Below, one piece after another: positions 1 to 64,000 of a stretch of 64,000 nucleotides of DNA; the stretch's first letter is position 1; the number at the start of each line of letters is the position of its first letter. The position numbers and the translations under genes were made by a program. The notes under the pieces are model-generated. The model did no database searches, was not told the DNA's origin, and worked only from the letters and a program-made list of their open reading frames with translations. This DNA is from Spirosoma profusum (GTDB lineage Bacteria > Bacteroidota > Bacteroidia > Cytophagales > Spirosomataceae), in the NCBI RefSeq assembly GCF_014699005.1, contig NZ_JACWZY010000004.1, positions 248,001 through 312,000 of the forward strand. The letters are read 5' to 3'.

Positions 1-543
1 TAACTTATCAGCAATGGCGTTGGTCGATAATTCCTGCGCTACCAGCTTGATAATTTCAATTTCGCGGTCGGTGAGCGGAACCAGCGGTGCCGGGGCTTCA
101 TCCGTAGGACGGACCGACTCAACAGGCAACGCCATCAATTGACTCATTACCGATTCAGAAAAATATTTTTCACCCCTGGCCAGGGTCTTCAGTGCCCGTT
201 CCAGTTCGGCTTTTCCGGCTTTCTTCATCACATAGCCCGAAATACCAGCCCGAAAAGCTTCCCGAATTTTATCGGCATCTTCCGACACCGTCAGCATCAA
301 CACCTTGAGCTGTGGAAACAGTTGACGTACTTGTAGCGTCAGATTAATGCCATTCAGGTCGGGCATGTCCATATCGGTTAGCAGGATATCGACTTCATTT
401 TCCTCTATGAAACCAGCAACATCGCGGCTGTCGTTGAACGTACCAACAACCTCAACGCCATCGATACGGCTCAGGAGCAAGGATAAACTATCTAAAATAA
501 TTTCGTGGTCATCGGTTAAAACGACACGGATTGGAGCAGACAT
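1..543 (-). CDS. NarL/FixJ-type response regulator, C-terminus cut by the window edge
   Basis: DNA-binding response regulator of a two-component system; 181 residues are visible. The receiver domain spans about residues 5-120, with the acidic pair D11-D12, the probable phospho-acceptor D57 (context LLTDMDMPD) and the switch Lys in VMKKAG near residue 107. A LuxR-type helix-turn-helix begins at LTDREIEII (about 157) and is cut at the window edge inside its recognition region. The start is the ATG at 541-543. The partner histidine kinase is not in the window, so the signal is unknown. The upstream 174 bp are shared with the divergent hydrolase gene. The family call is secure; the target genes cannot be inferred. 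Confidence 0.93.
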   Translation of the reverse strand, partial: MSAPIRVVLTDDHEIILDSLSLLLSRIDGVEVVGTFNDSRDVAGFIEENEVDILLTDMDMPDLNGINLTLQVRQLFPQLKVLMLTVSEDADKIREAFRAGISGYVMKKAGKAELERALKTLARGEKYFSESVMSQLMALPVESVRPTDEAPAPLVPLTDREIEIIKLVAQELSTNAIADKL

Positions 544-717
544 AACACGTATGGGTCAGTGTAGAGGAACAGGATTAGCCAAAGATAAGCTCTGTTTAGA
601 CGATTGACAATCCTCATGGTCAGTCTAAACCGGTAGAAACCAGCAAAAGGAGCAAACTTTCGGCGTTACGTTCCCGACTAATTTGAATTCTGTACGTCTG
701 CTTTGTGTTTCAACGTC

Positions 718-1758
718 ATGTACGCTCTTGTTCCCCTGCTTGTAATTACCGGTTTTCTGCTGACAATGTCGGCTTGCGCCCCGCACTACAAAGGTCCTGT
801 TACGGACCATTTCGACGGAAAGAAATTCTTTAATCCAGGTATGCCAGAGCGAACGTCAGGGGGTTTGCTGAAATGGCTCTTCAATCGGGATAAAGGCCCC
901 TGGCCCGATCAGCCCGATGCCTATGTCGGTGCGAAACCCGCCACCCGTGTTGAAGGTGATAGTCTGGTGCTTACGTTCGTGAACCATTCTACGTTCCTGA
1001 TTCAGACGAGCGGCCTGAACATTCTGACTGACCCCGTCTGGTCGAATCGAGTTGGACCAACGTCGTGGCTGGGTATCAAACGGAAACGGCCGCCGGGGCT
1101 TCGGTTCGAGGAACTCCCTCCTATCGACGTCGTACTGCTGAGCCACAATCACTACGACCATCTCGATTTACCGACGCTCAAAAAGCTGGTAAAAATGCAT
1201 AACCCTTTGTTTGTTACGCCGTTGGGTGTATCGTACTTACCCAAATCCGTAGACGGACGTACCACGCGCGAACTGGACTGGAACGATACCCTTACGATAA
1301 ACCCAAAACTCTCGCTGAGCTGTACGCAAGCCCAGCACTTCAGCAACCGGGGGATGGGCGACCGCGACGAAACCCTTTGGTGTGGGTATCTGCTCCATAC
1401 GAGTTTCGGCACTACGTATTTCTGCGGAGACAGTGGCTACGGGCCTCATTTTAAACACATTGCCACGCAGGCCGAACGTAGCAAAACCGGCCCGATAAAA
1501 CTAGCCCTGTTGCCCATCGGCTCCTATCGACCGGAATGGTTTATGGCTCCCGTACACGTATCACCTGCGGGCGCTGTGCAGGCTTTTATCGATATTAACG
1601 CTAAACAGGCTGTAGGCATCCACTTTGGTACGTTCCAACAGGGAGACGATGGCCTGTTCGAACCCGCCGACGACTTAAAAAAAGCGCTTCAGGAAAAGAA
1701 CGTACCACACCAGCAGTTTCTGGTTCCCAAAGAAGGTCACCCGATGGTGTTTAAATGA
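718..1758 (+). CDS. Metallo-beta-lactamase-fold hydrolase, probable lipoprotein (UlaG / NAPE-PLD-like)
   Basis: A 346-residue zinc-dependent hydrolase of the metallo-beta-lactamase superfamily. The zinc motif HxHxDH appears as SHNHYDHLD, and later metal ligands lie in QAQHFSNRG, in GDSGYGPHF and in the HFGTF segment near the C-terminus. This arrangement is typical of the UlaG / N-acylphosphatidylethanolamine phospholipase D-like branch (family knowledge). The N-terminus is a hydrophobic segment ending in a lipobox-like TMSAC, so the enzyme is probably a lipoprotein facing the periplasm or cell surface. I chose the ATG at 718; an in-frame TTG at 703 would only lengthen the signal peptide. It converges on the isochorismatase-like gene with 2 bp between the stops. 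The substrate is unknown. Confidence 0.88.
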   Translation: MYALVPLLVITGFLLTMSACAPHYKGPVTDHFDGKKFFNPGMPERTSGGLLKWLFNRDKGPWPDQPDAYVGAKPATRVEGDSLVLTFVNHSTFLIQTSGLNILTDPVWSNRVGPTSWLGIKRKRPPGLRFEELPPIDVVLLSHNHYDHLDLPTLKKLVKMHNPLFVTPLGVSYLPKSVDGRTTRELDWNDTLTINPKLSLSCTQAQHFSNRGMGDRDETLWCGYLLHTSFGTTYFCGDSGYGPHFKHIATQAERSKTGPIKLALLPIGSYRPEWFMAPVHVSPAGAVQAFIDINAKQAVGIHFGTFQQGDDGLFEPADDLKKALQEKNVPHQQFLVPKEGHPMVFK

Positions 1759-1760
1759 GA

Positions 1761-2387
1761 TCAGTCTTCTTGAGAAACCAGGCCATATTTGCTCAATAGT
1801 TCCTCCAGATTAAGCGCATCAGCAGGCGTGGTATCGGCTTGTAGAACCCGTCTCATATATGCCAGCGCATCCTCTGAATGAGTAGTTTTTATAGCCGTTA
1901 CACAGTCGGAAGGTATGCTGAGTTTCAGATCGCGCAGGAAGGCGTCGTTGGCAGTAAACAAAACACACGAATCGGTACTCATGCCTGTCAGAATCAAGTG
2001 CTTCGCTTTCAGGTAGGTCAGAAGTGTATCTAACGTAGTGGCGTAAAAAGCGGAATTCTTTGGTTTGAGCACGAAATAATCATCCGTTTCAGGTTTCAGC
2101 ACTTCCGCCAGATATTGGCCCAAAACGCCATCACTCAGAACGTGGTCGATTACCTCCCGAAAATCGGACCGCCAGCGACCAAAGTTATCGTTGACGTAGA
2201 CGACAGGTATACGTAGTGTTTTTGCCTTCTGTTTCAACGTAGCAATCTGGTCGGCGATACGTCGGGCGGTTTCCAGCAACTCATCCCCACCCGGAAATTC
2301 CAAGTCATTAATCATATCAATAATCAACAGCACGATCGGCGAGGAATCCGGTACGTTACCGTGCAGGTCGCCTTCTTTATTTTTCAT
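1761..2387 (-). CDS. Isochorismatase-family cysteine hydrolase
   Basis: A 208-residue cytosolic hydrolase of the isochorismatase-like superfamily (nicotinamidase, N-carbamoylsarcosine amidase and relatives). The expected catalytic triad is visible: D24 in LIIDMINDLE, K108 in VLKPKNSAF and C141 in GMSTDSCVLF. Length and spacing match full-length family members. No signal peptide is present. The gene is divergent from the small hypothetical ORF at 2477, and its stop nearly abuts that of the metallo-hydrolase. The physiological substrate cannot be read from sequence; nicotinamidase would need the extra metal-site histidines, which I do not see clearly. Confidence 0.9.
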   Translation of the reverse strand: MKNKEGDLHGNVPDSSPIVLLIIDMINDLEFPGGDELLETARRIADQIATLKQKAKTLRIPVVYVNDNFGRWRSDFREVIDHVLSDGVLGQYLAEVLKPETDDYFVLKPKNSAFYATTLDTLLTYLKAKHLILTGMSTDSCVLFTANDAFLRDLKLSIPSDCVTAIKTTHSEDALAYMRRVLQADTTPADALNLEELLSKYGLVSQED

Positions 2388-2476
2388 ATACGTTAGGTTT
2401 ACTACGGTTCACAGCTACGAAAGTGCCCCGAACATATAACCAAAAAATATAGCATTCGGCTAAACACGGCTAGCAA

Positions 2477-2845
2477 ATGTTAGGGAAGGTTTCTCATCTC
2501 AATGAAGATAGTGTTGACCCTGACCCAGCTGCTACAGCAGGAATCTACGTAGTAAATAGCTTAACTCATTCAGCAACAGCCGTTGCCCTACCATCCAGTG
2601 CAAATTTTGCAATGACTGTAAACCGAATTAGTACTAACGTAGTGGATATGGTATTAAAAACTGCAGCAACCGGTTCCGGCACTATACCAAACGTAACACT
2701 GACAGGAACACCTGCTGCAATTACTTTTCAAAAATCATATTCCATCACTGCTACTGGAAATGCAAATGGAGACATTACGAATGGGACACTAACCCTCAAT
2801 ACTGTCGAAGGTGGAGTGACTTATAAAATTGTTGCCAAAACGTGA
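2477..2845 (+). CDS. Small hypothetical beta-rich protein
   Basis: A 122-residue ORF not recognised as any family. It is rich in Ala, Thr, Val and Asn with alternating hydrophobic and polar residues, which suggests a small beta-sandwich or calycin-like fold. It lacks an obvious signal peptide although the composition resembles secreted Bacteroidota proteins; the true start may lie elsewhere, or this may be the 3' remnant of a longer gene. Base composition is visibly more AT-rich than its neighbours and the ACGT word that saturates adjacent genes is scarce, hinting at a different history. It is separated from the alkyltransferase by about 120 bp. Confidence that it is translated is moderate. 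Confidence 0.45.
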   Translation: MLGKVSHLNEDSVDPDPAATAGIYVVNSLTHSATAVALPSSANFAMTVNRISTNVVDMVLKTAATGSGTIPNVTLTGTPAAITFQKSYSITATGNANGDITNGTLTLNTVEGGVTYKIVAKT

Positions 2846-2968
2846 CAATTGCCTGGTTCAAACAAGTTGGACGGGTGGTTTTCAACACGACGAACGTCCT
2901 AACGTAGCAATGAGCTATCATAATCTATCAAGCCTTATAATCTTCAAACACGCTGGATCTTAATCGCT

Positions 2969-3466
2969 TTAAAACAACGAAAGCTGGCCCGTTCGGGTGA
3001 AAGCGCCTTCGTGTTCAAGCAACCATTTTTTTCGCCACAGACCACCCGCATAGCCCGTCAACGACCCGTCTGAACCGATAATCCGGTGACAGGGCACAAC
3101 AATCCAGAGTGGGTTCCGCCCGTTGGCCGCAGCCACCGCCCGAATTGCTTTCTCATCGCCGATACGTCGGGTGAGGGTCAGGTATGACAACGTAGTGCCG
3201 AATGGTACGTTCAATAACGCCTGCCACACTGTTTGCTGGAACGCTGTTCCACTTGGGTTGAGTAAGAAATCGAACGTCTGGCGCGTAGTGGCAAAATACT
3301 CATGAAGTTGCTGAACAGCTTGTTGAACGGGTTCCGGCAACGTATCGGTTGGCCCATCTGCGGGCATTGATTCAGGAACATCGATGCAGGAAATGGATGA
3401 AACACCCTGCTCATCACCAGTGATACGTACCAGACCAAGAGGAGACTCAAATACTACAGTTGCCAT
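2969..3466 (-). CDS. ogt: Methylated-DNA--[protein]-cysteine S-methyltransferase
   Basis: Suicide DNA-repair protein that transfers alkyl groups from O6-alkylguanine to its own cysteine. With the start at the ATG whose complement is 3464-3466, it is 165 residues. The active-site motif VVPCHRIIG is present (Cys126), preceded by the helix-turn-helix segment GTTLSYLTLTRRIG and followed by LTGYAGGLWRKKWLLEHE, the usual end of the family. An alternative upstream start (3505) would add 13 residues and run into the hairpin at 3494-3527, so I reject it. There is no AraC-like Ada domain, so this is the stand-alone Ogt type. Confidence 0.95.
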   Translation of the reverse strand: MATVVFESPLGLVRITGDEQGVSSISCIDVPESMPADGPTDTLPEPVQQAVQQLHEYFATTRQTFDFLLNPSGTAFQQTVWQALLNVPFGTTLSYLTLTRRIGDEKAIRAVAAANGRNPLWIVVPCHRIIGSDGSLTGYAGGLWRKKWLLEHEGAFTRTGQLSLF

Positions 3467-3493
3467 ACGACTCGTTACTACGTGCCGAAGATA

Positions 3494-3527
3494 CAGAAAG
3501 CCCACTGCGTCTGCAATGGGCTTTCTG
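3494..3527 (-). terminator. Hairpin terminator of the sugar dehydrogenase gene
   Basis: An 11-bp perfect inverted repeat, CAGAAAGCCCA / TGGGCTTTCTG, with a further TGC/GCA pairing inside the loop. It lies 26 bp downstream of the sugar dehydrogenase stop and 28 bp upstream of the ogt start. A short T run follows on the plus strand. Its position fits termination of the sugar dehydrogenase transcript before ogt. Confidence 0.7.
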
Positions 3528-3552
3528 TTTGTAGCCTGGCCAAGCTACCTAT

Positions 3553-4785
3553 CTACTGGTTCGTCGACAGTTTCAGAATCTTGCCGGAACTAAGGTCGCA
3601 CAGGTATAATTCTTTCTTCTGGTCTTCACCAAAAGCAGAAATAGAACCTGCACTCCTGATTATTTCCTGATTGCCAGCCGCTTGATTGCCGTTCATCGTC
3701 AACGCCCAGACACGGCCGCTGGCGTAGTCGGCATATATGTATTTGCCCGTTAAACCTGGATTATTGGGCCCTCGGTAGACCAAACCACCAGTAATCGATA
3801 CGTCGCCCTGGCTACGTCCGTATTCAAAAACGGGCGGAATAAGCTCTGCTACATTTGTGGTGCTGCCGCTGGCGTTAAAGTCTTTGCTGCCCTCCCTGAT
3901 TCGCCAACCATAATTCCCTCCTTTGGTAACAATATCAATTTCTTCAAGAGACCCCTGACCAACATCGCCCACCCAAAGTCGCCCCTGATCATCGAAGCTC
4001 ATACGCCAGGGATTTCGTAAGCCGTAAGCAAAAATCTCTTCGAGATAACGGCTTGTATTTCCTTTGAAAGGATTATCGGCTGGAATGCCATACTGACCTT
4101 TTTCCGTACTATTTACGTCTACACGTAGCACTTTACCAAGCCAACTCGCCCGATTCTGGCTGTTGTTTTGCGGGTCGCCCCCACTGCCGCCATCGCCAGT
4201 TGCTACGTATAAATAGCCATCTGTTCCAAATAGAATTTTTCCGCCATTGTGGTTCGTATACGGCTGTTCAAAACGAAACAGAATAACTTCCGAACCTGGG
4301 TCAACCTGCGCAGCGCTGGCCGACGACGCTTTGAAACGGCTCACAATGGTTTCGCGGGGGTTGTCTTTGGTATAATTGACGTAGAAGAAACCGTTTTGCT
4401 GAAAATTGGGATGGAAGGCCAGGCCAAGCAATCCCATTTCGCCACCCGATGCTACTTTCGAACTAATATCGAGATACGTTCCAGCCGAAGCTGCATTTAT
4501 GTCGTTGTCGAAAACGCGGATACGTCCGACCTGTTCAACCACAAAAACCCGGTTGGTACCGTCGTTAGCAAACGTATATTCTACCGGCGAATTGAAGGTC
4601 AGTTTTGGGTAGGCATTAACGGTCGTAATTTTTGCCGTGCCTGTGTTTGTTGAATCGGTTATAGTAACGTCGTCCTTGCTGGTCGGTTTACAGGCCGACG
4701 CCACAAACCACGAAACTACCGACGTAGCCACCAGCGAAATGACAAAGGTGACTATAGTTTTGGTTATCATGACAATTTGGCTCAT
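3553..4785 (-). CDS. PQQ-dependent sugar dehydrogenase family lipoprotein (glucose/sorbosone dehydrogenase)
   Basis: A 410-residue six-bladed beta-propeller of the glucose/sorbosone dehydrogenase family, predicted to oxidise aldose sugars in the periplasm with pyrroloquinoline quinone. Diagnostic segments are GEMGLLGLAFHPNF, NHNGGKILFGTDGYLYVATGDGGSGGDPQN, LGKVLRVDV, AYGLRNPWRMSFD and the GNYGW stretch. The N-terminus is a membrane-spanning signal ending in VASAC (Cys32), so lipoprotein anchoring is likely. An alternative ATG five codons later would keep the signal. No PQQ biosynthesis genes are in the window, so PQQ use is family-based; some homologues have lost the cofactor. A hairpin terminator follows. 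Confidence 0.9.
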   Translation of the reverse strand: MSQIVMITKTIVTFVISLVATSVVSWFVASACKPTSKDDVTITDSTNTGTAKITTVNAYPKLTFNSPVEYTFANDGTNRVFVVEQVGRIRVFDNDINAASAGTYLDISSKVASGGEMGLLGLAFHPNFQQNGFFYVNYTKDNPRETIVSRFKASSASAAQVDPGSEVILFRFEQPYTNHNGGKILFGTDGYLYVATGDGGSGGDPQNNSQNRASWLGKVLRVDVNSTEKGQYGIPADNPFKGNTSRYLEEIFAYGLRNPWRMSFDDQGRLWVGDVGQGSLEEIDIVTKGGNYGWRIREGSKDFNASGSTTNVAELIPPVFEYGRSQGDVSITGGLVYRGPNNPGLTGKYIYADYASGRVWALTMNGNQAAGNQEIIRSAGSISAFGEDQKKELYLCDLSSGKILKLSTNQ

Positions 4786-4893
4786 TTGACTACCTATTTT
4801 GTCTGCAAATCAGAATCCAATTGTACTTGGCGAACTTTGCGGCCTACTTTTTGTTCCAAAATCAAGGAGTTAGGCAACAGAGAAGCTGTATTT

Positions 4894-4908
4894 ATTCGTT
4901 AAACGAAT
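4894..4908. promoter_or_regulatory. 15-bp palindrome upstream of cysE
   Basis: ATTCGTT-A-AACGAAT is a perfect 7-bp dyad around one central base, 108 bp upstream of the cysE start and within the divergent region shared with the sugar dehydrogenase. A related but broken word (CATTCGCTAAACGTATG) overlaps the cysE start codon. This is the size and symmetry of a dimeric repressor operator. The binding protein is unknown. Confidence 0.4.
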
Positions 4909-5016
4909 GAACGGCAGGGTGTAGTGTTTCCCCAGAACGGGGCGTGGTTTCCACGAAAAAACGTTCATCCGTTGTCTAAATTCCGTTTTTCCTGATGCCA
5001 TACATTCGCTAAACGT

Positions 5017-5862
5017 ATGACCACCGATACCAGCAGTTTTCTAGAACACCTGCAAACCCAGCGGGCCCGCTACCGTTACCGACTCCCATCGCGGCCTGAT
5101 GCCGGCCGTTTTATCGACCAGCTTATGCGGCTGTTGTTCCCGGTTACGCAGGACTGTAAATCGGTTTCGCAGCATGTCGAAGAAACGTATCAGGCCCTTC
5201 ACGATCAATTGACCAACCTGATTTGTCCGCTCGAAAAAAACCTGACCGAAAGTCCGGCGATAATTACTGAGCGTTTTTTCGAACGGCTTCCAGCCATTTA
5301 TGACAGTCTGCTGCTCGACGCGCACTCGATTGCGGATAATGACCCCGCTTCGATTGGTGTTGAGGAAGTTGTTGCTGTGTATCCGGGTTTTTACGCCATT
5401 GCAGTTTACCGCTTCGCTCACGAGTTATTGCAACAGGGAGTTCCGCTCCTACCCCGTATGCTAACCGAATATGCCCACGGCCAAACGGGTATCGATATAC
5501 ACCCCGGCGCTACGATTGGCCGATCCTTCTTCATCGATCACGGGACGGGTGTGGTCATCGGCGAAACCACGATTATTGGCAACAATGTCAAGATTTACCA
5601 GGGCGTTACGTTGGGAGCTACCTACGTAGCGAAATCGATGGCGCAGAAAAAACGTCATCCAACCATCGAAAACAACGTAGTGATCTACGCCAACGCGACC
5701 ATTCTGGGAGGTCATACCGTTGTCGGTCATGATTCAGTAATTGGTGGTAACGTCTGGCTCACCAGCAGCGTAGAGCCGCATTCACTCGTATTTCATCAGC
5801 ACCAAACCGACGTTCGGTTGAAGTCGCTAGAGTCTCTCGAACCGATCAATTTTGTGATTTAA
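5017..5862 (+). CDS. cysE: Serine O-acetyltransferase (EpsC/CysE type)
   Basis: Catalyses the first committed step of cysteine synthesis, acetyl-CoA plus L-serine to O-acetylserine. It has 281 residues: an alpha-helical N-terminal domain to about residue 135, then a left-handed beta-helix of hexapeptide repeats. Signature segments are [43 protein letters not shown] and [14 protein letters not shown], which carry the catalytic His and Asp of the family. The long N-terminal region matches the EpsC subtype. The gene lies directly upstream of cysteine synthase on the same strand, 54 bp apart, so the product feeds the next enzyme. The intergenic hairpin overlaps the stop codon. Confidence 0.95.
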
Positions 5863-5899
5863 AACTGGAAGGCGCCGGCAGCCGGCGCTTTCCAGTTTT
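5861..5899 (+). terminator. Very stable hairpin between cysE and cysK
   Basis: AAAACTGGAA (5861-5870) pairs with TTCCAGTTTT (5890-5899), and inside it GCGCCGGC (5872-5879) pairs with GCCGGCGC (5881-5888); a G-T pair joins them, giving a 19-bp stem with almost no loop. The stem overlaps the cysE stop and ends 17 bp before the cysK ATG. The A and T flanks make it a bidirectional intrinsic terminator or an attenuating/RNA-stabilising element between the two genes. Confidence 0.75.
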
Positions 5900-5916
5900 G
5901 ACAAACGACTCATTTT

Positions 5917-6825
5917 ATGAAAGCCTCCTCCATTCTCGCTACTATTGGCCAAACTCCTCACGTACGTATCAATCGGCTGTTTCCGGGCTATGAAGTCTGG
6001 ACGAAACTGGAACGGGCTAATCCCGGTGCCAGCATTAAAGACCGGATTGCGCTGTCGATGATCGAGGACGCTGAAGACAAGGGGTTGCTCAGAACAGGAA
6101 GCGTAATTATTGAGCCGACTTCTGGCAATACCGGTATTGGTCTGGCGATGGTAGCGGCTGTGAAAGGCTACAAAATCGTGCTGGTGATGCCCGAATCCAT
6201 GAGCATTGAACGGCGGAAAATCATGGCGGCTTACGGGGCCGAATTTGATCTGACACCACGCGAAAAGGGTATGAAAGGAGCCATTGAACGAGCGCATGAT
6301 TTGGTAGCTTTAACCCCTGGTGCCTGGATGCCCCAACAGTTTGAAAATCAGGCCAACATCGATGTACACATACGTACTACGGCTCAGGAAATTCTGGCCG
6401 ACTTCCCCGAAGGTTTCGACGTATTGATTACAGGCGTTGGTACGGGTGGTCATATTACGGGGGTGGGTAAGGTTTTGAAGGAAAAATTTCCGGCGCTGAA
6501 AGTCTTCGCCGTTGAACCCGAACTATCAGCTGTACTGAGCGGTGGCGCACCGGGACCGCACCCCATTCAGGGCATTGGCGCGGGATTTATTCCTCAGATT
6601 ATGCATACTGAAATACTGGACGGCGTAATTCAGGTGAGTAAAGACGAAGCCTACGACATGGCACGCCGGTCGGCTCGTGAAGAAGGTGTTTTCGTCGGCG
6701 TATCGTCAGGAGCGTCGCTGGCGGCTGTCGCAAAGAAATTACCCGATATTACGCCCGGTGGTCGGATCTTAACATTCTGTTATGACACCGGTGAGCGGTA
6801 TTTATCGATAGAAGGTTTATATTAG
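5917..6825 (+). CDS. cysK: Cysteine synthase (O-acetylserine sulfhydrylase)
   Basis: PLP-dependent enzyme that converts O-acetylserine plus sulfide to cysteine. It has 302 residues. The Schiff-base lysine is K41 in [10 protein letters not shown], the substrate-binding loop is [11 protein letters not shown] (68-78), the phosphate-binding glycine loop is [12 protein letters not shown], and [10 protein letters not shown] lies near the C-terminus. The length is slightly short for CysK but normal for the family; CysM-type substrate preference cannot be excluded. It follows cysE, which makes its substrate. The deduced C-terminus ends in a [11 protein letters not shown]-type tail, as is usual. Function is very likely, the CysK/CysM distinction less so. 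Confidence 0.93.
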
Positions 6826-6923
6826 GCAATCTGTCTCGTAAGCAATTCAGCTTATACCTATTCCTTTATTCATCAAAGCATAAGGCCGACACCCTTCGTA
6901 TCGACTTTTAATCAACGTTATTT

Positions 6924-7793
6924 ATGTATAGACAAACAAATACCTATCGAATCATAAAAGATACAATTTTTATTGTAGCCGGTGTGTTCAGTGCAGGGCT
7001 GGGCATTAAGGGCTTTCTGACATCCAGCAATTTCATCGACGGGGGTGTCACGGGCATTTCCATGTTGCTGGCTAATCTCTTCAAAATTCCGCTGCCTTTC
7101 TGGTTATTGATGATAAACCTGCCGTTTATTGGCCTGGGGTACCGGCAATTTGGTCGTCAGTTTGCCCTGAAAAGTACGCTGGCCATCGCTGGACTTTCGA
7201 TCAGTCTGGCCGTTGTTCCCTACCCAGACGTAACACCCGATTTTCTGTTGACGGCGGTTTTCGGTGGTTTTTTCATTGGCGCCGGTATTGGTCTGACCAT
7301 CCGCGGTGGTGCTGTTTTAGACGGTACAGAAATTGCCGCCCTGCTCATCAGCCGGAGCAACCACACGCTCAAAGTCAGCGACGTGATTCTGGGCCTGAAC
7401 GTAGCAATTTTTGGTGCTGCGGCATTTTTCCTGGGCGTCGGCCCAGCACTTTATTCGATGATTACGTACTTCGCAGCCTCCAAAACGGTCGATTTTGTGA
7501 TTCATGGTATTGAAGAATATACGGCCATTCTGATTATTTCGAAAAACCCTGAACCCATTCAGAAACAAATTATTGAGCAAGGCTGGGGTATCACCATTCT
7601 TAGTGGCCAGGGTGGGTACGGCAAACACGGTAGCCACCAGGAAATAGAAAGTGTGCTGTACACTGTCATCACGCGACTGGAAATCAGCCGAATGCGTTCA
7701 ATGGTCACTGAGTTAGACCCAAACGCGTTTATCATCCAGCACAGCGTAGACGACGTAGCGGGTGGCAAAGTGAAGAGCTTGCCGATGCACTAG
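6924..7793 (+). CDS. YitT family membrane protein
   Basis: A 289-residue integral membrane protein with about five or six hydrophobic helices in residues 10-205, followed by a soluble C-terminal DUF2179-type domain (about 215-289; GYGKHGSHQEIESVLYTVI is visible). Conserved YitT features include the TSSNFIDGGVTGISMLL and GAVLDGTEIAALLI loops. The molecular function of YitT proteins is not established; transport has been suggested. The gene lies 98 bp after cysK on the same strand, but the gap and the differing role give no strong reason to place it in the cysteine operon. Confidence 0.9.
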   Translation: MYRQTNTYRIIKDTIFIVAGVFSAGLGIKGFLTSSNFIDGGVTGISMLLANLFKIPLPFWLLMINLPFIGLGYRQFGRQFALKSTLAIAGLSISLAVVPYPDVTPDFLLTAVFGGFFIGAGIGLTIRGGAVLDGTEIAALLISRSNHTLKVSDVILGLNVAIFGAAAFFLGVGPALYSMITYFAASKTVDFVIHGIEEYTAILIISKNPEPIQKQIIEQGWGITILSGQGGYGKHGSHQEIESVLYTVITRLEISRMRSMVTELDPNAFIIQHSVDDVAGGKVKSLPMH

Positions 7794-7895
7794 GTGAGTC
7801 GAAGGTCAATTGTAAAATCGCTTTTCAGAACCGATTTGTTGCTTCCAAACGTAGCGAGGGCGGGTTGAACGTAGTGGCCAGTCTGACTACGATCC

Positions 7896-8198
7896 CTACA
7901 ATGTCTCTAATTGAACAAAGACGGGTATTAACATTTTCCCTTTCTCAGACAATGTATATTCGATGTGTAAAGGCTTTTGTTTAACTACCACCCTATCCAG
8001 GTAACCCTCATCCACTAATTCTTTAAGGGCCGAAGCGAGCGACTGCTTGTTCGCTCCCTCGATTTGACGTAATAATGAGTTGAATCGGAGAGGACCGTTC
8101 AAAGCCATCCGAAAAATTTGCGGTTTCCATTTCCCCGAAAGCAACCTTAATAACTCCTCGGCAGGGCAGCCATTATCGTTTATTTGTATCTTTTCCAT
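7896..8198 (-). CDS. HxlR family winged-helix regulator
   Basis: A 100-residue DNA-binding protein. The HxlR core is intact: the N-terminal CPAEELLRLLSGKWKPQIF, the recognition segment GPLRFNSLLRQIEGANKQSLASALKEL and the wing GYLDRVVVKQKPLHIEYTLSEKG. Cys11 sits at the position of the conserved N-terminal cysteine that acts as a thiol switch in YodB/HypR-type members (family knowledge). The start is the ATG complementing 8196-8198; a TTG at 8204 would add two residues. It is divergent from a DsbA-like oxidoreductase, and a 7-bp dyad abuts its start codon, so autoregulation and control of the neighbour are likely. Confidence 0.9.
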   Translation of the reverse strand: MEKIQINDNGCPAEELLRLLSGKWKPQIFRMALNGPLRFNSLLRQIEGANKQSLASALKELVDEGYLDRVVVKQKPLHIEYTLSEKGKMLIPVFVQLETL

Positions 8199-8224
8199 AG
8201 TCAACTTTTTTTGACTAATTGACT
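8198..8224. promoter_or_regulatory. Probable HxlR operator dyad
   Basis: TAGTCAA (8198-8204) and TTGACTA (8211-8217) form a perfect 7-bp inverted repeat with a 6-bp spacer, followed by a further TTGACT half-site at 8219-8224. It touches the start codon of the HxlR gene in the divergent region. Spacing fits a winged-helix dimer. Binding is inferred. Confidence 0.5.
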
Positions 8225-8334
8225 GTATGCCATAACCTGTACCAACTTTGCTGGAAAGTTATAGGCGAAAGCGAAGAACAGGCTTTTGACAAAGTTAATT
8301 CAGAATTCCTGACGAAGGCTTTTTCGAAAAATAC

Positions 8335-8371
8335 AAAATGGATTTATCATGGATTTAACAAAATCCATTTT
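8335..8371. promoter_or_regulatory. 11-bp inverted repeat just upstream of the DsbA-like gene
   Basis: AAAATGGATTT (8335-8345) and AAATCCATTTT (8361-8371) are exact inverted copies separated by 15 bp that contain a third GGATTT word. The element ends 18 bp before the ATG at 8390, so it would form a 5' untranslated hairpin or an operator in the divergent regulator/oxidoreductase region. Confidence 0.45.
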
Positions 8372-8389
8372 AAAGTAACTCAGATTAAC

Positions 8390-9298
8390 ATGGAAAATCA
8401 GAACATCAATCCGCTTCTATGCGATCTGGAAACGGGTCAGTGCCAAATCCCAGATTTCTCAACGTTCGACGAAAACAATAAACCGAACAAATTAGTAAAA
8501 GTCATTTACTATACCGATCCAATCTGTTCGACCTGTTGGGGCATCGAGCCACAATTGAGAAAACTAAAACTCGAATATGGCAACGACCTGGAAATAGAAT
8601 ATCGGATGGGTGGTTTACTGCCAGACTGGAGTTACAACAGCGGAGGAATCAGTAAGCCTTCCGACGTAGCACACCATTGGGACGAGGTCAGTCAATACTA
8701 CGATATGCCTATCGACGGTGATATCTGGCTGGAAGATCCGCTGCCTTCTTCGTATCCGCCTTCGATTGCCTTCAAGGCCGCTCAGTTACAGGATCATGCG
8801 AAAGCGGTCAAATTCCTGCGCAGAATACGGGAGATGGTTTTTCTGCAAAAGAAAAACATTACGAAGTGGGCGCATCTGGCAGAAGCGGCTCAGGCTGTCG
8901 GGCTAGATAGTACGCAATTGAGAGTCGACTACGATGGCAAAGCCAGAACGTTATTTAAGGAAGATTTAGAACTCGGCCGACAACTAGGAGTGCGCGGGTT
9001 CCCAACGCTGTTCTTTAAGGATAATTTGGGAAGACAGGAAATTGTCTATGGATTTAAGCCTTACGATTTATACGAGAAAGCGGTTCAGAATCTGCACCCA
9101 TTAGCAACGAAGGAAGTAATTGATACAAAGTGGCAAAGCCTATTCTCAACGTATCCTTCACTCACTGCTCGTGAATTTGCAGAACTGTCGGGCATCTCCC
9201 GGCAAGACAGTGAGGCTTATTTACAGAAATTGACCATCCAGGGACATCTGAATCAGCTCGACACGAAGAACGGTAGTTTGTGGAGCAATAAGAATTGA
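8390..9298 (+). CDS. DsbA-family thiol oxidoreductase (SpxH/FrnE-like)
   Basis: A 302-residue cytosolic protein with a thioredoxin fold of the DsbA/FrnE branch. The redox motif is CSTC in YYTDPICSTCWGIEPQLRKL, and the cis-proline loop is RGFPTLFF. An insertion of helices lies between them (about residues 75-180), as in DsbA. The last 70 residues resemble a small winged helix (LTAREFAELSGISRQDSEAYLQKL), which is unusual and could contact DNA or a partner. An open frame continues upstream to 8219 but reads through the regulatory repeats, so the ATG at 8390 is preferred. The divergent HxlR gene suggests thiol-stress control. A ClpXP-adaptor role like SpxH is possible but unproven. Confidence 0.85.
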   Translation: MENQNINPLLCDLETGQCQIPDFSTFDENNKPNKLVKVIYYTDPICSTCWGIEPQLRKLKLEYGNDLEIEYRMGGLLPDWSYNSGGISKPSDVAHHWDEVSQYYDMPIDGDIWLEDPLPSSYPPSIAFKAAQLQDHAKAVKFLRRIREMVFLQKKNITKWAHLAEAAQAVGLDSTQLRVDYDGKARTLFKEDLELGRQLGVRGFPTLFFKDNLGRQEIVYGFKPYDLYEKAVQNLHPLATKEVIDTKWQSLFSTYPSLTAREFAELSGISRQDSEAYLQKLTIQGHLNQLDTKNGSLWSNKN

Positions 9299-9306
9299 AG
9301 TAAGAT

Positions 9307-9348
9307 GTATGAGGTATGATGTATAGAGAGAGACATCATACTTCATAC
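9307..9348 (+). terminator. Iterated-word hairpin between the DsbA-like gene and the outer-membrane receptor
   Basis: GTATGAGGTATGATGT (9307-9322) pairs with ACATCATACTTCATAC (9333-9348) over 16 bp with one G-T pair and a 10-base purine-rich loop. The arms are built from repeats of GTATGA/ATGT. It lies just after the oxidoreductase stop and probably terminates that transcript. Confidence 0.6.
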
Positions 9349-9473
9349 CGCATTTATCGTTTTCCCCGTTGATACGCGTTTTAGGCCGCTTGTGGAGAAG
9401 TGCCGCGTTACGTTGGGTACGGTTCGTCTTTTGAACGAAATTCGTGTTTTCATCAACCTAAACGTTACTCCAC

Positions 9474-11912
9474 ATGGCGTTTTTTCTACGCGCTGGCCTA
9501 CTATTTTGTGTCCTTCTCCTCCGTTTTACGACCACATTTGCCATAAAAGACCCGATTGTTTCGGGCTCTGTGCGTGACGAACATGGTGCCAAAGTCGAAT
9601 TTGCAACCGTAGCACTGCACCGGGCGGCTGATTCAGTTGTCGTGAAAACCGAGTTCAGCGACGAAAGTGGTACGTTCCGATTCGATAAACTTCCGGCAGG
9701 GGAATATTTTGTGTCGGCTTCGCAGGTTGGTTTTGAACGTAGTCAGACAGCCCGTTTTGCGATTTCTTCCATCGACCAGACACTGGCCCCCATCCAACTA
9801 AGGCCCAGTCAAAAGATGCAGTTGAAGGAAGTGACCGTACAGGCTAGAAAGCCCCTTTTCGAGCGCGAAATCGACCGGATTGTAGTCAATGTAGAGGGCA
9901 GTCCGCTCAGTGCCGGTGCTACGTCGCTGGAAGTACTGAGTCGCGCACCGGGCGTTACGGTCGATCAGAACGATAACCTGGCACTACGTGGCAAACAGGG
10001 TGTATTGGTACTCATTGATGGTAAACGCGTTCCGATGACAGGCACCGAACTCGGCGATATGCTGCGGGCGTTACCAGCCAATTCGGTCGAGAAAATTGAA
10101 CTCATCACCAATCCGCCCGCCCAATACGATGCGGCCGGTGGCGCAGGCATCATTTCGATTAAACTCAAAAAAGATGGTCGGCAAGGTACCAACGGCAGTG
10201 CTAACGTGAGTTATGGCTATGGCCGCTACGGTAAATTCTCGACGGGTCTTTCTTTGAATCATCGCCATAAAAAACTCAATCTGTTCGGGAGCTATAACCA
10301 CAGTGACCGCAACGTATACACGCAACTGGATCTGCATCGGAATTTCTACCAGAATAATCAGTTTGCCGGCAGCAGCGATCAGGCGAATTCGGGCAAAACC
10401 AATTACGTTACGCATACGTACCGCGCAGGGCTGGATTATAGCCTCTCGAGACGAACCTTACTCGGATTCGTGGTCAATGGTCTAGCGATGGATGCCGAAG
10501 CGAAGCTTACCAACGCTACCCGGACATTCGATGAGCAGAACGCGTTACAGTCTGACTATCAATCAGCTAACCGCCGAACGCTCTCAATACCCAACCGGGC
10601 ACTTAACGTCAATTTCAAACACAGTTTCGACTCGACCGGACGTAGTGAATTGACCGTCGATGGCGACATCGCCCACTACGAAACCCACCGGCTCCAGACG
10701 CTGGCCACTACGTTCGTGCTTCCGGTTCGAACACCTACTACGTTAGATGGCAACCTGAACGGTGCGCTGGACATTCGTTCGGGAAAAGCTGATTTCACGC
10801 ACACGTTTTCCAACAAATTGCGGCTCGACGCGGGCGTGAAAATGAGTTGGGTTCATTCAGACAATAACGTACTGTTCAAGAACATTAGCGAAGGCATAAG
10901 CGTCATTGATACGGGAAAAAGCAACCAGTTTCGGTACGACGAAAACATTAATGCGCTCTACGTTAATCTGAACAAAACGTTCAAAAAATTAACCATTCAG
11001 GCAGGTCTGCGGGGTGAACAAACCAACGTAACGGGTTATCAGATAAGTGGGAACACAGGTTTCGAGCGGAATTATTTCCAGTTATTTCCGAGCATTTTTT
11101 TCAAACAATCGGTATCAAAACTACACGATCTGAGCCTGTCGCTAAGCCGACGTATTGACCGACCGACATACAACCAGTTGAACCCATTCCGTGCTTATAT
11201 CGACGCCACTACGTACTTCACTGGCAACCCATCGCTTTTCCCGCAGTCGAGCTATAACATCGAACTGACGCATACATTCAGGCAGAAATTCGTTACGTCG
11301 TTTATTTACACCCGCACTGACCAGCCCATTGTCGACGTAATACAACCCGCTCCCGAAGGAAACCGCCAGGCCGTATCGACCTTTCAGAACTTAACTCGTT
11401 CAGATTATTTCGGGATAACACTGGCCGTTCCCGTACAACCGACTTCGTGGTGGACAATTGATAACAACGTAGTGGCCTACTACAACCGGTTTATTGGTAA
11501 TCTGGCTGGTACGTCGATCAACCGGGGCATCCCTACTTACACACTCAACAGCACCAGTACGTTTACGCTGGGTCGTGGCTGGACGGCCGATTTGTCGGGG
11601 CGGTATCAATCGCGAGAGTTGTATGGGTTTCTTGATATTCGACCATTGGGGCAATTGAATGTAGCCGTTCAAAAATCCATGTGGGGTAAGAAAGGCACGC
11701 TACGTATGAACGTGACCGATATTTTCTACACGAATCCGGTACACGCTACGGCAGCTTATGCGAATTACGTCGAGCGGTTCAATCAACGGCAGGATACTCG
11801 CATTGCCACGGCTTCGTTCACGTATCGGTTCGGCAGTGATACCATAGCCCCGTCGCGCCGTCGGACGGGTGGTGCAGAAGACGAAAAACGCCGGGCTGGA
11901 GGTGCGTCGTAA
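9474..11912 (+). CDS. TonB-dependent receptor-like outer-membrane beta-barrel protein
   Basis: An 812-residue outer-membrane protein. It has a signal peptide (residues 1-23), a carboxypeptidase-regulatory-like beta-sandwich (about 25-105; VSGSVRDEHGAKVEFATVAL), then a plug domain (about 115-230; LEVLSRAPGVTVDQNDNLALRGKQGVLVLIDG split by the loop) and a large beta-barrel (about 240-790) of the OMP_b-brl_3 kind common in Bacteroidota. The tail after about residue 790 is a charged Arg/Gly/Glu-rich stretch rather than a barrel-ending aromatic, which is a little odd. No SusD partner follows, so it is not a Sus pair. The ligand is unknown. Confidence 0.88.
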   Translation: MAFFLRAGLLFCVLLLRFTTTFAIKDPIVSGSVRDEHGAKVEFATVALHRAADSVVVKTEFSDESGTFRFDKLPAGEYFVSASQVGFERSQTARFAISSIDQTLAPIQLRPSQKMQLKEVTVQARKPLFEREIDRIVVNVEGSPLSAGATSLEVLSRAPGVTVDQNDNLALRGKQGVLVLIDGKRVPMTGTELGDMLRALPANSVEKIELITNPPAQYDAAGGAGIISIKLKKDGRQGTNGSANVSYGYGRYGKFSTGLSLNHRHKKLNLFGSYNHSDRNVYTQLDLHRNFYQNNQFAGSSDQANSGKTNYVTHTYRAGLDYSLSRRTLLGFVVNGLAMDAEAKLTNATRTFDEQNALQSDYQSANRRTLSIPNRALNVNFKHSFDSTGRSELTVDGDIAHYETHRLQTLATTFVLPVRTPTTLDGNLNGALDIRSGKADFTHTFSNKLRLDAGVKMSWVHSDNNVLFKNISEGISVIDTGKSNQFRYDENINALYVNLNKTFKKLTIQAGLRGEQTNVTGYQISGNTGFERNYFQLFPSIFFKQSVSKLHDLSLSLSRRIDRPTYNQLNPFRAYIDATTYFTGNPSLFPQSSYNIELTHTFRQKFVTSFIYTRTDQPIVDVIQPAPEGNRQAVSTFQNLTRSDYFGITLAVPVQPTSWWTIDNNVVAYYNRFIGNLAGTSINRGIPTYTLNSTSTFTLGRGWTADLSGRYQSRELYGFLDIRPLGQLNVAVQKSMWGKKGTLRMNVTDIFYTNPVHATAAYANYVERFNQRQDTRIATASFTYRFGSDTIAPSRRRTGGAEDEKRRAGGAS

Positions 11913-11918
11913 ACTTAT

Positions 11919-11983
11919 AGTCTATTCGTCGTTCGTGGTCAGTTTATACTTCTTGCTAACCAATCGACTAACGACTATTGACT
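11919..11983. terminator. Imperfect inverted repeat between convergent genes
   Basis: AGTCTATTCGTCGTT (11919-11933) and AACGACTATTGACT (11970-11983) are near-complementary, with a one-base bulge and mismatches. The pair lies between the convergent outer-membrane receptor and NmrA-like stops, overlapping the latter by a few bases. It probably serves as a bidirectional terminator. Confidence 0.35.
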
Positions 11984-12841
11984 CAGTTTCGCAAACCGCT
12001 CAATATTGATTTCAGGTTTTCCTAAGTCAGTCCAGGTTTGAGCGGCCTCGAAGGTTTCTGGATATTTATTAATGGCCTCGGTAATGTGCCAGCCATAATT
12101 CGCCATGGCGGTGAACCATCCCGCAAATTTCATCAGCAAGGCAGGAGCCGTCAGCACACGTAGTTTTCCGTTCGGATAAGCTGCTACAAAACGTTCAGCA
12201 GCCTCGTGTTGGGTTACTGGTTCTGGCCCCTGAATTACATATTCCTGAGGCTCGCCTTCCTTCGCTATGGACAGCGCTTTAGCAACCTGCTGCCCATAAT
12301 CCTGTGCTGCTACATACCACTGTTTTATGGCTGATCGACCAATCAGCAATATCGATTTGCCGGCACGTTGGGGGCCGCTGATCGTTTCCATAAAACAGGA
12401 TGGATAGAAAATACTGTACGGAATACCCGATTCTTTCAAAAGACGAACGGCGCTCTGTTTGACGTCAAATGCCCACCAGTGGAATCCCTTCGTTCCCTGA
12501 TAACGCATAACGATGGATGAAAGGTAAGCAATCCGGCGAATCCTCGCCTGATGAGCAGCCTGAATCAGGTTTGTAAGCCCTTCACGCTCAGTATGAAAAT
12601 CGCTCTGTTTCTCCGTTTGTTTGACAGATAGGTTCAGGTAGACGGCATCCATTCCCTGCAAAGCATCGGTCAGGCTGGTTGCGTTTTCAATATCGCCTGG
12701 TACGACTTCAGTTTGCGGAAAGAGGGCTTTCGCCTTCGCTACGTCTCTGGCTATGATACGAATAGTATGCCCTGCCCGGATGAGTTCAAGCGTAACAGGA
12801 TGGCCGAGCATACCCGTTGCGCCAATAATGGCGACACGCAT
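11975..12841 (-). CDS. NmrA-like / atypical SDR NAD(P)-binding protein
   Basis: A 288-residue Rossmann-fold protein. The dinucleotide-binding motif GATGMLG is at residues 8-14, and an NmrA-type TVIR-like second strand follows (HTIRIIARD). There is no clear YxxxK catalytic pair at the SDR position, which favours the NmrA/HSCARG type of redox sensor or isoflavone-reductase-like enzyme. The start codon is 22 bp after the stop of a TetR regulator on the same strand, so the two form an operon and the TetR probably controls it. The substrate is unknown. Confidence 0.85.
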   Translation of the reverse strand: MRVAIIGATGMLGHPVTLELIRAGHTIRIIARDVAKAKALFPQTEVVPGDIENATSLTDALQGMDAVYLNLSVKQTEKQSDFHTEREGLTNLIQAAHQARIRRIAYLSSIVMRYQGTKGFHWWAFDVKQSAVRLLKESGIPYSIFYPSCFMETISGPQRAGKSILLIGRSAIKQWYVAAQDYGQQVAKALSIAKEGEPQEYVIQGPEPVTQHEAAERFVAAYPNGKLRVLTAPALLMKFAGWFTAMANYGWHITEAINKYPETFEAAQTWTDLGKPEINIERFAKLSQ

Positions 12842-12863
12842 AAAGACCCAGAATTTTTGCGCC

Positions 12864-13457
12864 CTAGCTTAATTGACGTACAAATCGACGCATCGTTTCG
12901 CAATAGATCTGCTCTGACTGCTCAACAGGCTGCTCATCTTTAAGCAGCATGGCCAGCGTAATCATCCCGTGAGACAACGCCCACCATTGGAAATAAAGCC
13001 GCTTTATACTCTCCTTCGACTTAGGAATGAACGAGAAAAGTGTTTGGCAGACAATATCGCTAACCGCCTGCATCATCTCAGATCGACAAACCGGCATTGT
13101 GCAATAGGCACCGGCCAGATTATACATTACCTGATAAATTTCGGGTTGTTGGCGAGCGAACTCCCACTGTACCACGGAGATTTCGTAAAGGCGTTTTTCG
13201 GGGTCGCGGTAGAGCTTGAGGATGCGGTCGTATTCCTGGTAGAGGTGGCGGAAACCTTCGTTGCGGATCTCGTCCAACAGCACATCTTTGCTGTCGAAAT
13301 ATTCATAAACTATGGGCGCACTGTACTCGATGGCATCGGCGATTTTACGAATCGAGACGGCCTGCCAGCCTTCTCGTCGGGCAATCGACTTCGCCGTTTT
13401 TACGATGCCTGAGCGGGTCTGCTCGCGGCTTCGCGGCTTACGTTCGATTATTTCCAT
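12864..13457 (-). CDS. TetR/AcrR family transcriptional regulator
   Basis: A 197-residue repressor. The N-terminal helix-turn-helix spans about residues 12-60, with SIRKIADAIEYSAPIVYEYFDSK as the recognition region. The remaining residues are an all-helical ligand and dimerisation domain with a Trp-rich segment (FQWWALSHGM) like the WHG-type TetR C-terminal domain. It is the first gene of an operon with the NmrA-like protein. A short dyad 24 bp upstream of its start may be its own operator. Confidence 0.92.
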   Translation of the reverse strand: MEIIERKPRSREQTRSGIVKTAKSIARREGWQAVSIRKIADAIEYSAPIVYEYFDSKDVLLDEIRNEGFRHLYQEYDRILKLYRDPEKRLYEISVVQWEFARQQPEIYQVMYNLAGAYCTMPVCRSEMMQAVSDIVCQTLFSFIPKSKESIKRLYFQWWALSHGMITLAMLLKDEQPVEQSEQIYCETMRRFVRQLS

Positions 13458-13481
13458 AAGTAATAGGTACTCAGTCTTCAG

Positions 13482-13494
13482 TTAACGGTGTTAA
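13482..13494. promoter_or_regulatory. Candidate TetR operator
   Basis: TTAAC-GGT-GTTAA is a perfect 5-bp dyad with a 3-bp spacer, 24 bp upstream of the tetR-type start codon on the minus strand. The position suits autorepression. The short length makes chance occurrence possible. Confidence 0.3.
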
Positions 13495-13640
13495 ATTGAG
13501 TGTAAACTACATATTATGTCAATATTGTCCAAAGTATCTGGAAGAATTTCAAAAAAAAACTACTTAACTACCAAATACGGGCCAAAAATTTCCATACGTA
13601 TCTATTTTGTAGACAACCAGCCTAACCGATGGTCACTCCA

Positions 13641-14399
13641 TCAGTAACTTTCTTTTTCGGCAAGTATCCAAACTGCTTCATCACCCAACTGATACGTATC
13701 ACCATCAACCGTTCCGTAACAACCGATCACTGTTAGGCCAGCCTCTGAAAACAGGTGAACCAACTCAGCCAGCGTGTACACGTAGTACTGAGCACTACGT
13801 TGCTGGATCTCGCCCTCACGCACATAGGTAAGCTGGGCATCTATCCGGCTGGCAAGCGGATCGTACTGATGCTCAGCTAGAAATAATATATCATCACCTA
13901 CAGGCTGCCAGTTACGTGCCTGATAATCGGGTAGAATGGACTCGGCAATCATTTCGGAATGGGCCAGAAAACGGCCTCCCGGCTTCAATAAATCGGCAAT
14001 TCGACTCAGGAAAGATAGCATTTGGGGCCGGGGAAAGAAGCTAAAACTATTGCCTAAACAATACGCAGCATCGGACGAACCCGTTTTGCCAAGGTCAGTA
14101 AGCGGCACTGTCAGAAAATCACCAGCAATGGAATTAACCGCCAGTTTATCTGCCTTGGCCACCGACTCCAGTTCGGTGATGTATTCCGGCGAGATATCGA
14201 TAGCTGTTAGTCGGGCCCCCATTCGGGCGAGCGGTATCGCATGACGGCCATACCCGCAGAACACATCCAGCAATCGGTCGCCGGGACCAAATTCCAGCGT
14301 TTCGACCAACAGTTCGAGGTCAAGCTGCGTCTGTTCGTCTGTTTGGGCGGCCTTCCAGGCTTCCTGCGGCAAACCGTAAAAAAAATCGTGATACCACAT
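13641..14399 (-). CDS. Class I SAM-dependent methyltransferase
   Basis: A 252-residue protein. The SAM-binding glycine loop is LLDVFCGYGRHAIPLA (motif I, about residues 38-54), followed by the acidic end of strand 2 in LTAIDIS and motif II/III in SSDAAYCLGNSFSFF and LLKPGGRFLAHSE. The C-terminal half carries a beta-rich addition ending in DEAVWILAEKE. Homologues are annotated as generic methyltransferases and nothing indicates the acceptor. It lies downstream of the EamA exporter on the same strand with 112 bp of repeat-rich spacer, so co-transcription is uncertain. Confidence 0.9.
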   Translation of the reverse strand: MWYHDFFYGLPQEAWKAAQTDEQTQLDLELLVETLEFGPGDRLLDVFCGYGRHAIPLARMGARLTAIDISPEYITELESVAKADKLAVNSIAGDFLTVPLTDLGKTGSSDAAYCLGNSFSFFPRPQMLSFLSRIADLLKPGGRFLAHSEMIAESILPDYQARNWQPVGDDILFLAEHQYDPLASRIDAQLTYVREGEIQQRSAQYYVYTLAELVHLFSEAGLTVIGCYGTVDGDTYQLGDEAVWILAEKESY

Positions 14400-14409
14400 A
14401 AGTGAGTAA

Positions 14410-14505
14410 TTTACAGTTTACAGTCGTCAGTTTACAGTTGTCTGTATTAAGCAATTTATCATTGACGATAAACAACTGATAACAGTAAACAGCAAACTGT
14501 AAACT
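14410..14505 (-). repeat. Intergenic direct and inverted copies of AGTTTACAGT
   Basis: AGTTTACAGT occurs at 14415-14424 and 14429-14438, and its exact complement ACTGTAAACT at 14496-14505, with variants (CAACTG, ACAGTAAAC) between. The block fills the gap between the EamA stop and the methyltransferase start and can fold into a long hairpin, so it may end the EamA transcript. Confidence 0.55.
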
Positions 14506-14511
14506 CTATTT

Positions 14512-15435
14512 TTATCGCCACGAAATGAGTCCGATGGCAAGGATAGCGAGTACCAGACCAATTTTGTTGATGAGTGATAGTTTCTCCCGAAATAACAGGA
14601 TCCCTAACAAGGCAGCCAGTAAAATGACGCCGATGTTATAAAGTGGATACACAAGAGCGCCGTTGCTCCCAAATTCCGATAAAGCCAGCAGGAGTGTATA
14701 AAAACTCAGAAAATTCGGCACACCCAACGTAACAGCCGCCAGCAGATTTTTCGCCTGAATGGTTTCTTTCCCCTGAATACTACGTACCACGAGCATCAAC
14801 AGACCCGCCCCAACAGCGCCTAACACCATCGTCAACATAACCTGAATCGTCTTGTCGGTCGACGGAATGTATCGGAGATTCATGTAGTTAATCAACGTAT
14901 TGGTGATGCCGTACAGCAGAAATACGGCTACCGGAAGTAATACGTTCAGATTCACTTTCCTTTGGCCGGAACGTACCGCCGTCGATTCATTTCCACTATC
15001 CGGTTCCTTTTTATACGTACTTAAGCCCACCGCCACAACGGCCAGCAACAGACCCAGGTAATTCAACGTATCGAACGTAGCAGTTCCCGTTTTAAATACG
15101 AACAGACTGAAACAGACCGGAATGACCAGCGACAGGTTATTGGCCAGCGACGTAGCAGTGATGCCGACCCGCTGTGTCGATGCGCCCGACAGCAGAAACG
15201 TAATGATAAATCCTACGCCCAGCCCCAACGCCAGCCAGGTCCAGTCTAGCGCGAAATCGATGGAAAACGTTTGACCCGCAGGCAACAGGAACCAGCCAAC
15301 CAGAAAACAGACCGGATAATTGAAAACTATGGCCTGAAACGTATTGACTTCGTAACGCGGAAACAGCCGGAAATTGAGGAGTAACAGAACCGATAGAACA
15401 ATGCTAAGCACTAGAAAGAGCATGGCAAATAGCAA
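14512..15435 (-). CDS. EamA/DMT superfamily transporter
   Basis: A 307-residue inner-membrane protein with about ten hydrophobic helices in two EamA-type halves (about 1-135 and 165-305), linked by a short charged stretch (TYKKEPDSGNESTAVRSGQR). DMT transporters export or import metabolites such as amino acids or nucleotide sugars; the substrate is not readable here. The second half has a typical GALVYPLYNIGVILLAALLG segment. The start at 15435 is the first ATG; another four codons later is equally possible. It is divergent from the small outer-membrane protein gene. Confidence 0.88.
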   Translation of the reverse strand: MLFAMLFLVLSIVLSVLLLLNFRLFPRYEVNTFQAIVFNYPVCFLVGWFLLPAGQTFSIDFALDWTWLALGLGVGFIITFLLSGASTQRVGITATSLANNLSLVIPVCFSLFVFKTGTATFDTLNYLGLLLAVVAVGLSTYKKEPDSGNESTAVRSGQRKVNLNVLLPVAVFLLYGITNTLINYMNLRYIPSTDKTIQVMLTMVLGAVGAGLLMLVVRSIQGKETIQAKNLLAAVTLGVPNFLSFYTLLLALSEFGSNGALVYPLYNIGVILLAALLGILLFREKLSLINKIGLVLAILAIGLISWR

Positions 15436-15538
15436 TTTTCGGGCGAAGTTAACAGCACGAACGGCTTGTCCGCGTATTTTTAGCTGGTTCCGTAACGCTT
15501 TCGACGTAGTAATACGTTCGTATCGATCGAATAGACCT

Positions 15539-15546
15539 TACTTTTG
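15539..15546 (+). promoter_or_regulatory. Bacteroidota-type -7 promoter element
   Basis: TACTTTTG matches the Bacteroidota -7 consensus TAnnTTTG exactly and lies 21 bp before the ATG at 15568. A good -33 TTG is not evident at the expected spacing, so only the -7 half is supported. Confidence 0.4.
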
Positions 15547-15567
15547 CGACAAGCTTATTCTCACGTT

Positions 15568-16239
15568 ATGCGGATTTGGATACTGGTCTGGTTACTTCTC
15601 CTGTCGTTTCGGGCAATGTCAGTTTTCGGTCAGCACAAGCTAACCCTGTCGGTAGCTGGTGCGCCCACATTTGTACGTACCGACTTTAGTTACCGATACC
15701 TTTTCCCTGACAGCGATGGCCAGGTTGTTGAACCTATATTTATGAATGGAGAACGTTGGTTGCCGGGTTATCTGACCGGTCTGACTGCTACGTATACCTG
15801 GGCACCGGGCTGGTCGGTTTCGTCGGGAATCTGGTATCAACAACTCACGACGCGTCAGCCACGACTAGCCATTGCAGGTGACGGACGTAGCACTATTCGA
15901 TACCGAACCATTCGCGTACCGGCGTTACTCCATTTCCGGATGAATCAGAAGCGGCTATCCCCTTATTTTTCGTTCGGCACGTTCCTCGATTTCCCGATAC
16001 CCTCGCGGGTTATTGCTGAGCGGGAAGGGCTTCCTACGCAGTATCTCCGGCTCAGTGCCGATACAGGGCCAATCTTTCACATCATACTGGGAGCTGGTGG
16101 CCAGTATCGACTCAATGACCGAATCTCCCTCACTCTACAGCCGCTGGCGTCCTACAAACTTGGGCGGTTTGGTGGTGCTGGTATGCACGACCCGTCGTAT
16201 GAAATCAGTATGCTGGCACAGGTAGGTTATACGTTCTGA
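15568..16239 (+). CDS. Small outer-membrane beta-barrel protein (PorT-like)
   Basis: A 223-residue protein with a signal peptide (MRIWILVWLLLLSFRAMSVFG) and a periodic pattern of amphipathic strands ending in YEISMLAQVGYTF, an aromatic C-terminus typical of barrels inserted by BAM. It resembles the outer-membrane beta-barrel / PorT family widespread in Bacteroidota. The ATG at 15568 is chosen because it gives a clean signal peptide; an upstream TTG at 15544 would disturb it. A -7 promoter element lies just upstream. The cellular role is unknown. Confidence 0.82.
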   Translation: MRIWILVWLLLLSFRAMSVFGQHKLTLSVAGAPTFVRTDFSYRYLFPDSDGQVVEPIFMNGERWLPGYLTGLTATYTWAPGWSVSSGIWYQQLTTRQPRLAIAGDGRSTIRYRTIRVPALLHFRMNQKRLSPYFSFGTFLDFPIPSRVIAEREGLPTQYLRLSADTGPIFHIILGAGGQYRLNDRISLTLQPLASYKLGRFGGAGMHDPSYEISMLAQVGYTF

Positions 16240-16294
16240 GTTCGCTACGTTCGCTAGAGTATACGAACCATTTTCAACTTGATACGTAGTGATT

Positions 16295-18001
16295 TTAGTA
16301 AACAGAAGAGACAGGTATTTGCTCGGCCTTTGAGAATGCAGCCCGATAACCGGCTTCAATCGACACTAATTCTGTCGTTTTCTTTTGCCCGGCTAACGCC
16401 TGATGAAGTCCCACCATCGACCAGCCATTTCCCGGATTATGCGCTAAATCCTGGCGATAAACGGCTTCGGCTTCGGACCAGTTGCGCATCTCCAGCAAAT
16501 AAGCTCCTAAAAATTGCCGGGCGGGTAATGGCCAGTCAGCCGGTTCGGTGTAAATCAATACGTCTTCAATAGCAATCGCTTTTTGTAGGGTTGCCAAAGC
16601 CTGTTCCTGCTTTTTCGCATGAAACAGAATAGAGGCATCCAGAATGTGCTCCGCAAGCTGAGCCGACGGTAAAAAGGCATTGAAGGGAATGCGTCGCTTT
16701 TTCAGTACCGGGTCTTTCAGCCGTTCCCGAAGCAGTTGCAACTGTTGCTCCGCTTCAGCCGGTTTGTTGGTACGTACTAAAGCCATTCCCCGCGCAAAAT
16801 GGTCCAGCAGAGCCGCATACGTCCAGGACTGATCCGGTTTATCAGTAGCTAATACGTCGTTCCATTTCCCCAACCTGACCAGCGTGAGCGAAGGCAGCAT
16901 GTACAAATACTGATCATACGGATTATCAGCAACGGGCGACACAGATCGGCGGCAACGTAGCGCATCGTTGATCCCTGTTTTGTACATGCCTCCCGTCAGT
17001 GCGCAATACGTCTGCACCGCGAAATAATGGGGCGAGTGTTTTACTAATCCCAGGTTAGCCGCCAACGAATCATATTTTAAGAGATTGTCATCGGCCAGGT
17101 CGTTGACTACCACCCCCTGCGCAAAATAGCCGTTACGTTGGTATTCATGACTCGACATGTGAACCATATGCGCCACACCCGGAAACAGCGTTTTAAGCCG
17201 ATCTGCATTTGGATACGCTACTTCCGGATGCTTGGAAGCCTCGGTAAGATGGATGTAATAATGCAGGGCACCGGGATGATCAGGACTGTTTTCCAGTACG
17301 TTTTTACTAATATCAACAACCTCCTGCGTCCATGCTTTTGGCGAACCATCACCGTTCCAGAAGTCCCAGGCATGCATCAACATGACGGCGTCGACGTAGA
17401 GCATTTTGCTATCCGGATCATTAAATTCGGTAATTAGTTGCCGGGACGCATCCGCATACGCCTGATTCAATTGTTTACGCTGCGCATCCGACGGGTCAGT
17501 ATTGTACCGGGCGTTCATCACCTCTATCAGCCTTTTTTCCTTTGGGCTGGCCGAAGCCGCCAACTCGTTCATACGCGCCAGAATCGTCGGCATGTCGGCG
17601 GGGACTTTATACAAATGAGCCGCATTATAGAAAGGCCCACCCGCCAACGCTTGTCCCCACCAGGCCATCGCTGATGTGGAATCGAGTCGAGCGGACTCCT
17701 TAAACGAGGCCATAGCTTCCTTCATGTGGTAGCTGTAATACATGGTCAGTCCCTGGTCAAAATAAAACTGGGCGCTATCCACGCGGGTCGAAATGGGGTA
17801 GGAATACGAACCCCAACCAGGCAGCGGTACGATGAACTTTCCGTTTCCCATTGGATAAATAAAGCCATCCGAACCCGCTCCACACACGACGATAGTATTG
17901 CTCTTTTTGCTTGTTTCGTCAGAAAAACTACGAACGTCGGTAAACGTAAAGAAGCCCCCAACAAGGAAGGGAATTATCAACACCAGTAGCACGTATTTCA
18001 T
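16295..18001 (-). CDS. Secreted tetratricopeptide-repeat protein
   Basis: A 568-residue protein with an N-terminal signal or anchor (residues 1-22) and TPR helices through most of its length, e.g. QFYFDQGLTMYYSYHMKEAMASF and NWSEAEAVYRQDLAHNPGN. Two conserved histidine-rich stretches, HPGALHYYIHLTEAS and AHMVHMSSHEYQ, are not part of the TPR consensus; they recur in homologous uncharacterised proteins (recalled, not searched) and may bind metal. Cysteines in VVCGAG, QTYCALTG and ALRCRR are present. The neighbours give no functional clue. It is divergent from the primase-like gene at 18182. Confidence 0.8.
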   Translation of the reverse strand: MKYVLLVLIIPFLVGGFFTFTDVRSFSDETSKKSNTIVVCGAGSDGFIYPMGNGKFIVPLPGWGSYSYPISTRVDSAQFYFDQGLTMYYSYHMKEAMASFKESARLDSTSAMAWWGQALAGGPFYNAAHLYKVPADMPTILARMNELAASASPKEKRLIEVMNARYNTDPSDAQRKQLNQAYADASRQLITEFNDPDSKMLYVDAVMLMHAWDFWNGDGSPKAWTQEVVDISKNVLENSPDHPGALHYYIHLTEASKHPEVAYPNADRLKTLFPGVAHMVHMSSHEYQRNGYFAQGVVVNDLADDNLLKYDSLAANLGLVKHSPHYFAVQTYCALTGGMYKTGINDALRCRRSVSPVADNPYDQYLYMLPSLTLVRLGKWNDVLATDKPDQSWTYAALLDHFARGMALVRTNKPAEAEQQLQLLRERLKDPVLKKRRIPFNAFLPSAQLAEHILDASILFHAKKQEQALATLQKAIAIEDVLIYTEPADWPLPARQFLGAYLLEMRNWSEAEAVYRQDLAHNPGNGWSMVGLHQALAGQKKTTELVSIEAGYRAAFSKAEQIPVSSVY

Positions 18002-18181
18002 ATCCGTATTCTTTATGCGTTATCAGGTAGACCTTATCTCCCCGCTGAATTTACTTCGTTTCTGGCCAATGCCTCAATAAAAGTAAAAAAACATTCTGTG
18101 CAAATACGCACGTATTGAGTTTACGGCAACAAGCAGCAAATGCAGGAGACGTATTAAAAACAAATACTTATTTTTATCCCC

Positions 18182-19390
18182 ATGCCACAGTCTACGTTTC
18201 GGTACCAATTACCTAAAAAAGCGATCAAAGGCGATTGCCCGAATTGCAGCCCGAAACACCGAAAAACGCTTAGCCGCTACGTCGACACACTAACCGGGGA
18301 ACCCTTGCCCGACATCTACGGGCGCTGCGACCGGGAGAGTAACTGCGGTTACCATCTTAATCCATACCAAAAAGGCCCATCCGGATTATCCTACTATGAA
18401 GAAATAAAAGCACACTTTAGCCGTCAGCCAATACCGAAAGGATGGTTTAAAATAGCCGCAAAACAAAAACATAAAGGCGTCACAAAACAAGGCATTATCA
18501 CTTTTCTGATTCAGACTGAGGGCGCTACGCTCGAACAAGCCGAACGAGTGGTGGACTATCTGTTTGAGGAGTCAACCACCAAACAGACGGCTATTGTTAC
18601 GCAGTCCGAGCCTGGTCAGGTTTTCGCCATTCCGCAGGAGGTACTTGAGCAGTCGCTAGGGCATTATGAACGTAACCAGTTCGCCTATTTACTACGTCGT
18701 CATTTTGGAGTTGAAGTCGCTGATACGTTGCTGAAACAGTTTAGCATTGGTACGTCTGGATTGTGGCCGGGGGCCTGCGTGTTCTGGTACGTCGATGAGC
18801 AACAGCGCGTTCGCGGAGGGCAGATCAAATTATTCGATGATACGTTCCATACGGTTAAATACGTAGTAAAAGATGGCGAGAAACGTAGTCGAACTTCCTG
18901 GGTGCATTCAGCGTACGCGCTACGTTGCGATAGGCTGAATCTGCCCTATCCGGCCTGGCTAATGGATTATCTGGATGAGCGAAACGACGTGCAGAAATCG
19001 CCCTGTCTGTTTGGATTACCCCAATTACGTAGCGCCCCGGTTGATCAGCCGGTGGCTATTGTTGAAGCACCCAAAACGGCGGTTATCAGTACGTATTATT
19101 TTCCTGATTTTATCTGGCTGGCCGTAGGTGCCTTGTCCTATCTGAATGCCGAACGCTTAGCCCCGCTACGTGGGCGCAGAATTGAATTATTCCCCGACTT
19201 ATCGAAAGATGGCAGTGCTTTTGATCGCTGGAACCGCGTGGCGAATGAACTACTTGGCCAGGGATTTCAGATTACAGTATCTACCTATCTGGAGGATAAC
19301 GCCACTGAGGATGAAAAAGCGGCCGGGCTCGATTTGGCCGATTTTCTATTGGAGCAGTGGATTGAGTACCCACCTGACTGGGATAGTTAA
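18182..19390 (+). CDS. DUF6371-type zinc-ribbon and toprim-like protein, primase-related
   Basis: A 402-residue protein. The N-terminus has a zinc ribbon with CPNC (about residues 19-22) and a second pair in GRCDRESNCGYH, as in primase zinc-binding domains. The C-terminal half has toprim-like signatures: the glutamate in VAIVEAPKTAVIS (about 300) and the acidic motif ELFPDLSKDGSAFDRW (about 338). This layout matches the Bacteroidota DUF6371 family that usually accompanies plasmids and conjugative elements. Here it stands alone among housekeeping genes with no relaxase, integrase or helicase, so it may be a mobile-element relic that stayed intact. Primase activity is inferred. Confidence 0.8.
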   Translation: MPQSTFRYQLPKKAIKGDCPNCSPKHRKTLSRYVDTLTGEPLPDIYGRCDRESNCGYHLNPYQKGPSGLSYYEEIKAHFSRQPIPKGWFKIAAKQKHKGVTKQGIITFLIQTEGATLEQAERVVDYLFEESTTKQTAIVTQSEPGQVFAIPQEVLEQSLGHYERNQFAYLLRRHFGVEVADTLLKQFSIGTSGLWPGACVFWYVDEQQRVRGGQIKLFDDTFHTVKYVVKDGEKRSRTSWVHSAYALRCDRLNLPYPAWLMDYLDERNDVQKSPCLFGLPQLRSAPVDQPVAIVEAPKTAVISTYYFPDFIWLAVGALSYLNAERLAPLRGRRIELFPDLSKDGSAFDRWNRVANELLGQGFQITVSTYLEDNATEDEKAAGLDLADFLLEQWIEYPPDWDS

Positions 19391-19420
19391 TACGGAGTTT
19401 ACTCGAAACAATCTGCCATC

Positions 19421-20842
19421 TCATTTGATCCGTAGTAGAATGCGTCGATATTGCCGCAGTGCTGGCTGTCCACTGTCGGTCACGGTAAGCAATAAAGGGA
19501 TAGTTTGACGAGCGGCTTTGGAGTGAATCTGAACAGTCAGCTGGGACGTATCGGTGCCCTGCAACTGGACAGAATTCCTTGTTGACGACGGATAGATTTG
19601 CCACTGGAAATGAAGCGCTTGCCTATCAGGATCAGTGGATTGGCGGGCATCGAAACGAACCGTTTTCCCTGGATGAACGACCTGTTCAATGAGTTGCCCG
19701 GAATTGTCGCCATTGACCACTACGTTCGGGTAATGATTTGCCTGATTGTATGGCTTTATACACCAGTCCAGCCGTGCCAGAAAATCGTCCTGCCAGGCGT
19801 CTCGCCATCGATACACCGAAGCCATGTATGGCGTTTGGTCGGTAACATAGGCTGCTGTCGAATCTATTTTATCCAGATAAAGACTCGCTCTTGTTTTAGT
19901 GAAAAGGCCACCCCAGCCACCCAATTCCGGCTGCTCTGCTACGTTCAGCCCATTCGGAATTAAGCTCAAATAAGAGGGCGTATCGCCTTCTTTGACCTCT
20001 TTCACGGGGCCAAGTTGCCGGGTCCAAATATCGCCACCCTGATAGTTTGGATATAGCATGCCCAGCGGGTTGGCCGGATTGTGAACCTGGGTAGCAACCC
20101 ACAGTGAGTCATTTAATTTTGTGTTACCGCCCCGGTACGTTCCCCGATAAACGTATCGGGAATGAATAAAAAATAGCTCCGGGAATTGTTGCCGAATCCA
20201 GCCACCTGTTGAGTCCTGATCCGAAATGGCCCGAACTCTAAGCTTTCGCACAAACGTCCGCACAGCTTCTTTTGAGCGGGTTTGCTGAATTTTCCATAAC
20301 GCCTGGGCCAGATCGGCGCTTCCACCCCATATACATACCCAAACCGGGCGCGAATCAGGTTGATCTACTACGTGGATAATCCAGTTTGAGGCTTCCGTAT
20401 CGAGCTCCTCGCCAACACTGGTTGTTACCGGCAATTTAGGACTTGCCTTCGGTTGGCCGTCTTTGACCAACGCATGAAGTCTGGCCGCTGTTGGATACGT
20501 CGGATCATGCTGAATCAAATTTGGCTGAACCCTGGCGTATGCATCGATGACTTCATGAACAAGTTCAGGTTGGACCCGTTGACCATGCCCCAGATTGGAA
20601 GAGGCAATCAATCCTTCGACATCTAAAGAATTGGTATACAGCATCAACCGCACCATCGACTGCCCATCGTCAGGCTCCAGATGGCGAGCTTTCAAACTTG
20701 AAATATCAGTCAGAATCAGAACGCGAGGCTTTTGTTGGCGGGGAGCTAATGTATCAAACGATGCTACGTCAAAACCGAAAACAAGAAACAACCCCGCACA
20801 AATCAGGCTGATTGAGAACAAGTTAAGTACGCCATAAAACAT
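19421..20842 (-). CDS. DUF1593 secreted protein (nucleoside-hydrolase-like fold with C-terminal Ig domain)
   Basis: A 473-residue exported protein. After an N-terminal signal or anchor (residues 1-25), a nucleoside-hydrolase-like DUF1593 domain follows (about 38-330; VLILTDISSLKARHLEPDDG with the acidic metal-site pair, then a VCIWGGSADLAQALW-type strand). The last 110 residues form an Ig-like sandwich (GKTVRFDARQSTDPDRQALHFQWQIY) found at the end of DUF1593 proteins. Members occur near polysaccharide-degradation genes, but the reaction is not established. It is 70 bp downstream of an SGNH hydrolase on the same strand, so the two may be co-transcribed. Confidence 0.88.
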   Translation of the reverse strand: MFYGVLNLFSISLICAGLFLVFGFDVASFDTLAPRQQKPRVLILTDISSLKARHLEPDDGQSMVRLMLYTNSLDVEGLIASSNLGHGQRVQPELVHEVIDAYARVQPNLIQHDPTYPTAARLHALVKDGQPKASPKLPVTTSVGEELDTEASNWIIHVVDQPDSRPVWVCIWGGSADLAQALWKIQQTRSKEAVRTFVRKLRVRAISDQDSTGGWIRQQFPELFFIHSRYVYRGTYRGGNTKLNDSLWVATQVHNPANPLGMLYPNYQGGDIWTRQLGPVKEVKEGDTPSYLSLIPNGLNVAEQPELGGWGGLFTKTRASLYLDKIDSTAAYVTDQTPYMASVYRWRDAWQDDFLARLDWCIKPYNQANHYPNVVVNGDNSGQLIEQVVHPGKTVRFDARQSTDPDRQALHFQWQIYPSSTRNSVQLQGTDTSQLTVQIHSKAARQTIPLLLTVTDSGQPALRQYRRILLRIK

Positions 20843-20912
20843 GATTCAGTAACGTATAACATCCGAACGCCAATGGCTATAAACGTACTACTGTCCTGTT
20901 AACTAGCAGCTT

Positions 20913-21620
20913 TCATAATTTAGCTTTCGCGATTTCGGCCAGCACAGGTTCGATTAATTTCCTTGATCCTACAGCATCCAGGTGCAAACCATCGGGCGTC
21001 ATGGTATCGATATCGAAGCCCGGTGTTTTAAAGCCATTCACAAACAGACAGCCGTTACGTTCCGCTACTTTTTTGAAGGTTTCGCTCATGGCTTTGACCC
21101 GCTTATCTCCGCCTGCGTATTTGGCGGTAGCCACTGCTTTGGTGCCGTAAGGCGGTGGCGAAATGATGACGATTTTTGCTTTATTGATCGCTGGAAAATC
21201 GCAGTTCTTAATTTTCTGAACCAGTTTCTCCAAATTGACCGATACTTCGCTCTGTCGGTCGGCAAAAACCGCTTTGGCGTCGTTGGTTCCCAGTTCAAGC
21301 ACAATAAAATCAAAAGGACGGTCTTTGGTGAACTCAGTCGCTTTCCTGAGATTCTCGTCGATGACCAGTAGCGAATTCAGGGTACTGTCGCCGTTATTTA
21401 CAAAACCGATTGTTCTGCCCGACTTACTGATGTTGAACACGTCTGCATTCGGTAAAGCAGTCTTGAGTTGCTGCGGCCAACTAAATGGGAACGTACCATT
21501 ACTATCGCCTAACGTAAAAATGTTTAGTGGTTTATCCGACGACGTAGCAGCTTGAGAATAAGCCAAAAACGGCAAAAGCAATGCACCAATTACTACGTAA
21601 CGAAGAATTATTTTACTCAT
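20913..21620 (-). CDS. Secreted SGNH/GDSL-family hydrolase (probable carbohydrate esterase)
   Basis: A 235-residue esterase-type protein. The signal peptide is MSKIILRYVVIGALLLPFLA. The nucleophile Ser is in FTLGDSNGTFPFSW, the oxyanion Gly/Asn residues are in the SKSGRT and LELGTNDAK blocks, and the catalytic Asp-His pair is in PDGLHLDAVG near the end. These are the four SGNH blocks in order. An upstream in-frame start at 21713 would hide the signal peptide, so the ATG complementing 21618-21620 is preferred. It lies between an AraC regulator and a DUF1593 protein on the same strand, which suggests a role on extracellular glycans. The substrate is unknown. Confidence 0.88.
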   Translation of the reverse strand: MSKIILRYVVIGALLLPFLAYSQAATSSDKPLNIFTLGDSNGTFPFSWPQQLKTALPNADVFNISKSGRTIGFVNNGDSTLNSLLVIDENLRKATEFTKDRPFDFIVLELGTNDAKAVFADRQSEVSVNLEKLVQKIKNCDFPAINKAKIVIISPPPYGTKAVATAKYAGGDKRVKAMSETFKKVAERNGCLFVNGFKTPGFDIDTMTPDGLHLDAVGSRKLIEPVLAEIAKAKL

Positions 21621-21750
21621 TGACGATACGTTTATCAAGCGAAACAAAATTCCCTGTATTACCACAGTGCAAGCCGCGGTAGTATGCATCAAAGCAAGTA
21701 ATTCCAACTCCATTTACCTACTTAGTTGAGTTGGTTCATCCCATCAGGTC

Positions 21751-22755
21751 CTACGTTTTTTTCTTTACGGTTTTGGGCGAATATCCAAATTTTTTCTTGA
21801 ACGCATGGCTAAAATGCTGTAGGGATGAATAACCAAGATCGGAAGCAATTTCAATGGCCTTTTTATTCGTTTCCACTAAATCATTTCTGGCTATTTCCAA
21901 CCTTGCCTCGGCCAGATAGCCAAAAACGGTATTATTATAGAATTCCTTGAACCCCCTTTTTAATTTATACTCGTTGATGCCGACAATCCGGGAAAGTTGA
22001 GTAAGACTGGGCGGAGCATCTAAATTTTTCATTATATACTCCTGCGCATACATGATTCTCTCCCGGTCCTGGCTGGTTTTGAGGTATTTATAGGCTGGAA
22101 GTAGGACGGCGTTACTGGCTTCAGCCTGGATAACCAGAAACTCAATGGCCTTGGCTAACAGAAACATTTTTTTCAGGCCTTCCGAATACCCACAATGAAG
22201 AATGTTGTGAATAACATTTCTCAACGAAGCTTCCAATGGGAGGTTTACAGGGGAAAGAGCCGCTGGCTTTCCGTTCAGCACATTCTCACCAAATCGGTTC
22301 AGGGCTTCATTGGCGCCCTGGGTTAAAGCCAGAAATTTTTCTTTTGTAAACTGAACGATAAACACCGTAATCCGGCTGTTCGTAGGTTTCAGCACTCCGC
22401 TCTGTTCCAGACCCGTGTTGGAATAGAACAAATTATGGTGGTGTTCCTGAAGCAGAAACGGGCAATGGGTCTTCTTATCTTCTATCAGTAAACAGCCGTT
22501 CAGATTGAGTTGTAAGGTGACCAGTTCTACGCTGATATCATAGTGCCAGTATACGTTGGTAGGTTTAGCGAACGTCCAGTCCGAATAACACATTCGGATT
22601 CCTTCAAAATACCATTCTTTAAAAAATACTTGTCCGTCAGGAAGTTGAACGTGCTGAGCGTGTTCAAGTAGGGCTGGATTACGGGTTTCGGTTAAGAAAA
22701 AATGATTCACATGCTGAAAATTGAAATCAGTCATGCCCTGAACAACGAAAGCCAT
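21751..22755 (-). CDS. AraC family transcriptional regulator
   Basis: A 334-residue regulator. The C-terminal 100 residues hold the double helix-turn-helix of AraC proteins (LTQLSRIVGINEYKLKRGF for the first helix set, IASDLGYSSLQHFSHAFKKKFGYSPK for the second). The N-terminal 220 residues form a ligand-sensing or dimerisation domain resembling PchR-like members rather than a sugar cupin. It is first in a same-strand run with the SGNH hydrolase (130 bp later) and DUF1593 protein, which it may control. Confidence 0.92.
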   Translation of the reverse strand: MAFVVQGMTDFNFQHVNHFFLTETRNPALLEHAQHVQLPDGQVFFKEWYFEGIRMCYSDWTFAKPTNVYWHYDISVELVTLQLNLNGCLLIEDKKTHCPFLLQEHHHNLFYSNTGLEQSGVLKPTNSRITVFIVQFTKEKFLALTQGANEALNRFGENVLNGKPAALSPVNLPLEASLRNVIHNILHCGYSEGLKKMFLLAKAIEFLVIQAEASNAVLLPAYKYLKTSQDRERIMYAQEYIMKNLDAPPSLTQLSRIVGINEYKLKRGFKEFYNNTVFGYLAEARLEIARNDLVETNKKAIEIASDLGYSSLQHFSHAFKKKFGYSPKTVKKKT

Positions 22756-22849
22756 AATTCCCTCTTTTGTAAGTGAAACTACTTTTTCTGTAATAACGTG
22801 GCTGCAAATCTCCCGAGTATTGTCATCACTTTAACATTCCAAGAATCCG

Positions 22850-23350
22850 ATGACTAACACCTCTGTCTGGAAACAAATCTGTTTCCTGGTTCCTATTTGT
22901 CTGAGTTATTTTGCTGTTTTTGCCGCCAGCCAGAGCTTCGATACGTACAGAATCAGCTATGTCTGTACCCCACCATTTAACAACCAGTTAAAGGCTGCTG
23001 GCAATACCCCAAAAAAGGATGGCCTATACAGTCCTGGCCGCCATGTTCATGATTTGACCGACAGTAAAGAAATGCAGCTTCCGGATTCTTTACTGACTGA
23101 ATTTTGCGGAGACTTCGATTTTGTTGATTTCCCAAGTATGCAAATCTACCTGTCGAACGGCAATCTATACGCAGAAACCAGTCAGGGGAAATCAATTTTA
23201 AAGAAACTGCCTCAAAAAGATTCATTTGAAATTGTGGATTATCAGGCCAGGTTAAAATTTAATCGCAACGACAAGGGAGCTATCCTAAACGTAGAATTAG
23301 ACGCCCACGGATTCACGTCCACCGGTCAGAAACGAAAACGTTCCGAATGA
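22850..23350 (+). CDS. Secreted DUF3471-like single-domain protein
   Basis: A 166-residue protein with a signal peptide (to about residue 27). The rest reads like the small beta-barrel domain DUF3471 that normally sits at the C-terminus of class C beta-lactamase-like serine hydrolases: a GDFDF strand, SNGNLYAETSQGKSILKKLP, FEIVDYQARLKFNRNDKGAILNVELDAHG. No serine hydrolase domain precedes it, so it is either a stand-alone module or a remnant. The family call is pattern-based and moderate. It is divergent from the AraC gene. Confidence 0.55.
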   Translation: MTNTSVWKQICFLVPICLSYFAVFAASQSFDTYRISYVCTPPFNNQLKAAGNTPKKDGLYSPGRHVHDLTDSKEMQLPDSLLTEFCGDFDFVDFPSMQIYLSNGNLYAETSQGKSILKKLPQKDSFEIVDYQARLKFNRNDKGAILNVELDAHGFTSTGQKRKRSE

Positions 23351-23505
23351 TGGAAGTGCCAAAATCCCTGATACGCTTTCGGAACAGCAATTAATTTTGC
23401 ACCTTTCAATGGGCAGATCAATCTGGTTTCGTTGTCGAGAAGTTGGTCGGCAACGTAGCGAAACGTAAGCGTTTTTCCATCGTTACTGAATAAACAGCAA
23501 TCTCC

Positions 23506-23814
23506 GTGAAAACCGCCTTCTACTTTGGTCTTTTACTCTGCCTTATCGGTACAGCCAACCTAATTCTGTGGATTGGTTTATCGACAAAAGACCTGTCCTT
23601 CGAGCAGACGAAAGCTTTATACCTGAGTTATTTCCCCGTTTTCTTTAGAAATGTCACCCTGATCACTCTACTCGGAATTGCTTTTGGTTGCTTTTCCGCT
23701 TACCTATTGATTCGTTCGCAAGGGTTGACAGACATTGGCTACCGGCGAGTTGGCCAACTGTTCATTGGCCTAAACACCCTGTTAATTATGTGGCAGGCGT
23801 TTAGTTTGATGTAA
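23506..23814 (+). CDS. Small integral membrane protein, uncharacterised
   Basis: A 102-residue protein with a GTG start and three hydrophobic helices (about residues 4-25, 48-70 and 83-101) separated by short polar loops (STKDLSFEQTKALY; RSQGLTDIGYRR). It is not assigned to any family. The codon usage and clean helix pattern support a real gene. It follows the DUF3471-like gene by 155 bp, and its start overlaps an open minus-strand frame of unclear meaning (23326-23532). Confidence 0.55.
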   Translation: MKTAFYFGLLLCLIGTANLILWIGLSTKDLSFEQTKALYLSYFPVFFRNVTLITLLGIAFGCFSAYLLIRSQGLTDIGYRRVGQLFIGLNTLLIMWQAFSLM

Positions 23815-23863
23815 ACCTCTCTGCCCCAAACTAAAACAACGTGAAGTATGGGTAGCTACTTTC

Positions 23864-23906
23864 TGTCATCCTGACGCAGCCGGGCGGCTGGTGCCGAAGG
23901 ATGACA
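23864..23906. repeat. REP-like TGTCATCC/GGATGACA palindrome
   Basis: TGTCATCC (23864-23871) and GGATGACA (23899-23906) bracket a GC-rich core that can also pair (GCAGCC with GGCTGG). Sequences of this outline are scattered through many Bacteroidota genomes as intergenic palindromes (recalled). Only this copy was seen in the window. Confidence 0.5.
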
Positions 23907-24067
23907 AAACCCCTCTATAAGACACTTGTAGTAAGGTAATTAGTATGAACCTGTTTAAACTTTTATTTTCTACATGTCCTTACCCCTAAAAACTAGCGTA
24001 CTTATTCACTCAACGAGAAAGTGTAAACTAATTCTATATAAAATTCCCATAACTCACCTTAAAGCAA

Positions 24068-24096
24068 CAAAGCCGAGTCTTTTAGACTCGGCTTTG
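24068..24096 (-). terminator. Terminator of giant gene 1
   Basis: CAAAGCCGAGTCT and AGACTCGGCTTTG form a perfect 13-bp stem with a 3-base loop, 22 bp beyond the stop of the giant gene. On the minus strand it is followed by a T-rich tract, as expected of an intrinsic terminator. Confidence 0.8.
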
Positions 24097-24117
24097 AAAA
24101 CTAAGCTGTTACTGATC

Positions 24118-24315
24118 TTAATTACCGCTCAATCTCAACCGACTGCTGGCACCAAACAGCAACCGACCACCAGCTCCGTAGCTCACGCGCAAGGCCTGCC
24201 CCTGATAACTGGCTGGTAAACTTACCGCATGATTCAGTGTCACCACATCGGTAATGAGCGGCACCCGGCCGCAGGACCATACACTGGCATCATTCCAGTC
24301 CCCGGTTTTTAACGT
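24118..24315 (-). other. Shared C-terminal module, copy in giant 1
   Basis: The last roughly 65 residues (starting at TLKTGDWND) align without gaps to the end of the RHS protein (45213-45414), about 31 of 64 positions identical by hand count. Invariant positions include GxWND, WSCGR, PASYxG, AL, AGG and the terminal RL. It is a compact WxxG-type sandwich at the exact C-terminus. Confidence 0.75.
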
Positions 24316-27300
24316 AAACATACTTCCGCAACCGCCTGGATTCACGACACTCAGGGGCAGAATCGTTGATACGGACCCACCTGTCGGATCGGTAGCGATT
24401 ACCGTCACACTATAAAAGGCGCTGGCTGAAGCCGAAGCCATACCTCTAATGGTAGCCGGAGCGACAAAACTGAGTCCAGCAGGCAACCCAATCACCGACA
24501 GGGAGAGACTACCCGGCGTCTCAGCATCGGTGAAGGTGTTGGCCGGAATCGTATAACTAAACGCCTGACCTATCGTAGCTGACTGGGGCGGAATGGCGTT
24601 TTCTACCCTCGGATTTCCATTGGCGCAGTTAGCCAGCCAGTTATAACTAAACGTAGCTTCTCCCGGTGTCCCCAGCTGAGTGGCTTTGAAGACAATCACC
24701 GGATTGTCGGTAAATAGATTCAACTGATACGGCTCATTGATGGTGATCGTCGTGGCCTCATTGAGCACCGAAAGGCTGATAGGTTGCCCATTGGTGCCAC
24801 TGTAGCTGACTATAAAGTTGATCCGCCGTTCAAAATAACTGATATGATTACAGTCCAGCATGGTTACTCCAGTGATGCCAAAGCCAAAAGGCCGCACGTT
24901 CAGCGAAAAGCTGGTGCTAGCGGATAAACCACCCGGATCAGTGACCACCACCGTTACGTTAAAGGGAGAGCCTATCGTCGTCGAGGGGGTACCAGTGATG
25001 GTGTTGGGAGCGACAAAACTCAATCCAGCGGGTAGACCAACCACTGACAGCGTGAGGCTGTTGGGCGTTTCGGCATCAGTGAACGTAGCTGAGGGAATCG
25101 TGTAGCTGAAAGACGTTCCCACCGTGGCGAATTGAGGGGGAATGGCATTGACCAAATAGGGTGCACAGTTCTGATACGTAACGCTGACACTGGCCGAAGC
25201 CGTACAGCCGTTACTAGCCGTCAGCGTCACCGAGTAGGGTCCCGCCGACGTAGCATTGATAGCTTGGGTAGTAGCTCCGTTGTTCCAGCGATACGTCCCA
25301 CTACCCACCGCGCTCAGACTCACCGAAGTGGTGGTACAACTCAATATAGCCGAGCTGGGTGTAATGCTCACCGTGGGTGCCGAGGTATCCTGGAGAACCT
25401 GCACCGACGTAGTGGCGGTACACCCGTTTATCCCTGTCAGCGTCACCGAATAGGGTCCTACTGACGTAGCACTGACGACCGACGTAGTAGCCCCCGTACT
25501 CCATCGATACGTTCCTGTACCTACCGCACTCAGACTTACTGAGGAGGTAGTACAACTTAACGTAGCACTGGCAGGATTAACGCTCACCATCGGCAGAGAG
25601 TTATCCTGAAAAATCTGCACGGAGGCCGTAGCTGTGCAGCCGTTGATTGAGGTTAGGATCACCGAGTAAGTACCCGACGACGTAGCGCTGATGATAGGCG
25701 ACGTAGCACCCGTGTTCCAGCGATACGTACCACTGCCCACCGCGCTCAGACTCACCGCCGGACTGCTACAAGTAAACGTAGCACCGGTCGGCGTTCCGAT
25801 TGAGGGATTGATACTCACGGTGGGTACTGCGTTATCTTGACTTACCTGAATCGACGTAGTGGCGGTACACCCGTTAGCACCTGTTACCGTAACGGAATAA
25901 GGTCCCGCCGACGTAGCACTAATGGCCGACGTAGTGGCTCCTGTACTCCACCGATACGTTCCTGCACCCACTACCGACAAACTCACGGTTGGGCTAGCAC
26001 AAGTTAACGTAACACCGGCAGGTGTTCCGGTGCCTGGGATAATGCTCACCGTAGGAACGCTGCTGTCCTGATAAATCGATAGACTCGTGGCACTCATACA
26101 GCCTGACGCGTTCACACTCACCGAATACACACCACTCGCATTCACCAACGCCGTACCCGAACTCGCATCCTGACTTACTACGCTCGGCCCGCCAAAGCTA
26201 TAACTTGTACCTCCCATTGCCGTCAGTGTCAGCGAGGTTTGGGCGCAGGTCAGCGTTCCTCCAAAATTGGCCGACAATATAGCTGTGGGTGGAGTGCTCA
26301 CCGTTACGTTGGTGACAGCCGTAACCGGCTGCCCCTGGCTGCTCACCGTTAACGTAAAGCTCTGATTGCCGGAGCCAGCCGCCGTCAGGTTCTGGCTAAA
26401 ACCTGAATTAGACGTAGTACCGGTGGTGCTGACGGTCGGCGTTCCGGTACTGCCGTTGGTGAGGGTGTAGGAGTAATTACCCGTTACGTTGCCTACAGTG
26501 GCCGTGAAGCTGATTACACTCCCTACACAAACCGTACTGGTGCTGGCCGCGAAGTTCGTGATGATGGGCCGGTTGTCGACAATCGTTAGCACATACGAAA
26601 CACCTGTTCCCGAACAGCCATTGGCATCAGTCGCTTGTACCGTAATAGAGAAACTACCGCTCTGGGTAGGCGTACCCGACAATACACCTGTGGGTGATAA
26701 ATCCAACCCTGTAAGTAACGTACCACTGACAATACTGAAACTATAAGGACCCGCGCCCCCTGTTGCCGTAAAGGTCTGGCTGAAAGGTGTATTCAGTATT
26801 CCGTTGGTGACCACCGGACTGCTTACCGTTATCAGAGCGGTGGCACTGGTGATGGTAGTCGTGGCGCTGGCCGAGCAACCGTTGCTGGTGGAGACGGTCA
26901 ACGAATAGGTACCAGCGGCATTCACAAGAGCGGTCTCACTGCTGGGGCTAGATGTCAGAATGCCGGGACCACTAAACCTATACGATGTACCGGGAGCGCC
27001 GGTCGTTCCACTAACGGAGAGGACAGCGGTGGGGCTAGCGCAGGTGAGTAGGGTGTTACTGGCCATCATCGTTACCGTCGACGAGCTATTTACCGTCAGG
27101 CTAAATGCAGTGCTTGTCAAACTGAAACAATTATCACTACTAACCACCGAATAACTGCCTGTGTCTGTGGTCTGCACATTGGTTAGCGTCAGGCTGGCGG
27201 TCGTTGCCGAGGCAATGCCCGTTAAGGCAGTACCGTTCCTGTACCATTGATACGTAGAGGCAACCCCCGTCACACTCACACTGACCACCACTGTACTTCC

Positions 27301-30300
27301 CGCGCACACGACCGAGCCTGCCACCGGCTGTTGGACAATAGCCAGCGTTTCCGACTGATACTCAACGGCTCCCATATCCACCCGACCACCTACGATACGT
27401 GCATTACCCGCCAGATCGGTTGGAGGGAGAGCCGTTTGGGAGTAAGGCCCCATAGCGGAAGTGAGGCTGGCTGGGTTTCCCGCGTTAATGGCCGGTGAGC
27501 ATGGATTCAGGGCTACACTTGCGGTTGACGCAAAGGGTGATGTGGCGGTTGTCAGGTTGGTAGGGTCACTAGTATACCCCGTCACGCTGTTGTCGAAAAG
27601 GCTGTAGGTGGCTTTAGTCGTAGCGCCATTTTCGTTGAAAAGGGTGTTGCTGCCGCCGTTGTCGAACAGCACGCAGTTGGTCAGGGTGATGCTGGATTGG
27701 TTGGTGGCAATGGCTCCACCCTGTGGCGCCGTATTATTCTGGAAGCTACAGTTTAGTAATAGCGGATTGCTATTGCTGTCTCCATAAAAAATCCCTATAG
27801 CCCCACCGCTAACCGAGGCTGTGTTTCTTTGGAAAACGCAATTAATCAGCATCGAGTTACTGCTGGCGTTCACCAGAGCTCCGCCTTGAGAAGCCGTATT
27901 GTCCTGAAAAACACAGTTGATCACCACCGGGCTACTGGCAATATTGATCATGGCCCCGCCGAAGCTACCCGTGTTGCCCTGAAATAGACAATTAATCAGG
28001 GTAGGGCTACTATAATCATTGAGGATGCCACCACCAAAATTTTCTCCTTGATCGGCATTGCCGCCCGTAATAACAAAACCATCCAGCACAGCTGAGTTCT
28101 CGAGATACAAACCGAATGGGTTATAGATAACGTGATAGCTGTTGTCGGTGTTATCGCCCAACTTACCGATGTCGCCACTAAGAGTGGTACTGCTGGGTTG
28201 CGATGCCCCGCCGGGACCGTTAACGAGGCTGATTGGTGGCCGTTGGCTCAGGCTGGTTTCATTGCCTACAAAGCCTCCATAGATCGTCACCCCGTTCCGC
28301 ATTTTAAAACCGGCGTTGCGGTCGGTTGTGGAGGTGGGTTTATAAAGACCCTGTGCCACCCAGATTTCGGTTAGGCTCTGGGCACAGACACCGCCATAGG
28401 TAAGGGCCGTTTGCAGATCGGAGAAGGCATCATCCCATGACAGGCCCGTGCCTGCTCCCGTCGCGTTGGCTCGCACGTACAGGCGGTTGGGAGGGGGCAC
28501 CAACGTAACACTTGTTGTGGCCGTCGCCGTGCAACCATTGGGAGTGCTGACTGTCACGGTGAACGTTTGCACACCTGTCGGAAAACTACCTCCAGGTAAA
28601 ACAAACACCCCATTTGTATTGCTGGTACCGAGGAGGGTGTAGCTGGAACCGCCTGTCGCGGTCATTACTAAGTCCGACTGGTTGCAGGTTAGGGCCGTAT
28701 TGGCACGTAACGTCGCTGTGGGCGGGGTAGTGTTGCTCGTTACCAGCACCGTAAGCGAACTCTCACAACCCACCAAATTCGTGACAGTAACTGAGTACAC
28801 GCCTGCTACGTTGACCACTGCCATGCCGTTTGTTACGTCCTGACTAACAATTCCTGCTGACCCACCACCCGGCCCAGCAAAGGCATACTGGATACCGCCC
28901 GTTGCGACGAGTGTCAGACTGGTCTGCGCGCAGGTGAGTATGCTACCATTGGGGCTGATACTTAAAGTTGGTGTACTTTGATAAGCAGTTACACTTACGG
29001 AAGTCGTAGCTGTACAGCCGTTGGCGGAGGTAAGGGTTACCGAGTAGGTACCGGATGCACTCACACTTCGAATAGGGCTGATCGAGTTATCGTCCCAGCG
29101 CACACTACCAGTGCCGATGGCTGTCAGGCTCACCGTAGGATTGGCGCAACTTACTGTCGCACTGGACGGGCTAATGCTTACGATTGGAGCCCCCTGGTCA
29201 GCTGTGATTGAGACTGACGTAGTAGCTGTGCAGCCATTGGCTCCTGTCAGGGTCACTGAGTACGTACCGGCCGAGTTTACTGTGCGGATAGCGTTGGTCG
29301 AGTTGTCGTCCCAGCGCACACTTCCCTCACCGCTAACTGTCAGACTTACTGAAGGGCTAGCGCAAGTGAGTGTCGCAGATGAAGGACTGATGCTCCCAGC
29401 TGATGCACCCTGATCAGCCGTGACGGAGACTGACGTAGTAGCTGTGCAACCATTTGTCCCTGTCAGGGTTACCGAGTACGTACCGGCTTCACTCACACTT
29501 CGACTAGCGTTGGTCGAGTTGTCGTCCCAGCGAATCGCCCCTGCCCCAACGACCGTTAGACTCACCGATGGGTTGGCACAGGTAATCGTGGGGGCACTGG
29601 CACTGATACTTACCGAAGGTGGATTGACGTCCTGAGTAATGGTGACACTAGTCGTACTGAAACAGCCCGTTTCGGTATTGGTTACCGTTACTGAGTATAC
29701 CCCGGCTGCATTCACTACGGCTGTATTGCCTGTCTGGCCCACCACGCCCGTTCCACTAAACGTATACGTACTGCCACCTCCAGCAGTCAGCGTCAGACTC
29801 GTCTGGCTACAGGTCAGTGTACCTCCATTGCTGGCCGAGATCGTCGCTGTAGGCACAATGATATTCCGATCAATGATCAGATTTGTTGTACTGGAACAAC
29901 CCGAACTAATGGTCGTCACAGTCACCGAATACGTACCGGCGACATTCACTACCGCGCTGTTGCCACTTTGGCTCGCTACTCCAGGGCCACCGAATCTATA
30001 CTGATCTCCTCCACCCGCTGTCAGTATTAAACTGGTCTGTCCACAGGTTAACGTACCACCATTACTGGCGGATAACGTTGGGATTGGGAGTGGATTAACC
30101 GTTAACTCTGCTGTGGTGGTGACTGACTGGCCAGTACGGCTCACCGTTAGCGTGAAGGTTTGCGCGCCCAAGTCGCCAGCGATGATCGTCTGACTAAAGC
30201 TGGCATTACTGCTACTACCTGTGGTGGTCGAACTACCATTGGTGAGCGTATAGGTATAGCTACCCGTTACGTTGCCAAGCGTGGCGGTGAAAGTTACGGG

Positions 30301-33300
30301 GGCGCCTACACATATCGCACTGGAACTGGCTGAAAAATTAGACAGGGTGAGCGCTCGGACCAGTAGAATATAAGGTGAACTGGCCACTCCGATACACCCT
30401 TCGGCATCCTGAGCCTGTACGGTAATGGTGAAACTACCACTCTGAGTAGGGATGCCCGACAATACGCCCTCAGGGGATAAACTCAACCCCGTGGGCAACG
30501 TACCACTGACTAAGCTAAAACTATAGGGAGTAACTCCACCCGACGCAGTGAAACTCTGGCTAAAACTCTCGCCGAAGCTGGCTGTGGTCGTAGTTGGATT
30601 ACTCACCGTTATCAGAACGGTCGTGATGGTTGTAGTTGCACTGACTAAGCAGCCGTTGCTAGTGGTCGCAGTGACCGAATAAGTACCAGCCGCATTCACC
30701 AGCGCCGTTCCACTGTCGGGGCTTGAGGATAGAATACCGGGGCCAGCGAAGGTGTAGGAAGTTCCTCCAGTAGCTGTCAGGGTTGCCGTGAGTCTATTGC
30801 AGTTCAAGGCTGTTGTAGAAGCTGTAAGGCTGGCCTGGACGGTCTTATCCACCAAAATGCTTAGGCTCTGCGTACCCGTACATCCGTTTGCATCTGTCGC
30901 TGTTACGGAATACGTAGTCGTAACTGTTGGCGTTACGTTAATCGCCGATGTAGTAACTCCGGTGCTCCATCGATACGTAGCGCCACCACTGGCCGTGAGT
31001 GTGGCTGAGGGTGTAGCACAGGAGGAATTGACATTACTGAGCGTGATAGTAACTATCGGTACGTTGCCCGTCAGCGAGAAACTTTGGGTGAGCTGTCCAC
31101 CTACTGATAATTGCAGTTGACCAGTGGCAAAACCAGCACTGGTTGGGTTGTAGCGCACATAAAGTGCCTGTCTGGGCAGGTTGCCGTTAGGGGTAGCGAG
31201 CGTCAGGCTGTGGCCAAAGCCGGTGGTGGCATTCAACGATACTTCAAACTGATCGGATACACTCACTGATACGGGCTCCGATAGGCAAGGACCTCCCCAC
31301 ACCAAAATGGACTGAGCAGTCGAAGGAACTCCTACTGCTCCGCAGAATGTGGCCAATTTTCCGGGTGTCTGCTCATAGTGGTCAAACGTACCATTGCTTT
31401 TCCCAATGATGAGGTCTTTCCAGCCATCATTGTCTAGATCGGTTACGGTCGGAGCCGAATACGTACTTGTAACAGATATCGAAGGCAATTGGTTGAAATT
31501 GCGGGACCCTGGACCTAGTTGTTCATACCGCGCCAGCGATGCATTGCTACCGCCGATCAGCATTTCCAGTAACCCATTATTATCTAAGTCAGTAATGGTC
31601 GGGGTCGATGAAAACCCTACATCAACGCCAGCAAAGGATGGCAGACCGTCACTGACAAATCGGGCGACAGTAGGGCCTGCCTGCTCGTAGCGCAGCAATC
31701 TGCCGTCGGTTTTACCCAGGATCAGTTCGATCAAGCCATCCCCGTCAAAGTCGGCAAATGCCGGAGCAGGCTCGTCAGTAGTAATAAGTTCATTCAGAAA
31801 ACCACCCCCCGTATTCCCTGGAGCCGTGAACGACAATGACCGAGGGGCCGTCTGGATGTAGTGCCCTAACCGTGGAATACCCCGCGGAAGTGGATCGTAG
31901 CTACCTACCACTAAGTCGAATCGCCCATCGTGGTCAATATCAGTCAGCGTGGGTCGCACGCTAAGGGACGTTCGTACCGAGTCAAAGTGGGTCGTAACCA
32001 ACGAAAAGGAGAGGGCATTTGTCGCAGTTTGTCGGTAGTGATGCATGTACCCCCCAAACGGAATATTACCCACCGCCAGCATGTCTAATAATCCATCATT
32101 ATCCAGATCGCCGAAGGTCGCCCCAGCGTTTACGCCTTCCTGTATGCCACTGAAGTTGGTACTGATTAATGAGAAATTGCCTGGATTAGAGGTAGCTATG
32201 AGTTGCGGATTCTGCACAGTTACGGTAGCGCCCGTAGCCGTTACACTGGTTCCACAGTCGGTTACTTCAAACACATAATAGCCCGTTTGCGCAGGTAGTA
32301 CGTTGGTCAGCGTCAAGGTTGCACTGGATGGTGAGGCTGGCAGTGCAACTCCGTTCTGATACCAGCGATACTGCATATTGTCTGTGCCCGTAACACTAAC
32401 TGAAAGCGAAACCGTATTTCCCAAACAGGTCAGCAGTTTGCCGGTGGTTTGTGCGGTAATGTCGGGGGGCAGGTTCGCCCGTACTCTGGCCGAAGCAACA
32501 CCGTTGAAGGCACCTATTACACAGCTTGCCGACACAACGGTATTGGTGTTGGGCGATGGTGTGTAATTGATCGTGCGAACGTTGGTGGCTCCGGTGCTCC
32601 AGTTGACTGTGCCATTCGCACACCCCAGTGCCGACAGAGAAACCGCTCCTCCGCATATGGAGCTTAGTTCGGGCGTGATCGTGAGCGAAGGTGCGTTGCC
32701 TACTACGGGCACCGTTCGCACCAGGCCACCCGACGAAAAGGTCAGATTACCAGAAGCATTCCCGCCTGTAGCCGATACGAAACGAACAAACACCTGATCG
32801 TTCAATACTCGCCCGTTGGTTGCTGGTAGAACCACGCTGCCACCAAAGCCAGTGGTAGCACTGAGCGATACCTGAAATTGAGCTGGGGCCGCTACGGTCA
32901 AATCACCCGGCAGGCAACCATCTCCTGCCCATACTTGTACTGACTGAACGGCTGACGGCGCGTTGGCTCCACCTACAAAGCTCAACGTACCGGGCCCCTG
33001 TTGCTCCATATGTAAAATCGTTCCTGTTCCACGCCCCCACAAAAAATCGAGCAAGCCGTCATCGTCGATATCGGTGAAAACGGGCACAGTGTTGCCTGGC
33101 GCTACACTCGTATTTAGAAAATTTGTCGTGATCTGCGAAAACGTAAGCGCGTTTGGAGTTGTTTGCCTGTATTGCGCTATCGTTCCATTGCCGCGTCCGA
33201 TCATCAAATCGAGCAAGCCGTCGCTATCAAAATCCGTGATCGTGGGCACCACTTGTCCTCCCGTTAAGGCAATACTGTTAAAGCTTGCGGTCACGAGTGT

Positions 33301-35034
33301 AAATAGTCGCGAATTGGCCGTATTCTGTTCGTAATGAGCAATGGTACCGGTTTGTGTACCGACCAGTAGATCGAGCAAGTTGTCGCCATCAAGGTCCGTT
33401 ACAAACGGGGCCGATCCGTTGCCTACATCGATATTGTTGAACGTATCAGTCACAAGCGTAAAGCTGGTCGACTGTGGGGCCGACTGCTGGTAGTGGCTGA
33501 TGCTACCTGCTGCTTTACCAACCAGTAAATCGAGCAGACCGTTTCCGTCCAGGTCGGTCATCGTCGGTATGGCATTACTGCCGACATTGATCCCGTTAAA
33601 ATTAGTCGCTACGAGTGTTACGGTGGAGGCATTGACAGTTGCTTGTCGATAGTGGGTAATAGTCCCGTTCTGCGTACCTATCAACATGTCTTTTCGTTCG
33701 TCGCCTTCCAAGTCAGTAAACAATGGAGCGGAGTTAGCCCCGGGATTGATGCCGCTAAAAGTAAGGTTAAGCGTAGAAAAGGAAAGTGGATCTGGCAAGA
33801 TGGTAAGGCCTGGGGATTGCCCTTGCAGGGGTAGAGCCAAAGTTGCCCCGGTGCCCGCCGAAAGGCTCATTACTCCCGTAACCGTACCGCTACGTGTTGG
33901 ATTAAACCGTACGTAAACAAGCCCACCGCTAACCGAACCATTCGACTGCCCCAGCACCAGACTACTACTGAACGTACCATTGGTACTCGTCGACAATTCG
34001 AATGACGCTGGCACCTGGATGGTTACGTCATTTGTCAGGCAACCTCCCCGCACCCATATCTGTTGCGTTGCACTCGGAGTTCCTGGCACTCCGCAAAATG
34101 GACTAAAGTCAGCCGGATTCTGTTCATATCGGGCAATAGTACCCCCATTTGTTCCAACTAACAGATCGAGAAGCCCATCATTGTCTAAGTCGGCTGTGGC
34201 AGGACCAGCTTCATCGCCAACATCATAGGCCGGAAACGTCCATATAGGGTAGTAATTACTCGTAGGAGCATCTTGGGAAGAAAGTGTCAACGTACCGTCT
34301 GCTTTGCCTATCAGCAAGTCCCGCAGGCCATCCCCGTTCAGATCGGTCACGTATGGTACCAGATGAGTACCATAATCAAAGGGTAGAATATTAAATCGCT
34401 CCAATGAAAACGAACCCGTGTTTGATCGGCCAAAACGGCTGATGTAGAAACTATCACTCCCAGTTAACATAAACACTAATGGGAGTCCGCCGAAATACGG
34501 AAGCACCTGCTCAATAGTTATTGACGAATTAGTTGTGGCCTGGTATACAGTAGTCGATATAAACGTATCGGTCTGTAAAACGAACGTATTGCTGCTATAT
34601 TCGTAGTGGTAAAAATTACCGCTGGCTTTGCCAATAAGCAGGTCTGCATTACCGTCGAGGTCAATATCTGCAAGCGTTGGAGCCGCATTGTCGCCCACAT
34701 CAATTCCCTGAAAATTGGCAGCGATCACCTGATACGTCCCTCCGCCTACCTGGGCTTGTTCCAGGTACGTGATTGTTCCGTCGGACTTCCCAATCAGTAC
34801 GTCCAGTTTTCCATTTTTATTAAAATCACCCGTAGTGAGTCTGGTACGGGTACCACTACTGATGCTGCCAAACTGGTTCGTGACTAAATGAAAATCGTTG
34901 GTATTGGAAATGGCTCCCAAACTTGGCTGGCATGTTTGTGCAGTTACGAACGTAGCGTGTCCGGCTAGCCGAACAAATAAAAGCAACAGAGCAAGTCGGA
35001 TAAGGGTAGACGGTTGTATCATACGGAGAAGCAT
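24118..35034 (-). CDS. Giant secreted mosaic protein 1: FG-GAP, beta-helix and Ig-like repeats
   Basis: A 3638-residue extracellular protein with a signal peptide (1-33). Approximate domains: three blocks of FG-GAP/VCBS propeller-type repeats (30-315, 411-690, 948-1235), each followed by a beta-sandwich starting VWGG/VRGG-C; PKD/Ig-like repeats (1330-2170) with an He_PIG-type Ig (1475-1545); a right-handed beta-helix of polymorphic-outer-membrane-protein style (2180-2555, opening LYVRANATGAGTGLSWDDAF); more Ig-like repeats and another He_PIG (2560-3290); two cadherin-like IPPQ..IP domains (3291-3565); and a C-terminal module (about 3570-3638) shared with the RHS protein. No enzyme domain was recognised. 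A surface, adhesive or filament role is inferred. No type IX sorting domain is recognisable. Confidence 0.9.
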   Translation of the reverse strand: MLLRMIQPSTLIRLALLLLFVRLAGHATFVTAQTCQPSLGAISNTNDFHLVTNQFGSISSGTRTRLTTGDFNKNGKLDVLIGKSDGTITYLEQAQVGGGTYQVIAANFQGIDVGDNAAPTLADIDLDGNADLLIGKASGNFYHYEYSSNTFVLQTDTFISTTVYQATTNSSITIEQVLPYFGGLPLVFMLTGSDSFYISRFGRSNTGSFSLERFNILPFDYGTHLVPYVTDLNGDGLRDLLIGKADGTLTLSSQDAPTSNYYPIWTFPAYDVGDEAGPATADLDNDGLLDLLVGTNGGTIARYEQNPADFSPFCGVPGTPSATQQIWVRGGCLTNDVTIQVPASFELSTSTNGTFSSSLVLGQSNGSVSGGLVYVRFNPTRSGTVTGVMSLSAGTGATLALPLQGQSPGLTILPDPLSFSTLNLTFSGINPGANSAPLFTDLEGDERKDMLIGTQNGTITHYRQATVNASTVTLVATNFNGINVGSNAIPTMTDLDGNGLLDLLVGKAAGSISHYQQSAPQSTSFTLVTDTFNNIDVGNGSAPFVTDLDGDNLLDLLVGTQTGTIAHYEQNTANSRLFTLVTASFNSIALTGGQVVPTITDFDSDGLLDLMIGRGNGTIAQYRQTTPNALTFSQITTNFLNTSVAPGNTVPVFTDIDDDGLLDFLWGRGTGTILHMEQQGPGTLSFVGGANAPSAVQSVQVWAGDGCLPGDLTVAAPAQFQVSLSATTGFGGSVVLPATNGRVLNDQVFVRFVSATGGNASGNLTFSSGGLVRTVPVVGNAPSLTITPELSSICGGAVSLSALGCANGTVNWSTGATNVRTINYTPSPNTNTVVSASCVIGAFNGVASARVRANLPPDITAQTTGKLLTCLGNTVSLSVSVTGTDNMQYRWYQNGVALPASPSSATLTLTNVLPAQTGYYVFEVTDCGTSVTATGATVTVQNPQLIATSNPGNFSLISTNFSGIQEGVNAGATFGDLDNDGLLDMLAVGNIPFGGYMHHYRQTATNALSFSLVTTHFDSVRTSLSVRPTLTDIDHDGRFDLVVGSYDPLPRGIPRLGHYIQTAPRSLSFTAPGNTGGGFLNELITTDEPAPAFADFDGDGLIELILGKTDGRLLRYEQAGPTVARFVSDGLPSFAGVDVGFSSTPTITDLDNNGLLEMLIGGSNASLARYEQLGPGSRNFNQLPSISVTSTYSAPTVTDLDNDGWKDLIIGKSNGTFDHYEQTPGKLATFCGAVGVPSTAQSILVWGGPCLSEPVSVSVSDQFEVSLNATTGFGHSLTLATPNGNLPRQALYVRYNPTSAGFATGQLQLSVGGQLTQSFSLTGNVPIVTITLSNVNSSCATPSATLTASGGATYRWSTGVTTSAINVTPTVTTTYSVTATDANGCTGTQSLSILVDKTVQASLTASTTALNCNRLTATLTATGGTSYTFAGPGILSSSPDSGTALVNAAGTYSVTATTSNGCLVSATTTITTVLITVSNPTTTTASFGESFSQSFTASGGVTPYSFSLVSGTLPTGLSLSPEGVLSGIPTQSGSFTITVQAQDAEGCIGVASSPYILLVRALTLSNFSASSSAICVGAPVTFTATLGNVTGSYTYTLTNGSSTTTGSSSNASFSQTIIAGDLGAQTFTLTVSRTGQSVTTTAELTVNPLPIPTLSASNGGTLTCGQTSLILTAGGGDQYRFGGPGVASQSGNSAVVNVAGTYSVTVTTISSGCSSTTNLIIDRNIIVPTATISASNGGTLTCSQTSLTLTAGGGSTYTFSGTGVVGQTGNTAVVNAAGVYSVTVTNTETGCFSTTSVTITQDVNPPSVSISASAPTITCANPSVSLTVVGAGAIRWDDNSTNASRSVSEAGTYSVTLTGTNGCTATTSVSVTADQGASAGSISPSSATLTCASPSVSLTVSGEGSVRWDDNSTNAIRTVNSAGTYSVTLTGANGCTATTSVSITADQGAPIVSISPSSATVSCANPTVSLTAIGTGSVRWDDNSISPIRSVSASGTYSVTLTSANGCTATTSVSVTAYQSTPTLSISPNGSILTCAQTSLTLVATGGIQYAFAGPGGGSAGIVSQDVTNGMAVVNVAGVYSVTVTNLVGCESSLTVLVTSNTTPPTATLRANTALTCNQSDLVMTATGGSSYTLLGTSNTNGVFVLPGGSFPTGVQTFTVTVSTPNGCTATATTSVTLVPPPNRLYVRANATGAGTGLSWDDAFSDLQTALTYGGVCAQSLTEIWVAQGLYKPTSTTDRNAGFKMRNGVTIYGGFVGNETSLSQRPPISLVNGPGGASQPSSTTLSGDIGKLGDNTDNSYHVIYNPFGLYLENSAVLDGFVITGGNADQGENFGGGILNDYSSPTLINCLFQGNTGSFGGAMINIASSPVVINCVFQDNTASQGGALVNASSNSMLINCVFQRNTASVSGGAIGIFYGDSNSNPLLLNCSFQNNTAPQGGAIATNQSSITLTNCVLFDNGGSNTLFNENGATTKATYSLFDNSVTGYTSDPTNLTTATSPFASTASVALNPCSPAINAGNPASLTSAMGPYSQTALPPTDLAGNARIVGGRVDMGAVEYQSETLAIVQQPVAGSVVCAGSTVVVSVSVTGVASTYQWYRNGTALTGIASATTASLTLTNVQTTDTGSYSVVSSDNCFSLTSTAFSLTVNSSSTVTMMASNTLLTCASPTAVLSVSGTTGAPGTSYRFSGPGILTSSPSSETALVNAAGTYSLTVSTSNGCSASATTTITSATALITVSSPVVTNGILNTPFSQTFTATGGAGPYSFSIVSGTLLTGLDLSPTGVLSGTPTQSGSFSITVQATDANGCSGTGVSYVLTIVDNRPIITNFAASTSTVCVGSVISFTATVGNVTGNYSYTLTNGSTGTPTVSTTGTTSNSGFSQNLTAAGSGNQSFTLTVSSQGQPVTAVTNVTVSTPPTAILSANFGGTLTCAQTSLTLTAMGGTSYSFGGPSVVSQDASSGTALVNASGVYSVSVNASGCMSATSLSIYQDSSVPTVSIIPGTGTPAGVTLTCASPTVSLSVVGAGTYRWSTGATTSAISATSAGPYSVTVTGANGCTATTSIQVSQDNAVPTVSINPSIGTPTGATFTCSSPAVSLSAVGSGTYRWNTGATSPIISATSSGTYSVILTSINGCTATASVQIFQDNSLPMVSVNPASATLSCTTSSVSLSAVGTGTYRWSTGATTSVVSATSVGPYSVTLTGINGCTATTSVQVLQDTSAPTVSITPSSAILSCTTTSVSLSAVGSGTYRWNNGATTQAINATSAGPYSVTLTASNGCTASASVSVTYQNCAPYLVNAIPPQFATVGTSFSYTIPSATFTDAETPNSLTLSVVGLPAGLSFVAPNTITGTPSTTIGSPFNVTVVVTDPGGLSASTSFSLNVRPFGFGITGVTMLDCNHISYFERRINFIVSYSGTNGQPISLSVLNEATTITINEPYQLNLFTDNPVIVFKATQLGTPGEATFSYNWLANCANGNPRVENAIPPQSATIGQAFSYTIPANTFTDAETPGSLSLSVIGLPAGLSFVAPATIRGMASASASAFYSVTVIATDPTGGSVSTILPLSVVNPGGCGSMFTLKTGDWNDASVWSCGRVPLITDVVTLNHAVSLPASYQGQALRVSYGAGGRLLFGASSRLRLSGN
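25170..26060 (-). repeat. Four tandem 216-bp Ig-like repeats in giant 1
   Basis: The landmark AGACT/AAACT word recurs at 25316, 25532, 25748 and 25979, with spacings 216, 216 and 231; the longest spacing reflects five extra codons. Each unit encodes about 72 residues ending in an NGCTAT(T/A)S strand with one conserved Cys pair. It is the same unit as in the RHS protein. Confidence 0.85.
28960..29640 (-). repeat. Three tandem 216-bp Ig-like repeats in giant 1
   Basis: Landmarks at 29126, 29342 and 29558 give exact 216-bp spacing. This subfamily carries RWDDNS in place of RWSTGA at the turn, which sets it apart from the four-copy array nearer the C-terminus. Confidence 0.85.
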
Positions 35035-35277
35035 CGGCTAAATCGATGAAAAGCGTATCATTAATTGTCAACGGTTACTTTGTGTGCGGAATGCTTAGGT
35101 TGATACGTTGCCGATAGGATGAAATTTCTGCCTGCTGGATCTTAGGCCGGAAGTGAAGCGCCAGATGCCCTGAAACAATTAGTTCTCCCTCCCGATCCCC
35201 CTAGAGGAGCATCGTCATCTACTTTCTGGATGGGATAGAATGCTTAGGGCAAAGGTCGGTCTTTGAAACCCTAATGA

Positions 35278-35316
35278 ACTATAACGGATGTTCCAAATAC
35301 TATAACGGATGTTCCA
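35278..35316. repeat. Tandem 18-bp direct repeat, 21-bp period
   Basis: ACTATAACGGATGTTCCA occurs at 35278-35295 and again at 35299-35316, separated by AAT. The 21-bp period is two helical turns, so both copies face the same side of DNA, as with paired activator sites. It lies about 245 bp upstream of giant 1. Confidence 0.6.
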
Positions 35317-35356
35317 GAACAGAAAAAAGTAGGTAGATTATGCCTGAGATGAATAG

Positions 35357-35702
35357 TGCAAAAGCGTGTTCAACGTAGTGTCCGACTTCCGGGATGAAAC
35401 GCATGAGAACGCCTACTTTCTGGCCGAAACAACGTATTACCAGTATACATATCGGAACGTCCCGGTACGTATTGAACTGCATTATCCCATGCAGCTACTA
35501 CCCGATTGATAGCCCAATATCACCGATCGACTATGCGTAAAGGCAGGCCGGATTGTATGCGGATTTTTTGCCCAGCCTGAACCCGAATGCCTACGTAGGT
35601 CTGAACACCTTTCGGACAGCGGTATTATTCAATCCCGCTTCCAGTGCGGCTGGCAGAAGTGGTTGCGGTGATACAGGCATTCTCAGGCGAGCCATTTTTT
35701 AA
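35357..35702 (+). pseudogene. Possible frame-broken remnant of an outer-membrane protein gene
   Basis: Two open stretches in different frames read like protein: 35357-35509 (about 50 codons, including YYQYTYRNVPVRIELHY, a strand-like pattern seen in small barrels) and 35541-35702 (about 53 codons, including LNPNAYVGLNTFRTAVLFNP). Each is bounded by stops and neither has a proper start. This fits a decayed gene, but chance open frames cannot be excluded at this length. Confidence 0.28.
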
Positions 35703-35784
35703 GTTTGTTTTATCATTTTAGCAACCATCTCTTTTTCTGGGAAAGATTTCCTAACTATGTGCCCATACTAACAGGCTATGAGCC

Positions 35785-36405
35785 ATGTCATTGACGCAAC
35801 TACCCGAAGCTATTGTTTCTGAAGAAGCGCAGCTGTGGAAATCGTTTACGGCTGACGATGAGACTGCCCTGCGTAAACTCATGGAAGGTTTCTACGCTAC
35901 GTTAATGAATTATGGCAGTAAGTACACTAAAGACAAAGAGATTGCAAAAGACTGTATTCAGGAGTTATTTATTGACCTCTGGTATCAGCGTCATCAAGTT
36001 ATTCAGCCCAATTCAGTTAAAGCGTATTTACTCACTTCACTACGTCGACGGCTATTCCGACAGCTTCGCAAAACTGTGTTTCTGGCGGAGCCAATTTTCT
36101 CGGGAGATGACGAGTCCTTCCGGTTTGAAAGCTCGCCCGACCTCATTTTAATCGAGCACGAAAGTATTGTCCGGCAGGCGCAGCAAATCGCTCACTACCT
36201 CAATGAACTGCCCCGAAGGCAACGTGAAATCATTTACCTGAAATACTATCAGGGCCTGAATCGGAATGAAATTGCGGAGGTGATGAGTATCACTCAGCAA
36301 TCGGTTTCGAATCTTTTGCAGAAAGCACTTGTGACGCTACGTCAGGTTATCCCCTTCAATCTGAGCTCCTTTCTGCTTGTTTTTCTGATGCCGCATAGTA
36401 ATTAA
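35785..36405 (+). CDS. ECF RNA polymerase sigma factor (FecI-like)
   Basis: A 206-residue sigma-70 factor of the extracytoplasmic-function group. Region 2 is at about residues 22-95 (YTKDKEIAKDCIQELFIDLWYQR is the typical 2.2-2.4 segment), and region 4 is at about 138-192 (LPRRQREIIYLKYYQGLNRNEIAEVMSITQQSVSNLLQKA). The C-terminus adds a hydrophobic tail. The FecR anti-sigma gene follows 83 bp later, then SusC with an STN domain: the classical cell-surface-signalling cassette. It should direct transcription of the susCD-like genes when the substrate is sensed. Confidence 0.95.
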   Translation: MSLTQLPEAIVSEEAQLWKSFTADDETALRKLMEGFYATLMNYGSKYTKDKEIAKDCIQELFIDLWYQRHQVIQPNSVKAYLLTSLRRRLFRQLRKTVFLAEPIFSGDDESFRFESSPDLILIEHESIVRQAQQIAHYLNELPRRQREIIYLKYYQGLNRNEIAEVMSITQQSVSNLLQKALVTLRQVIPFNLSSFLLVFLMPHSN

Positions 36406-36488
36406 CAAGTACCTTTTAAGGTTTTTTTCAAGAAATAGGGTATCTGATTGACCGCCGTTGCATCTCTGAATAAAGGCATAGCGGCACC

Positions 36489-37574
36489 ATGTTCAATTAC
36501 GAATTATATACCCTTGACGAATTTCTGGAAGATAGCTGGTTCCGCGAGTGGGTTTTACACCCGACGCCACCCACCGAAGCGTTCTGGAATGACTGGATGC
36601 AGCTTCATCCCGACAAAAAACCACTGATCGATCAGGCGAGGGCGGTGCTTCGGGCGCTGGAAATGCCCCACCAATCCGTTTCCAGAACAGAAATCACCGA
36701 CGCCGTTGATGCTACGTTCCGTCGACTTCATCAGGAGCCACGCTACGTTGTTCGTACGTTGCCGCAACAACAGTGGGGCTGGGCCGCGGCCGCTGTGCTG
36801 TTGTTAATTGGGCTGGGTAGCTACGTCTTTTTCTACGTCAATACGTCAACAAAAAACGCTACGTCCGTTGCTGCTACGTCTGTCCCTTCAACTGATTTAC
36901 TGACGCAACGTAACGATACGAAGCAGCCAAAACGATTAACCTTACCCGATGGCAGCGAAGTGGTGTTGTCGCCCAGGTCTAGTTTGTCGTATCCGGGTAA
37001 GTTCAACGGAAACGAGCGCAGGACGTATCTGAAAGGGGACGCTTTTTTTGAGATAACCCGAAATCCGGCCAAGCCTTTTCTGGTCGTGACCGATAAACTG
37101 GTAACCAGAGTGTTGGGTACTAGTTTCTGGGTACGTACAAATTCTGGCAATGCAGAAAGCCGCGTTGTGGTCAGAACTGGAAAAGTGTCCGTTTTTAAAA
37201 CGGACGATCTGGCGCAGACAACTAAAAAACCAGAAGGCGTTGTGTTGCTGCCAAATCAGCAGGTTGTTTTTTTCGACGAAACAAACCGACTGACCAAGTC
37301 GATTGTGGAACAGCCCGTGCCAATTCAGAAACCCGTTCATAATCAGGAATTCAGTTATTCGGAAGCGCCCGCCAGTCAGATTTTTGGGGATTTAGCGAAA
37401 GCGTACGGGATTCTGATCGTCTACGACGAAGACGTATTGAAACACTGTCAGATTACGGCAACCCTGGGCGAGGAACCGCTTTTCGATACGTTGACATTAC
37501 TCTGCAACTCCATTCACGCGTCGTATGAAGTAATTGATACACAGATAGTTATTTACAGCAAAGGATGTAAGTAA
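36489..37574 (+). CDS. FecR family anti-sigma factor
   Basis: A 361-residue inner-membrane regulator. The cytoplasmic N-terminus (1-85) binds the sigma factor. One transmembrane helix is at about 96-117 (WGWAAAAVLLLIGLGSYVFFY). The periplasmic FecR domain is at about 145-245 (LPDGSEVVLSPRSSLSYPGKF, GDAFFEITRNPAKPFLV, VLGTSFWVRT), and the C-terminal DUF4974 domain at about 288-358 resembles a STN-type fold that contacts the receptor. It lies between the sigma factor and SusC genes, so it relays ligand occupancy of the receptor to the sigma factor. Confidence 0.95.
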   Translation: MFNYELYTLDEFLEDSWFREWVLHPTPPTEAFWNDWMQLHPDKKPLIDQARAVLRALEMPHQSVSRTEITDAVDATFRRLHQEPRYVVRTLPQQQWGWAAAAVLLLIGLGSYVFFYVNTSTKNATSVAATSVPSTDLLTQRNDTKQPKRLTLPDGSEVVLSPRSSLSYPGKFNGNERRTYLKGDAFFEITRNPAKPFLVVTDKLVTRVLGTSFWVRTNSGNAESRVVVRTGKVSVFKTDDLAQTTKKPEGVVLLPNQQVVFFDETNRLTKSIVEQPVPIQKPVHNQEFSYSEAPASQIFGDLAKAYGILIVYDEDVLKHCQITATLGEEPLFDTLTLLCNSIHASYEVIDTQIVIYSKGCK

Positions 37575-37580
37575 AAAGTA

Positions 37581-37611
37581 GAGTCGGCGATGGTACCAGC
37601 ATCACCGACTC
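37581..37611 (+). terminator. Hairpin between fecR and susC
   Basis: GAGTCGG (37581-37587) pairs with CCGACTC (37605-37611), and GATG with CATC inside, giving an 11-bp stem with one mismatch. It begins 6 bp after the FecR stop. No strong T run follows, so it may be a partial terminator or processing site separating regulator from structural genes. Confidence 0.55.
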
Positions 37612-37698
37612 GGAAAGTGCCCGCCTTGACGACTACTTCTCCGGGTGGAGATGGCGGGATTGTTTTGCCAGTTGCGAACTAACTAAACAGTCAAAAGT

Positions 37699-40600
37699 AT
37701 GAAAAAAAGAATACCCCGACACTCTCTTATCTATCAAATTATGCGTGTTGGTTTCCTCCAAATCATGCTCATTACGGTCCTTGCCAGTATGGCTTATGCT
37801 GGCCCCGTTACCGCACAGGAACTGCTGAATCGCAAGGTATCGGTTCAGGCCAATGAGCAGGAAATAAAACTGGTGCTACGTCAGCTTGAAAAACAGGCCG
37901 ATATCCGGTTTATGTATAGTCCACAAGTGATACCATCCAGCCGGAAGGTATCACTGAACGTAACGAATCAGCCGCTGGCGGAGGTTTTGGCGATCTTACT
38001 TAAACCGATTCACGTAGTATATGAAGTGACAGGCAAACAGATTTTGCTCGATAAAGCACCGTCAACGGGGCAGATTGAGCCGCTGGCCGCTCCCAAAATA
38101 ACCGAAGATCTGACGGTACGTACCATTGCGGGGCAGGTTACCGATGCTGAAAACAAACAGCCTATTCCGGGGGTAACAGTGATTGTAAAAGGTACGTCGA
38201 AAGGTACGGCTACGGACGTAAGCGGGCATTATTCGCTACGTATCGACGATGCCGACCAAACGCTGGTTTTCAGCTTTGTCGGTTACGAATCGCAGGACGT
38301 AACGATCGGGAATCAGTCTCAGGTGGCCGTTTCGCTCAAACCCGACGTAAAGGCGCTGAGTGAAGTCGTTGTTGTGGGATACGGTACCAAGAAAAAAACG
38401 TCGGTAACGGCTGCGGTTGCTACGTTGGAAGGAAACCAGTTGGTAAAATCACCCATTGCCAACGTCAGCAACGGACTCTCGGGACGTATCGCCGGTGTTA
38501 CGTCGAAGCAGTCGAGCGGAGAACCGGGTAAGGATGGCGACGACATTAAAATACGGGGTATCGGTACCATCGGCAACTCGAATCCACTGGTGGTAGTGGA
38601 TGGTATTCAGCGGAGTCTGAGCCAGTTGAACAGTCAGGAAATCGAAACCATTACCGTGCTGAAAGATGCGGCAGCGGTTGCTCCCTACGGTCTGGCTGGT
38701 GCAAACGGCGTTATTCTGGTGACGACCAAACGGGGCAAAGAAGGAGCTATGTCCCTGACATACAACGGCTGGGTTGGTATGCAGCGACCGACGCAGTATC
38801 CGAATTATCTCGATTCCTATGGCTATGCGAAACTGCTTAATGAAGCCAATAAAAATGTGGGCGTAGCACCGACGTACACCGACGAGCAGCTTCAGAAATT
38901 TAAAGATGGTAGCGACCCCAACCATTACCCCAACACCGACTGGGTTCGGGAAGTACTGAGTTTCAACGCGCCCATCACGAATCATAACCTTTCGCTGTCG
39001 GGTGGCTCACAAAAAGTGCGTTTTTTTACCTCGCTGGGGTATATGTACCAGGAAGGTGTTGTCCGCAACATCAACATGAACCGGTACAATCTGGCCGTCA
39101 ATGTCGACGCCGATGCGACGGCAACCACTACCGTATCGCTGGATATCAAAGGAACGCTTCAGAAAAATACGGAACCAGCTGGCTTTAATGGTACGTCTAT
39201 TTTTACCGACGTAACAAAAAACGCACCCATTCTGCCGCTACGTTACGACAACGGATTACCGGGCACTAATACGTTGCCGATGATTTATGAAAGCGGCTAT
39301 AACCGCACGAACAGCGATATATTGTACTCGCAGATCACGGTTCGCCAGCAGCTTCCATTCATTCCCGGACTGGCGCTGAAAGGAGTAGCTGCTTATGACC
39401 GGTTCAACGATTTTAACAAACGCTGGACCCTGCCCATCACTTATTATTTGCTAAACGCCAAGGATGAATTCACTCCACTGAAGGGCGGCCCCGCTACACC
39501 GACGTTATCGGAGAGTTATGAACAACGGCAAATCCTAACCCTGCAAGGTTATATTACGTACGCTCATAGTTTCGGAAAACATACTATTGATGCGCTTGGT
39601 GTACTCGAAAAACGTACTGGCAATTCGCTGTCGTTTGCGGCCTCACGCCTGAGCTACGCCGTGCCGATGGACGAACTCTCGTTGGGTAGTACTGACAAAA
39701 CGACCTTCGATAACAGTGGCGGTTCGTCCAGCAACGCACAAACGGGTCTGGTGTATCGGGTGGGTTATACCTACGCTGACAAGTATCTGCTGGAACTGGG
39801 TGGGCGCTATGACGGTCATTATTATTTCGCGCCGGGAAAGCGATTCGAGTTTTTCCCGGCGGTGTCGGTCGGTTGGCGGTTGTCTGAAGAGCCGTTTTTG
39901 CGTAATAATGCGAACTGGATCGATAACCTGAAAGTGCGGGCGTCTTACGGTAAATCGGGAAATCTGGCCGGTAATCCCTTTCAGTTCCTGAGTTCGTATG
40001 GTCTGAACAACAGCTACGTATTCGGTGGAACGAGTCCGTATCAGGTGCAGGGTGTATTTGAACGTAGCGAACCCAATCGAAATATTACCTGGGAAACGGC
40101 CTTCAAAACCGATATCGGCCTGGAAGGTTCGTTATGGCACGGAAAACTCGGCTTCGAACTGGATTATTTCTGGGAAAATCGGTCGAATATGCTCCTGCCT
40201 CCGTCAGCGTCTGTACCACTTGAGTACGGCATTGGTATTTCGCAGGAAAACGCGGGTATCATGAAAAATCACGGTGTGGACATCAACCTGACCACTGCAC
40301 ACCGTTTGGGGAAAGACCTGCGCCTAAATGTGGGCCTTAACTTCTCCTACGCTCAGAACAAACTGATTCAGACGTTCGAGAGTCCAGCCACTTACGACAA
40401 CCCCAACCGACGCCGAACCGGCCGACCCTGGAATACGCAGTTTGGCTACCGGGCCATTGGCTATTTCCAGTCGGCGGAAGAGGTTAAAAGTTCACCGACT
40501 CAATTCGGTACGTTGCTCCCAGGCGACATTAAATACGAGGACGTGAACGGCGACGGCAAGATTGATTTGAACGATGAGGTTGTGATCGGGAATCCCTCAT

Positions 40601-41073
40601 TCCCAGCTATTATTTTCGGATTGACACCCTCGATTAGCTGGAAAGGATTCGACGTGAACATGCTCTGGCAAGGAGCAACCAAGGTGAGCTTTTACCTCGG
40701 CGACGATGCTGCCTTCCCATTCTTCAACGGCGCGAAAGTACAGGACATTCACCTGAATTACTGGACCCCTGAAAATCGGGATGCGCCCAACCCACGTCTG
40801 ACGCCTTCGCCAACGACCAACAATTCCCAGATTTCATCATTCTGGCTGCGCGATGCCAGTTACGTGCGGCTGAAAACCCTCGAAGTAGGCTACACGCTGC
40901 CTAAGACCTTACTCAACAAAGCGAAAATCGGCTCAGTACGCATTTTCGCATCCGGTCAGAACCTGCTGACATTAGCGAAGATCAAGAATTTTGACCCCGA
41001 AGTCAGTAACCTGAAAGGCCGCTATTATTTCCAGCAGCGCGTCCTTACTGCCGGACTTAACATAGGATTTTAA
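37699..41073 (+). CDS. SusC-like TonB-dependent outer-membrane transporter with STN domain
   Basis: A 1124-residue importer. It has a signal peptide (1-40, ending PVTAQ), a secretin/TonB short N-terminal (STN) domain at about 45-115 (the signalling domain that talks to FecR), a carboxypeptidase-like beta-sandwich at about 140-212 (IAGQVTDAENKQPIPGVTVIVKG is the usual opening), the SusC motif LSEVVVVGYGTKKK near 223, a plug at about 235-345 and a 22-strand barrel ending VLTAGLNIGF. It pairs with the SusD-like lipoprotein 23 bp downstream, forming the pedal-bin import complex for glycans or other large ligands. The STN domain and upstream FecIR imply substrate-induced expression. Confidence 0.96.
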   Translation: MKKRIPRHSLIYQIMRVGFLQIMLITVLASMAYAGPVTAQELLNRKVSVQANEQEIKLVLRQLEKQADIRFMYSPQVIPSSRKVSLNVTNQPLAEVLAILLKPIHVVYEVTGKQILLDKAPSTGQIEPLAAPKITEDLTVRTIAGQVTDAENKQPIPGVTVIVKGTSKGTATDVSGHYSLRIDDADQTLVFSFVGYESQDVTIGNQSQVAVSLKPDVKALSEVVVVGYGTKKKTSVTAAVATLEGNQLVKSPIANVSNGLSGRIAGVTSKQSSGEPGKDGDDIKIRGIGTIGNSNPLVVVDGIQRSLSQLNSQEIETITVLKDAAAVAPYGLAGANGVILVTTKRGKEGAMSLTYNGWVGMQRPTQYPNYLDSYGYAKLLNEANKNVGVAPTYTDEQLQKFKDGSDPNHYPNTDWVREVLSFNAPITNHNLSLSGGSQKVRFFTSLGYMYQEGVVRNINMNRYNLAVNVDADATATTTVSLDIKGTLQKNTEPAGFNGTSIFTDVTKNAPILPLRYDNGLPGTNTLPMIYESGYNRTNSDILYSQITVRQQLPFIPGLALKGVAAYDRFNDFNKRWTLPITYYLLNAKDEFTPLKGGPATPTLSESYEQRQILTLQGYITYAHSFGKHTIDALGVLEKRTGNSLSFAASRLSYAVPMDELSLGSTDKTTFDNSGGSSSNAQTGLVYRVGYTYADKYLLELGGRYDGHYYFAPGKRFEFFPAVSVGWRLSEEPFLRNNANWIDNLKVRASYGKSGNLAGNPFQFLSSYGLNNSYVFGGTSPYQVQGVFERSEPNRNITWETAFKTDIGLEGSLWHGKLGFELDYFWENRSNMLLPPSASVPLEYGIGISQENAGIMKNHGVDINLTTAHRLGKDLRLNVGLNFSYAQNKLIQTFESPATYDNPNRRRTGRPWNTQFGYRAIGYFQSAEEVKSSPTQFGTLLPGDIKYEDVNGDGKIDLNDEVVIGNPSFPAIIFGLTPSISWKGFDVNMLWQGATKVSFYLGDDAAFPFFNGAKVQDIHLNYWTPENRDAPNPRLTPSPTTNNSQISSFWLRDASYVRLKTLEVGYTLPKTLLNKAKIGSVRIFASGQNLLTLAKIKNFDPEVSNLKGRYYFQQRVLTAGLNIGF

Positions 41074-41096
41074 TACCTCATTATCAGGAGTTACTC

Positions 41097-42734
41097 ATGA
41101 AAAAGATACTTATTCTCATACTGCTTACTACCTTCTTTACGGCCTGCTCTGAAGCTGTACTGGACGTAGCACCCACCGACCAGTTGACGGAAGAAACCAC
41201 CTGGGCCAGCCCGCAAACCGCCGGTTTGTTTCTGAACGATATTTACAACAGCCTCAATGCCGGTCCCTGGTCGGCGGTGTATCAGAACCTGCCCACCGAA
41301 CTAAGTGTTGATCCGCTGGATAATTTCTCGGATAACGCAACCTATGGACCGCTCGGTGGGGCGCTTTCCGCTTCCTTATTCGATACGGGTTCATATGGCC
41401 CATCCAATGATATTTTCAAGCCGAACTGGGCCAAAATGTACGCCAATATTCGCAAATGTAATCTGTTCATAAGCCGGATTACGGCCTCTACGTTCGACGA
41501 CGCGACGAAAAAATCGCTGGTGGCGCAGGCGCGTTTTTTACGGGCTTATTTCTACAAATCGCTGATTGATTTATACGGGGGAGTGCCGCTGATCACCAAA
41601 GTGCTGGACCGAAATAGCGGTGAAGACATTCAGTATCCCCGCAATAGCTATGCTGAATGCGTCGCGTTCATTCAGAAAGAATGTACCGAAGCTACCATTG
41701 ATTTGCCTGCGAAAATTGCCGATAAAAAAGACTTGGGCCGAGCCACAAAAGGAGCAGCTTTGGCGCTGAAAGGAGAGCTTGAATTATACGCCGGAAAATG
41801 GGCCGACGCCGTGGCGACTCATACTGAAATCATGCAATCGAAACAGTACGATCTATTCCCTGATTACGCTGGACTGTTTTATTCGCAGAATGAAAACAAT
41901 CAGGAAGTGCTGTTCGATATTCAGTTCGCGCCGATTGTTAAACAACGGAATATCAATCAGTACTGGGGTGTTGTCGAAGCCGCTTCCGGTGCGGGCTGGG
42001 GTGCTGTAGACCCAACGCAAAACCTGATCGATGACTATGAGTTTGCCGACGGCAAAACTTCCGCCGAAGGTTCTCCGCTGTACGACCCGCAGAATCCGTA
42101 CAAAAACCGGACGAAACGTTTCTACGCATCTATTATTTACGACGGCTCGATCTGGCGGGGCAAACCCGTTTATACCCGGTTGGGCATCGCTAATAATGCC
42201 AACCAGATCAACGTAGTGGGGAAAGCCGGTAATACCGGTCGGACGGGTTATTTTACCAAAAAATTACAGGACTCTACGTTCCAGTCGACGCCTACCAATC
42301 TGGATGGCACGAATGTCATCATTTTCCGCTACGCCGAAGTGCTGCTGAACTATGCCGAGGCTAAGAATGAACTGAGTGGCCCCGACCAAACCGTATACGA
42401 CGCTATCAACAAAGTTCGAAATCGAGCCGGTTTGCCCAATTTACCCACAGGATTGACTCAGGAGCAAATGCGCCAACGTATCAGACGGGAGCGCCGGGTC
42501 GAACTAGCATTTGAAGGAAAACGATTATTTGATCTGCTACGTTGGCGCATTGCCGAACAAGTGTTTAGCCAGCCCATCTACGGAATGAAAATTGAGGAAA
42601 AAGCGGGCAAGCTGGTCTATGAACGAGTGGAAGTTCGGAAGGTTAAATTCGTAGCCTCGAAGAATTACCTGATGCCGATTCCGCAGGACGTTATCGCTCA
42701 GAACCCCAAAATCACCCAAAATCCTGGTTACTAA
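41097..42734 (+). CDS. SusD/RagB-family nutrient-binding lipoprotein
   Basis: A 545-residue surface lipoprotein. The lipobox is FFTACSEAV (Cys near residue 17). The helical SusD fold shows TPR-like pairs such as AQARFLRAYFYKSLIDLYGGVPLI, and the conserved C-terminal block AEVLLNYAEAKNELSG with RRERRVELAFEGKRLFDLLRW. SusD proteins cap the SusC channel and bind the substrate outside the cell. The partner gene is directly upstream, and a phosphodiesterase and sulfatase follow in the same operon. Confidence 0.96.
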   Translation: MKKILILILLTTFFTACSEAVLDVAPTDQLTEETTWASPQTAGLFLNDIYNSLNAGPWSAVYQNLPTELSVDPLDNFSDNATYGPLGGALSASLFDTGSYGPSNDIFKPNWAKMYANIRKCNLFISRITASTFDDATKKSLVAQARFLRAYFYKSLIDLYGGVPLITKVLDRNSGEDIQYPRNSYAECVAFIQKECTEATIDLPAKIADKKDLGRATKGAALALKGELELYAGKWADAVATHTEIMQSKQYDLFPDYAGLFYSQNENNQEVLFDIQFAPIVKQRNINQYWGVVEAASGAGWGAVDPTQNLIDDYEFADGKTSAEGSPLYDPQNPYKNRTKRFYASIIYDGSIWRGKPVYTRLGIANNANQINVVGKAGNTGRTGYFTKKLQDSTFQSTPTNLDGTNVIIFRYAEVLLNYAEAKNELSGPDQTVYDAINKVRNRAGLPNLPTGLTQEQMRQRIRRERRVELAFEGKRLFDLLRWRIAEQVFSQPIYGMKIEEKAGKLVYERVEVRKVKFVASKNYLMPIPQDVIAQNPKITQNPGY

Positions 42735-42758
42735 TTTCTGATCCTAAATCCATTTCTT

Positions 42759-43715
42759 ATGAACGTATCGAATAGACAGGCTATGGGCATTTACCTGATT
42801 TTTAGTGTAGTAAGTCTCATTTCGCTGGCCGGATTTAACGTAGCACCGAAGCTCAATACCATTCAGATTAACAAGGGCAAAACGGTAAAAGATTTCTTCG
42901 CCTATTCACCCGACCGGCTGCCGTTTGTGAGCGCACACCGGGGCGGAGCCCGGAAAGGATTCCCGGAAAATTGCCTTGCTACGTTTGAGAATACGCTCGG
43001 GCAGGTGCATGCCATCCTGGAAATCGACCCGCATTATACCAAGGACAGCGCGATTGTGTTGATGCATGACCCGACGCTCAACCGAACGAGTGAAGGGCAG
43101 GGGAAAATCTCGGATTATACGCTCAAAGAATTACAAAATCTGAAGTTGAAAGATACCGAAGGCAACGTAACGCCCTACCACATGCCAACGCTCGACGAAG
43201 CGCTGGAGTGGGCAAAAGGCAAAACCATTCTGGTGCTCGATATGAAAGACGTACCGATGGAAGCCCGTGTCCGGAAAATTGAAGAACACCACGCCGAAGC
43301 CAGTGCGATTGTAATGGCATACAGCCATGCCGATGCGCAAAAGTGCTACCAGTTGAACAAAAATATTCTGATGGAAGTCATGCTCGGTACGATGGATAAA
43401 GTGCGTGAATTCGACAAAACGGGTGTGCCCTGGCAGAACGTAGTGGTTTTTGTGAGTCATACATTGGGCAAAGAGCGGGAAATTTTCGATGAGATTCACA
43501 AACGGGGCGCCATGTGCATGATTGGCAGTTCGCGGAATTACGACATCCGGTATGCCAAAGGGGAAATAAAGTCCGATGAGTTGCTGAAAGGCTACACCGG
43601 GATCATTAACGATGGCGCTGATATCATTGAAGCCGACCTCGCCATCGAAGCCGGAACGGCGTTGAAACCGCTTCAGCAGGTACGTTCGTCATCAAAAGCC
43701 TTGTATTTTCACTGA
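42759..43715 (+). CDS. Glycerophosphodiester phosphodiesterase family protein
   Basis: A 318-residue exported TIM-barrel phosphodiesterase. The signal or anchor is at residues 9-26. Catalytic landmarks are SAHRGG (first His), ENCLATFENT, the metal-site acidic residues in LEIDPHYTKDSAIVLMHDPTLNRT (including the second catalytic His) and LDMKD. The family splits glycerophosphodiesters, but members in Sus-type loci may act on teichoic-acid-like or phosphodiester-bearing glycans (inference). The stop is 24 bp from the SusD stop on one side and only one base before the sulfatase ATG on the other, so translation of the two is probably coupled. Confidence 0.93.
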   Translation: MNVSNRQAMGIYLIFSVVSLISLAGFNVAPKLNTIQINKGKTVKDFFAYSPDRLPFVSAHRGGARKGFPENCLATFENTLGQVHAILEIDPHYTKDSAIVLMHDPTLNRTSEGQGKISDYTLKELQNLKLKDTEGNVTPYHMPTLDEALEWAKGKTILVLDMKDVPMEARVRKIEEHHAEASAIVMAYSHADAQKCYQLNKNILMEVMLGTMDKVREFDKTGVPWQNVVVFVSHTLGKEREIFDEIHKRGAMCMIGSSRNYDIRYAKGEIKSDELLKGYTGIINDGADIIEADLAIEAGTALKPLQQVRSSSKALYFH

Positions 43716-43716
43716 T

Positions 43717-45132
43717 ATGAAGCGATTGAAAAATGTTCTGGTAACGGTTACTGCTGCCACTATTCTGCTCCTTTTCGGATTGGCGTTACGTCCGATGGAG
43801 ACGACCAAAGCCAAGAAGCCGAATATCATCTTCATTCTGGCCGATGACTTAGGCTATGGTGATGTCGGGTTCAACGGACAAACGAAAATCAAAACGCCGA
43901 ATATCGATCAGTTGGCCCGCGAAGGCATGGTTTTTCGACAGCACTACTGCGGAACGGCCGTTTGTGGTCCATCGCGGGCTGCATTAATGACCGGCATTCA
44001 TACGGCGCATGCTACCGTCCGCGAATTATCGGAATGGGGTCTGAACGGTAAACCCGCCGACCTAACGCCAAGCGACGTAACGGTTGCTAAAGAGTTGAAA
44101 CGAGCCGGATATACAACCGGAATTATCGGCAAATGGGGACTTGACGAGGGCGGCACAACCGGCAATACGTTGACGCAGGGGTTCGATTATTTCTACGGAT
44201 TCAAAACCCATCGCGAAGCTCATCATTACTACCCGGAATATATCTGGAAAAACAAGGACAAAATTCCCCTACCCAATAACAATTGTGCCGAGAAGCGGGG
44301 TACGTACTCCAACGATACGTTCGCGGAGGAAGCCCAGACATTTATTCAGCAACACCGTAGTGAGCCTTTTTTTCTCTATTTGCCGTTTACACTGCCGCAT
44401 AATGAGCTGACCGTACCCGCCGACTCCAGACAGCCTTACGAAAACCTGGGTTGGCCCAAGCAACCCATGCAGGTCGCGCACTACCACCATGACCCCGACG
44501 GAAATCTGGCCTACGCGGGTATGGTTTCTCGACTGGATCGCTACGTTGGGCAACTCATGGCTGAGTTGATAAAGCAACATCTTGACGAGAACACGCTGGT
44601 AATTTTCAGCAGCGATAACGGCCCCGGTTACGACAAAGGTTTTTTTGATAGCAATGGTCCGTTTCGGGGTGGAAAGCTGCAACTGTACGAAGGTGGCATT
44701 CGTGCTCCTTTTGTCGCGCGTTGGTCAGGTACGATCAAACCCGGAACCGTTTCCGACCACGCCAGCGCTTTCTGGGATTTTCTGCCCACTGCCTGCGAAC
44801 TTGCTGGCGTTCAACCCTCGGCTAAAATTGATGGCATCTCCTATGTATCGGCACTGCTTGGGAAACCGAAATCGCAGAAAGAACACGATTATTTTTATTG
44901 GGAAATCAATGAGCGCGAAGGCCCGATTCAAGCCGTTCGGATGGGTCCGTGGAAAGGCATAAAACTGTACGAAAAGCCATTTGAGCTCTATAATCTTCAG
45001 GATGACATAGCCGAGAAAAACAACGTAGCAGATAAGCATCCTGATGTAGTGGCCAAAATCCGGACGATGATGACGCAAATCCGTACGGATAATCCCGAAT
45101 TTCCATTGACCAAACGTAAAGCTTTATATTAA
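43717..45132 (+). CDS. Arylsulfatase-type sulfatase
   Basis: A 471-residue secreted sulfatase with signal peptide 1-30. The metal-binding pair D43-D44 is in FILADDLGYGD; the formylglycine-forming signature is C83-G-P-S-R-A-A-L-M-T-G; IIGKWGLDEGG, PFFLYLPFTLPHNE and FSSDNGPGYDKGF supply the remaining active-site residues. The Cys-type signature needs a formylglycine-generating enzyme encoded elsewhere. Its start is one base after the phosphodiesterase stop. The genomic setting suggests removal of sulfate from a glycan taken up by the adjacent SusCD pair. Sulfatase subfamily cannot be assigned by eye. Confidence 0.95.
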   Translation: MKRLKNVLVTVTAATILLLFGLALRPMETTKAKKPNIIFILADDLGYGDVGFNGQTKIKTPNIDQLAREGMVFRQHYCGTAVCGPSRAALMTGIHTAHATVRELSEWGLNGKPADLTPSDVTVAKELKRAGYTTGIIGKWGLDEGGTTGNTLTQGFDYFYGFKTHREAHHYYPEYIWKNKDKIPLPNNNCAEKRGTYSNDTFAEEAQTFIQQHRSEPFFLYLPFTLPHNELTVPADSRQPYENLGWPKQPMQVAHYHHDPDGNLAYAGMVSRLDRYVGQLMAELIKQHLDENTLVIFSSDNGPGYDKGFFDSNGPFRGGKLQLYEGGIRAPFVARWSGTIKPGTVSDHASAFWDFLPTACELAGVQPSAKIDGISYVSALLGKPKSQKEHDYFYWEINEREGPIQAVRMGPWKGIKLYEKPFELYNLQDDIAEKNNVADKHPDVVAKIRTMMTQIRTDNPEFPLTKRKALY

Positions 45133-45136
45133 TACG

Positions 45137-45192
45137 ACGTAGTGGTGTCGGGTTTGAGAATCACACGGGCGCCCCCACCGACACCACTACGT
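45137..45192. terminator. Bidirectional hairpin between the sulfatase and RHS genes
   Basis: ACGTAGTGGTGTCGG (45137-45151) and CCGACACCACTACGT (45178-45192) are perfect 15-bp complements around a 26-base loop. They sit between convergent stops. The arms contain the ACGTAG word that is overrepresented across the window. Confidence 0.75.
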
Positions 45193-45212
45193 TCAGCTAA
45201 TTCAAATTGGTA

Positions 45213-45414
45213 TTAAGGGACTAATCGAATTTTACTTCCTGCCCCATAGATCACTTTCCCTCCAGCGCTGTATCGGATGATCAGTGCCGAACCCGTGTAA
45301 CTCGCCGGAACAGTTACAAGGTGTTGAATCACCGCTATATCACCTGCCACCGGGATGCGACCACAAGACCAGGTTGTGGGGTCATTCCAGTTTCCATTTT
45401 TAACGGTGTTCAGT
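45213..45414 (-). other. Shared C-terminal module, copy in the RHS protein
   Basis: The last 64 residues (starting TVKNGNWND) are the counterpart of the giant 1 tail. Differences are mostly conservative (GRVP/GRIP, SYGAGG/RYSAGG). Like the other copy it follows an Ig-like repeat or sandwich and ends at the stop codon. Confidence 0.75.
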
Positions 45415-48400
45415 ATGGGCCTGGAGGATGTCGCTACAGTAGCACTAGCGGTGGTGGTACAGCCACTGGCGTTTGTTAGAGTCACCGAGTACGTACCGGC
45501 TATACTTACACTGATAGTGGATGTAGTGGCTCCTGTGGACCAGCGAACAGTACCTGCCCCAACCGCTGTAAGGCTTGCCGCCGGAGTAGCACAAGTCAGC
45601 GTTGCACTGGATGGGTTAATGCTCACGGATGACACATTCCCACTCACCATTGTACTCGCCGTAGCTGAACACCCACTAGCATTCGTTAAGGTCACGGAAT
45701 AAGTTCCTGCTGTACTCACGCTAATACTGGCTGTGGTGGCTCCCGTCGACCAACGAACGCTCCCCGTCCCGATGGCTGACAGACTCGCTGTTGGAGAGGC
45801 ACAGGATAAAGTAGCGCTCGAAGGGCTGATACTCACCGTAGGAGGAGCCTGAGTCGAACCCACTACCGTACTAGTTGTGGCTGTACAGCCATTGGCATTC
45901 GTTAACGTTACCGAGTAAGTTCCCGCTACACTTACACTGATAGTGGACGTAGTAGCTCCTGTGGACCAGCGAACAGTACCTACCCCAACCGTTGTAAGGC
46001 TTACCGCTGGGGTGGCACAAGTTAGGGTTGAACTCGAAGGACTAATGCTCACCGTAGGAGGAGCCTGAGCAGCGCTCACTACTATACTAGCGGTAGCGGT
46101 GCAGCCATTGGCATTGGTCAGGGTTACTGAGTAGGTGCCCGCCACGCTCACACTGATACTGGACGTAGTGGCTCCTGTACTCCACCGCACACTTCCCGTC
46201 CCAACGGCTGACAGACTTGCCGTCGGAGAGAAACAGGTGAGCGTCGTGCTCGAGGGATTAATACTGACCGCAGGGGCCGTTTGGGCAGCGCTCACTGCTA
46301 TACTAGCCGTGGCTGTACAGCCGTTGACAGTTGTTAAAGTCACCGAATAAGCGCCTGCTGTGCTCACACTAATACTGGTTGTGGTGGCTCCCGTCGACCA
46401 TTGAAAACTACCTGACCCTACCGCCGATAAACTTGCCGTCGGAGAAGTACAGGTGAGTGTTGCGCTCGTCGGTGTAATACTTACTGTAGGCGTGACACAA
46501 CCGATGGTAATTTGCGCATCGGCATTTATGGGTGGTATCTCCTTGTTGCCAACGTTATCGGAGGCCAGGGTATAGAATCGGTAATTACTTCCTGTATTCC
46601 CAACATAGGAAGTTGACAAACCTGTTAAATCAGCCTGATACAACGTAAATGGGCCATTGTTCTCCGAAACATACAGATCGTATGTCCGAAGTCCTGAACC
46701 ACCTGAGTCCTCTTGTCCCTCCCATGACAAGGCAATAGCCGTTGATGTTGAGGTGGGTGGAAGAGCTGTAATTTGGCTGGAAGGAGCCCGAGCATCAACC
46801 GTATTAACCCATTTGTTCGTCTTGATGGTCTCCTCCGAATCGAAGATAATACTGGCCTGAGCCGTTACCGTATCTCTGGTTTGCGCCAGGGCTGAAGCTT
46901 GCAGCGTGAACGTTACGTATCCTTCGCCGTTATGACGTGTGGTGTCATTAACGGGCAGAAAACCGCTGTTAGCCGGCAAAGTTGCCGACAAGCCAGTAGC
47001 CGGGTCTATACTCTGAAATATCCAGAAAGCCCGTCGATTCGCAATATCCACCCCCGCCGTTACGTCGACAAAAACACCCAGACTATCGCGAACATCCAGC
47101 CGATTCGTGTAAACACTTGTGTTGGGTGGTACGCTGAAATTAAATGACCCAAACCCAAAATCGCCGATACGTAGTGACGCCGGATTCAGTTTAGGATGAA
47201 TCGGCACATAGACCGTTACGTTCTGGGCAGGAGCCGTAGCAAAATCCGGGTCGTTTTCGAATAAAACTTTGTACGGTAAATTCTGCTTCAACGCCACCCA
47301 CCGATACGTACTGTCATACCCAGCAGGCCCTACAATTTCGTTTGGATCAGAGGGGTTGATTTGCGGGATTCGGGTCGGATCACCGTTTGGAGAATTGGGA
47401 AGAGGGTCTTTTGATCCTTCAGGGTCTTTGGGTTTGCAGGGATCAGAAGAAGGTGCAATGGGATCAACGAATGGAATAAGCCCATAAAACAAATTCCCGG
47501 CGTAACCCAACACAGCATGTGCATCGCGAACATGTCCATAGTCCTTATTCTTATCAATGTAATCGCGAAGTGCCTGATCTGGATTATTACGCCAAAGCTC
47601 ATCCGGCACATCTCTGTCTTTCTGATTATTGAATGCACAGTTGATTGCTTTTCCGAGGTCATACGCGTCTTTTGCATCGCTAGCGTAACCGGCCCATTTT
47701 CCTGCTTTTTTTGCATTGTCCCAAGTGCCCCATTTTTTTGCTTTGTCCAGGAGTGGTGAATCTTTCAGTCTGTCCCAGCGCGATGGTGGAGAGAATTTAT
47801 CCGATGGTGCATCAACAATTCGTCGATTGGGTGCATCGCTAAGGTCTATGTTGTTGGTCGGATTATCATCAACATATTTATACAAGTTTGTCCAGCTACC
47901 CGGGGCCACCACTCCCACATCTTCATGGTCGCGGCTTTGAAACCGACCTGTTTCAGGGTTATATACACGCGGTCCATGATCAATTTGTTTAGTTTGGCTA
48001 TCCTGGAGCCGACCACCATATAATCGCTGATTAGGTACCGATTCGCTACTATTCTTTACATTACCATATGCATCATAGGCATACTGATTCAGCACCGTTC
48101 CATTAGCACTGGTAATTTCGGTTACACTGTTCACTCCGTCCTGATTGTAGAAGAACGTGGATCCGCCAGTATTGACATGCAGCCAACTGTTTAGGCCTAT
48201 TCCGGGCGTATATCGATTTTGAGTAACGTTGGTATTCGAAAGCTCACTAAGCAATCGACCTTCGTCGTAGATTAGTTTCGTAACAACTGACAGCGTATCC
48301 TCGCGCTCAATTCGATCACCGAATGGATCATATCTGTAGGCGATTTTCCGTTGTGGACTAAACTGAGTCTCAATCAATCTATTTTCGCCATCATATCGAT

Positions 48401-50897
48401 AAACTTTATCGCGGCTATTCTGCTCCCGAGTGGTATTTCCGTTTGCATCGTAAGAGAAACTGCTGGGACCCGCCGTTTGCATCTGGTCTGCAGCGTTGTA
48501 GCTGTAGGTAATTATCGAACTGTTTTTGGTTTGCTGAAGTCGGTTGCCAACAGCATCGAGTACATAACTTTCGGTGTCTCCATTGCCATATACTACACTG
48601 GTTAACTGATTCATGGCATCATAAGTATAGGTAGTAAGCCCACGCTTATCCTGCATTGTCTTACGATTACCGACTTTATCAAATGTGTAATAGAAATACG
48701 ACAGTTTCACCGTATTGTTTGCCCAGTTGATTAAACTGTCCAAACGCCCGGCGGCATCATAATGGTAGGTAGTGAAGGTAGCATTTCCATTGGTTTGTTT
48801 GGTAATACGCCCTGCATTGTCGTAGGTAAAATTGGCGGTCAGGTTAGCAGGATCGGTGAGTTGGCTAAGCCGGTTGTTCGCATCGTAAGCGTACGTTGTT
48901 ACTCCACCATCCTGATTGGTCATAGTGGCCCGATTGCCCGCGGCATCATACGTATAAGCTAGTGATTTACCCCAGGTAAGAATATTCTTTCTAACTAACC
49001 GATTTTGGTTATCATATTGAAAAGTATAGGCAATGTTATTGTTGTATGCACTAATGACATTACCAGCGTCATCGTAGCTGTATTTATCTGTATTGCCGGG
49101 GTATACTTTCTCAATCAGTCGGCCAATCTTATCGTACGCATACGTCACGGTATTTCCATTAGGGTCAATCCGTTTTATAAGGTTACCACCCGAATCATAC
49201 TCATACCTCACATTGTTGCTTAGCGGGTCGGTTTCCTGTATTAATCGGTTTTTCTTGTCGTATTTATACAGCATGGTGTTTCCTCTGGCATCTTTAGTGG
49301 CACTCAGCTTACCCTGCGAATTGTAATCGAATGTCCAAGCTGCGCTACCTTTCGTTATGCCGGTCAATCGACTCAGCCCGTCATACTGATAGTTGCGTTC
49401 ATTTCCATTGGCATCCGTCTCCCTGGTCACATTGCCAACAGGGTCGTAATCATATTTTTTTATATTATTCAGCGGATCTTTTATCTCTTTCAACCGGTTC
49501 ATCAGGTCGTAATTCATTTCCAGCGTTCGACCAGTAGCATCGATTACTTTGCTGACGCCACAACAGCTTCCACTGTAGTCGTATTGCATGGTGCCGATGG
49601 GAAACAACGTTTTCACCAAGTCTCCACTGGTGTTATATGAAAACGAAATGGGATTGTTTGTGGCCGTTTTGGCCATTAACTGTCTACCGGCAACATCATA
49701 TGTATAGTTTTCAACCGCGCCACCTGGCTTTGTAAGTGAACTCACATTGCCCCGGGTGTCATAACTAATTGCTGAAAAGTTACCTCGCTTATCTTTTATA
49801 ACAGCTGGCTTTTTATGAACGGCCTCATAAGTAAACTCGGTTGTACTACCGATTGGGTCAGTCTTCTTTACTACATCGCCCTGACTGTTGTACGAAATGA
49901 GGGTCGTAAAACCGTCGAAATCTTTCTGCGACACTAAGTTATTATTCGCATCATAACCTAACTCAGCCTTATTACCATCAGGGTCAGTAATACCGGATAG
50001 CCGCCCGGCCGCATCAAATGAATAGCCCGTAATCACGTTCCCCGATTCGGCTTTCTGCGTTACGTAGGTTTTTCTTGGATTGTTGAGATAGGAGAAGCGC
50101 TGCTCGGTATTGCAGGAAGTTATCTGCTTCACTTTACCCCCGTTGCCATAATAATTAATGACTACCGGGCTGTTGTTCTCGTCGTTCAGGCGGATCAGGT
50201 AATGCTTCGAGTAAACAAACGTCTTTCGTCCCTGTAGCGGGTCCAACACGGTTACTAAGTCTTTCGCTGCACTGTACTGATACGTGAATTTTTTGGTCGG
50301 TTCGCTGCTGTCTTTAGCCTCTGTCAGCAAGCCATTCGTCCAGGTCAATAGTAAACTGCGTCCGGATGAATTCGTGATCTGTGTCGGATTACCGCTCGTA
50401 TAACTGATCGTTACAAAATTGCCATTGGCGTCCTGCATTCGGGTGATTTTCTTGTGAGAGGCATCGGCAAAAATGTATTGTTGACCATCTTTCATGGTCA
50501 ATGTAAACTGGCTTCCCGTTTTGGTCAGTACGTCAAATACGCCTGCTGGCGAATGATACGTGTTTCCGCTAAGCAGAAAGGTATCTTTCTTAGCATCTGC
50601 GCGGTAAATAATGACCTGACTGGCTGCTTCCTGATAAAAAATATTATAGTAAAACGACCAGCCATGACCGTAGCCGTAGTTGAGCGTATCCTGAGCGGCA
50701 TTGTAATAAAACGATTGATAGATACGGTATCCCGTTCCCCGAAGACTTTGTTCGTTACGTTGAACGAAAAGATTTCCGGTGTAACTATTAACAGCCAAAC
50801 CTTGCGGAGCGGCAATGTTAGGGCGCGGAATGGTCTGAGCCTCAGCCAAAAGTAGCCAGCCCAATGACATGAATACGGTAAGAAAAAATAGGCGCAT
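45213..50897 (-). CDS. RHS-repeat surface protein with Ig-like repeats and shared C-terminal module
   Basis: An 1894-residue secreted protein with signal peptide 1-20. YD/RHS repeats run from about residue 100 to 850, the RHS-associated core to about 1005 (YGGRLQDSQTKQIDHG, YNPETGRFQSRDHED; the closing proline motif is degenerate, NNIDLSDAPN). A Lys/Asp-rich variable segment (1010-1165) follows, then a PNEIVGPAG..PYKVLFEN..APAQ domain of DUF7619 style (1186-1365), an FN3-like domain (1370-1455), five Ig-like repeats (1463-1823) and the shared C-terminal module. RHS shells usually encapsulate a toxin at the C-terminus, but here the variable part is internal and no immunity gene is seen. The start is 17 bp after the 3095-residue gene stop, so the two form an operon. 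Confidence 0.9.
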   Translation of the reverse strand: MRLFFLTVFMSLGWLLLAEAQTIPRPNIAAPQGLAVNSYTGNLFVQRNEQSLRGTGYRIYQSFYYNAAQDTLNYGYGHGWSFYYNIFYQEAASQVIIYRADAKKDTFLLSGNTYHSPAGVFDVLTKTGSQFTLTMKDGQQYIFADASHKKITRMQDANGNFVTISYTSGNPTQITNSSGRSLLLTWTNGLLTEAKDSSEPTKKFTYQYSAAKDLVTVLDPLQGRKTFVYSKHYLIRLNDENNSPVVINYYGNGGKVKQITSCNTEQRFSYLNNPRKTYVTQKAESGNVITGYSFDAAGRLSGITDPDGNKAELGYDANNNLVSQKDFDGFTTLISYNSQGDVVKKTDPIGSTTEFTYEAVHKKPAVIKDKRGNFSAISYDTRGNVSSLTKPGGAVENYTYDVAGRQLMAKTATNNPISFSYNTSGDLVKTLFPIGTMQYDYSGSCCGVSKVIDATGRTLEMNYDLMNRLKEIKDPLNNIKKYDYDPVGNVTRETDANGNERNYQYDGLSRLTGITKGSAAWTFDYNSQGKLSATKDARGNTMLYKYDKKNRLIQETDPLSNNVRYEYDSGGNLIKRIDPNGNTVTYAYDKIGRLIEKVYPGNTDKYSYDDAGNVISAYNNNIAYTFQYDNQNRLVRKNILTWGKSLAYTYDAAGNRATMTNQDGGVTTYAYDANNRLSQLTDPANLTANFTYDNAGRITKQTNGNATFTTYHYDAAGRLDSLINWANNTVKLSYFYYTFDKVGNRKTMQDKRGLTTYTYDAMNQLTSVVYGNGDTESYVLDAVGNRLQQTKNSSIITYSYNAADQMQTAGPSSFSYDANGNTTREQNSRDKVYRYDGENRLIETQFSPQRKIAYRYDPFGDRIEREDTLSVVTKLIYDEGRLLSELSNTNVTQNRYTPGIGLNSWLHVNTGGSTFFYNQDGVNSVTEITSANGTVLNQYAYDAYGNVKNSSESVPNQRLYGGRLQDSQTKQIDHGPRVYNPETGRFQSRDHEDVGVVAPGSWTNLYKYVDDNPTNNIDLSDAPNRRIVDAPSDKFSPPSRWDRLKDSPLLDKAKKWGTWDNAKKAGKWAGYASDAKDAYDLGKAINCAFNNQKDRDVPDELWRNNPDQALRDYIDKNKDYGHVRDAHAVLGYAGNLFYGLIPFVDPIAPSSDPCKPKDPEGSKDPLPNSPNGDPTRIPQINPSDPNEIVGPAGYDSTYRWVALKQNLPYKVLFENDPDFATAPAQNVTVYVPIHPKLNPASLRIGDFGFGSFNFSVPPNTSVYTNRLDVRDSLGVFVDVTAGVDIANRRAFWIFQSIDPATGLSATLPANSGFLPVNDTTRHNGEGYVTFTLQASALAQTRDTVTAQASIIFDSEETIKTNKWVNTVDARAPSSQITALPPTSTSTAIALSWEGQEDSGGSGLRTYDLYVSENNGPFTLYQADLTGLSTSYVGNTGSNYRFYTLASDNVGNKEIPPINADAQITIGCVTPTVSITPTSATLTCTSPTASLSAVGSGSFQWSTGATTTSISVSTAGAYSVTLTTVNGCTATASIAVSAAQTAPAVSINPSSTTLTCFSPTASLSAVGTGSVRWSTGATTSSISVSVAGTYSVTLTNANGCTATASIVVSAAQAPPTVSISPSSSTLTCATPAVSLTTVGVGTVRWSTGATTSTISVSVAGTYSVTLTNANGCTATTSTVVGSTQAPPTVSISPSSATLSCASPTASLSAIGTGSVRWSTGATTASISVSTAGTYSVTLTNASGCSATASTMVSGNVSSVSINPSSATLTCATPAASLTAVGAGTVRWSTGATTSTISVSIAGTYSVTLTNASGCTTTASATVATSSRPILNTVKNGNWNDPTTWSCGRIPVAGDIAVIQHLVTVPASYTGSALIIRYSAGGKVIYGAGSKIRLVP
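45430..46510 (-). repeat. Five tandem 216-bp Ig-like repeats in the RHS protein
   Basis: Landmark words (AGGCTT, AGACTC, AGGCTT, AGACTT, AAACTT) start at 45571, 45781, 45997, 46213 and 46429, spacing 210, 216, 216 and 216. Each encodes a RWSTGATTxSISVS..GTYSVTL type unit with a conserved Cys pair. It is the same unit family as in giant 1, where it occurs as 3 and 4 copies. Confidence 0.88.
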
Positions 50898-50914
50898 GGA
50901 GTAGGCGTGGATAA

Positions 50915-53900
50915 TTACTGAGAAATAAGTAAGGCAATTGGCGCTATGGCATGGGTATAGAAATCGATATACCCGGATGTACCCGCCCGGAGAATACCCG
51001 GCGGACCATCTGTTTCTTTAAATTCCAGCATCAGTTCCTGGAGTTTCGCCGTGAAATCGGGAGTGAAACTGATCGGTGCGCCTTCTAAGCTGAGCAGCAT
51101 GCGCGTTTGCGCCGGAATATCGACGTTACCCACATTAGCATAAGCCACAGTCAGCTTCACTTTCTGATTCCGACGTACCGAAGCCGGGTGAATCAGATCA
51201 AGCTGGACGTTTTCATCGAAACCAATGTTCTGGATCGTACATACGAATAATTGGGCCGCTCCTTCAGCTCCGCCGGGCGTACCCGTCACCACGGAAAACC
51301 CATTCGGTAACTGTGTCGTTGCGCCACCTGCTTTCTGTAGCTTAACTGTATACGTATCAGTAGGTGCTCCCGCCAGATTGAACGTAGCGAAAAGTTTTGA
51401 CGGATCGACGTAGTAAACGGAGGTGGCTACGTGCGTTGCCGAACCGACCAGCGAAACGGTCATGCCTGGCTCAAATTTGGCACCTAGTATTTTCACCGTA
51501 ACCAGTCCGGTGTTTCCTCCTTTGTTGGCATCTACGTTGCTGATACCAAACGGCACGGTCCGGGCCAGCAACGTAACGGGCTGCGCTACTTTAGCCGTGT
51601 CGGTACCCAGAGCGAGCAGGTAATACGTTCCCGCCAGTAGCGACGGCACCACAACTTCCTGATTGGCCTTGAATGCAATGGTAGCGGCAAAATCATACCG
51701 GTTAGCTGTAGGAATACTGTCTTTACGCAGGAACAATCGGTTGATTGCGTTGTTGGTCGAATCGCCCTTTAAGGTTACGGATAAGGTTTCCGCGGTCAGA
51801 CTGGACGGGATTGTAATCTTGTAGTATAGAGGCTTATCTCGTATTAATTCCGTTGCGGTTGGTATATTCAAAACCAGTTCGCGCACACTAACTGTTAACT
51901 TCGGACCCGATACAGCCAGATTATTGTCGTCGTTCTGCTCCAGTATGTTATTCAGAATATCCGTTCGGACGATTACGTAATAATCTCCCATCGTTACGTT
52001 CGCCAGCAAGCCCGTCAAACTTCTGGTTAGAGTAGCCTGTGCTGGCAGGAACAAACTGTTTTCGAGCGTACCAAATAATACGTCCGACGCGTCGAACTGA
52101 GCGTCTTTTGATAAGTAAACGGCCTCCCGCAGAAATCCATTTGCAGCGTTGGCGCCCTGGTTCGAAAGCGTCCAGCCAATCGTGACCGGGCTGCCGGCGT
52201 ATTGTTCTCCGGCAGGTACTGTCACCTGCGATACAGTTAAATCGCTGGGTTGCTGTGGATTGATAAAGATGTTGGCGAAGGCAGTGTTATTATCTTCTCC
52301 GTTCCGTTCAAATACTTCGTTATTGCCATCGGACTTCAGCACCAGCACATAATTACCCGATACGTTGGGCGGCATAAATAATCGATCCTGTACTGTATAC
52401 GTACTGCCGGGGGCCACTGCGCCCGAATGAGCGATGCTTCCCACGAAAATGCCATTCGTCAATTGGGTATCGGTGGCCAGATAAAAATGGTCGGTCCAGT
52501 TGGCGGCTGGCGTTATACCCGTACCGTTATTTTTAACCGTATACGTAATGTTAATCGGCTGCGATACGGTGGCCTGCGTCGGTCCGAGCAGTGACTGCGG
52601 AACCAGGTCGGCGGGCGGTGGAACCGTAATAACGATGGCCTGGCTGTTGCCTGACGAATTGGTTAACGGCAACGTATTATTGCCCCGCTGGTCATCATTG
52701 TTCTGATTGTCTCTGTCGGCCGTAACCAGAATATACAAAGTTCCCTGTGCCGAAGCCGGAATAGGAATGGTAAGTGTCCGGTTATACGTAGCACCGGCAG
52801 CTAAGGGTCCGCTGACAGGCTGGGTGGCCAGCAATACGTCGCTGGCGTCCAGAACCGGATTATTACTGAGGTAAACTGCATCCAGCCACGACGGCACCAA
52901 CGTAGCATAAGCACTATTGTTACGTACCGTCCATTGGATGTTGATCGACTGACCCGCAGTCACTGTTTGACTCAGTACAGCCCCGGCGGTAGTACTCAGG
53001 TCAATTACTGGTAAACTTGTAATATTCGTTGCCGAAGCAGCAATCCTGTTGTTGTTACCCTCTGCATTGTTTTCGAAAATCGAATTCGTTACGTCGGAAT
53101 TGACCACAACGTAGTAATTACCCGGCGTTAAACTGGTTGGCAGCAGGAAGGCAGCTGTCTGCGTGTAAGACTGACCGCTGCTCAACGACCGGTTTTGACT
53201 GGTTGTACCCAGCAGCAATAAGGTAGCCGGATTGATGGTCGGCGTCGGAGATAGATAGATATAATCCTGCCAGCTTTTATTGACGATGGCCCCTGCTCCA
53301 CTGTTAGCAGCAACGTAACGTACTGAAAGCGAAGTACCAACGGTGTCGACGGCGGGCGCCACGATACTCGTTACCTGCAAGTCTGCCCAGGGAGCCAGCG
53401 TAATTGCCAGCGGTGCTGCCTGAAGATTGTTGGTTTCATTTTTCTCGAAAACACCATTGGTGTTATCAGTAACAAGCAGTACGTAATAGTTACCCGAAAT
53501 ACCAACTGGTAGAGTAGCCGTTGCCTGTCGGCTATATTCTCCTCCGGCGGCAAGTAGCTGGTTCGATGATACGTTGGTCAGCTGGATATCCGTTCCTGGT
53601 TCAAACGTATTGTTGGTCGACAGATAGAGTTGATCACTCCAGCTTGCATTGTAGATACTCGCCAGACCATCATTTTTCACCGTCCATTGAAGCGTAATCG
53701 TCTGCTCAGAAGTGGCCGTGGCTGGAACCGATAAAGCCAGTGGGCGTAAATCGGGATTCTGCACCTGAATCATCGGCGAAGCGGGCGATACGTTATCCGC
53801 TTCATCTGGATTCTCGTAGATGCTATTCCCTGAATCCGTTCGAACGAATAAGTAGTAATTACCCTCTGCGGTTGTTGCTGGCAGGGTGACCGCATGTTGA

Positions 53901-56900
53901 ATCGTACTACTGGCCAGTGAGGCTAAAGGGTCCGTGCGCTGGAAACTGTTGATAGGATAAGTAGTACCCGCTCCGAACGTAGCACTCGTCGACAGATAAA
54001 CCGTTTCGCCCCACATCGGTTGGGCGGTTATGGCCCCATCATTGTTTGTCGTCCATTGCAAAGTCACCGACTGATTATTCGCCAGTAACGTACTGCTAAC
54101 TGCCAATGAACTGACCGTCAGATTCGGCGTAGGTCGCTGAATGATGCTCATGGCCAAACCGGTACGAGTGTTATTGTCATCCCGCGTATACTCGTACACC
54201 TGACTGAAACGGTCGGTTATGACATGGATGAAATAGGTACCGCTGATACGTTCGGGAAGTTTTACTTTTCGCGTAACCGTATACGTACCATTCACTAATA
54301 GAACCTGAGTTCGGTTGAACGTATATAAAACCTGACCATTAGCCGGGTTGGCCTGATCCTGTCCCAGTATAATCTGATCATTCCAGTTGGCCGACGTAGT
54401 TGGGCCCGTACCCGCATTGCGGACGGTATACGTAACGGTGATGGAATCCTCCGAGAAAGCATTTAACGGGTTAACAACCAGATCAGTCACCTGCAAATCG
54501 GGCGGTGGTGCCAACGCAATGCTAATGGGAGTACTGGACGTAGTATTGTTTGTACCCGTCACTTCGGGCAGACTCCCAGATGAATTCGTTTGTACAATAA
54601 CGTAGTACTGCCCCTGTACACCCTGTGGTATACGGAACGTAACATTGTTGGTTTGGTACGACTGACCCGCGTTCAGCGCACTGAAATTGGGTTGACTGAT
54701 GACGTAAAAATTATCAGTTCCCGAAAAAAGCGTTGGCTGATCGCTGAGATAGACCAGGTCATTCCAACCCTGACTCTGGGTGTTACCAGTTCCCTGATTT
54801 TTTATCCGCCAGTTAATCACCATGTCCGTTTCGGACGTGGCCGTAGTCGGTACGTTTATGGCGTCGACAATCAGGTCGGGAAGCTGACGAACGGTGAAAT
54901 TGAGGACAGCTGATGAAGCCCGGCAACTGGTACGTTTGGCAGCGACTTTCCATTTATAGGACGTACCATACTGAAGTTGTCCACTTGATAGCGTATAAGC
55001 GATCTGCGTCAAATTCGCAACGAGCGGCTGGGTCGGCACCGGATCAGTCGACTTCCAGACGTAAAGCTCATAACCGACAGCGCCGGCAACAGCTCCCCAA
55101 CTCAGCGTCAAGGCCACATCAACGTTATTGCTGTTATCGATGGGGAGTAAATTACCGGGAGCCGCAATGCCCGGCAGATGCTGGAACGTACTCCGCAACG
55201 TATCGTTCGTGTGAAGCGAATCGAGCGGGAGATTGGTAAGTACAGTGAGAGTATACGTTCCCGTTGCCGACAGGTCGATTCGGTTCGTAAACGTATAATC
55301 CAGGCTACGTCCGGGTAATAAAGCCGCTGACGTAACAGTCTCGCTTACGACAGGGCTATTGTTCAGGCGATAGGAAACTGTGAAATTACTTTGGCTCACA
55401 TTGCCGTAGTTGCTGATACGTACGCGCACGCTGTCTGTGGCGGTATGGTTGCAGTCGGTTAGGGGAGCCAGTATGGCACTAATGCCAATATCAGAGATTT
55501 GTCCGTTTTGAGGTTGCTGCTTAAAGGGGAGGAATTTGACCTTATTCGACACATTGTCGCCCGTACCCGTCGGGTTCAGGGTTGAATGATAGGGACCAGA
55601 TGGTGTGCCCCAGTAACTGTTACGCGCATCTACCGTATCCGCAACGGCCGAGCCGACATTATTTATGCCATAGTCAGCGTTCGCGTAAATGTTACAGCGA
55701 TTAAAAGTGGGATTTCCGCCGTTTACGTAGATCCCCGTTTTATTGCTATAGAAGTTGGAACTGGCAATAACAGCTCCTCCCACATTAGTTAACTGTAAAC
55801 CAATGTTTTGAGAATTAGCAATCGATATATTGGCTACCGAGAACGTAGGGGTCGCGATATGCAGAGCAGGGAGTGCGTAGGCCGTACTGCCCATCTGGTC
55901 GAACGTAACGTAATTTAATTCAGAACCATTACTGGTTGAATGCAGGTATACCCGACCACCCGGCGTTGATGTAGTTGGCGTTTGCAGGCGAAGAAACTGA
56001 ATGGGAGCCGTTTCCGTACCAATGGCCCGTAACGCACCGGCCACATACAGGTCACTATTTCCAAAGTCGACTAACGAACCAGCCTCAATCGTGAGTGTAT
56101 AGGTTGGTTGTACGTAAAGCTGCCCTTCAAGGACGTAGTACGAATTTTGCCCTGGAAAAGGTAAGGTGGTATTGATCGACAGGTTTTCGTCGCGTAGCGC
56201 TATACGGGCATTGGTATTGTTCAGTACGCCCCCACAACTGCTCGGATACGTCCGAATAGCCGTTGTTCCTCCAAAAAATCGCGTGGCTGTAACGGTTGGC
56301 GTAATACCTGAACCGGTGATGTGTACACCGATAGACTCGCTGTTTCGTATGGTCGAGCGGGTAACGGTCAACGAAGACGTAAAAGTCTCTATAGCAGCAC
56401 CGTATGTCTGCGTATCGCCCATCTGGTCAACACTAACGTAGTCCAGTACCGAGTTCGCACTACCGCTGGCAAAGTAGATCTGTCCTCCATGCGATGAACC
56501 GCTAACCGCCGTAGTGGAGAAGCCCCGGAAACGTATCGTGTCAGCTACGGTACCTCGCGCAATGAGCGTACCATACACCAACAGGCGGTCAGCATAGAAG
56601 GCCGAACGCAGCTCAACTCCGGACTGAATAATAGCTGTGGTGTTGGCGGCAATTGAAATGTTGGTTCCTGGCTGAAACTGATAATACGATCCAGGGCCCG
56701 GTTTTGGCACTACCATCGAATTGTTAACCGTTTCTGCACGCAACCCGATCGATACGTTGGTCAGGCTACTGATGCCGCCAACACTGGAGAGATAAGTGAG
56801 AATATCCTGACTGTTGCCCGAAAAACGGATACCGCTGATCATCGGGTTAAGCCCTGCTGATAACAAATCAAGACCTGTTCCACCAGTGGTGTGAATCCGG

Positions 56901-59900
56901 GAATTGATCAGGCTCACCGACGAAGCATACGTACTGACACCCGTAACTTCACTGTTGCGGATGGATGAATTCGTAATCATGGCCGTAACTGAGTTGCCTA
57001 TACCGATGGCGGCACCGTAAGTATCCCGGTCGCCCCACTGGTCCATTGCTACGTAGCTCAGTTGTGAATTAGCGCTGCCGCTGGCAAAATAAAGCTGTCC
57101 CCCATGCGACGAACCATTGACGGCCGGATTGGCAAAGCCCCGGAAACGTATTGAATCGGCCGATGTTCCCTGAGCCAGTAACGTACCATTCACCATAATA
57201 CGATCACCATAATTAGCTGATCGGAACTCAACGCCCGGCTGAATAGTGGTGCTGGTGCCGGCAGTGATGATTAACGTACCAGGTTGCATCTGGTAGAATG
57301 AACCCGGGCCGGGCTTAGGAATCACGCAGGATACGTTCGTATTTTCAGCCCGCAGACCAATGGCTACGTTGGTCAGGCTACTGATGCCACCCACTCCCGA
57401 TGGTGGAGCGCTGATATCGATTGGGTTATTTGCAAAACGAGTTTGCGTAATGGTGGGGTTGACGCCAGCCGTGGCGATATTTATACCATTATTCTCACTA
57501 TTGCGAATGGTAGTATGCGTAATCGTCAGTGATGAGGTGCGAACCTGAATAGCATTGCTGTAAGCCTGAGTGTCCCCCATCTGATCGATGCTTACGTAGT
57601 CCAATATGGAGTTCGTACTTGAGCCATCAACATAGATTTCACCTCCATGTGTAGACCCACTGACGGTCGTGTTTGAAAATCCCCGAAAACGAATCGAATC
57701 AGCCGCAGTGCCTTGAGCCAGTAATGTACCTGAAACAGTAAGATGGTCAGTGTATGACGTTGAACGTAGTTCCACCCCAGGCTGAATAATGGCCGTGGTG
57801 TTGGCAGTAATGGTAATAGTCGCTCCGGGCTGAAACTGATAGTATGAGCCGGGTCCGGGCTTTGGTACTACCGATGTGTTGATAACATTTTCCGACCGCA
57901 ATCCGATTGCTACGTTGGTCAGGCTGCTGACACCACCGATACTGGACAGATAAGTGAGAATATCCTGACTGTTTCCCGAAAACCGTACTTCACTGATAGT
58001 AGGGTTTGTGCCAGCAGTCATAATGGAAATACCAGTTCCACCGTTTGTATGAATCAATGAATTGATTACACTCATTGAGGACCCATACGCAGTGATAGCC
58101 GTAGACTCGCAGTGACGGATAGACGAGTTGGTGATCATCGCCGTAACGGAGTTACCTATTCCGATTGCTGTGCCATAACTATCCCGGTCGCCCCACTGGT
58201 CCATCGCTACGTAGTCTAACACCGAATTAGCGCTACCACCGGAAAAATAAATCTGACCACTATGCGAGGAACCGCTCACAGCAGTATTGGAGATGCCCTG
58301 AAAACGAATGGAATCTGACACTGTTCCCTGCGCCATCAACGTACCATACACCATAATCTGGTCAGTATAATTAGCCGACCGGAATTCGACTCCCGGCTGG
58401 ATGGTGGTCGTGGTGCTGGCAGAAATGGTTATCGTACCCGGCTGCATCTGGTAGAATGAACCGGGCCCCGGTTTGGGAATTACACAACTTACACCGGTAC
58501 CTTCCTGCCGTAAGTTGATAGCCACATTGGTCAGGCTGCTGATCCCTCCTACCCCCGACGGTGGAGCGCTGATCGATATGAAATTATTCGTAAACCGACT
58601 CGCCGTGATAACTGGACTGATACCGACGGGAACAATGTAAACACCCATATTTTCACTATTGCGAATCATTGAGTGCGCGATGGTCAACGACGATGTGTAC
58701 GCCCGAATCGCATGTGGGTAAGAATCTTTGTCGCCCATCTGATCGACGACTACGTAGTCCAGCACCGAGTTTATACTTGAACCGGTAAAATAAATTTCAC
58801 CACCGTGTGAAGAACCGCTGGCCATGGTACTGGAGTACCCCCGGAAATAAACGGAGTCAGCCGCCGTACCCTGAGCCAGCAGGGTACCACTTATGTCGAG
58901 ACGATCCAGATAGGTCGGAAAGCGCAATTCGGCACCCGCCTGAATCGTAGTGGTCGTGCTGGCCGAAACCGTAACGACACCGCCTTCAAGTTGATAATAA
59001 GACGAAGGACCCGGTTTGGGAATAATACATGAAACGCTGGTGGGCTCTGAGCGTAAATTAATAGCGGTAGCAGTCAGGCTGCTAATACCACCAACGCTTG
59101 ACGGAGACGCACTGATGGCTTTTGCATTGTTAATGAAACGAGTGGTTGTGATAACAGGGCTAATACCTGTTAAGGTTATGTATATACCTACATTTTCACT
59201 ATTCTGAATGGTAGAGTGGACAATAGTTAACGAAGAAGTACGGGTCTGAAGCGCATTTCCATAATACTGAGCATCGCCCAACTGATCGAAACGAACATAG
59301 TCCAGCACCGAGTTCACGCTGCTGGCGTCGAAGTAGACTTCGCCACCGTGCGAGGAACCGCTCACGGCGGTATTGGAGAAGCCCTGAAAACGAATGGAAT
59401 CGGCGCCGGTTCCCTGAGCCAGTAACGTACCACTTACAGTAATACGATCTGAAAAGGATAGAAAACGTACTTCTACCCCAGGTTGAATTGTCGTGGTAGT
59501 ACTGGCTGAAATGGTGACCGTTCCACCTTCAAGCTCATAAAAGGAAGCTGGTCCTGGTTTGGGAATAATGCAGGAGGATGAAGTCGCTTCAGAACGTAAC
59601 CGGATAGCTGCGTTCGTTAAGTTACTAATACCACCAACGCTTGACGGGGACGAGCTGATCGCTTTGGGATTGTTAATAAACCGAGTCGCAGTGATAACAG
59701 GATTGATGCCCGTCGAAGCAATGTATATACCTACGTTTTCACTGTTCTGAATGGTAGAGCGGGAAATAGTTAACGAGGACGAACGGGTTTGAACGGCATT
59801 TCCATAGTACTGCGCATCGCCCAACTGATCGAAACGAACATAGTCCAGCACCGAGTTCACGCTGCTGGCGTCGAAGTAAACTTCACCACCGTGCGAGGAA

Positions 59901-60202
59901 CCGCTCACGGCAGTGCTGGAGAAGCCCTGAAAACGAATGGAATCTGACACCGTTCCCTGAGCCAGTAACGTACCATAGACAGCCAGACGGTCTGAGTATG
60001 TTGTTGACTGCACCTCTACCCCCGCTTGTATTGTGAGTGTTTGCCCATTCGGAACACTAACAGATCCGTTAAGAATATATGGGCTGTTGGCTTTGGTCCA
60101 TATGCCGGATACACTTCCGCTTACATTAACCTGTGCATAACAGCTTGTATATACTAATAAACATACCCAAATAGTCAAGGATAACGCACGTATCGCAGGC
60201 AT
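50915..60202 (-). CDS. Giant secreted protein 2: beta-helix repeats plus CARDB array
   Basis: A 3095-residue extracellular protein with signal peptide 1-24. Residues about 30-1550 are a right-handed parallel beta-helix from seven close repeats and one divergent repeat. A CARDB-like region (1560-1670) and an FN3 domain (1682-1767) follow, then eight CARDB domains (1772-2774; each opens with PDLxV and has an NxGxG..W.D..YLS block). Next come a pre-peptidase-like and an IPT/TIG-like domain (about 2790-2965) and a NVGNVDIPAQTRMLLSLEGAP domain at the C-terminus. It ends without a sorting domain or the shared module, and the next gene starts 17 bp later. It was probably made with the RHS protein. 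A surface or adhesin role is inferred; no catalytic motif was seen. Confidence 0.9.
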   Translation of the reverse strand: MPAIRALSLTIWVCLLVYTSCYAQVNVSGSVSGIWTKANSPYILNGSVSVPNGQTLTIQAGVEVQSTTYSDRLAVYGTLLAQGTVSDSIRFQGFSSTAVSGSSHGGEVYFDASSVNSVLDYVRFDQLGDAQYYGNAVQTRSSSLTISRSTIQNSENVGIYIASTGINPVITATRFINNPKAISSSPSSVGGISNLTNAAIRLRSEATSSSCIIPKPGPASFYELEGGTVTISASTTTTIQPGVEVRFLSFSDRITVSGTLLAQGTGADSIRFQGFSNTAVSGSSHGGEVYFDASSVNSVLDYVRFDQLGDAQYYGNALQTRTSSLTIVHSTIQNSENVGIYITLTGISPVITTTRFINNAKAISASPSSVGGISSLTATAINLRSEPTSVSCIIPKPGPSSYYQLEGGVVTVSASTTTTIQAGAELRFPTYLDRLDISGTLLAQGTAADSVYFRGYSSTMASGSSHGGEIYFTGSSINSVLDYVVVDQMGDKDSYPHAIRAYTSSLTIAHSMIRNSENMGVYIVPVGISPVITASRFTNNFISISAPPSGVGGISSLTNVAINLRQEGTGVSCVIPKPGPGSFYQMQPGTITISASTTTTIQPGVEFRSANYTDQIMVYGTLMAQGTVSDSIRFQGISNTAVSGSSHSGQIYFSGGSANSVLDYVAMDQWGDRDSYGTAIGIGNSVTAMITNSSIRHCESTAITAYGSSMSVINSLIHTNGGTGISIMTAGTNPTISEVRFSGNSQDILTYLSSIGGVSSLTNVAIGLRSENVINTSVVPKPGPGSYYQFQPGATITITANTTAIIQPGVELRSTSYTDHLTVSGTLLAQGTAADSIRFRGFSNTTVSGSTHGGEIYVDGSSTNSILDYVSIDQMGDTQAYSNAIQVRTSSLTITHTTIRNSENNGINIATAGVNPTITQTRFANNPIDISAPPSGVGGISSLTNVAIGLRAENTNVSCVIPKPGPGSFYQMQPGTLIITAGTSTTIQPGVEFRSANYGDRIMVNGTLLAQGTSADSIRFRGFANPAVNGSSHGGQLYFASGSANSQLSYVAMDQWGDRDTYGAAIGIGNSVTAMITNSSIRNSEVTGVSTYASSVSLINSRIHTTGGTGLDLLSAGLNPMISGIRFSGNSQDILTYLSSVGGISSLTNVSIGLRAETVNNSMVVPKPGPGSYYQFQPGTNISIAANTTAIIQSGVELRSAFYADRLLVYGTLIARGTVADTIRFRGFSTTAVSGSSHGGQIYFASGSANSVLDYVSVDQMGDTQTYGAAIETFTSSLTVTRSTIRNSESIGVHITGSGITPTVTATRFFGGTTAIRTYPSSCGGVLNNTNARIALRDENLSINTTLPFPGQNSYYVLEGQLYVQPTYTLTIEAGSLVDFGNSDLYVAGALRAIGTETAPIQFLRLQTPTTSTPGGRVYLHSTSNGSELNYVTFDQMGSTAYALPALHIATPTFSVANISIANSQNIGLQLTNVGGAVIASSNFYSNKTGIYVNGGNPTFNRCNIYANADYGINNVGSAVADTVDARNSYWGTPSGPYHSTLNPTGTGDNVSNKVKFLPFKQQPQNGQISDIGISAILAPLTDCNHTATDSVRVRISNYGNVSQSNFTVSYRLNNSPVVSETVTSAALLPGRSLDYTFTNRIDLSATGTYTLTVLTNLPLDSLHTNDTLRSTFQHLPGIAAPGNLLPIDNSNNVDVALTLSWGAVAGAVGYELYVWKSTDPVPTQPLVANLTQIAYTLSSGQLQYGTSYKWKVAAKRTSCRASSAVLNFTVRQLPDLIVDAINVPTTATSETDMVINWRIKNQGTGNTQSQGWNDLVYLSDQPTLFSGTDNFYVISQPNFSALNAGQSYQTNNVTFRIPQGVQGQYYVIVQTNSSGSLPEVTGTNNTTSSTPISIALAPPPDLQVTDLVVNPLNAFSEDSITVTYTVRNAGTGPTTSANWNDQIILGQDQANPANGQVLYTFNRTQVLLVNGTYTVTRKVKLPERISGTYFIHVITDRFSQVYEYTRDDNNTRTGLAMSIIQRPTPNLTVSSLAVSSTLLANNQSVTLQWTTNNDGAITAQPMWGETVYLSTSATFGAGTTYPINSFQRTDPLASLASSTIQHAVTLPATTAEGNYYLFVRTDSGNSIYENPDEADNVSPASPMIQVQNPDLRPLALSVPATATSEQTITLQWTVKNDGLASIYNASWSDQLYLSTNNTFEPGTDIQLTNVSSNQLLAAGGEYSRQATATLPVGISGNYYVLLVTDNTNGVFEKNETNNLQAAPLAITLAPWADLQVTSIVAPAVDTVGTSLSVRYVAANSGAGAIVNKSWQDYIYLSPTPTINPATLLLLGTTSQNRSLSSGQSYTQTAAFLLPTSLTPGNYYVVVNSDVTNSIFENNAEGNNNRIAASATNITSLPVIDLSTTAGAVLSQTVTAGQSINIQWTVRNNSAYATLVPSWLDAVYLSNNPVLDASDVLLATQPVSGPLAAGATYNRTLTIPIPASAQGTLYILVTADRDNQNNDDQRGNNTLPLTNSSGNSQAIVITVPPPADLVPQSLLGPTQATVSQPINITYTVKNNGTGITPAANWTDHFYLATDTQLTNGIFVGSIAHSGAVAPGSTYTVQDRLFMPPNVSGNYVLVLKSDGNNEVFERNGEDNNTAFANIFINPQQPSDLTVSQVTVPAGEQYAGSPVTIGWTLSNQGANAANGFLREAVYLSKDAQFDASDVLFGTLENSLFLPAQATLTRSLTGLLANVTMGDYYVIVRTDILNNILEQNDDNNLAVSGPKLTVSVRELVLNIPTATELIRDKPLYYKITIPSSLTAETLSVTLKGDSTNNAINRLFLRKDSIPTANRYDFAATIAFKANQEVVVPSLLAGTYYLLALGTDTAKVAQPVTLLARTVPFGISNVDANKGGNTGLVTVKILGAKFEPGMTVSLVGSATHVATSVYYVDPSKLFATFNLAGAPTDTYTVKLQKAGGATTQLPNGFSVVTGTPGGAEGAAQLFVCTIQNIGFDENVQLDLIHPASVRRNQKVKLTVAYANVGNVDIPAQTRMLLSLEGAPISFTPDFTAKLQELMLEFKETDGPPGILRAGTSGYIDFYTHAIAPIALLISQ
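56160..60060 (-). repeat. Seven beta-helix repeat units, 543 and 615 bp long
   Basis: The HGG/HSG landmark codons occur at 59891, 59348, 58805, 58262, 57647, 57104 and 56489. Spacings are exactly 543, 543, 543, 615, 543, 615. Long units (4 and 6) hold an extra 72 bp, 24 codons, which is about one beta-helix turn. Long units share a WGDRDxYGxAIGIGN segment not found in short ones, so a short-long pair was itself duplicated. An eighth divergent unit follows. Confidence 0.9.
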
Positions 60203-60921
60203 TTCTATACAAATTAGATGTGGATATATAAGTACTGATATTTAACTGCTGAAATTTACTCGGAATCACATTTACATATTTACCAATCTAGAAAAATATT
60301 ATCTTAAATTTATTAAACGTTACTTTACTAAGTTTCTGTAAACAATTATCTGTCAAGAAACAACGGAAAGCAATCACCTAGTTACTTATATTTCATCTTG
60401 TTTAATTATATTTAGTGACGTTTCCTACAAAACTGGGCAACTTAAGTGCAAACGATTCAGGATTTCGGTTATAGCTCAATTCCATCCTGATACAGCTTTA
60501 AGTCACGTTGAAGCAAAGAAGAATTATCTTATTAGGTACGCTATCGTAACCCTTTTCATTCAGTATTCTTACCGTGCAAGGTTCTACCGCTAATGTATAT
60601 ACGTTCTCCGAATAAACTCATTACTATCTGGAATCATTACATTAGTACGGTTTCTTCCCTTTTATACGTGTTCATCTGACTCCCTAATTCCAGTGCGACT
60701 GTATTCTGTTCCGATCAATTGGCTGCGTGAGGGTTTGAGGAAAATTGTTTGACTAAGGAACAGATAGTCAACCATGTCCGCTAATGAACGCAGGTTGTAC
60801 GATTCCGGACATACTCTCTCCCCTATCACCCTTAAGACGCTCTGTTTAAGCCTATTTAAGGTATTGGCATTTTATTTGTTTAGCAAATAACAATCAAATC
60901 GAATCAACGTAGCAACTATTC
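60203..60921. other. 719-bp AT-rich intergenic region
   Basis: It separates the giant operon from the PadR gene. It is much more AT-rich than the flanks and has no open frame that looks coding. Apart from the dyad near its right end I see no repeat, RNA gene or terminator. It may hold promoters for both divergent units. Confidence 0.6.
60872..60890. promoter_or_regulatory. Candidate PadR operator
   Basis: TTATTTG (60872-60878), a 5-bp spacer and CAAATAA (60884-60890) form a perfect 7-bp dyad whose right edge is 31 bp before the PadR ATG. PadR regulators often bind dyads over their own promoters. The half-site differs from the commonly reported ATGT-ACAT type. Confidence 0.45.
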
Positions 60922-61248
60922 ATGGGCAGGGCTTATTTAGGAGAATTCGAGGAGTTGGTCTTATTGACAGTGGCCGTCCTGTCAGGTGCTGCTTACGGGG
61001 TAACTATAGCGGCTGAACTCAAGCAACGTACCAGCCGAACCATCAGTCTAAGTGGGGTACATATTGCCCTGTACCGGCTGGAAGAAAAAGGGTTTGTTCG
61101 CTCCGAATTAGGAGGAGCAACAACAGCTCGAGGGGGTCGGCGGAAACGACTATTCACCATTACTGCAGCCGGTAAGTCTACTCTAGCTGAGATGCGCCAG
61201 CTTCGCAACGAGCTATGGAATGCAATTCCAAATCTTTCTCTGTCGTAA
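60922..61248 (+). CDS. PadR family transcriptional regulator
   Basis: A 108-residue winged-helix protein. The PadR domain fills nearly all of it: LGEFEELVLLTVAVLSGAAYGVTIAAELKQ, a recognition segment with VHIALYRLEEKGFVRSELG, and a wing with RGGRRKRLFTITAAGKSTL. It is a short (type 2) PadR lacking the long C-terminal dimerisation helices. The stop is 3 bp before the permease start, so it is in an operon with it and probably regulates it. Confidence 0.94.
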   Translation: MGRAYLGEFEELVLLTVAVLSGAAYGVTIAAELKQRTSRTISLSGVHIALYRLEEKGFVRSELGGATTARGGRRKRLFTITAAGKSTLAEMRQLRNELWNAIPNLSLS

Positions 61249-61251
61249 GTC

Positions 61252-63921
61252 ATGGCAAATCGGCAACTCAGGGCAACTCCGCCTACTTGGGCTGGTCGGC
61301 TGTTGAAGTGGTTCTGTCCACCTCACATGCTCGAAGAACTATTGGGCGATCTGCATGAGCAGTTTGACCAGCACGTAGCGGAATTCGGTGAAGCTAAAGC
61401 CCGGCAATTGTACTTCTGGGAAGTTATTCGATTCTGTCGGCCATATTTTATCCAACGCCGAATAACTACTGATTATCAGACACGTAACGAATACCCCCAA
61501 CCTACAATGATCAGTCTTGTCATGATTCAGAACTATCTCAAAATCGCCTGGCGCAACCTCACTCGCCATAAAACCTTTGCCTCGATCAACATCCTGGGGC
61601 TTGTATTAGGAATGGCTAGTAGCTTACTGATTCTGTTGTGGGTGCAGCACGAACGTAGCATCGATCATTTTCATGCCAATGGGTCACGGCTGTATCAGAT
61701 ACTGGAGAATCAGCAGACAACCGGAAACGACCTGAGTACTACGCCCACAACGCCCCATTTATTGGCTCCGGCCCTGGTGGCCGAATTGCCCGAAGTGGAA
61801 CGTAGCGTACATATGACACCGGGAAATATGCTCCTGCTAGCCGTAGGCACGAATTCGTACCGTGAGCGGGGTTGTTATGCCAGTCCGGATCTGTTTCAGA
61901 TTTTTTCGTTTCCGATGGTACAGGGTAATCCTAAAACAGCACTGGTTGGCCCATCCTCACTTGTCATTTCTGAAGCGGTAGCCCGTAAACTCTTCGGTCG
62001 AACCGATGTGGTTGGGCGCTCGGTTCGGATCGGAAACAAAGACGACCGGCAGGTAACGGGTGTCTTTCAAGACATCCCTACGAACTCGTCGCTGAAGTTC
62101 GACTTCGTTTTGCCCTCAAAACCCTACATCAAACAAAATCCCCAGGCACCCCGGTGGTCCAGGAACGGCTGGCGGACATTTGCGCTACTACGTCCAAACG
62201 TCGATATAGCGGCCCTCAACGCAAAAATGCTCGATTTTATCCATCGTCACGATTCGACTCTGACGATGGTTACTACGTTTATGTTTCGGTTCGAGGATAC
62301 GTATCTGCATTCAAAATTCACGAAAGGTCAGCCAGATGGTGGACGTATCGAATACGTTCGGCTGTTTACGATTGTAGCTGTTTTCCTGCTGCTGATTGCC
62401 TGCATTAACTTTATGAACCTGGCTACGGCTCGTTCAGCGAAGCGTGCCAAAGAAGTAGGTATTCGTAAAGTCGTCGGTGCCGAGCGGGCTTATCTAATTG
62501 GGCAGTTTACGGGCGAGGCAGTGCTGCTGACCATCGTATCCGCCATGATTGCGCTAGTGCTGGTTCAGTGCCTGATTCCCTTGTTTAACCAGTTAACCGA
62601 AAAACAAATGGCTATTCCCTACGACAATCCCATTTTCTGGGCAGGACTGTTGGGATTGGCGCTCATAACCGGTCTGCTGGCGGGCATCTATCCCGCATTT
62701 TTTCTATCGTCGCTTCAACCGGTAAAAGTGCTCAAAGGCAATAGTCCGACCGCTTTATTACGCTTTAAAGCCGGAGCTGTACTGCTGCGACAAGGCTTAG
62801 TCGTGTTTCAGTTTGCGCTGTCGTTACTGTTAATTATTGGTACGTTAATCGTTAGTCGGCAGATGCATTTCATCCGCACCAAAAACCTTGGTATTGACCG
62901 CGAGAATGTCATTTACATGCGGGTAGATGGCGAACTGACCAGGCATTTTGAACCGTTTCGTCAGGCTTTACTACAGGCTCCCGGCATTCGGTCGGTGTCA
63001 TCGTCGGCTGAAGACCCCTTATATACAAACAATTCCACAACGGGTGTTTCCTGGAAAGGCAAGCCTCAGACCGACAATACGATGTTTTTTGAATTGCCCG
63101 TCAGCTATGATTTTGTGAAGACCATGAACATCCAGTTAGTTGCCGGACGGGAGTTTTCAAAGGCGTTTCCAGCCGACAGCACGAACTATATCATCAACGA
63201 AGAAGCTGCCCGGCGTATGGGCATGAATAACCGGAACCGCACCGGCGGACCGGCCGGATCGCCCGTTGGGCAGACAATGTCCTTTGAGGACGTACCGGGG
63301 ACGATTGTTGGCGTGGTGAAAAATTTCCATCTGAACTCCCTGCGTGTGGCCATTGAACCACTGGTTATTCATTTCGGCACGACAAATAATACGTTGCTAG
63401 TACGCACTCAGCCTGGCCAGACCGAGCAGGCACTTGCCAGTCTGGAAAAGCTGGCGAAACAGTTTAATCCAGCCTATCCCTTCACCTATACGTTCGCCGA
63501 CGAAAACTTTGAAAAACTGTACAAAAGTGAGACGCTAGTCGGCAAGTTAACCAGCTATTTCGCACTAATTGCAATTGGTATTGCCTGTTTAGGTCTTTTT
63601 GGGCTGGCTATGTTCATGGCGGAGCAGCGAACGAAAGAAATCGGCGTTCGGAAAGTGATGGGGGCCAGTGTTGGAAGTATTATAGCATTGCTTTCGGGCG
63701 ACTTTTTGAAATTAGTCGCTGTGGCTATTGTGATTGCCTCTCCGCTGGCCTGGTGGGCCATGCATGAGTGGCTACAGACGTTCGCTTACCGTATCGACAT
63801 AGCCTGGTGGATGTTTACACTGGCGGGAGGACTGGTGACTGGCGTAGCGCTACTGACCGTTAGCTATCAGAGCATCAAAGCAGCGCTGGTGAATCCCGTG
63901 AAATCACTACGTAGTGAATGA
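61252..63921 (+). CDS. FtsX/MacB-type ABC transporter permease with N-terminal prefix domain
   Basis: An 889-residue inner-membrane protein. The first 75 residues (RLLKWFCPPHMLEELLGDLHEQF) match a permease-prefix domain that occurs with PadR neighbours in Bacteroidota. Two MacB-like periplasmic domains then alternate with two FtsX blocks: TM near 103-125, about 375-470 (FMNLATARSAKRAKEVGIRKVVGAERAYLIGQF) and about 760-880 (AMFMAEQRTKEIGVRKVMGASV). No ATP-binding protein is encoded in the visible window. Such systems export peptides or antibiotics or transmit force across the envelope; the substrate is unknown. The gene ends at 63921, leaving 79 bp to the edge. Confidence 0.93.
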   Translation: MANRQLRATPPTWAGRLLKWFCPPHMLEELLGDLHEQFDQHVAEFGEAKARQLYFWEVIRFCRPYFIQRRITTDYQTRNEYPQPTMISLVMIQNYLKIAWRNLTRHKTFASINILGLVLGMASSLLILLWVQHERSIDHFHANGSRLYQILENQQTTGNDLSTTPTTPHLLAPALVAELPEVERSVHMTPGNMLLLAVGTNSYRERGCYASPDLFQIFSFPMVQGNPKTALVGPSSLVISEAVARKLFGRTDVVGRSVRIGNKDDRQVTGVFQDIPTNSSLKFDFVLPSKPYIKQNPQAPRWSRNGWRTFALLRPNVDIAALNAKMLDFIHRHDSTLTMVTTFMFRFEDTYLHSKFTKGQPDGGRIEYVRLFTIVAVFLLLIACINFMNLATARSAKRAKEVGIRKVVGAERAYLIGQFTGEAVLLTIVSAMIALVLVQCLIPLFNQLTEKQMAIPYDNPIFWAGLLGLALITGLLAGIYPAFFLSSLQPVKVLKGNSPTALLRFKAGAVLLRQGLVVFQFALSLLLIIGTLIVSRQMHFIRTKNLGIDRENVIYMRVDGELTRHFEPFRQALLQAPGIRSVSSSAEDPLYTNNSTTGVSWKGKPQTDNTMFFELPVSYDFVKTMNIQLVAGREFSKAFPADSTNYIINEEAARRMGMNNRNRTGGPAGSPVGQTMSFEDVPGTIVGVVKNFHLNSLRVAIEPLVIHFGTTNNTLLVRTQPGQTEQALASLEKLAKQFNPAYPFTYTFADENFEKLYKSETLVGKLTSYFALIAIGIACLGLFGLAMFMAEQRTKEIGVRKVMGASVGSIIALLSGDFLKLVAVAIVIASPLAWWAMHEWLQTFAYRIDIAWWMFTLAGGLVTGVALLTVSYQSIKAALVNPVKSLRSE

Positions 63922-64000
63922 AATTGTGGATTTACAAAGACTGGTTAACTCTTCAAATTAAAGTAGATAAAAGATACTATATGTCATTCCCAGGTTAAAA

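Follow-up and report, generated by a model that had tools for sequence, protein, structure and literature searches.

Two giant proteins with a common C-terminal module

The window analyzed here is a stretch of 64,000 nucleotides of Spirosoma profusum (G000:C44:248001-312000; the genome has 8.73 Mb in 81 contigs). It contains two very large genes on the minus strand, with the following features in window coordinates:

24118..35034, minus strand: 3638-aa FG-GAP/Ig passenger protein (intact ORF, domain search)
24118..24315, minus strand: C-terminal module of the 3638-aa protein, including a 3-residue tail and the stop codon (own-genome match C44:272130-272315)
34936..35034, minus strand: signal-peptide-like start of the 3638-aa protein, 33 residues to ...TAQ (by sequence)
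45213..50897, minus strand: 1894-aa RHS passenger protein (intact ORF, domain search)
45213..45419, minus strand: C-terminal module of the RHS protein and its stop codon (own-genome match C44:293216-293419; modelled)
50835..50897, minus strand: signal-peptide-like start of the RHS protein, 21 residues to ...AEAQ (by sequence)

A first-pass annotation of the window had noticed that both proteins end in the same module, with about half of the positions identical and no gaps, and this was confirmed: in a genome-wide search the module of one protein matched that of the other with an E value of 1.6e-20, and 31 of 62 residues are identical in an ungapped alignment. Chance likeness is ruled out by this E value and by 10,000 shuffles of the pair, in which the identities averaged 4.3 and never exceeded 14. 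The annotation was also right that neither protein carries a recognizable type IX sorting domain, since no match to TIGR04183 or TIGR04131 was found on either (NCBIfam, E ≤ 1), and Pfam gave no match to G8 (PF10162) or PF18962 on the two proteins.

The closest own-genome match of the RHS-protein module lies just beyond the window, in a 772-aa frame (L079, module at G000:C44:313179-313376), and is 83% identical to it. Within the window, 17 bases separate the start of the RHS gene from the end of a same-strand gene for a 3095-aa beta-helix/CARDB protein (50915-60202, minus strand). This protein has a signal-peptide-like start but lacks the module and, in Pfam and NCBIfam, any known tail.

Abundance and position in the genome

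With the 68-residue module of the RHS protein as the query, the search of the S. profusum genome gave 112 matches at E ≤ 10; a module shared by two proteins, as first described, is thus true but much too few. We examined the best 104 of these matches (E ≤ 0.00233). The module ends 0 to 5 codons before the stop in 92 of them and at most 31 codons before it in 100; of the remaining four, three are in frames that extend beyond the analyzed stretch, and the fourth has another 115 residues after it. Ten copies sit in frames of fewer than 200 aa, and three contain a stop. In one of the ten short frames (L030, G000:C12:23681-23866) the module is nearly identical to another 4 kb away, as though tails moved as cassettes by copying or shuffling.

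For the profile, 87 of the 104 copies were aligned, leaving out broken, internal, fragmentary, and some near-identical ones. It found 107 matches in the S. profusum genome at E ≤ 1e-5, compared with 0 to 19 in each of 35 other Spirosoma genomes (four had none), a strong expansion in the source species. Known type IX tails are less numerous in this genome, with 59 places above the cut-off for TIGR04183 (type A) and 12 for TIGR04131 (type B), two places (on C11 and C22) being counted under both models, so that the 104 examined module copies outnumber both types together.

Sequence and fold of the module

The module spans 58 to 78 residues up to the stop, and in the 87-row alignment a G, two W, and a P are invariant and an H is nearly so. 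Modelling of the fold, one of the checks proposed at the outset, gave a confident all-beta AlphaFold model of the RHS-protein module with seven strands (pLDDT 96.6, pTM 0.81). Foldseek found no match to this model in the PDB at E ≤ 0.001, and the first of its four matches is Amnionless (TMq 0.63, prob 0.75, E 0.7). Sequence matches in Pfam were weak: the N-terminal part of Amnionless was matched by 24 of the 87 members (E ≤ 1, best 0.003), and G8 (PF10162), the alternative that the first-pass annotation had mentioned, was touched by eight (E ≤ 1, best 1.2e-4). A full-length G8 domain has about 120 residues, whereas the module is terminal and shorter.

The same 87 modules gave no match to PF18962 in Pfam and nothing relevant in NCBIfam, including TIGR04183 and TIGR04131. 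A sequence search of the PDB returned a weak match to residues 899-960 of RemA (E 0.17), but a coat protein scored better by chance (E 0.012); therefore, neither match counts alone.

A cysteine within the module tends to co-occur with one upstream of it (Fisher p 1.5e-4 in the own genome and 1.9e-4 in relatives). Among 97 own-genome copies, both were present in 68, only the upstream one in 1, only the module one in 20, and neither in 8; the corresponding figures for 92 copies from relatives were 68, 0, 18, and 6. Put differently, when the upstream cysteine is present, the module has its own in 136 of 137 cases, and when it is absent, the module cysteine is missing in 14 of 52 (own genome and relatives combined). 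The pairing is partial, and several of the module-only cases have a second cysteine (CxC). This pattern is consistent with a disulfide, which would place the module outside the cytoplasm.

Passengers and N-terminal starts

For 90 of the 104 copies, a scan of the region preceding the module (at most 480 residues, E ≤ 0.001) found 89 families, among them He_PIG (40), PKD (14), fn3 (10), NHL (4), FG-GAP_3 (4), and GEVED (4). DUF1501, alpha-amylase, subtilase, and CotH/LTD are passengers of single proteins. The passengers (Ig, fn3, NHL, FG-GAP, GEVED, DUF1501, amylase, subtilase, and CotH) are mutually unrelated.

By a home-made rule, a signal-peptide-like start was present in 77 of 94 module frames of at least 200 aa, in 48 of 55 type A frames, and in 11 of 26 other frames of the window, several of these 11 being plainly exported proteins. 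Of the 17 module frames missed by the rule, some have a signal that can be recognized by eye, and others are truncated or broken. Whether the module always occurs on signal-peptide proteins, a question raised with the first description, can thus be answered with usually, but not always. An earlier score, which 79 of 104 copies passed, was replaced because it was unspecific (18 of 28 window controls passed as well).

Exchange of tails on DUF1501 proteins

A clean tail swap was found in one protein family, the DUF1501 proteins; other swaps rest on Ig repeats. Two DUF1501 proteins of the S. profusum genome, one of 503 aa ending in the module and one of 525 aa ending in a type A tail, are 58% identical over the entire passenger and diverge at the tails. 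A search of 36 Spirosoma genomes gave 100 DUF1501 matches, and tails were read for 70 of them and for the own type A paralogue. These 71 proteins, which include few of the most distant tail-less group, comprise 25 with the module, 26 with a type A tail, 20 with neither, and none with both. In their tree (a quick search, with a long-branch warning) the module group is one branch with an SH-aLRT of 99, and three tail changes suffice. Since tail-less relatives exist, the passenger fold needs no tail. BLAST relatives between module passengers (76 proteins) and type A passengers (29 proteins), and the accompanying coverage list, were not counted as evidence outside DUF1501, because Ig repeats inflate them.

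In the DUF1501 group, the module has a divergent sequence and no Cys. Searching the family yielded 21 new orthologue loci (64-76% identity), of which 20, from eight other genera, end in the module; the remaining locus is truncated by the end of its contig. Orthologues from nine genera have the stop at the same position, which rules out truncated beta-helix genes as the origin of the terminal modules. Among the 25 Spirosoma orthologues, the median dN/dS was 0.146 for the module and 0.072 for the passenger (dS finite in 158 and 195 of 300 pairs, respectively), and the mean identity was 66% and 78%. The module of these proteins is under purifying selection, more loosely than the passenger.

The module-tailed DUF1501 protein of S. 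profusum (L076, G000:C44:217160-218665) starts with MKRRDFL..., which by eye is like a twin-arginine signal, so its tail may act on a folded protein.

Terminal in the family, internal outside

The module was terminal in 21 of 21 Spirosoma loci, then in 22 of 22 further ones (including L208 of G022), and in 16 of 17 loci from other genera of the family, the exception being L294. Among the named loci, which come from Spirosoma, Rudanella, Arsenicibacter, Arcicella, Cytophagales MAGs, and a record named Flavobacterium sp. SUN052, 40 of 43 modules lie at most 30 residues from the end (the exceptions are L156, L188, and L192). Outside the family, the module was internal in 6 of 6 loci at the order level and in 26 of 27 at the phylum level. 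These counts refer to the best matches in each genome, which lean to terminal copies because the profile was built from 87 copies of the own genome. With this profile, at least 86 of 150 genomes of the family sample (E ≤ 1e-5) and at least 33 of 395 of the phylum sample (E ≤ 1e-8) gave a match. The question of whether the module is always C-terminal therefore has two answers, nearly always inside the family and no outside it, and the matching of internal positions, named beforehand as evidence against a signal, is what we found outside the family.

The internal modules belong to secreted proteins of Bacteroidota and match the same profile with the pattern GxW....TW..G..P...D.V.I..GH.V (hereafter, G-W-W-P-H modules). 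Unlike the terminal module, they are internal or come right after the signal peptide (several outside the family directly follow an apparent one, by eye), with hundreds of residues after them. The family form is set apart from the G-W-W-P-H modules by WSCGR and the terminal RLRLG. Considering that the module is terminal inside the family and internal outside, the terminal form looks, from these sequences, like a new development within the family that derives from an older internal module. As related modules are internal elsewhere, the fold itself is no signal everywhere.

The sole terminal module found outside the family is that of L296 (G264, same class but another family), by independent origin or by transfer.

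Type IX machinery and known tails

The S. profusum genome encodes SprA, two PorV-family genes, and five PorP/SprF genes. Type B tails lie within 4 kb of three of these five, and no module copy among the 104 comes closer than 100 kb to any of them. The relevant passages of a 2023 review (PMC10202324) name tails of types A, B, and C only, type C being like the tail of ChiA (cl41395). According to the excerpt of PMC12618676, most tails fall into two families and those of type B require cognate shuttles; that of PMC10994853 describes type A tails bound in SprA with PorV, and that of PMC10821818 mentions PorP/SprF genes in the family. Among open-licence papers, we found none naming a tail like the module.

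The type A domain (TIGR04183, PF18962) resembles the module in being C-terminal, on signal-peptide proteins, with unrelated passengers, and it takes the same place on DUF1501 proteins. However, the two do not match in sequence, and the module has 62-68 residues compared with 70-100 in type A. Secretion by way of a type A domain depends on SprA/PorV. Type A domains are Ig-like seven-stranded beta sandwiches; the module model also has seven strands, but no solved type IX tail was among its four Foldseek matches. The type B domain (TIGR04131) is likewise C-terminal and found on large adhesin-like proteins, but it has no sequence match to the module and is usually linked to a PorP/SprF gene, which the module is not. 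The module was absent from the 59 TIGR04183 proteins, and a type A profile, built from the same 59 tails that it recovers, found no type A tail in the 104 module frames. This mutual exclusion is weak by itself, because two tails on one protein should be rare in any case, but with the lack of TIGR04183 and TIGR04131 matches, it excludes that the module is a known tail of type A or B.

A candidate sorting domain

A sorting domain is the best explanation for a terminal module that is widely shared, under selection, and found on one passenger in place of a known export tail. From sequence comparison, we favor this role for the module throughout Spirosoma and the family, and the tail swap on DUF1501 is the strongest evidence for it. 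The passenger would leave the cytoplasm through the signal at its N-terminus, which is Sec-like or, in the DUF1501 protein, similar to a twin-arginine signal. The small folded beta module at its C-terminus would be recognized at the outer membrane and direct it to the surface or outside, and may then be cleaved or stay as an anchor. The swap and the presence of the machinery suggest that it probably works through type IX secretion. The new export or surface-attachment signal envisaged in the first-pass annotation thus gains from the near-constant terminal position in the family, the signal-like starts, and the tail replacement, and loses from the internal position outside the family and the weak G8 resemblance.

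The related internal modules of secreted proteins, the all-beta fold, and the large adhesin-like passengers would also suit a module that keeps a protein, once exported, attached to an outer-membrane protein, LPS, or a polysaccharide and is no export signal at all. We consider this unlikely, although it comes first among the rivals: a module that only binds could sit anywhere in a protein, but 92 of 104 copies are terminal, the module stands in for a known sorting tail on DUF1501, and module proteins have no second, type A sorting tail. Next comes a structural cap that merely completes or stabilizes the fold of its passenger, for which the purifying selection on the DUF1501 module and its compact, confidently modelled fold would be expected; passengers of many unrelated folds and the 20 of 71 DUF1501 relatives without a tail make it improbable. 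Last, the dissimilarity to the type A and B models and the distance from every PorP/SprF gene could indicate a dedicated export route other than type IX secretion, but the exchange with a type A tail speaks for the type IX system, and we give such a route very little credence.

The candidate sorting domain is most simply explained as a derived, C-terminal version of an internal G8-like module of older origin; it would have arisen from the start of such a module, probably beta-helical and widespread in Bacteroidota. We tentatively propose, with somewhat less assurance than the sorting role itself, that the start of a G8-like beta-helix module became a further kind of type IX tail, unlike the Ig-like ones, and the commonest export tag of one species. 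The module would then show how an ordinary domain can give rise to a sorting signal. If it is a further tail type, about 100 secreted proteins of S. profusum escape annotation, a number above that of the type A and B tails combined. A tail with a different fold would make it possible to probe how a single translocon recognizes dissimilar signals. The DUF1501 proteins, with three tail states on one passenger, are a ready natural experiment. Two module proteins of S. profusum (L031 and L025, own copies 26 and 29) have additional internal copies of the module, weaker in match and located close to the N-terminus or in mid-protein, a possible trace of its ancestral place.
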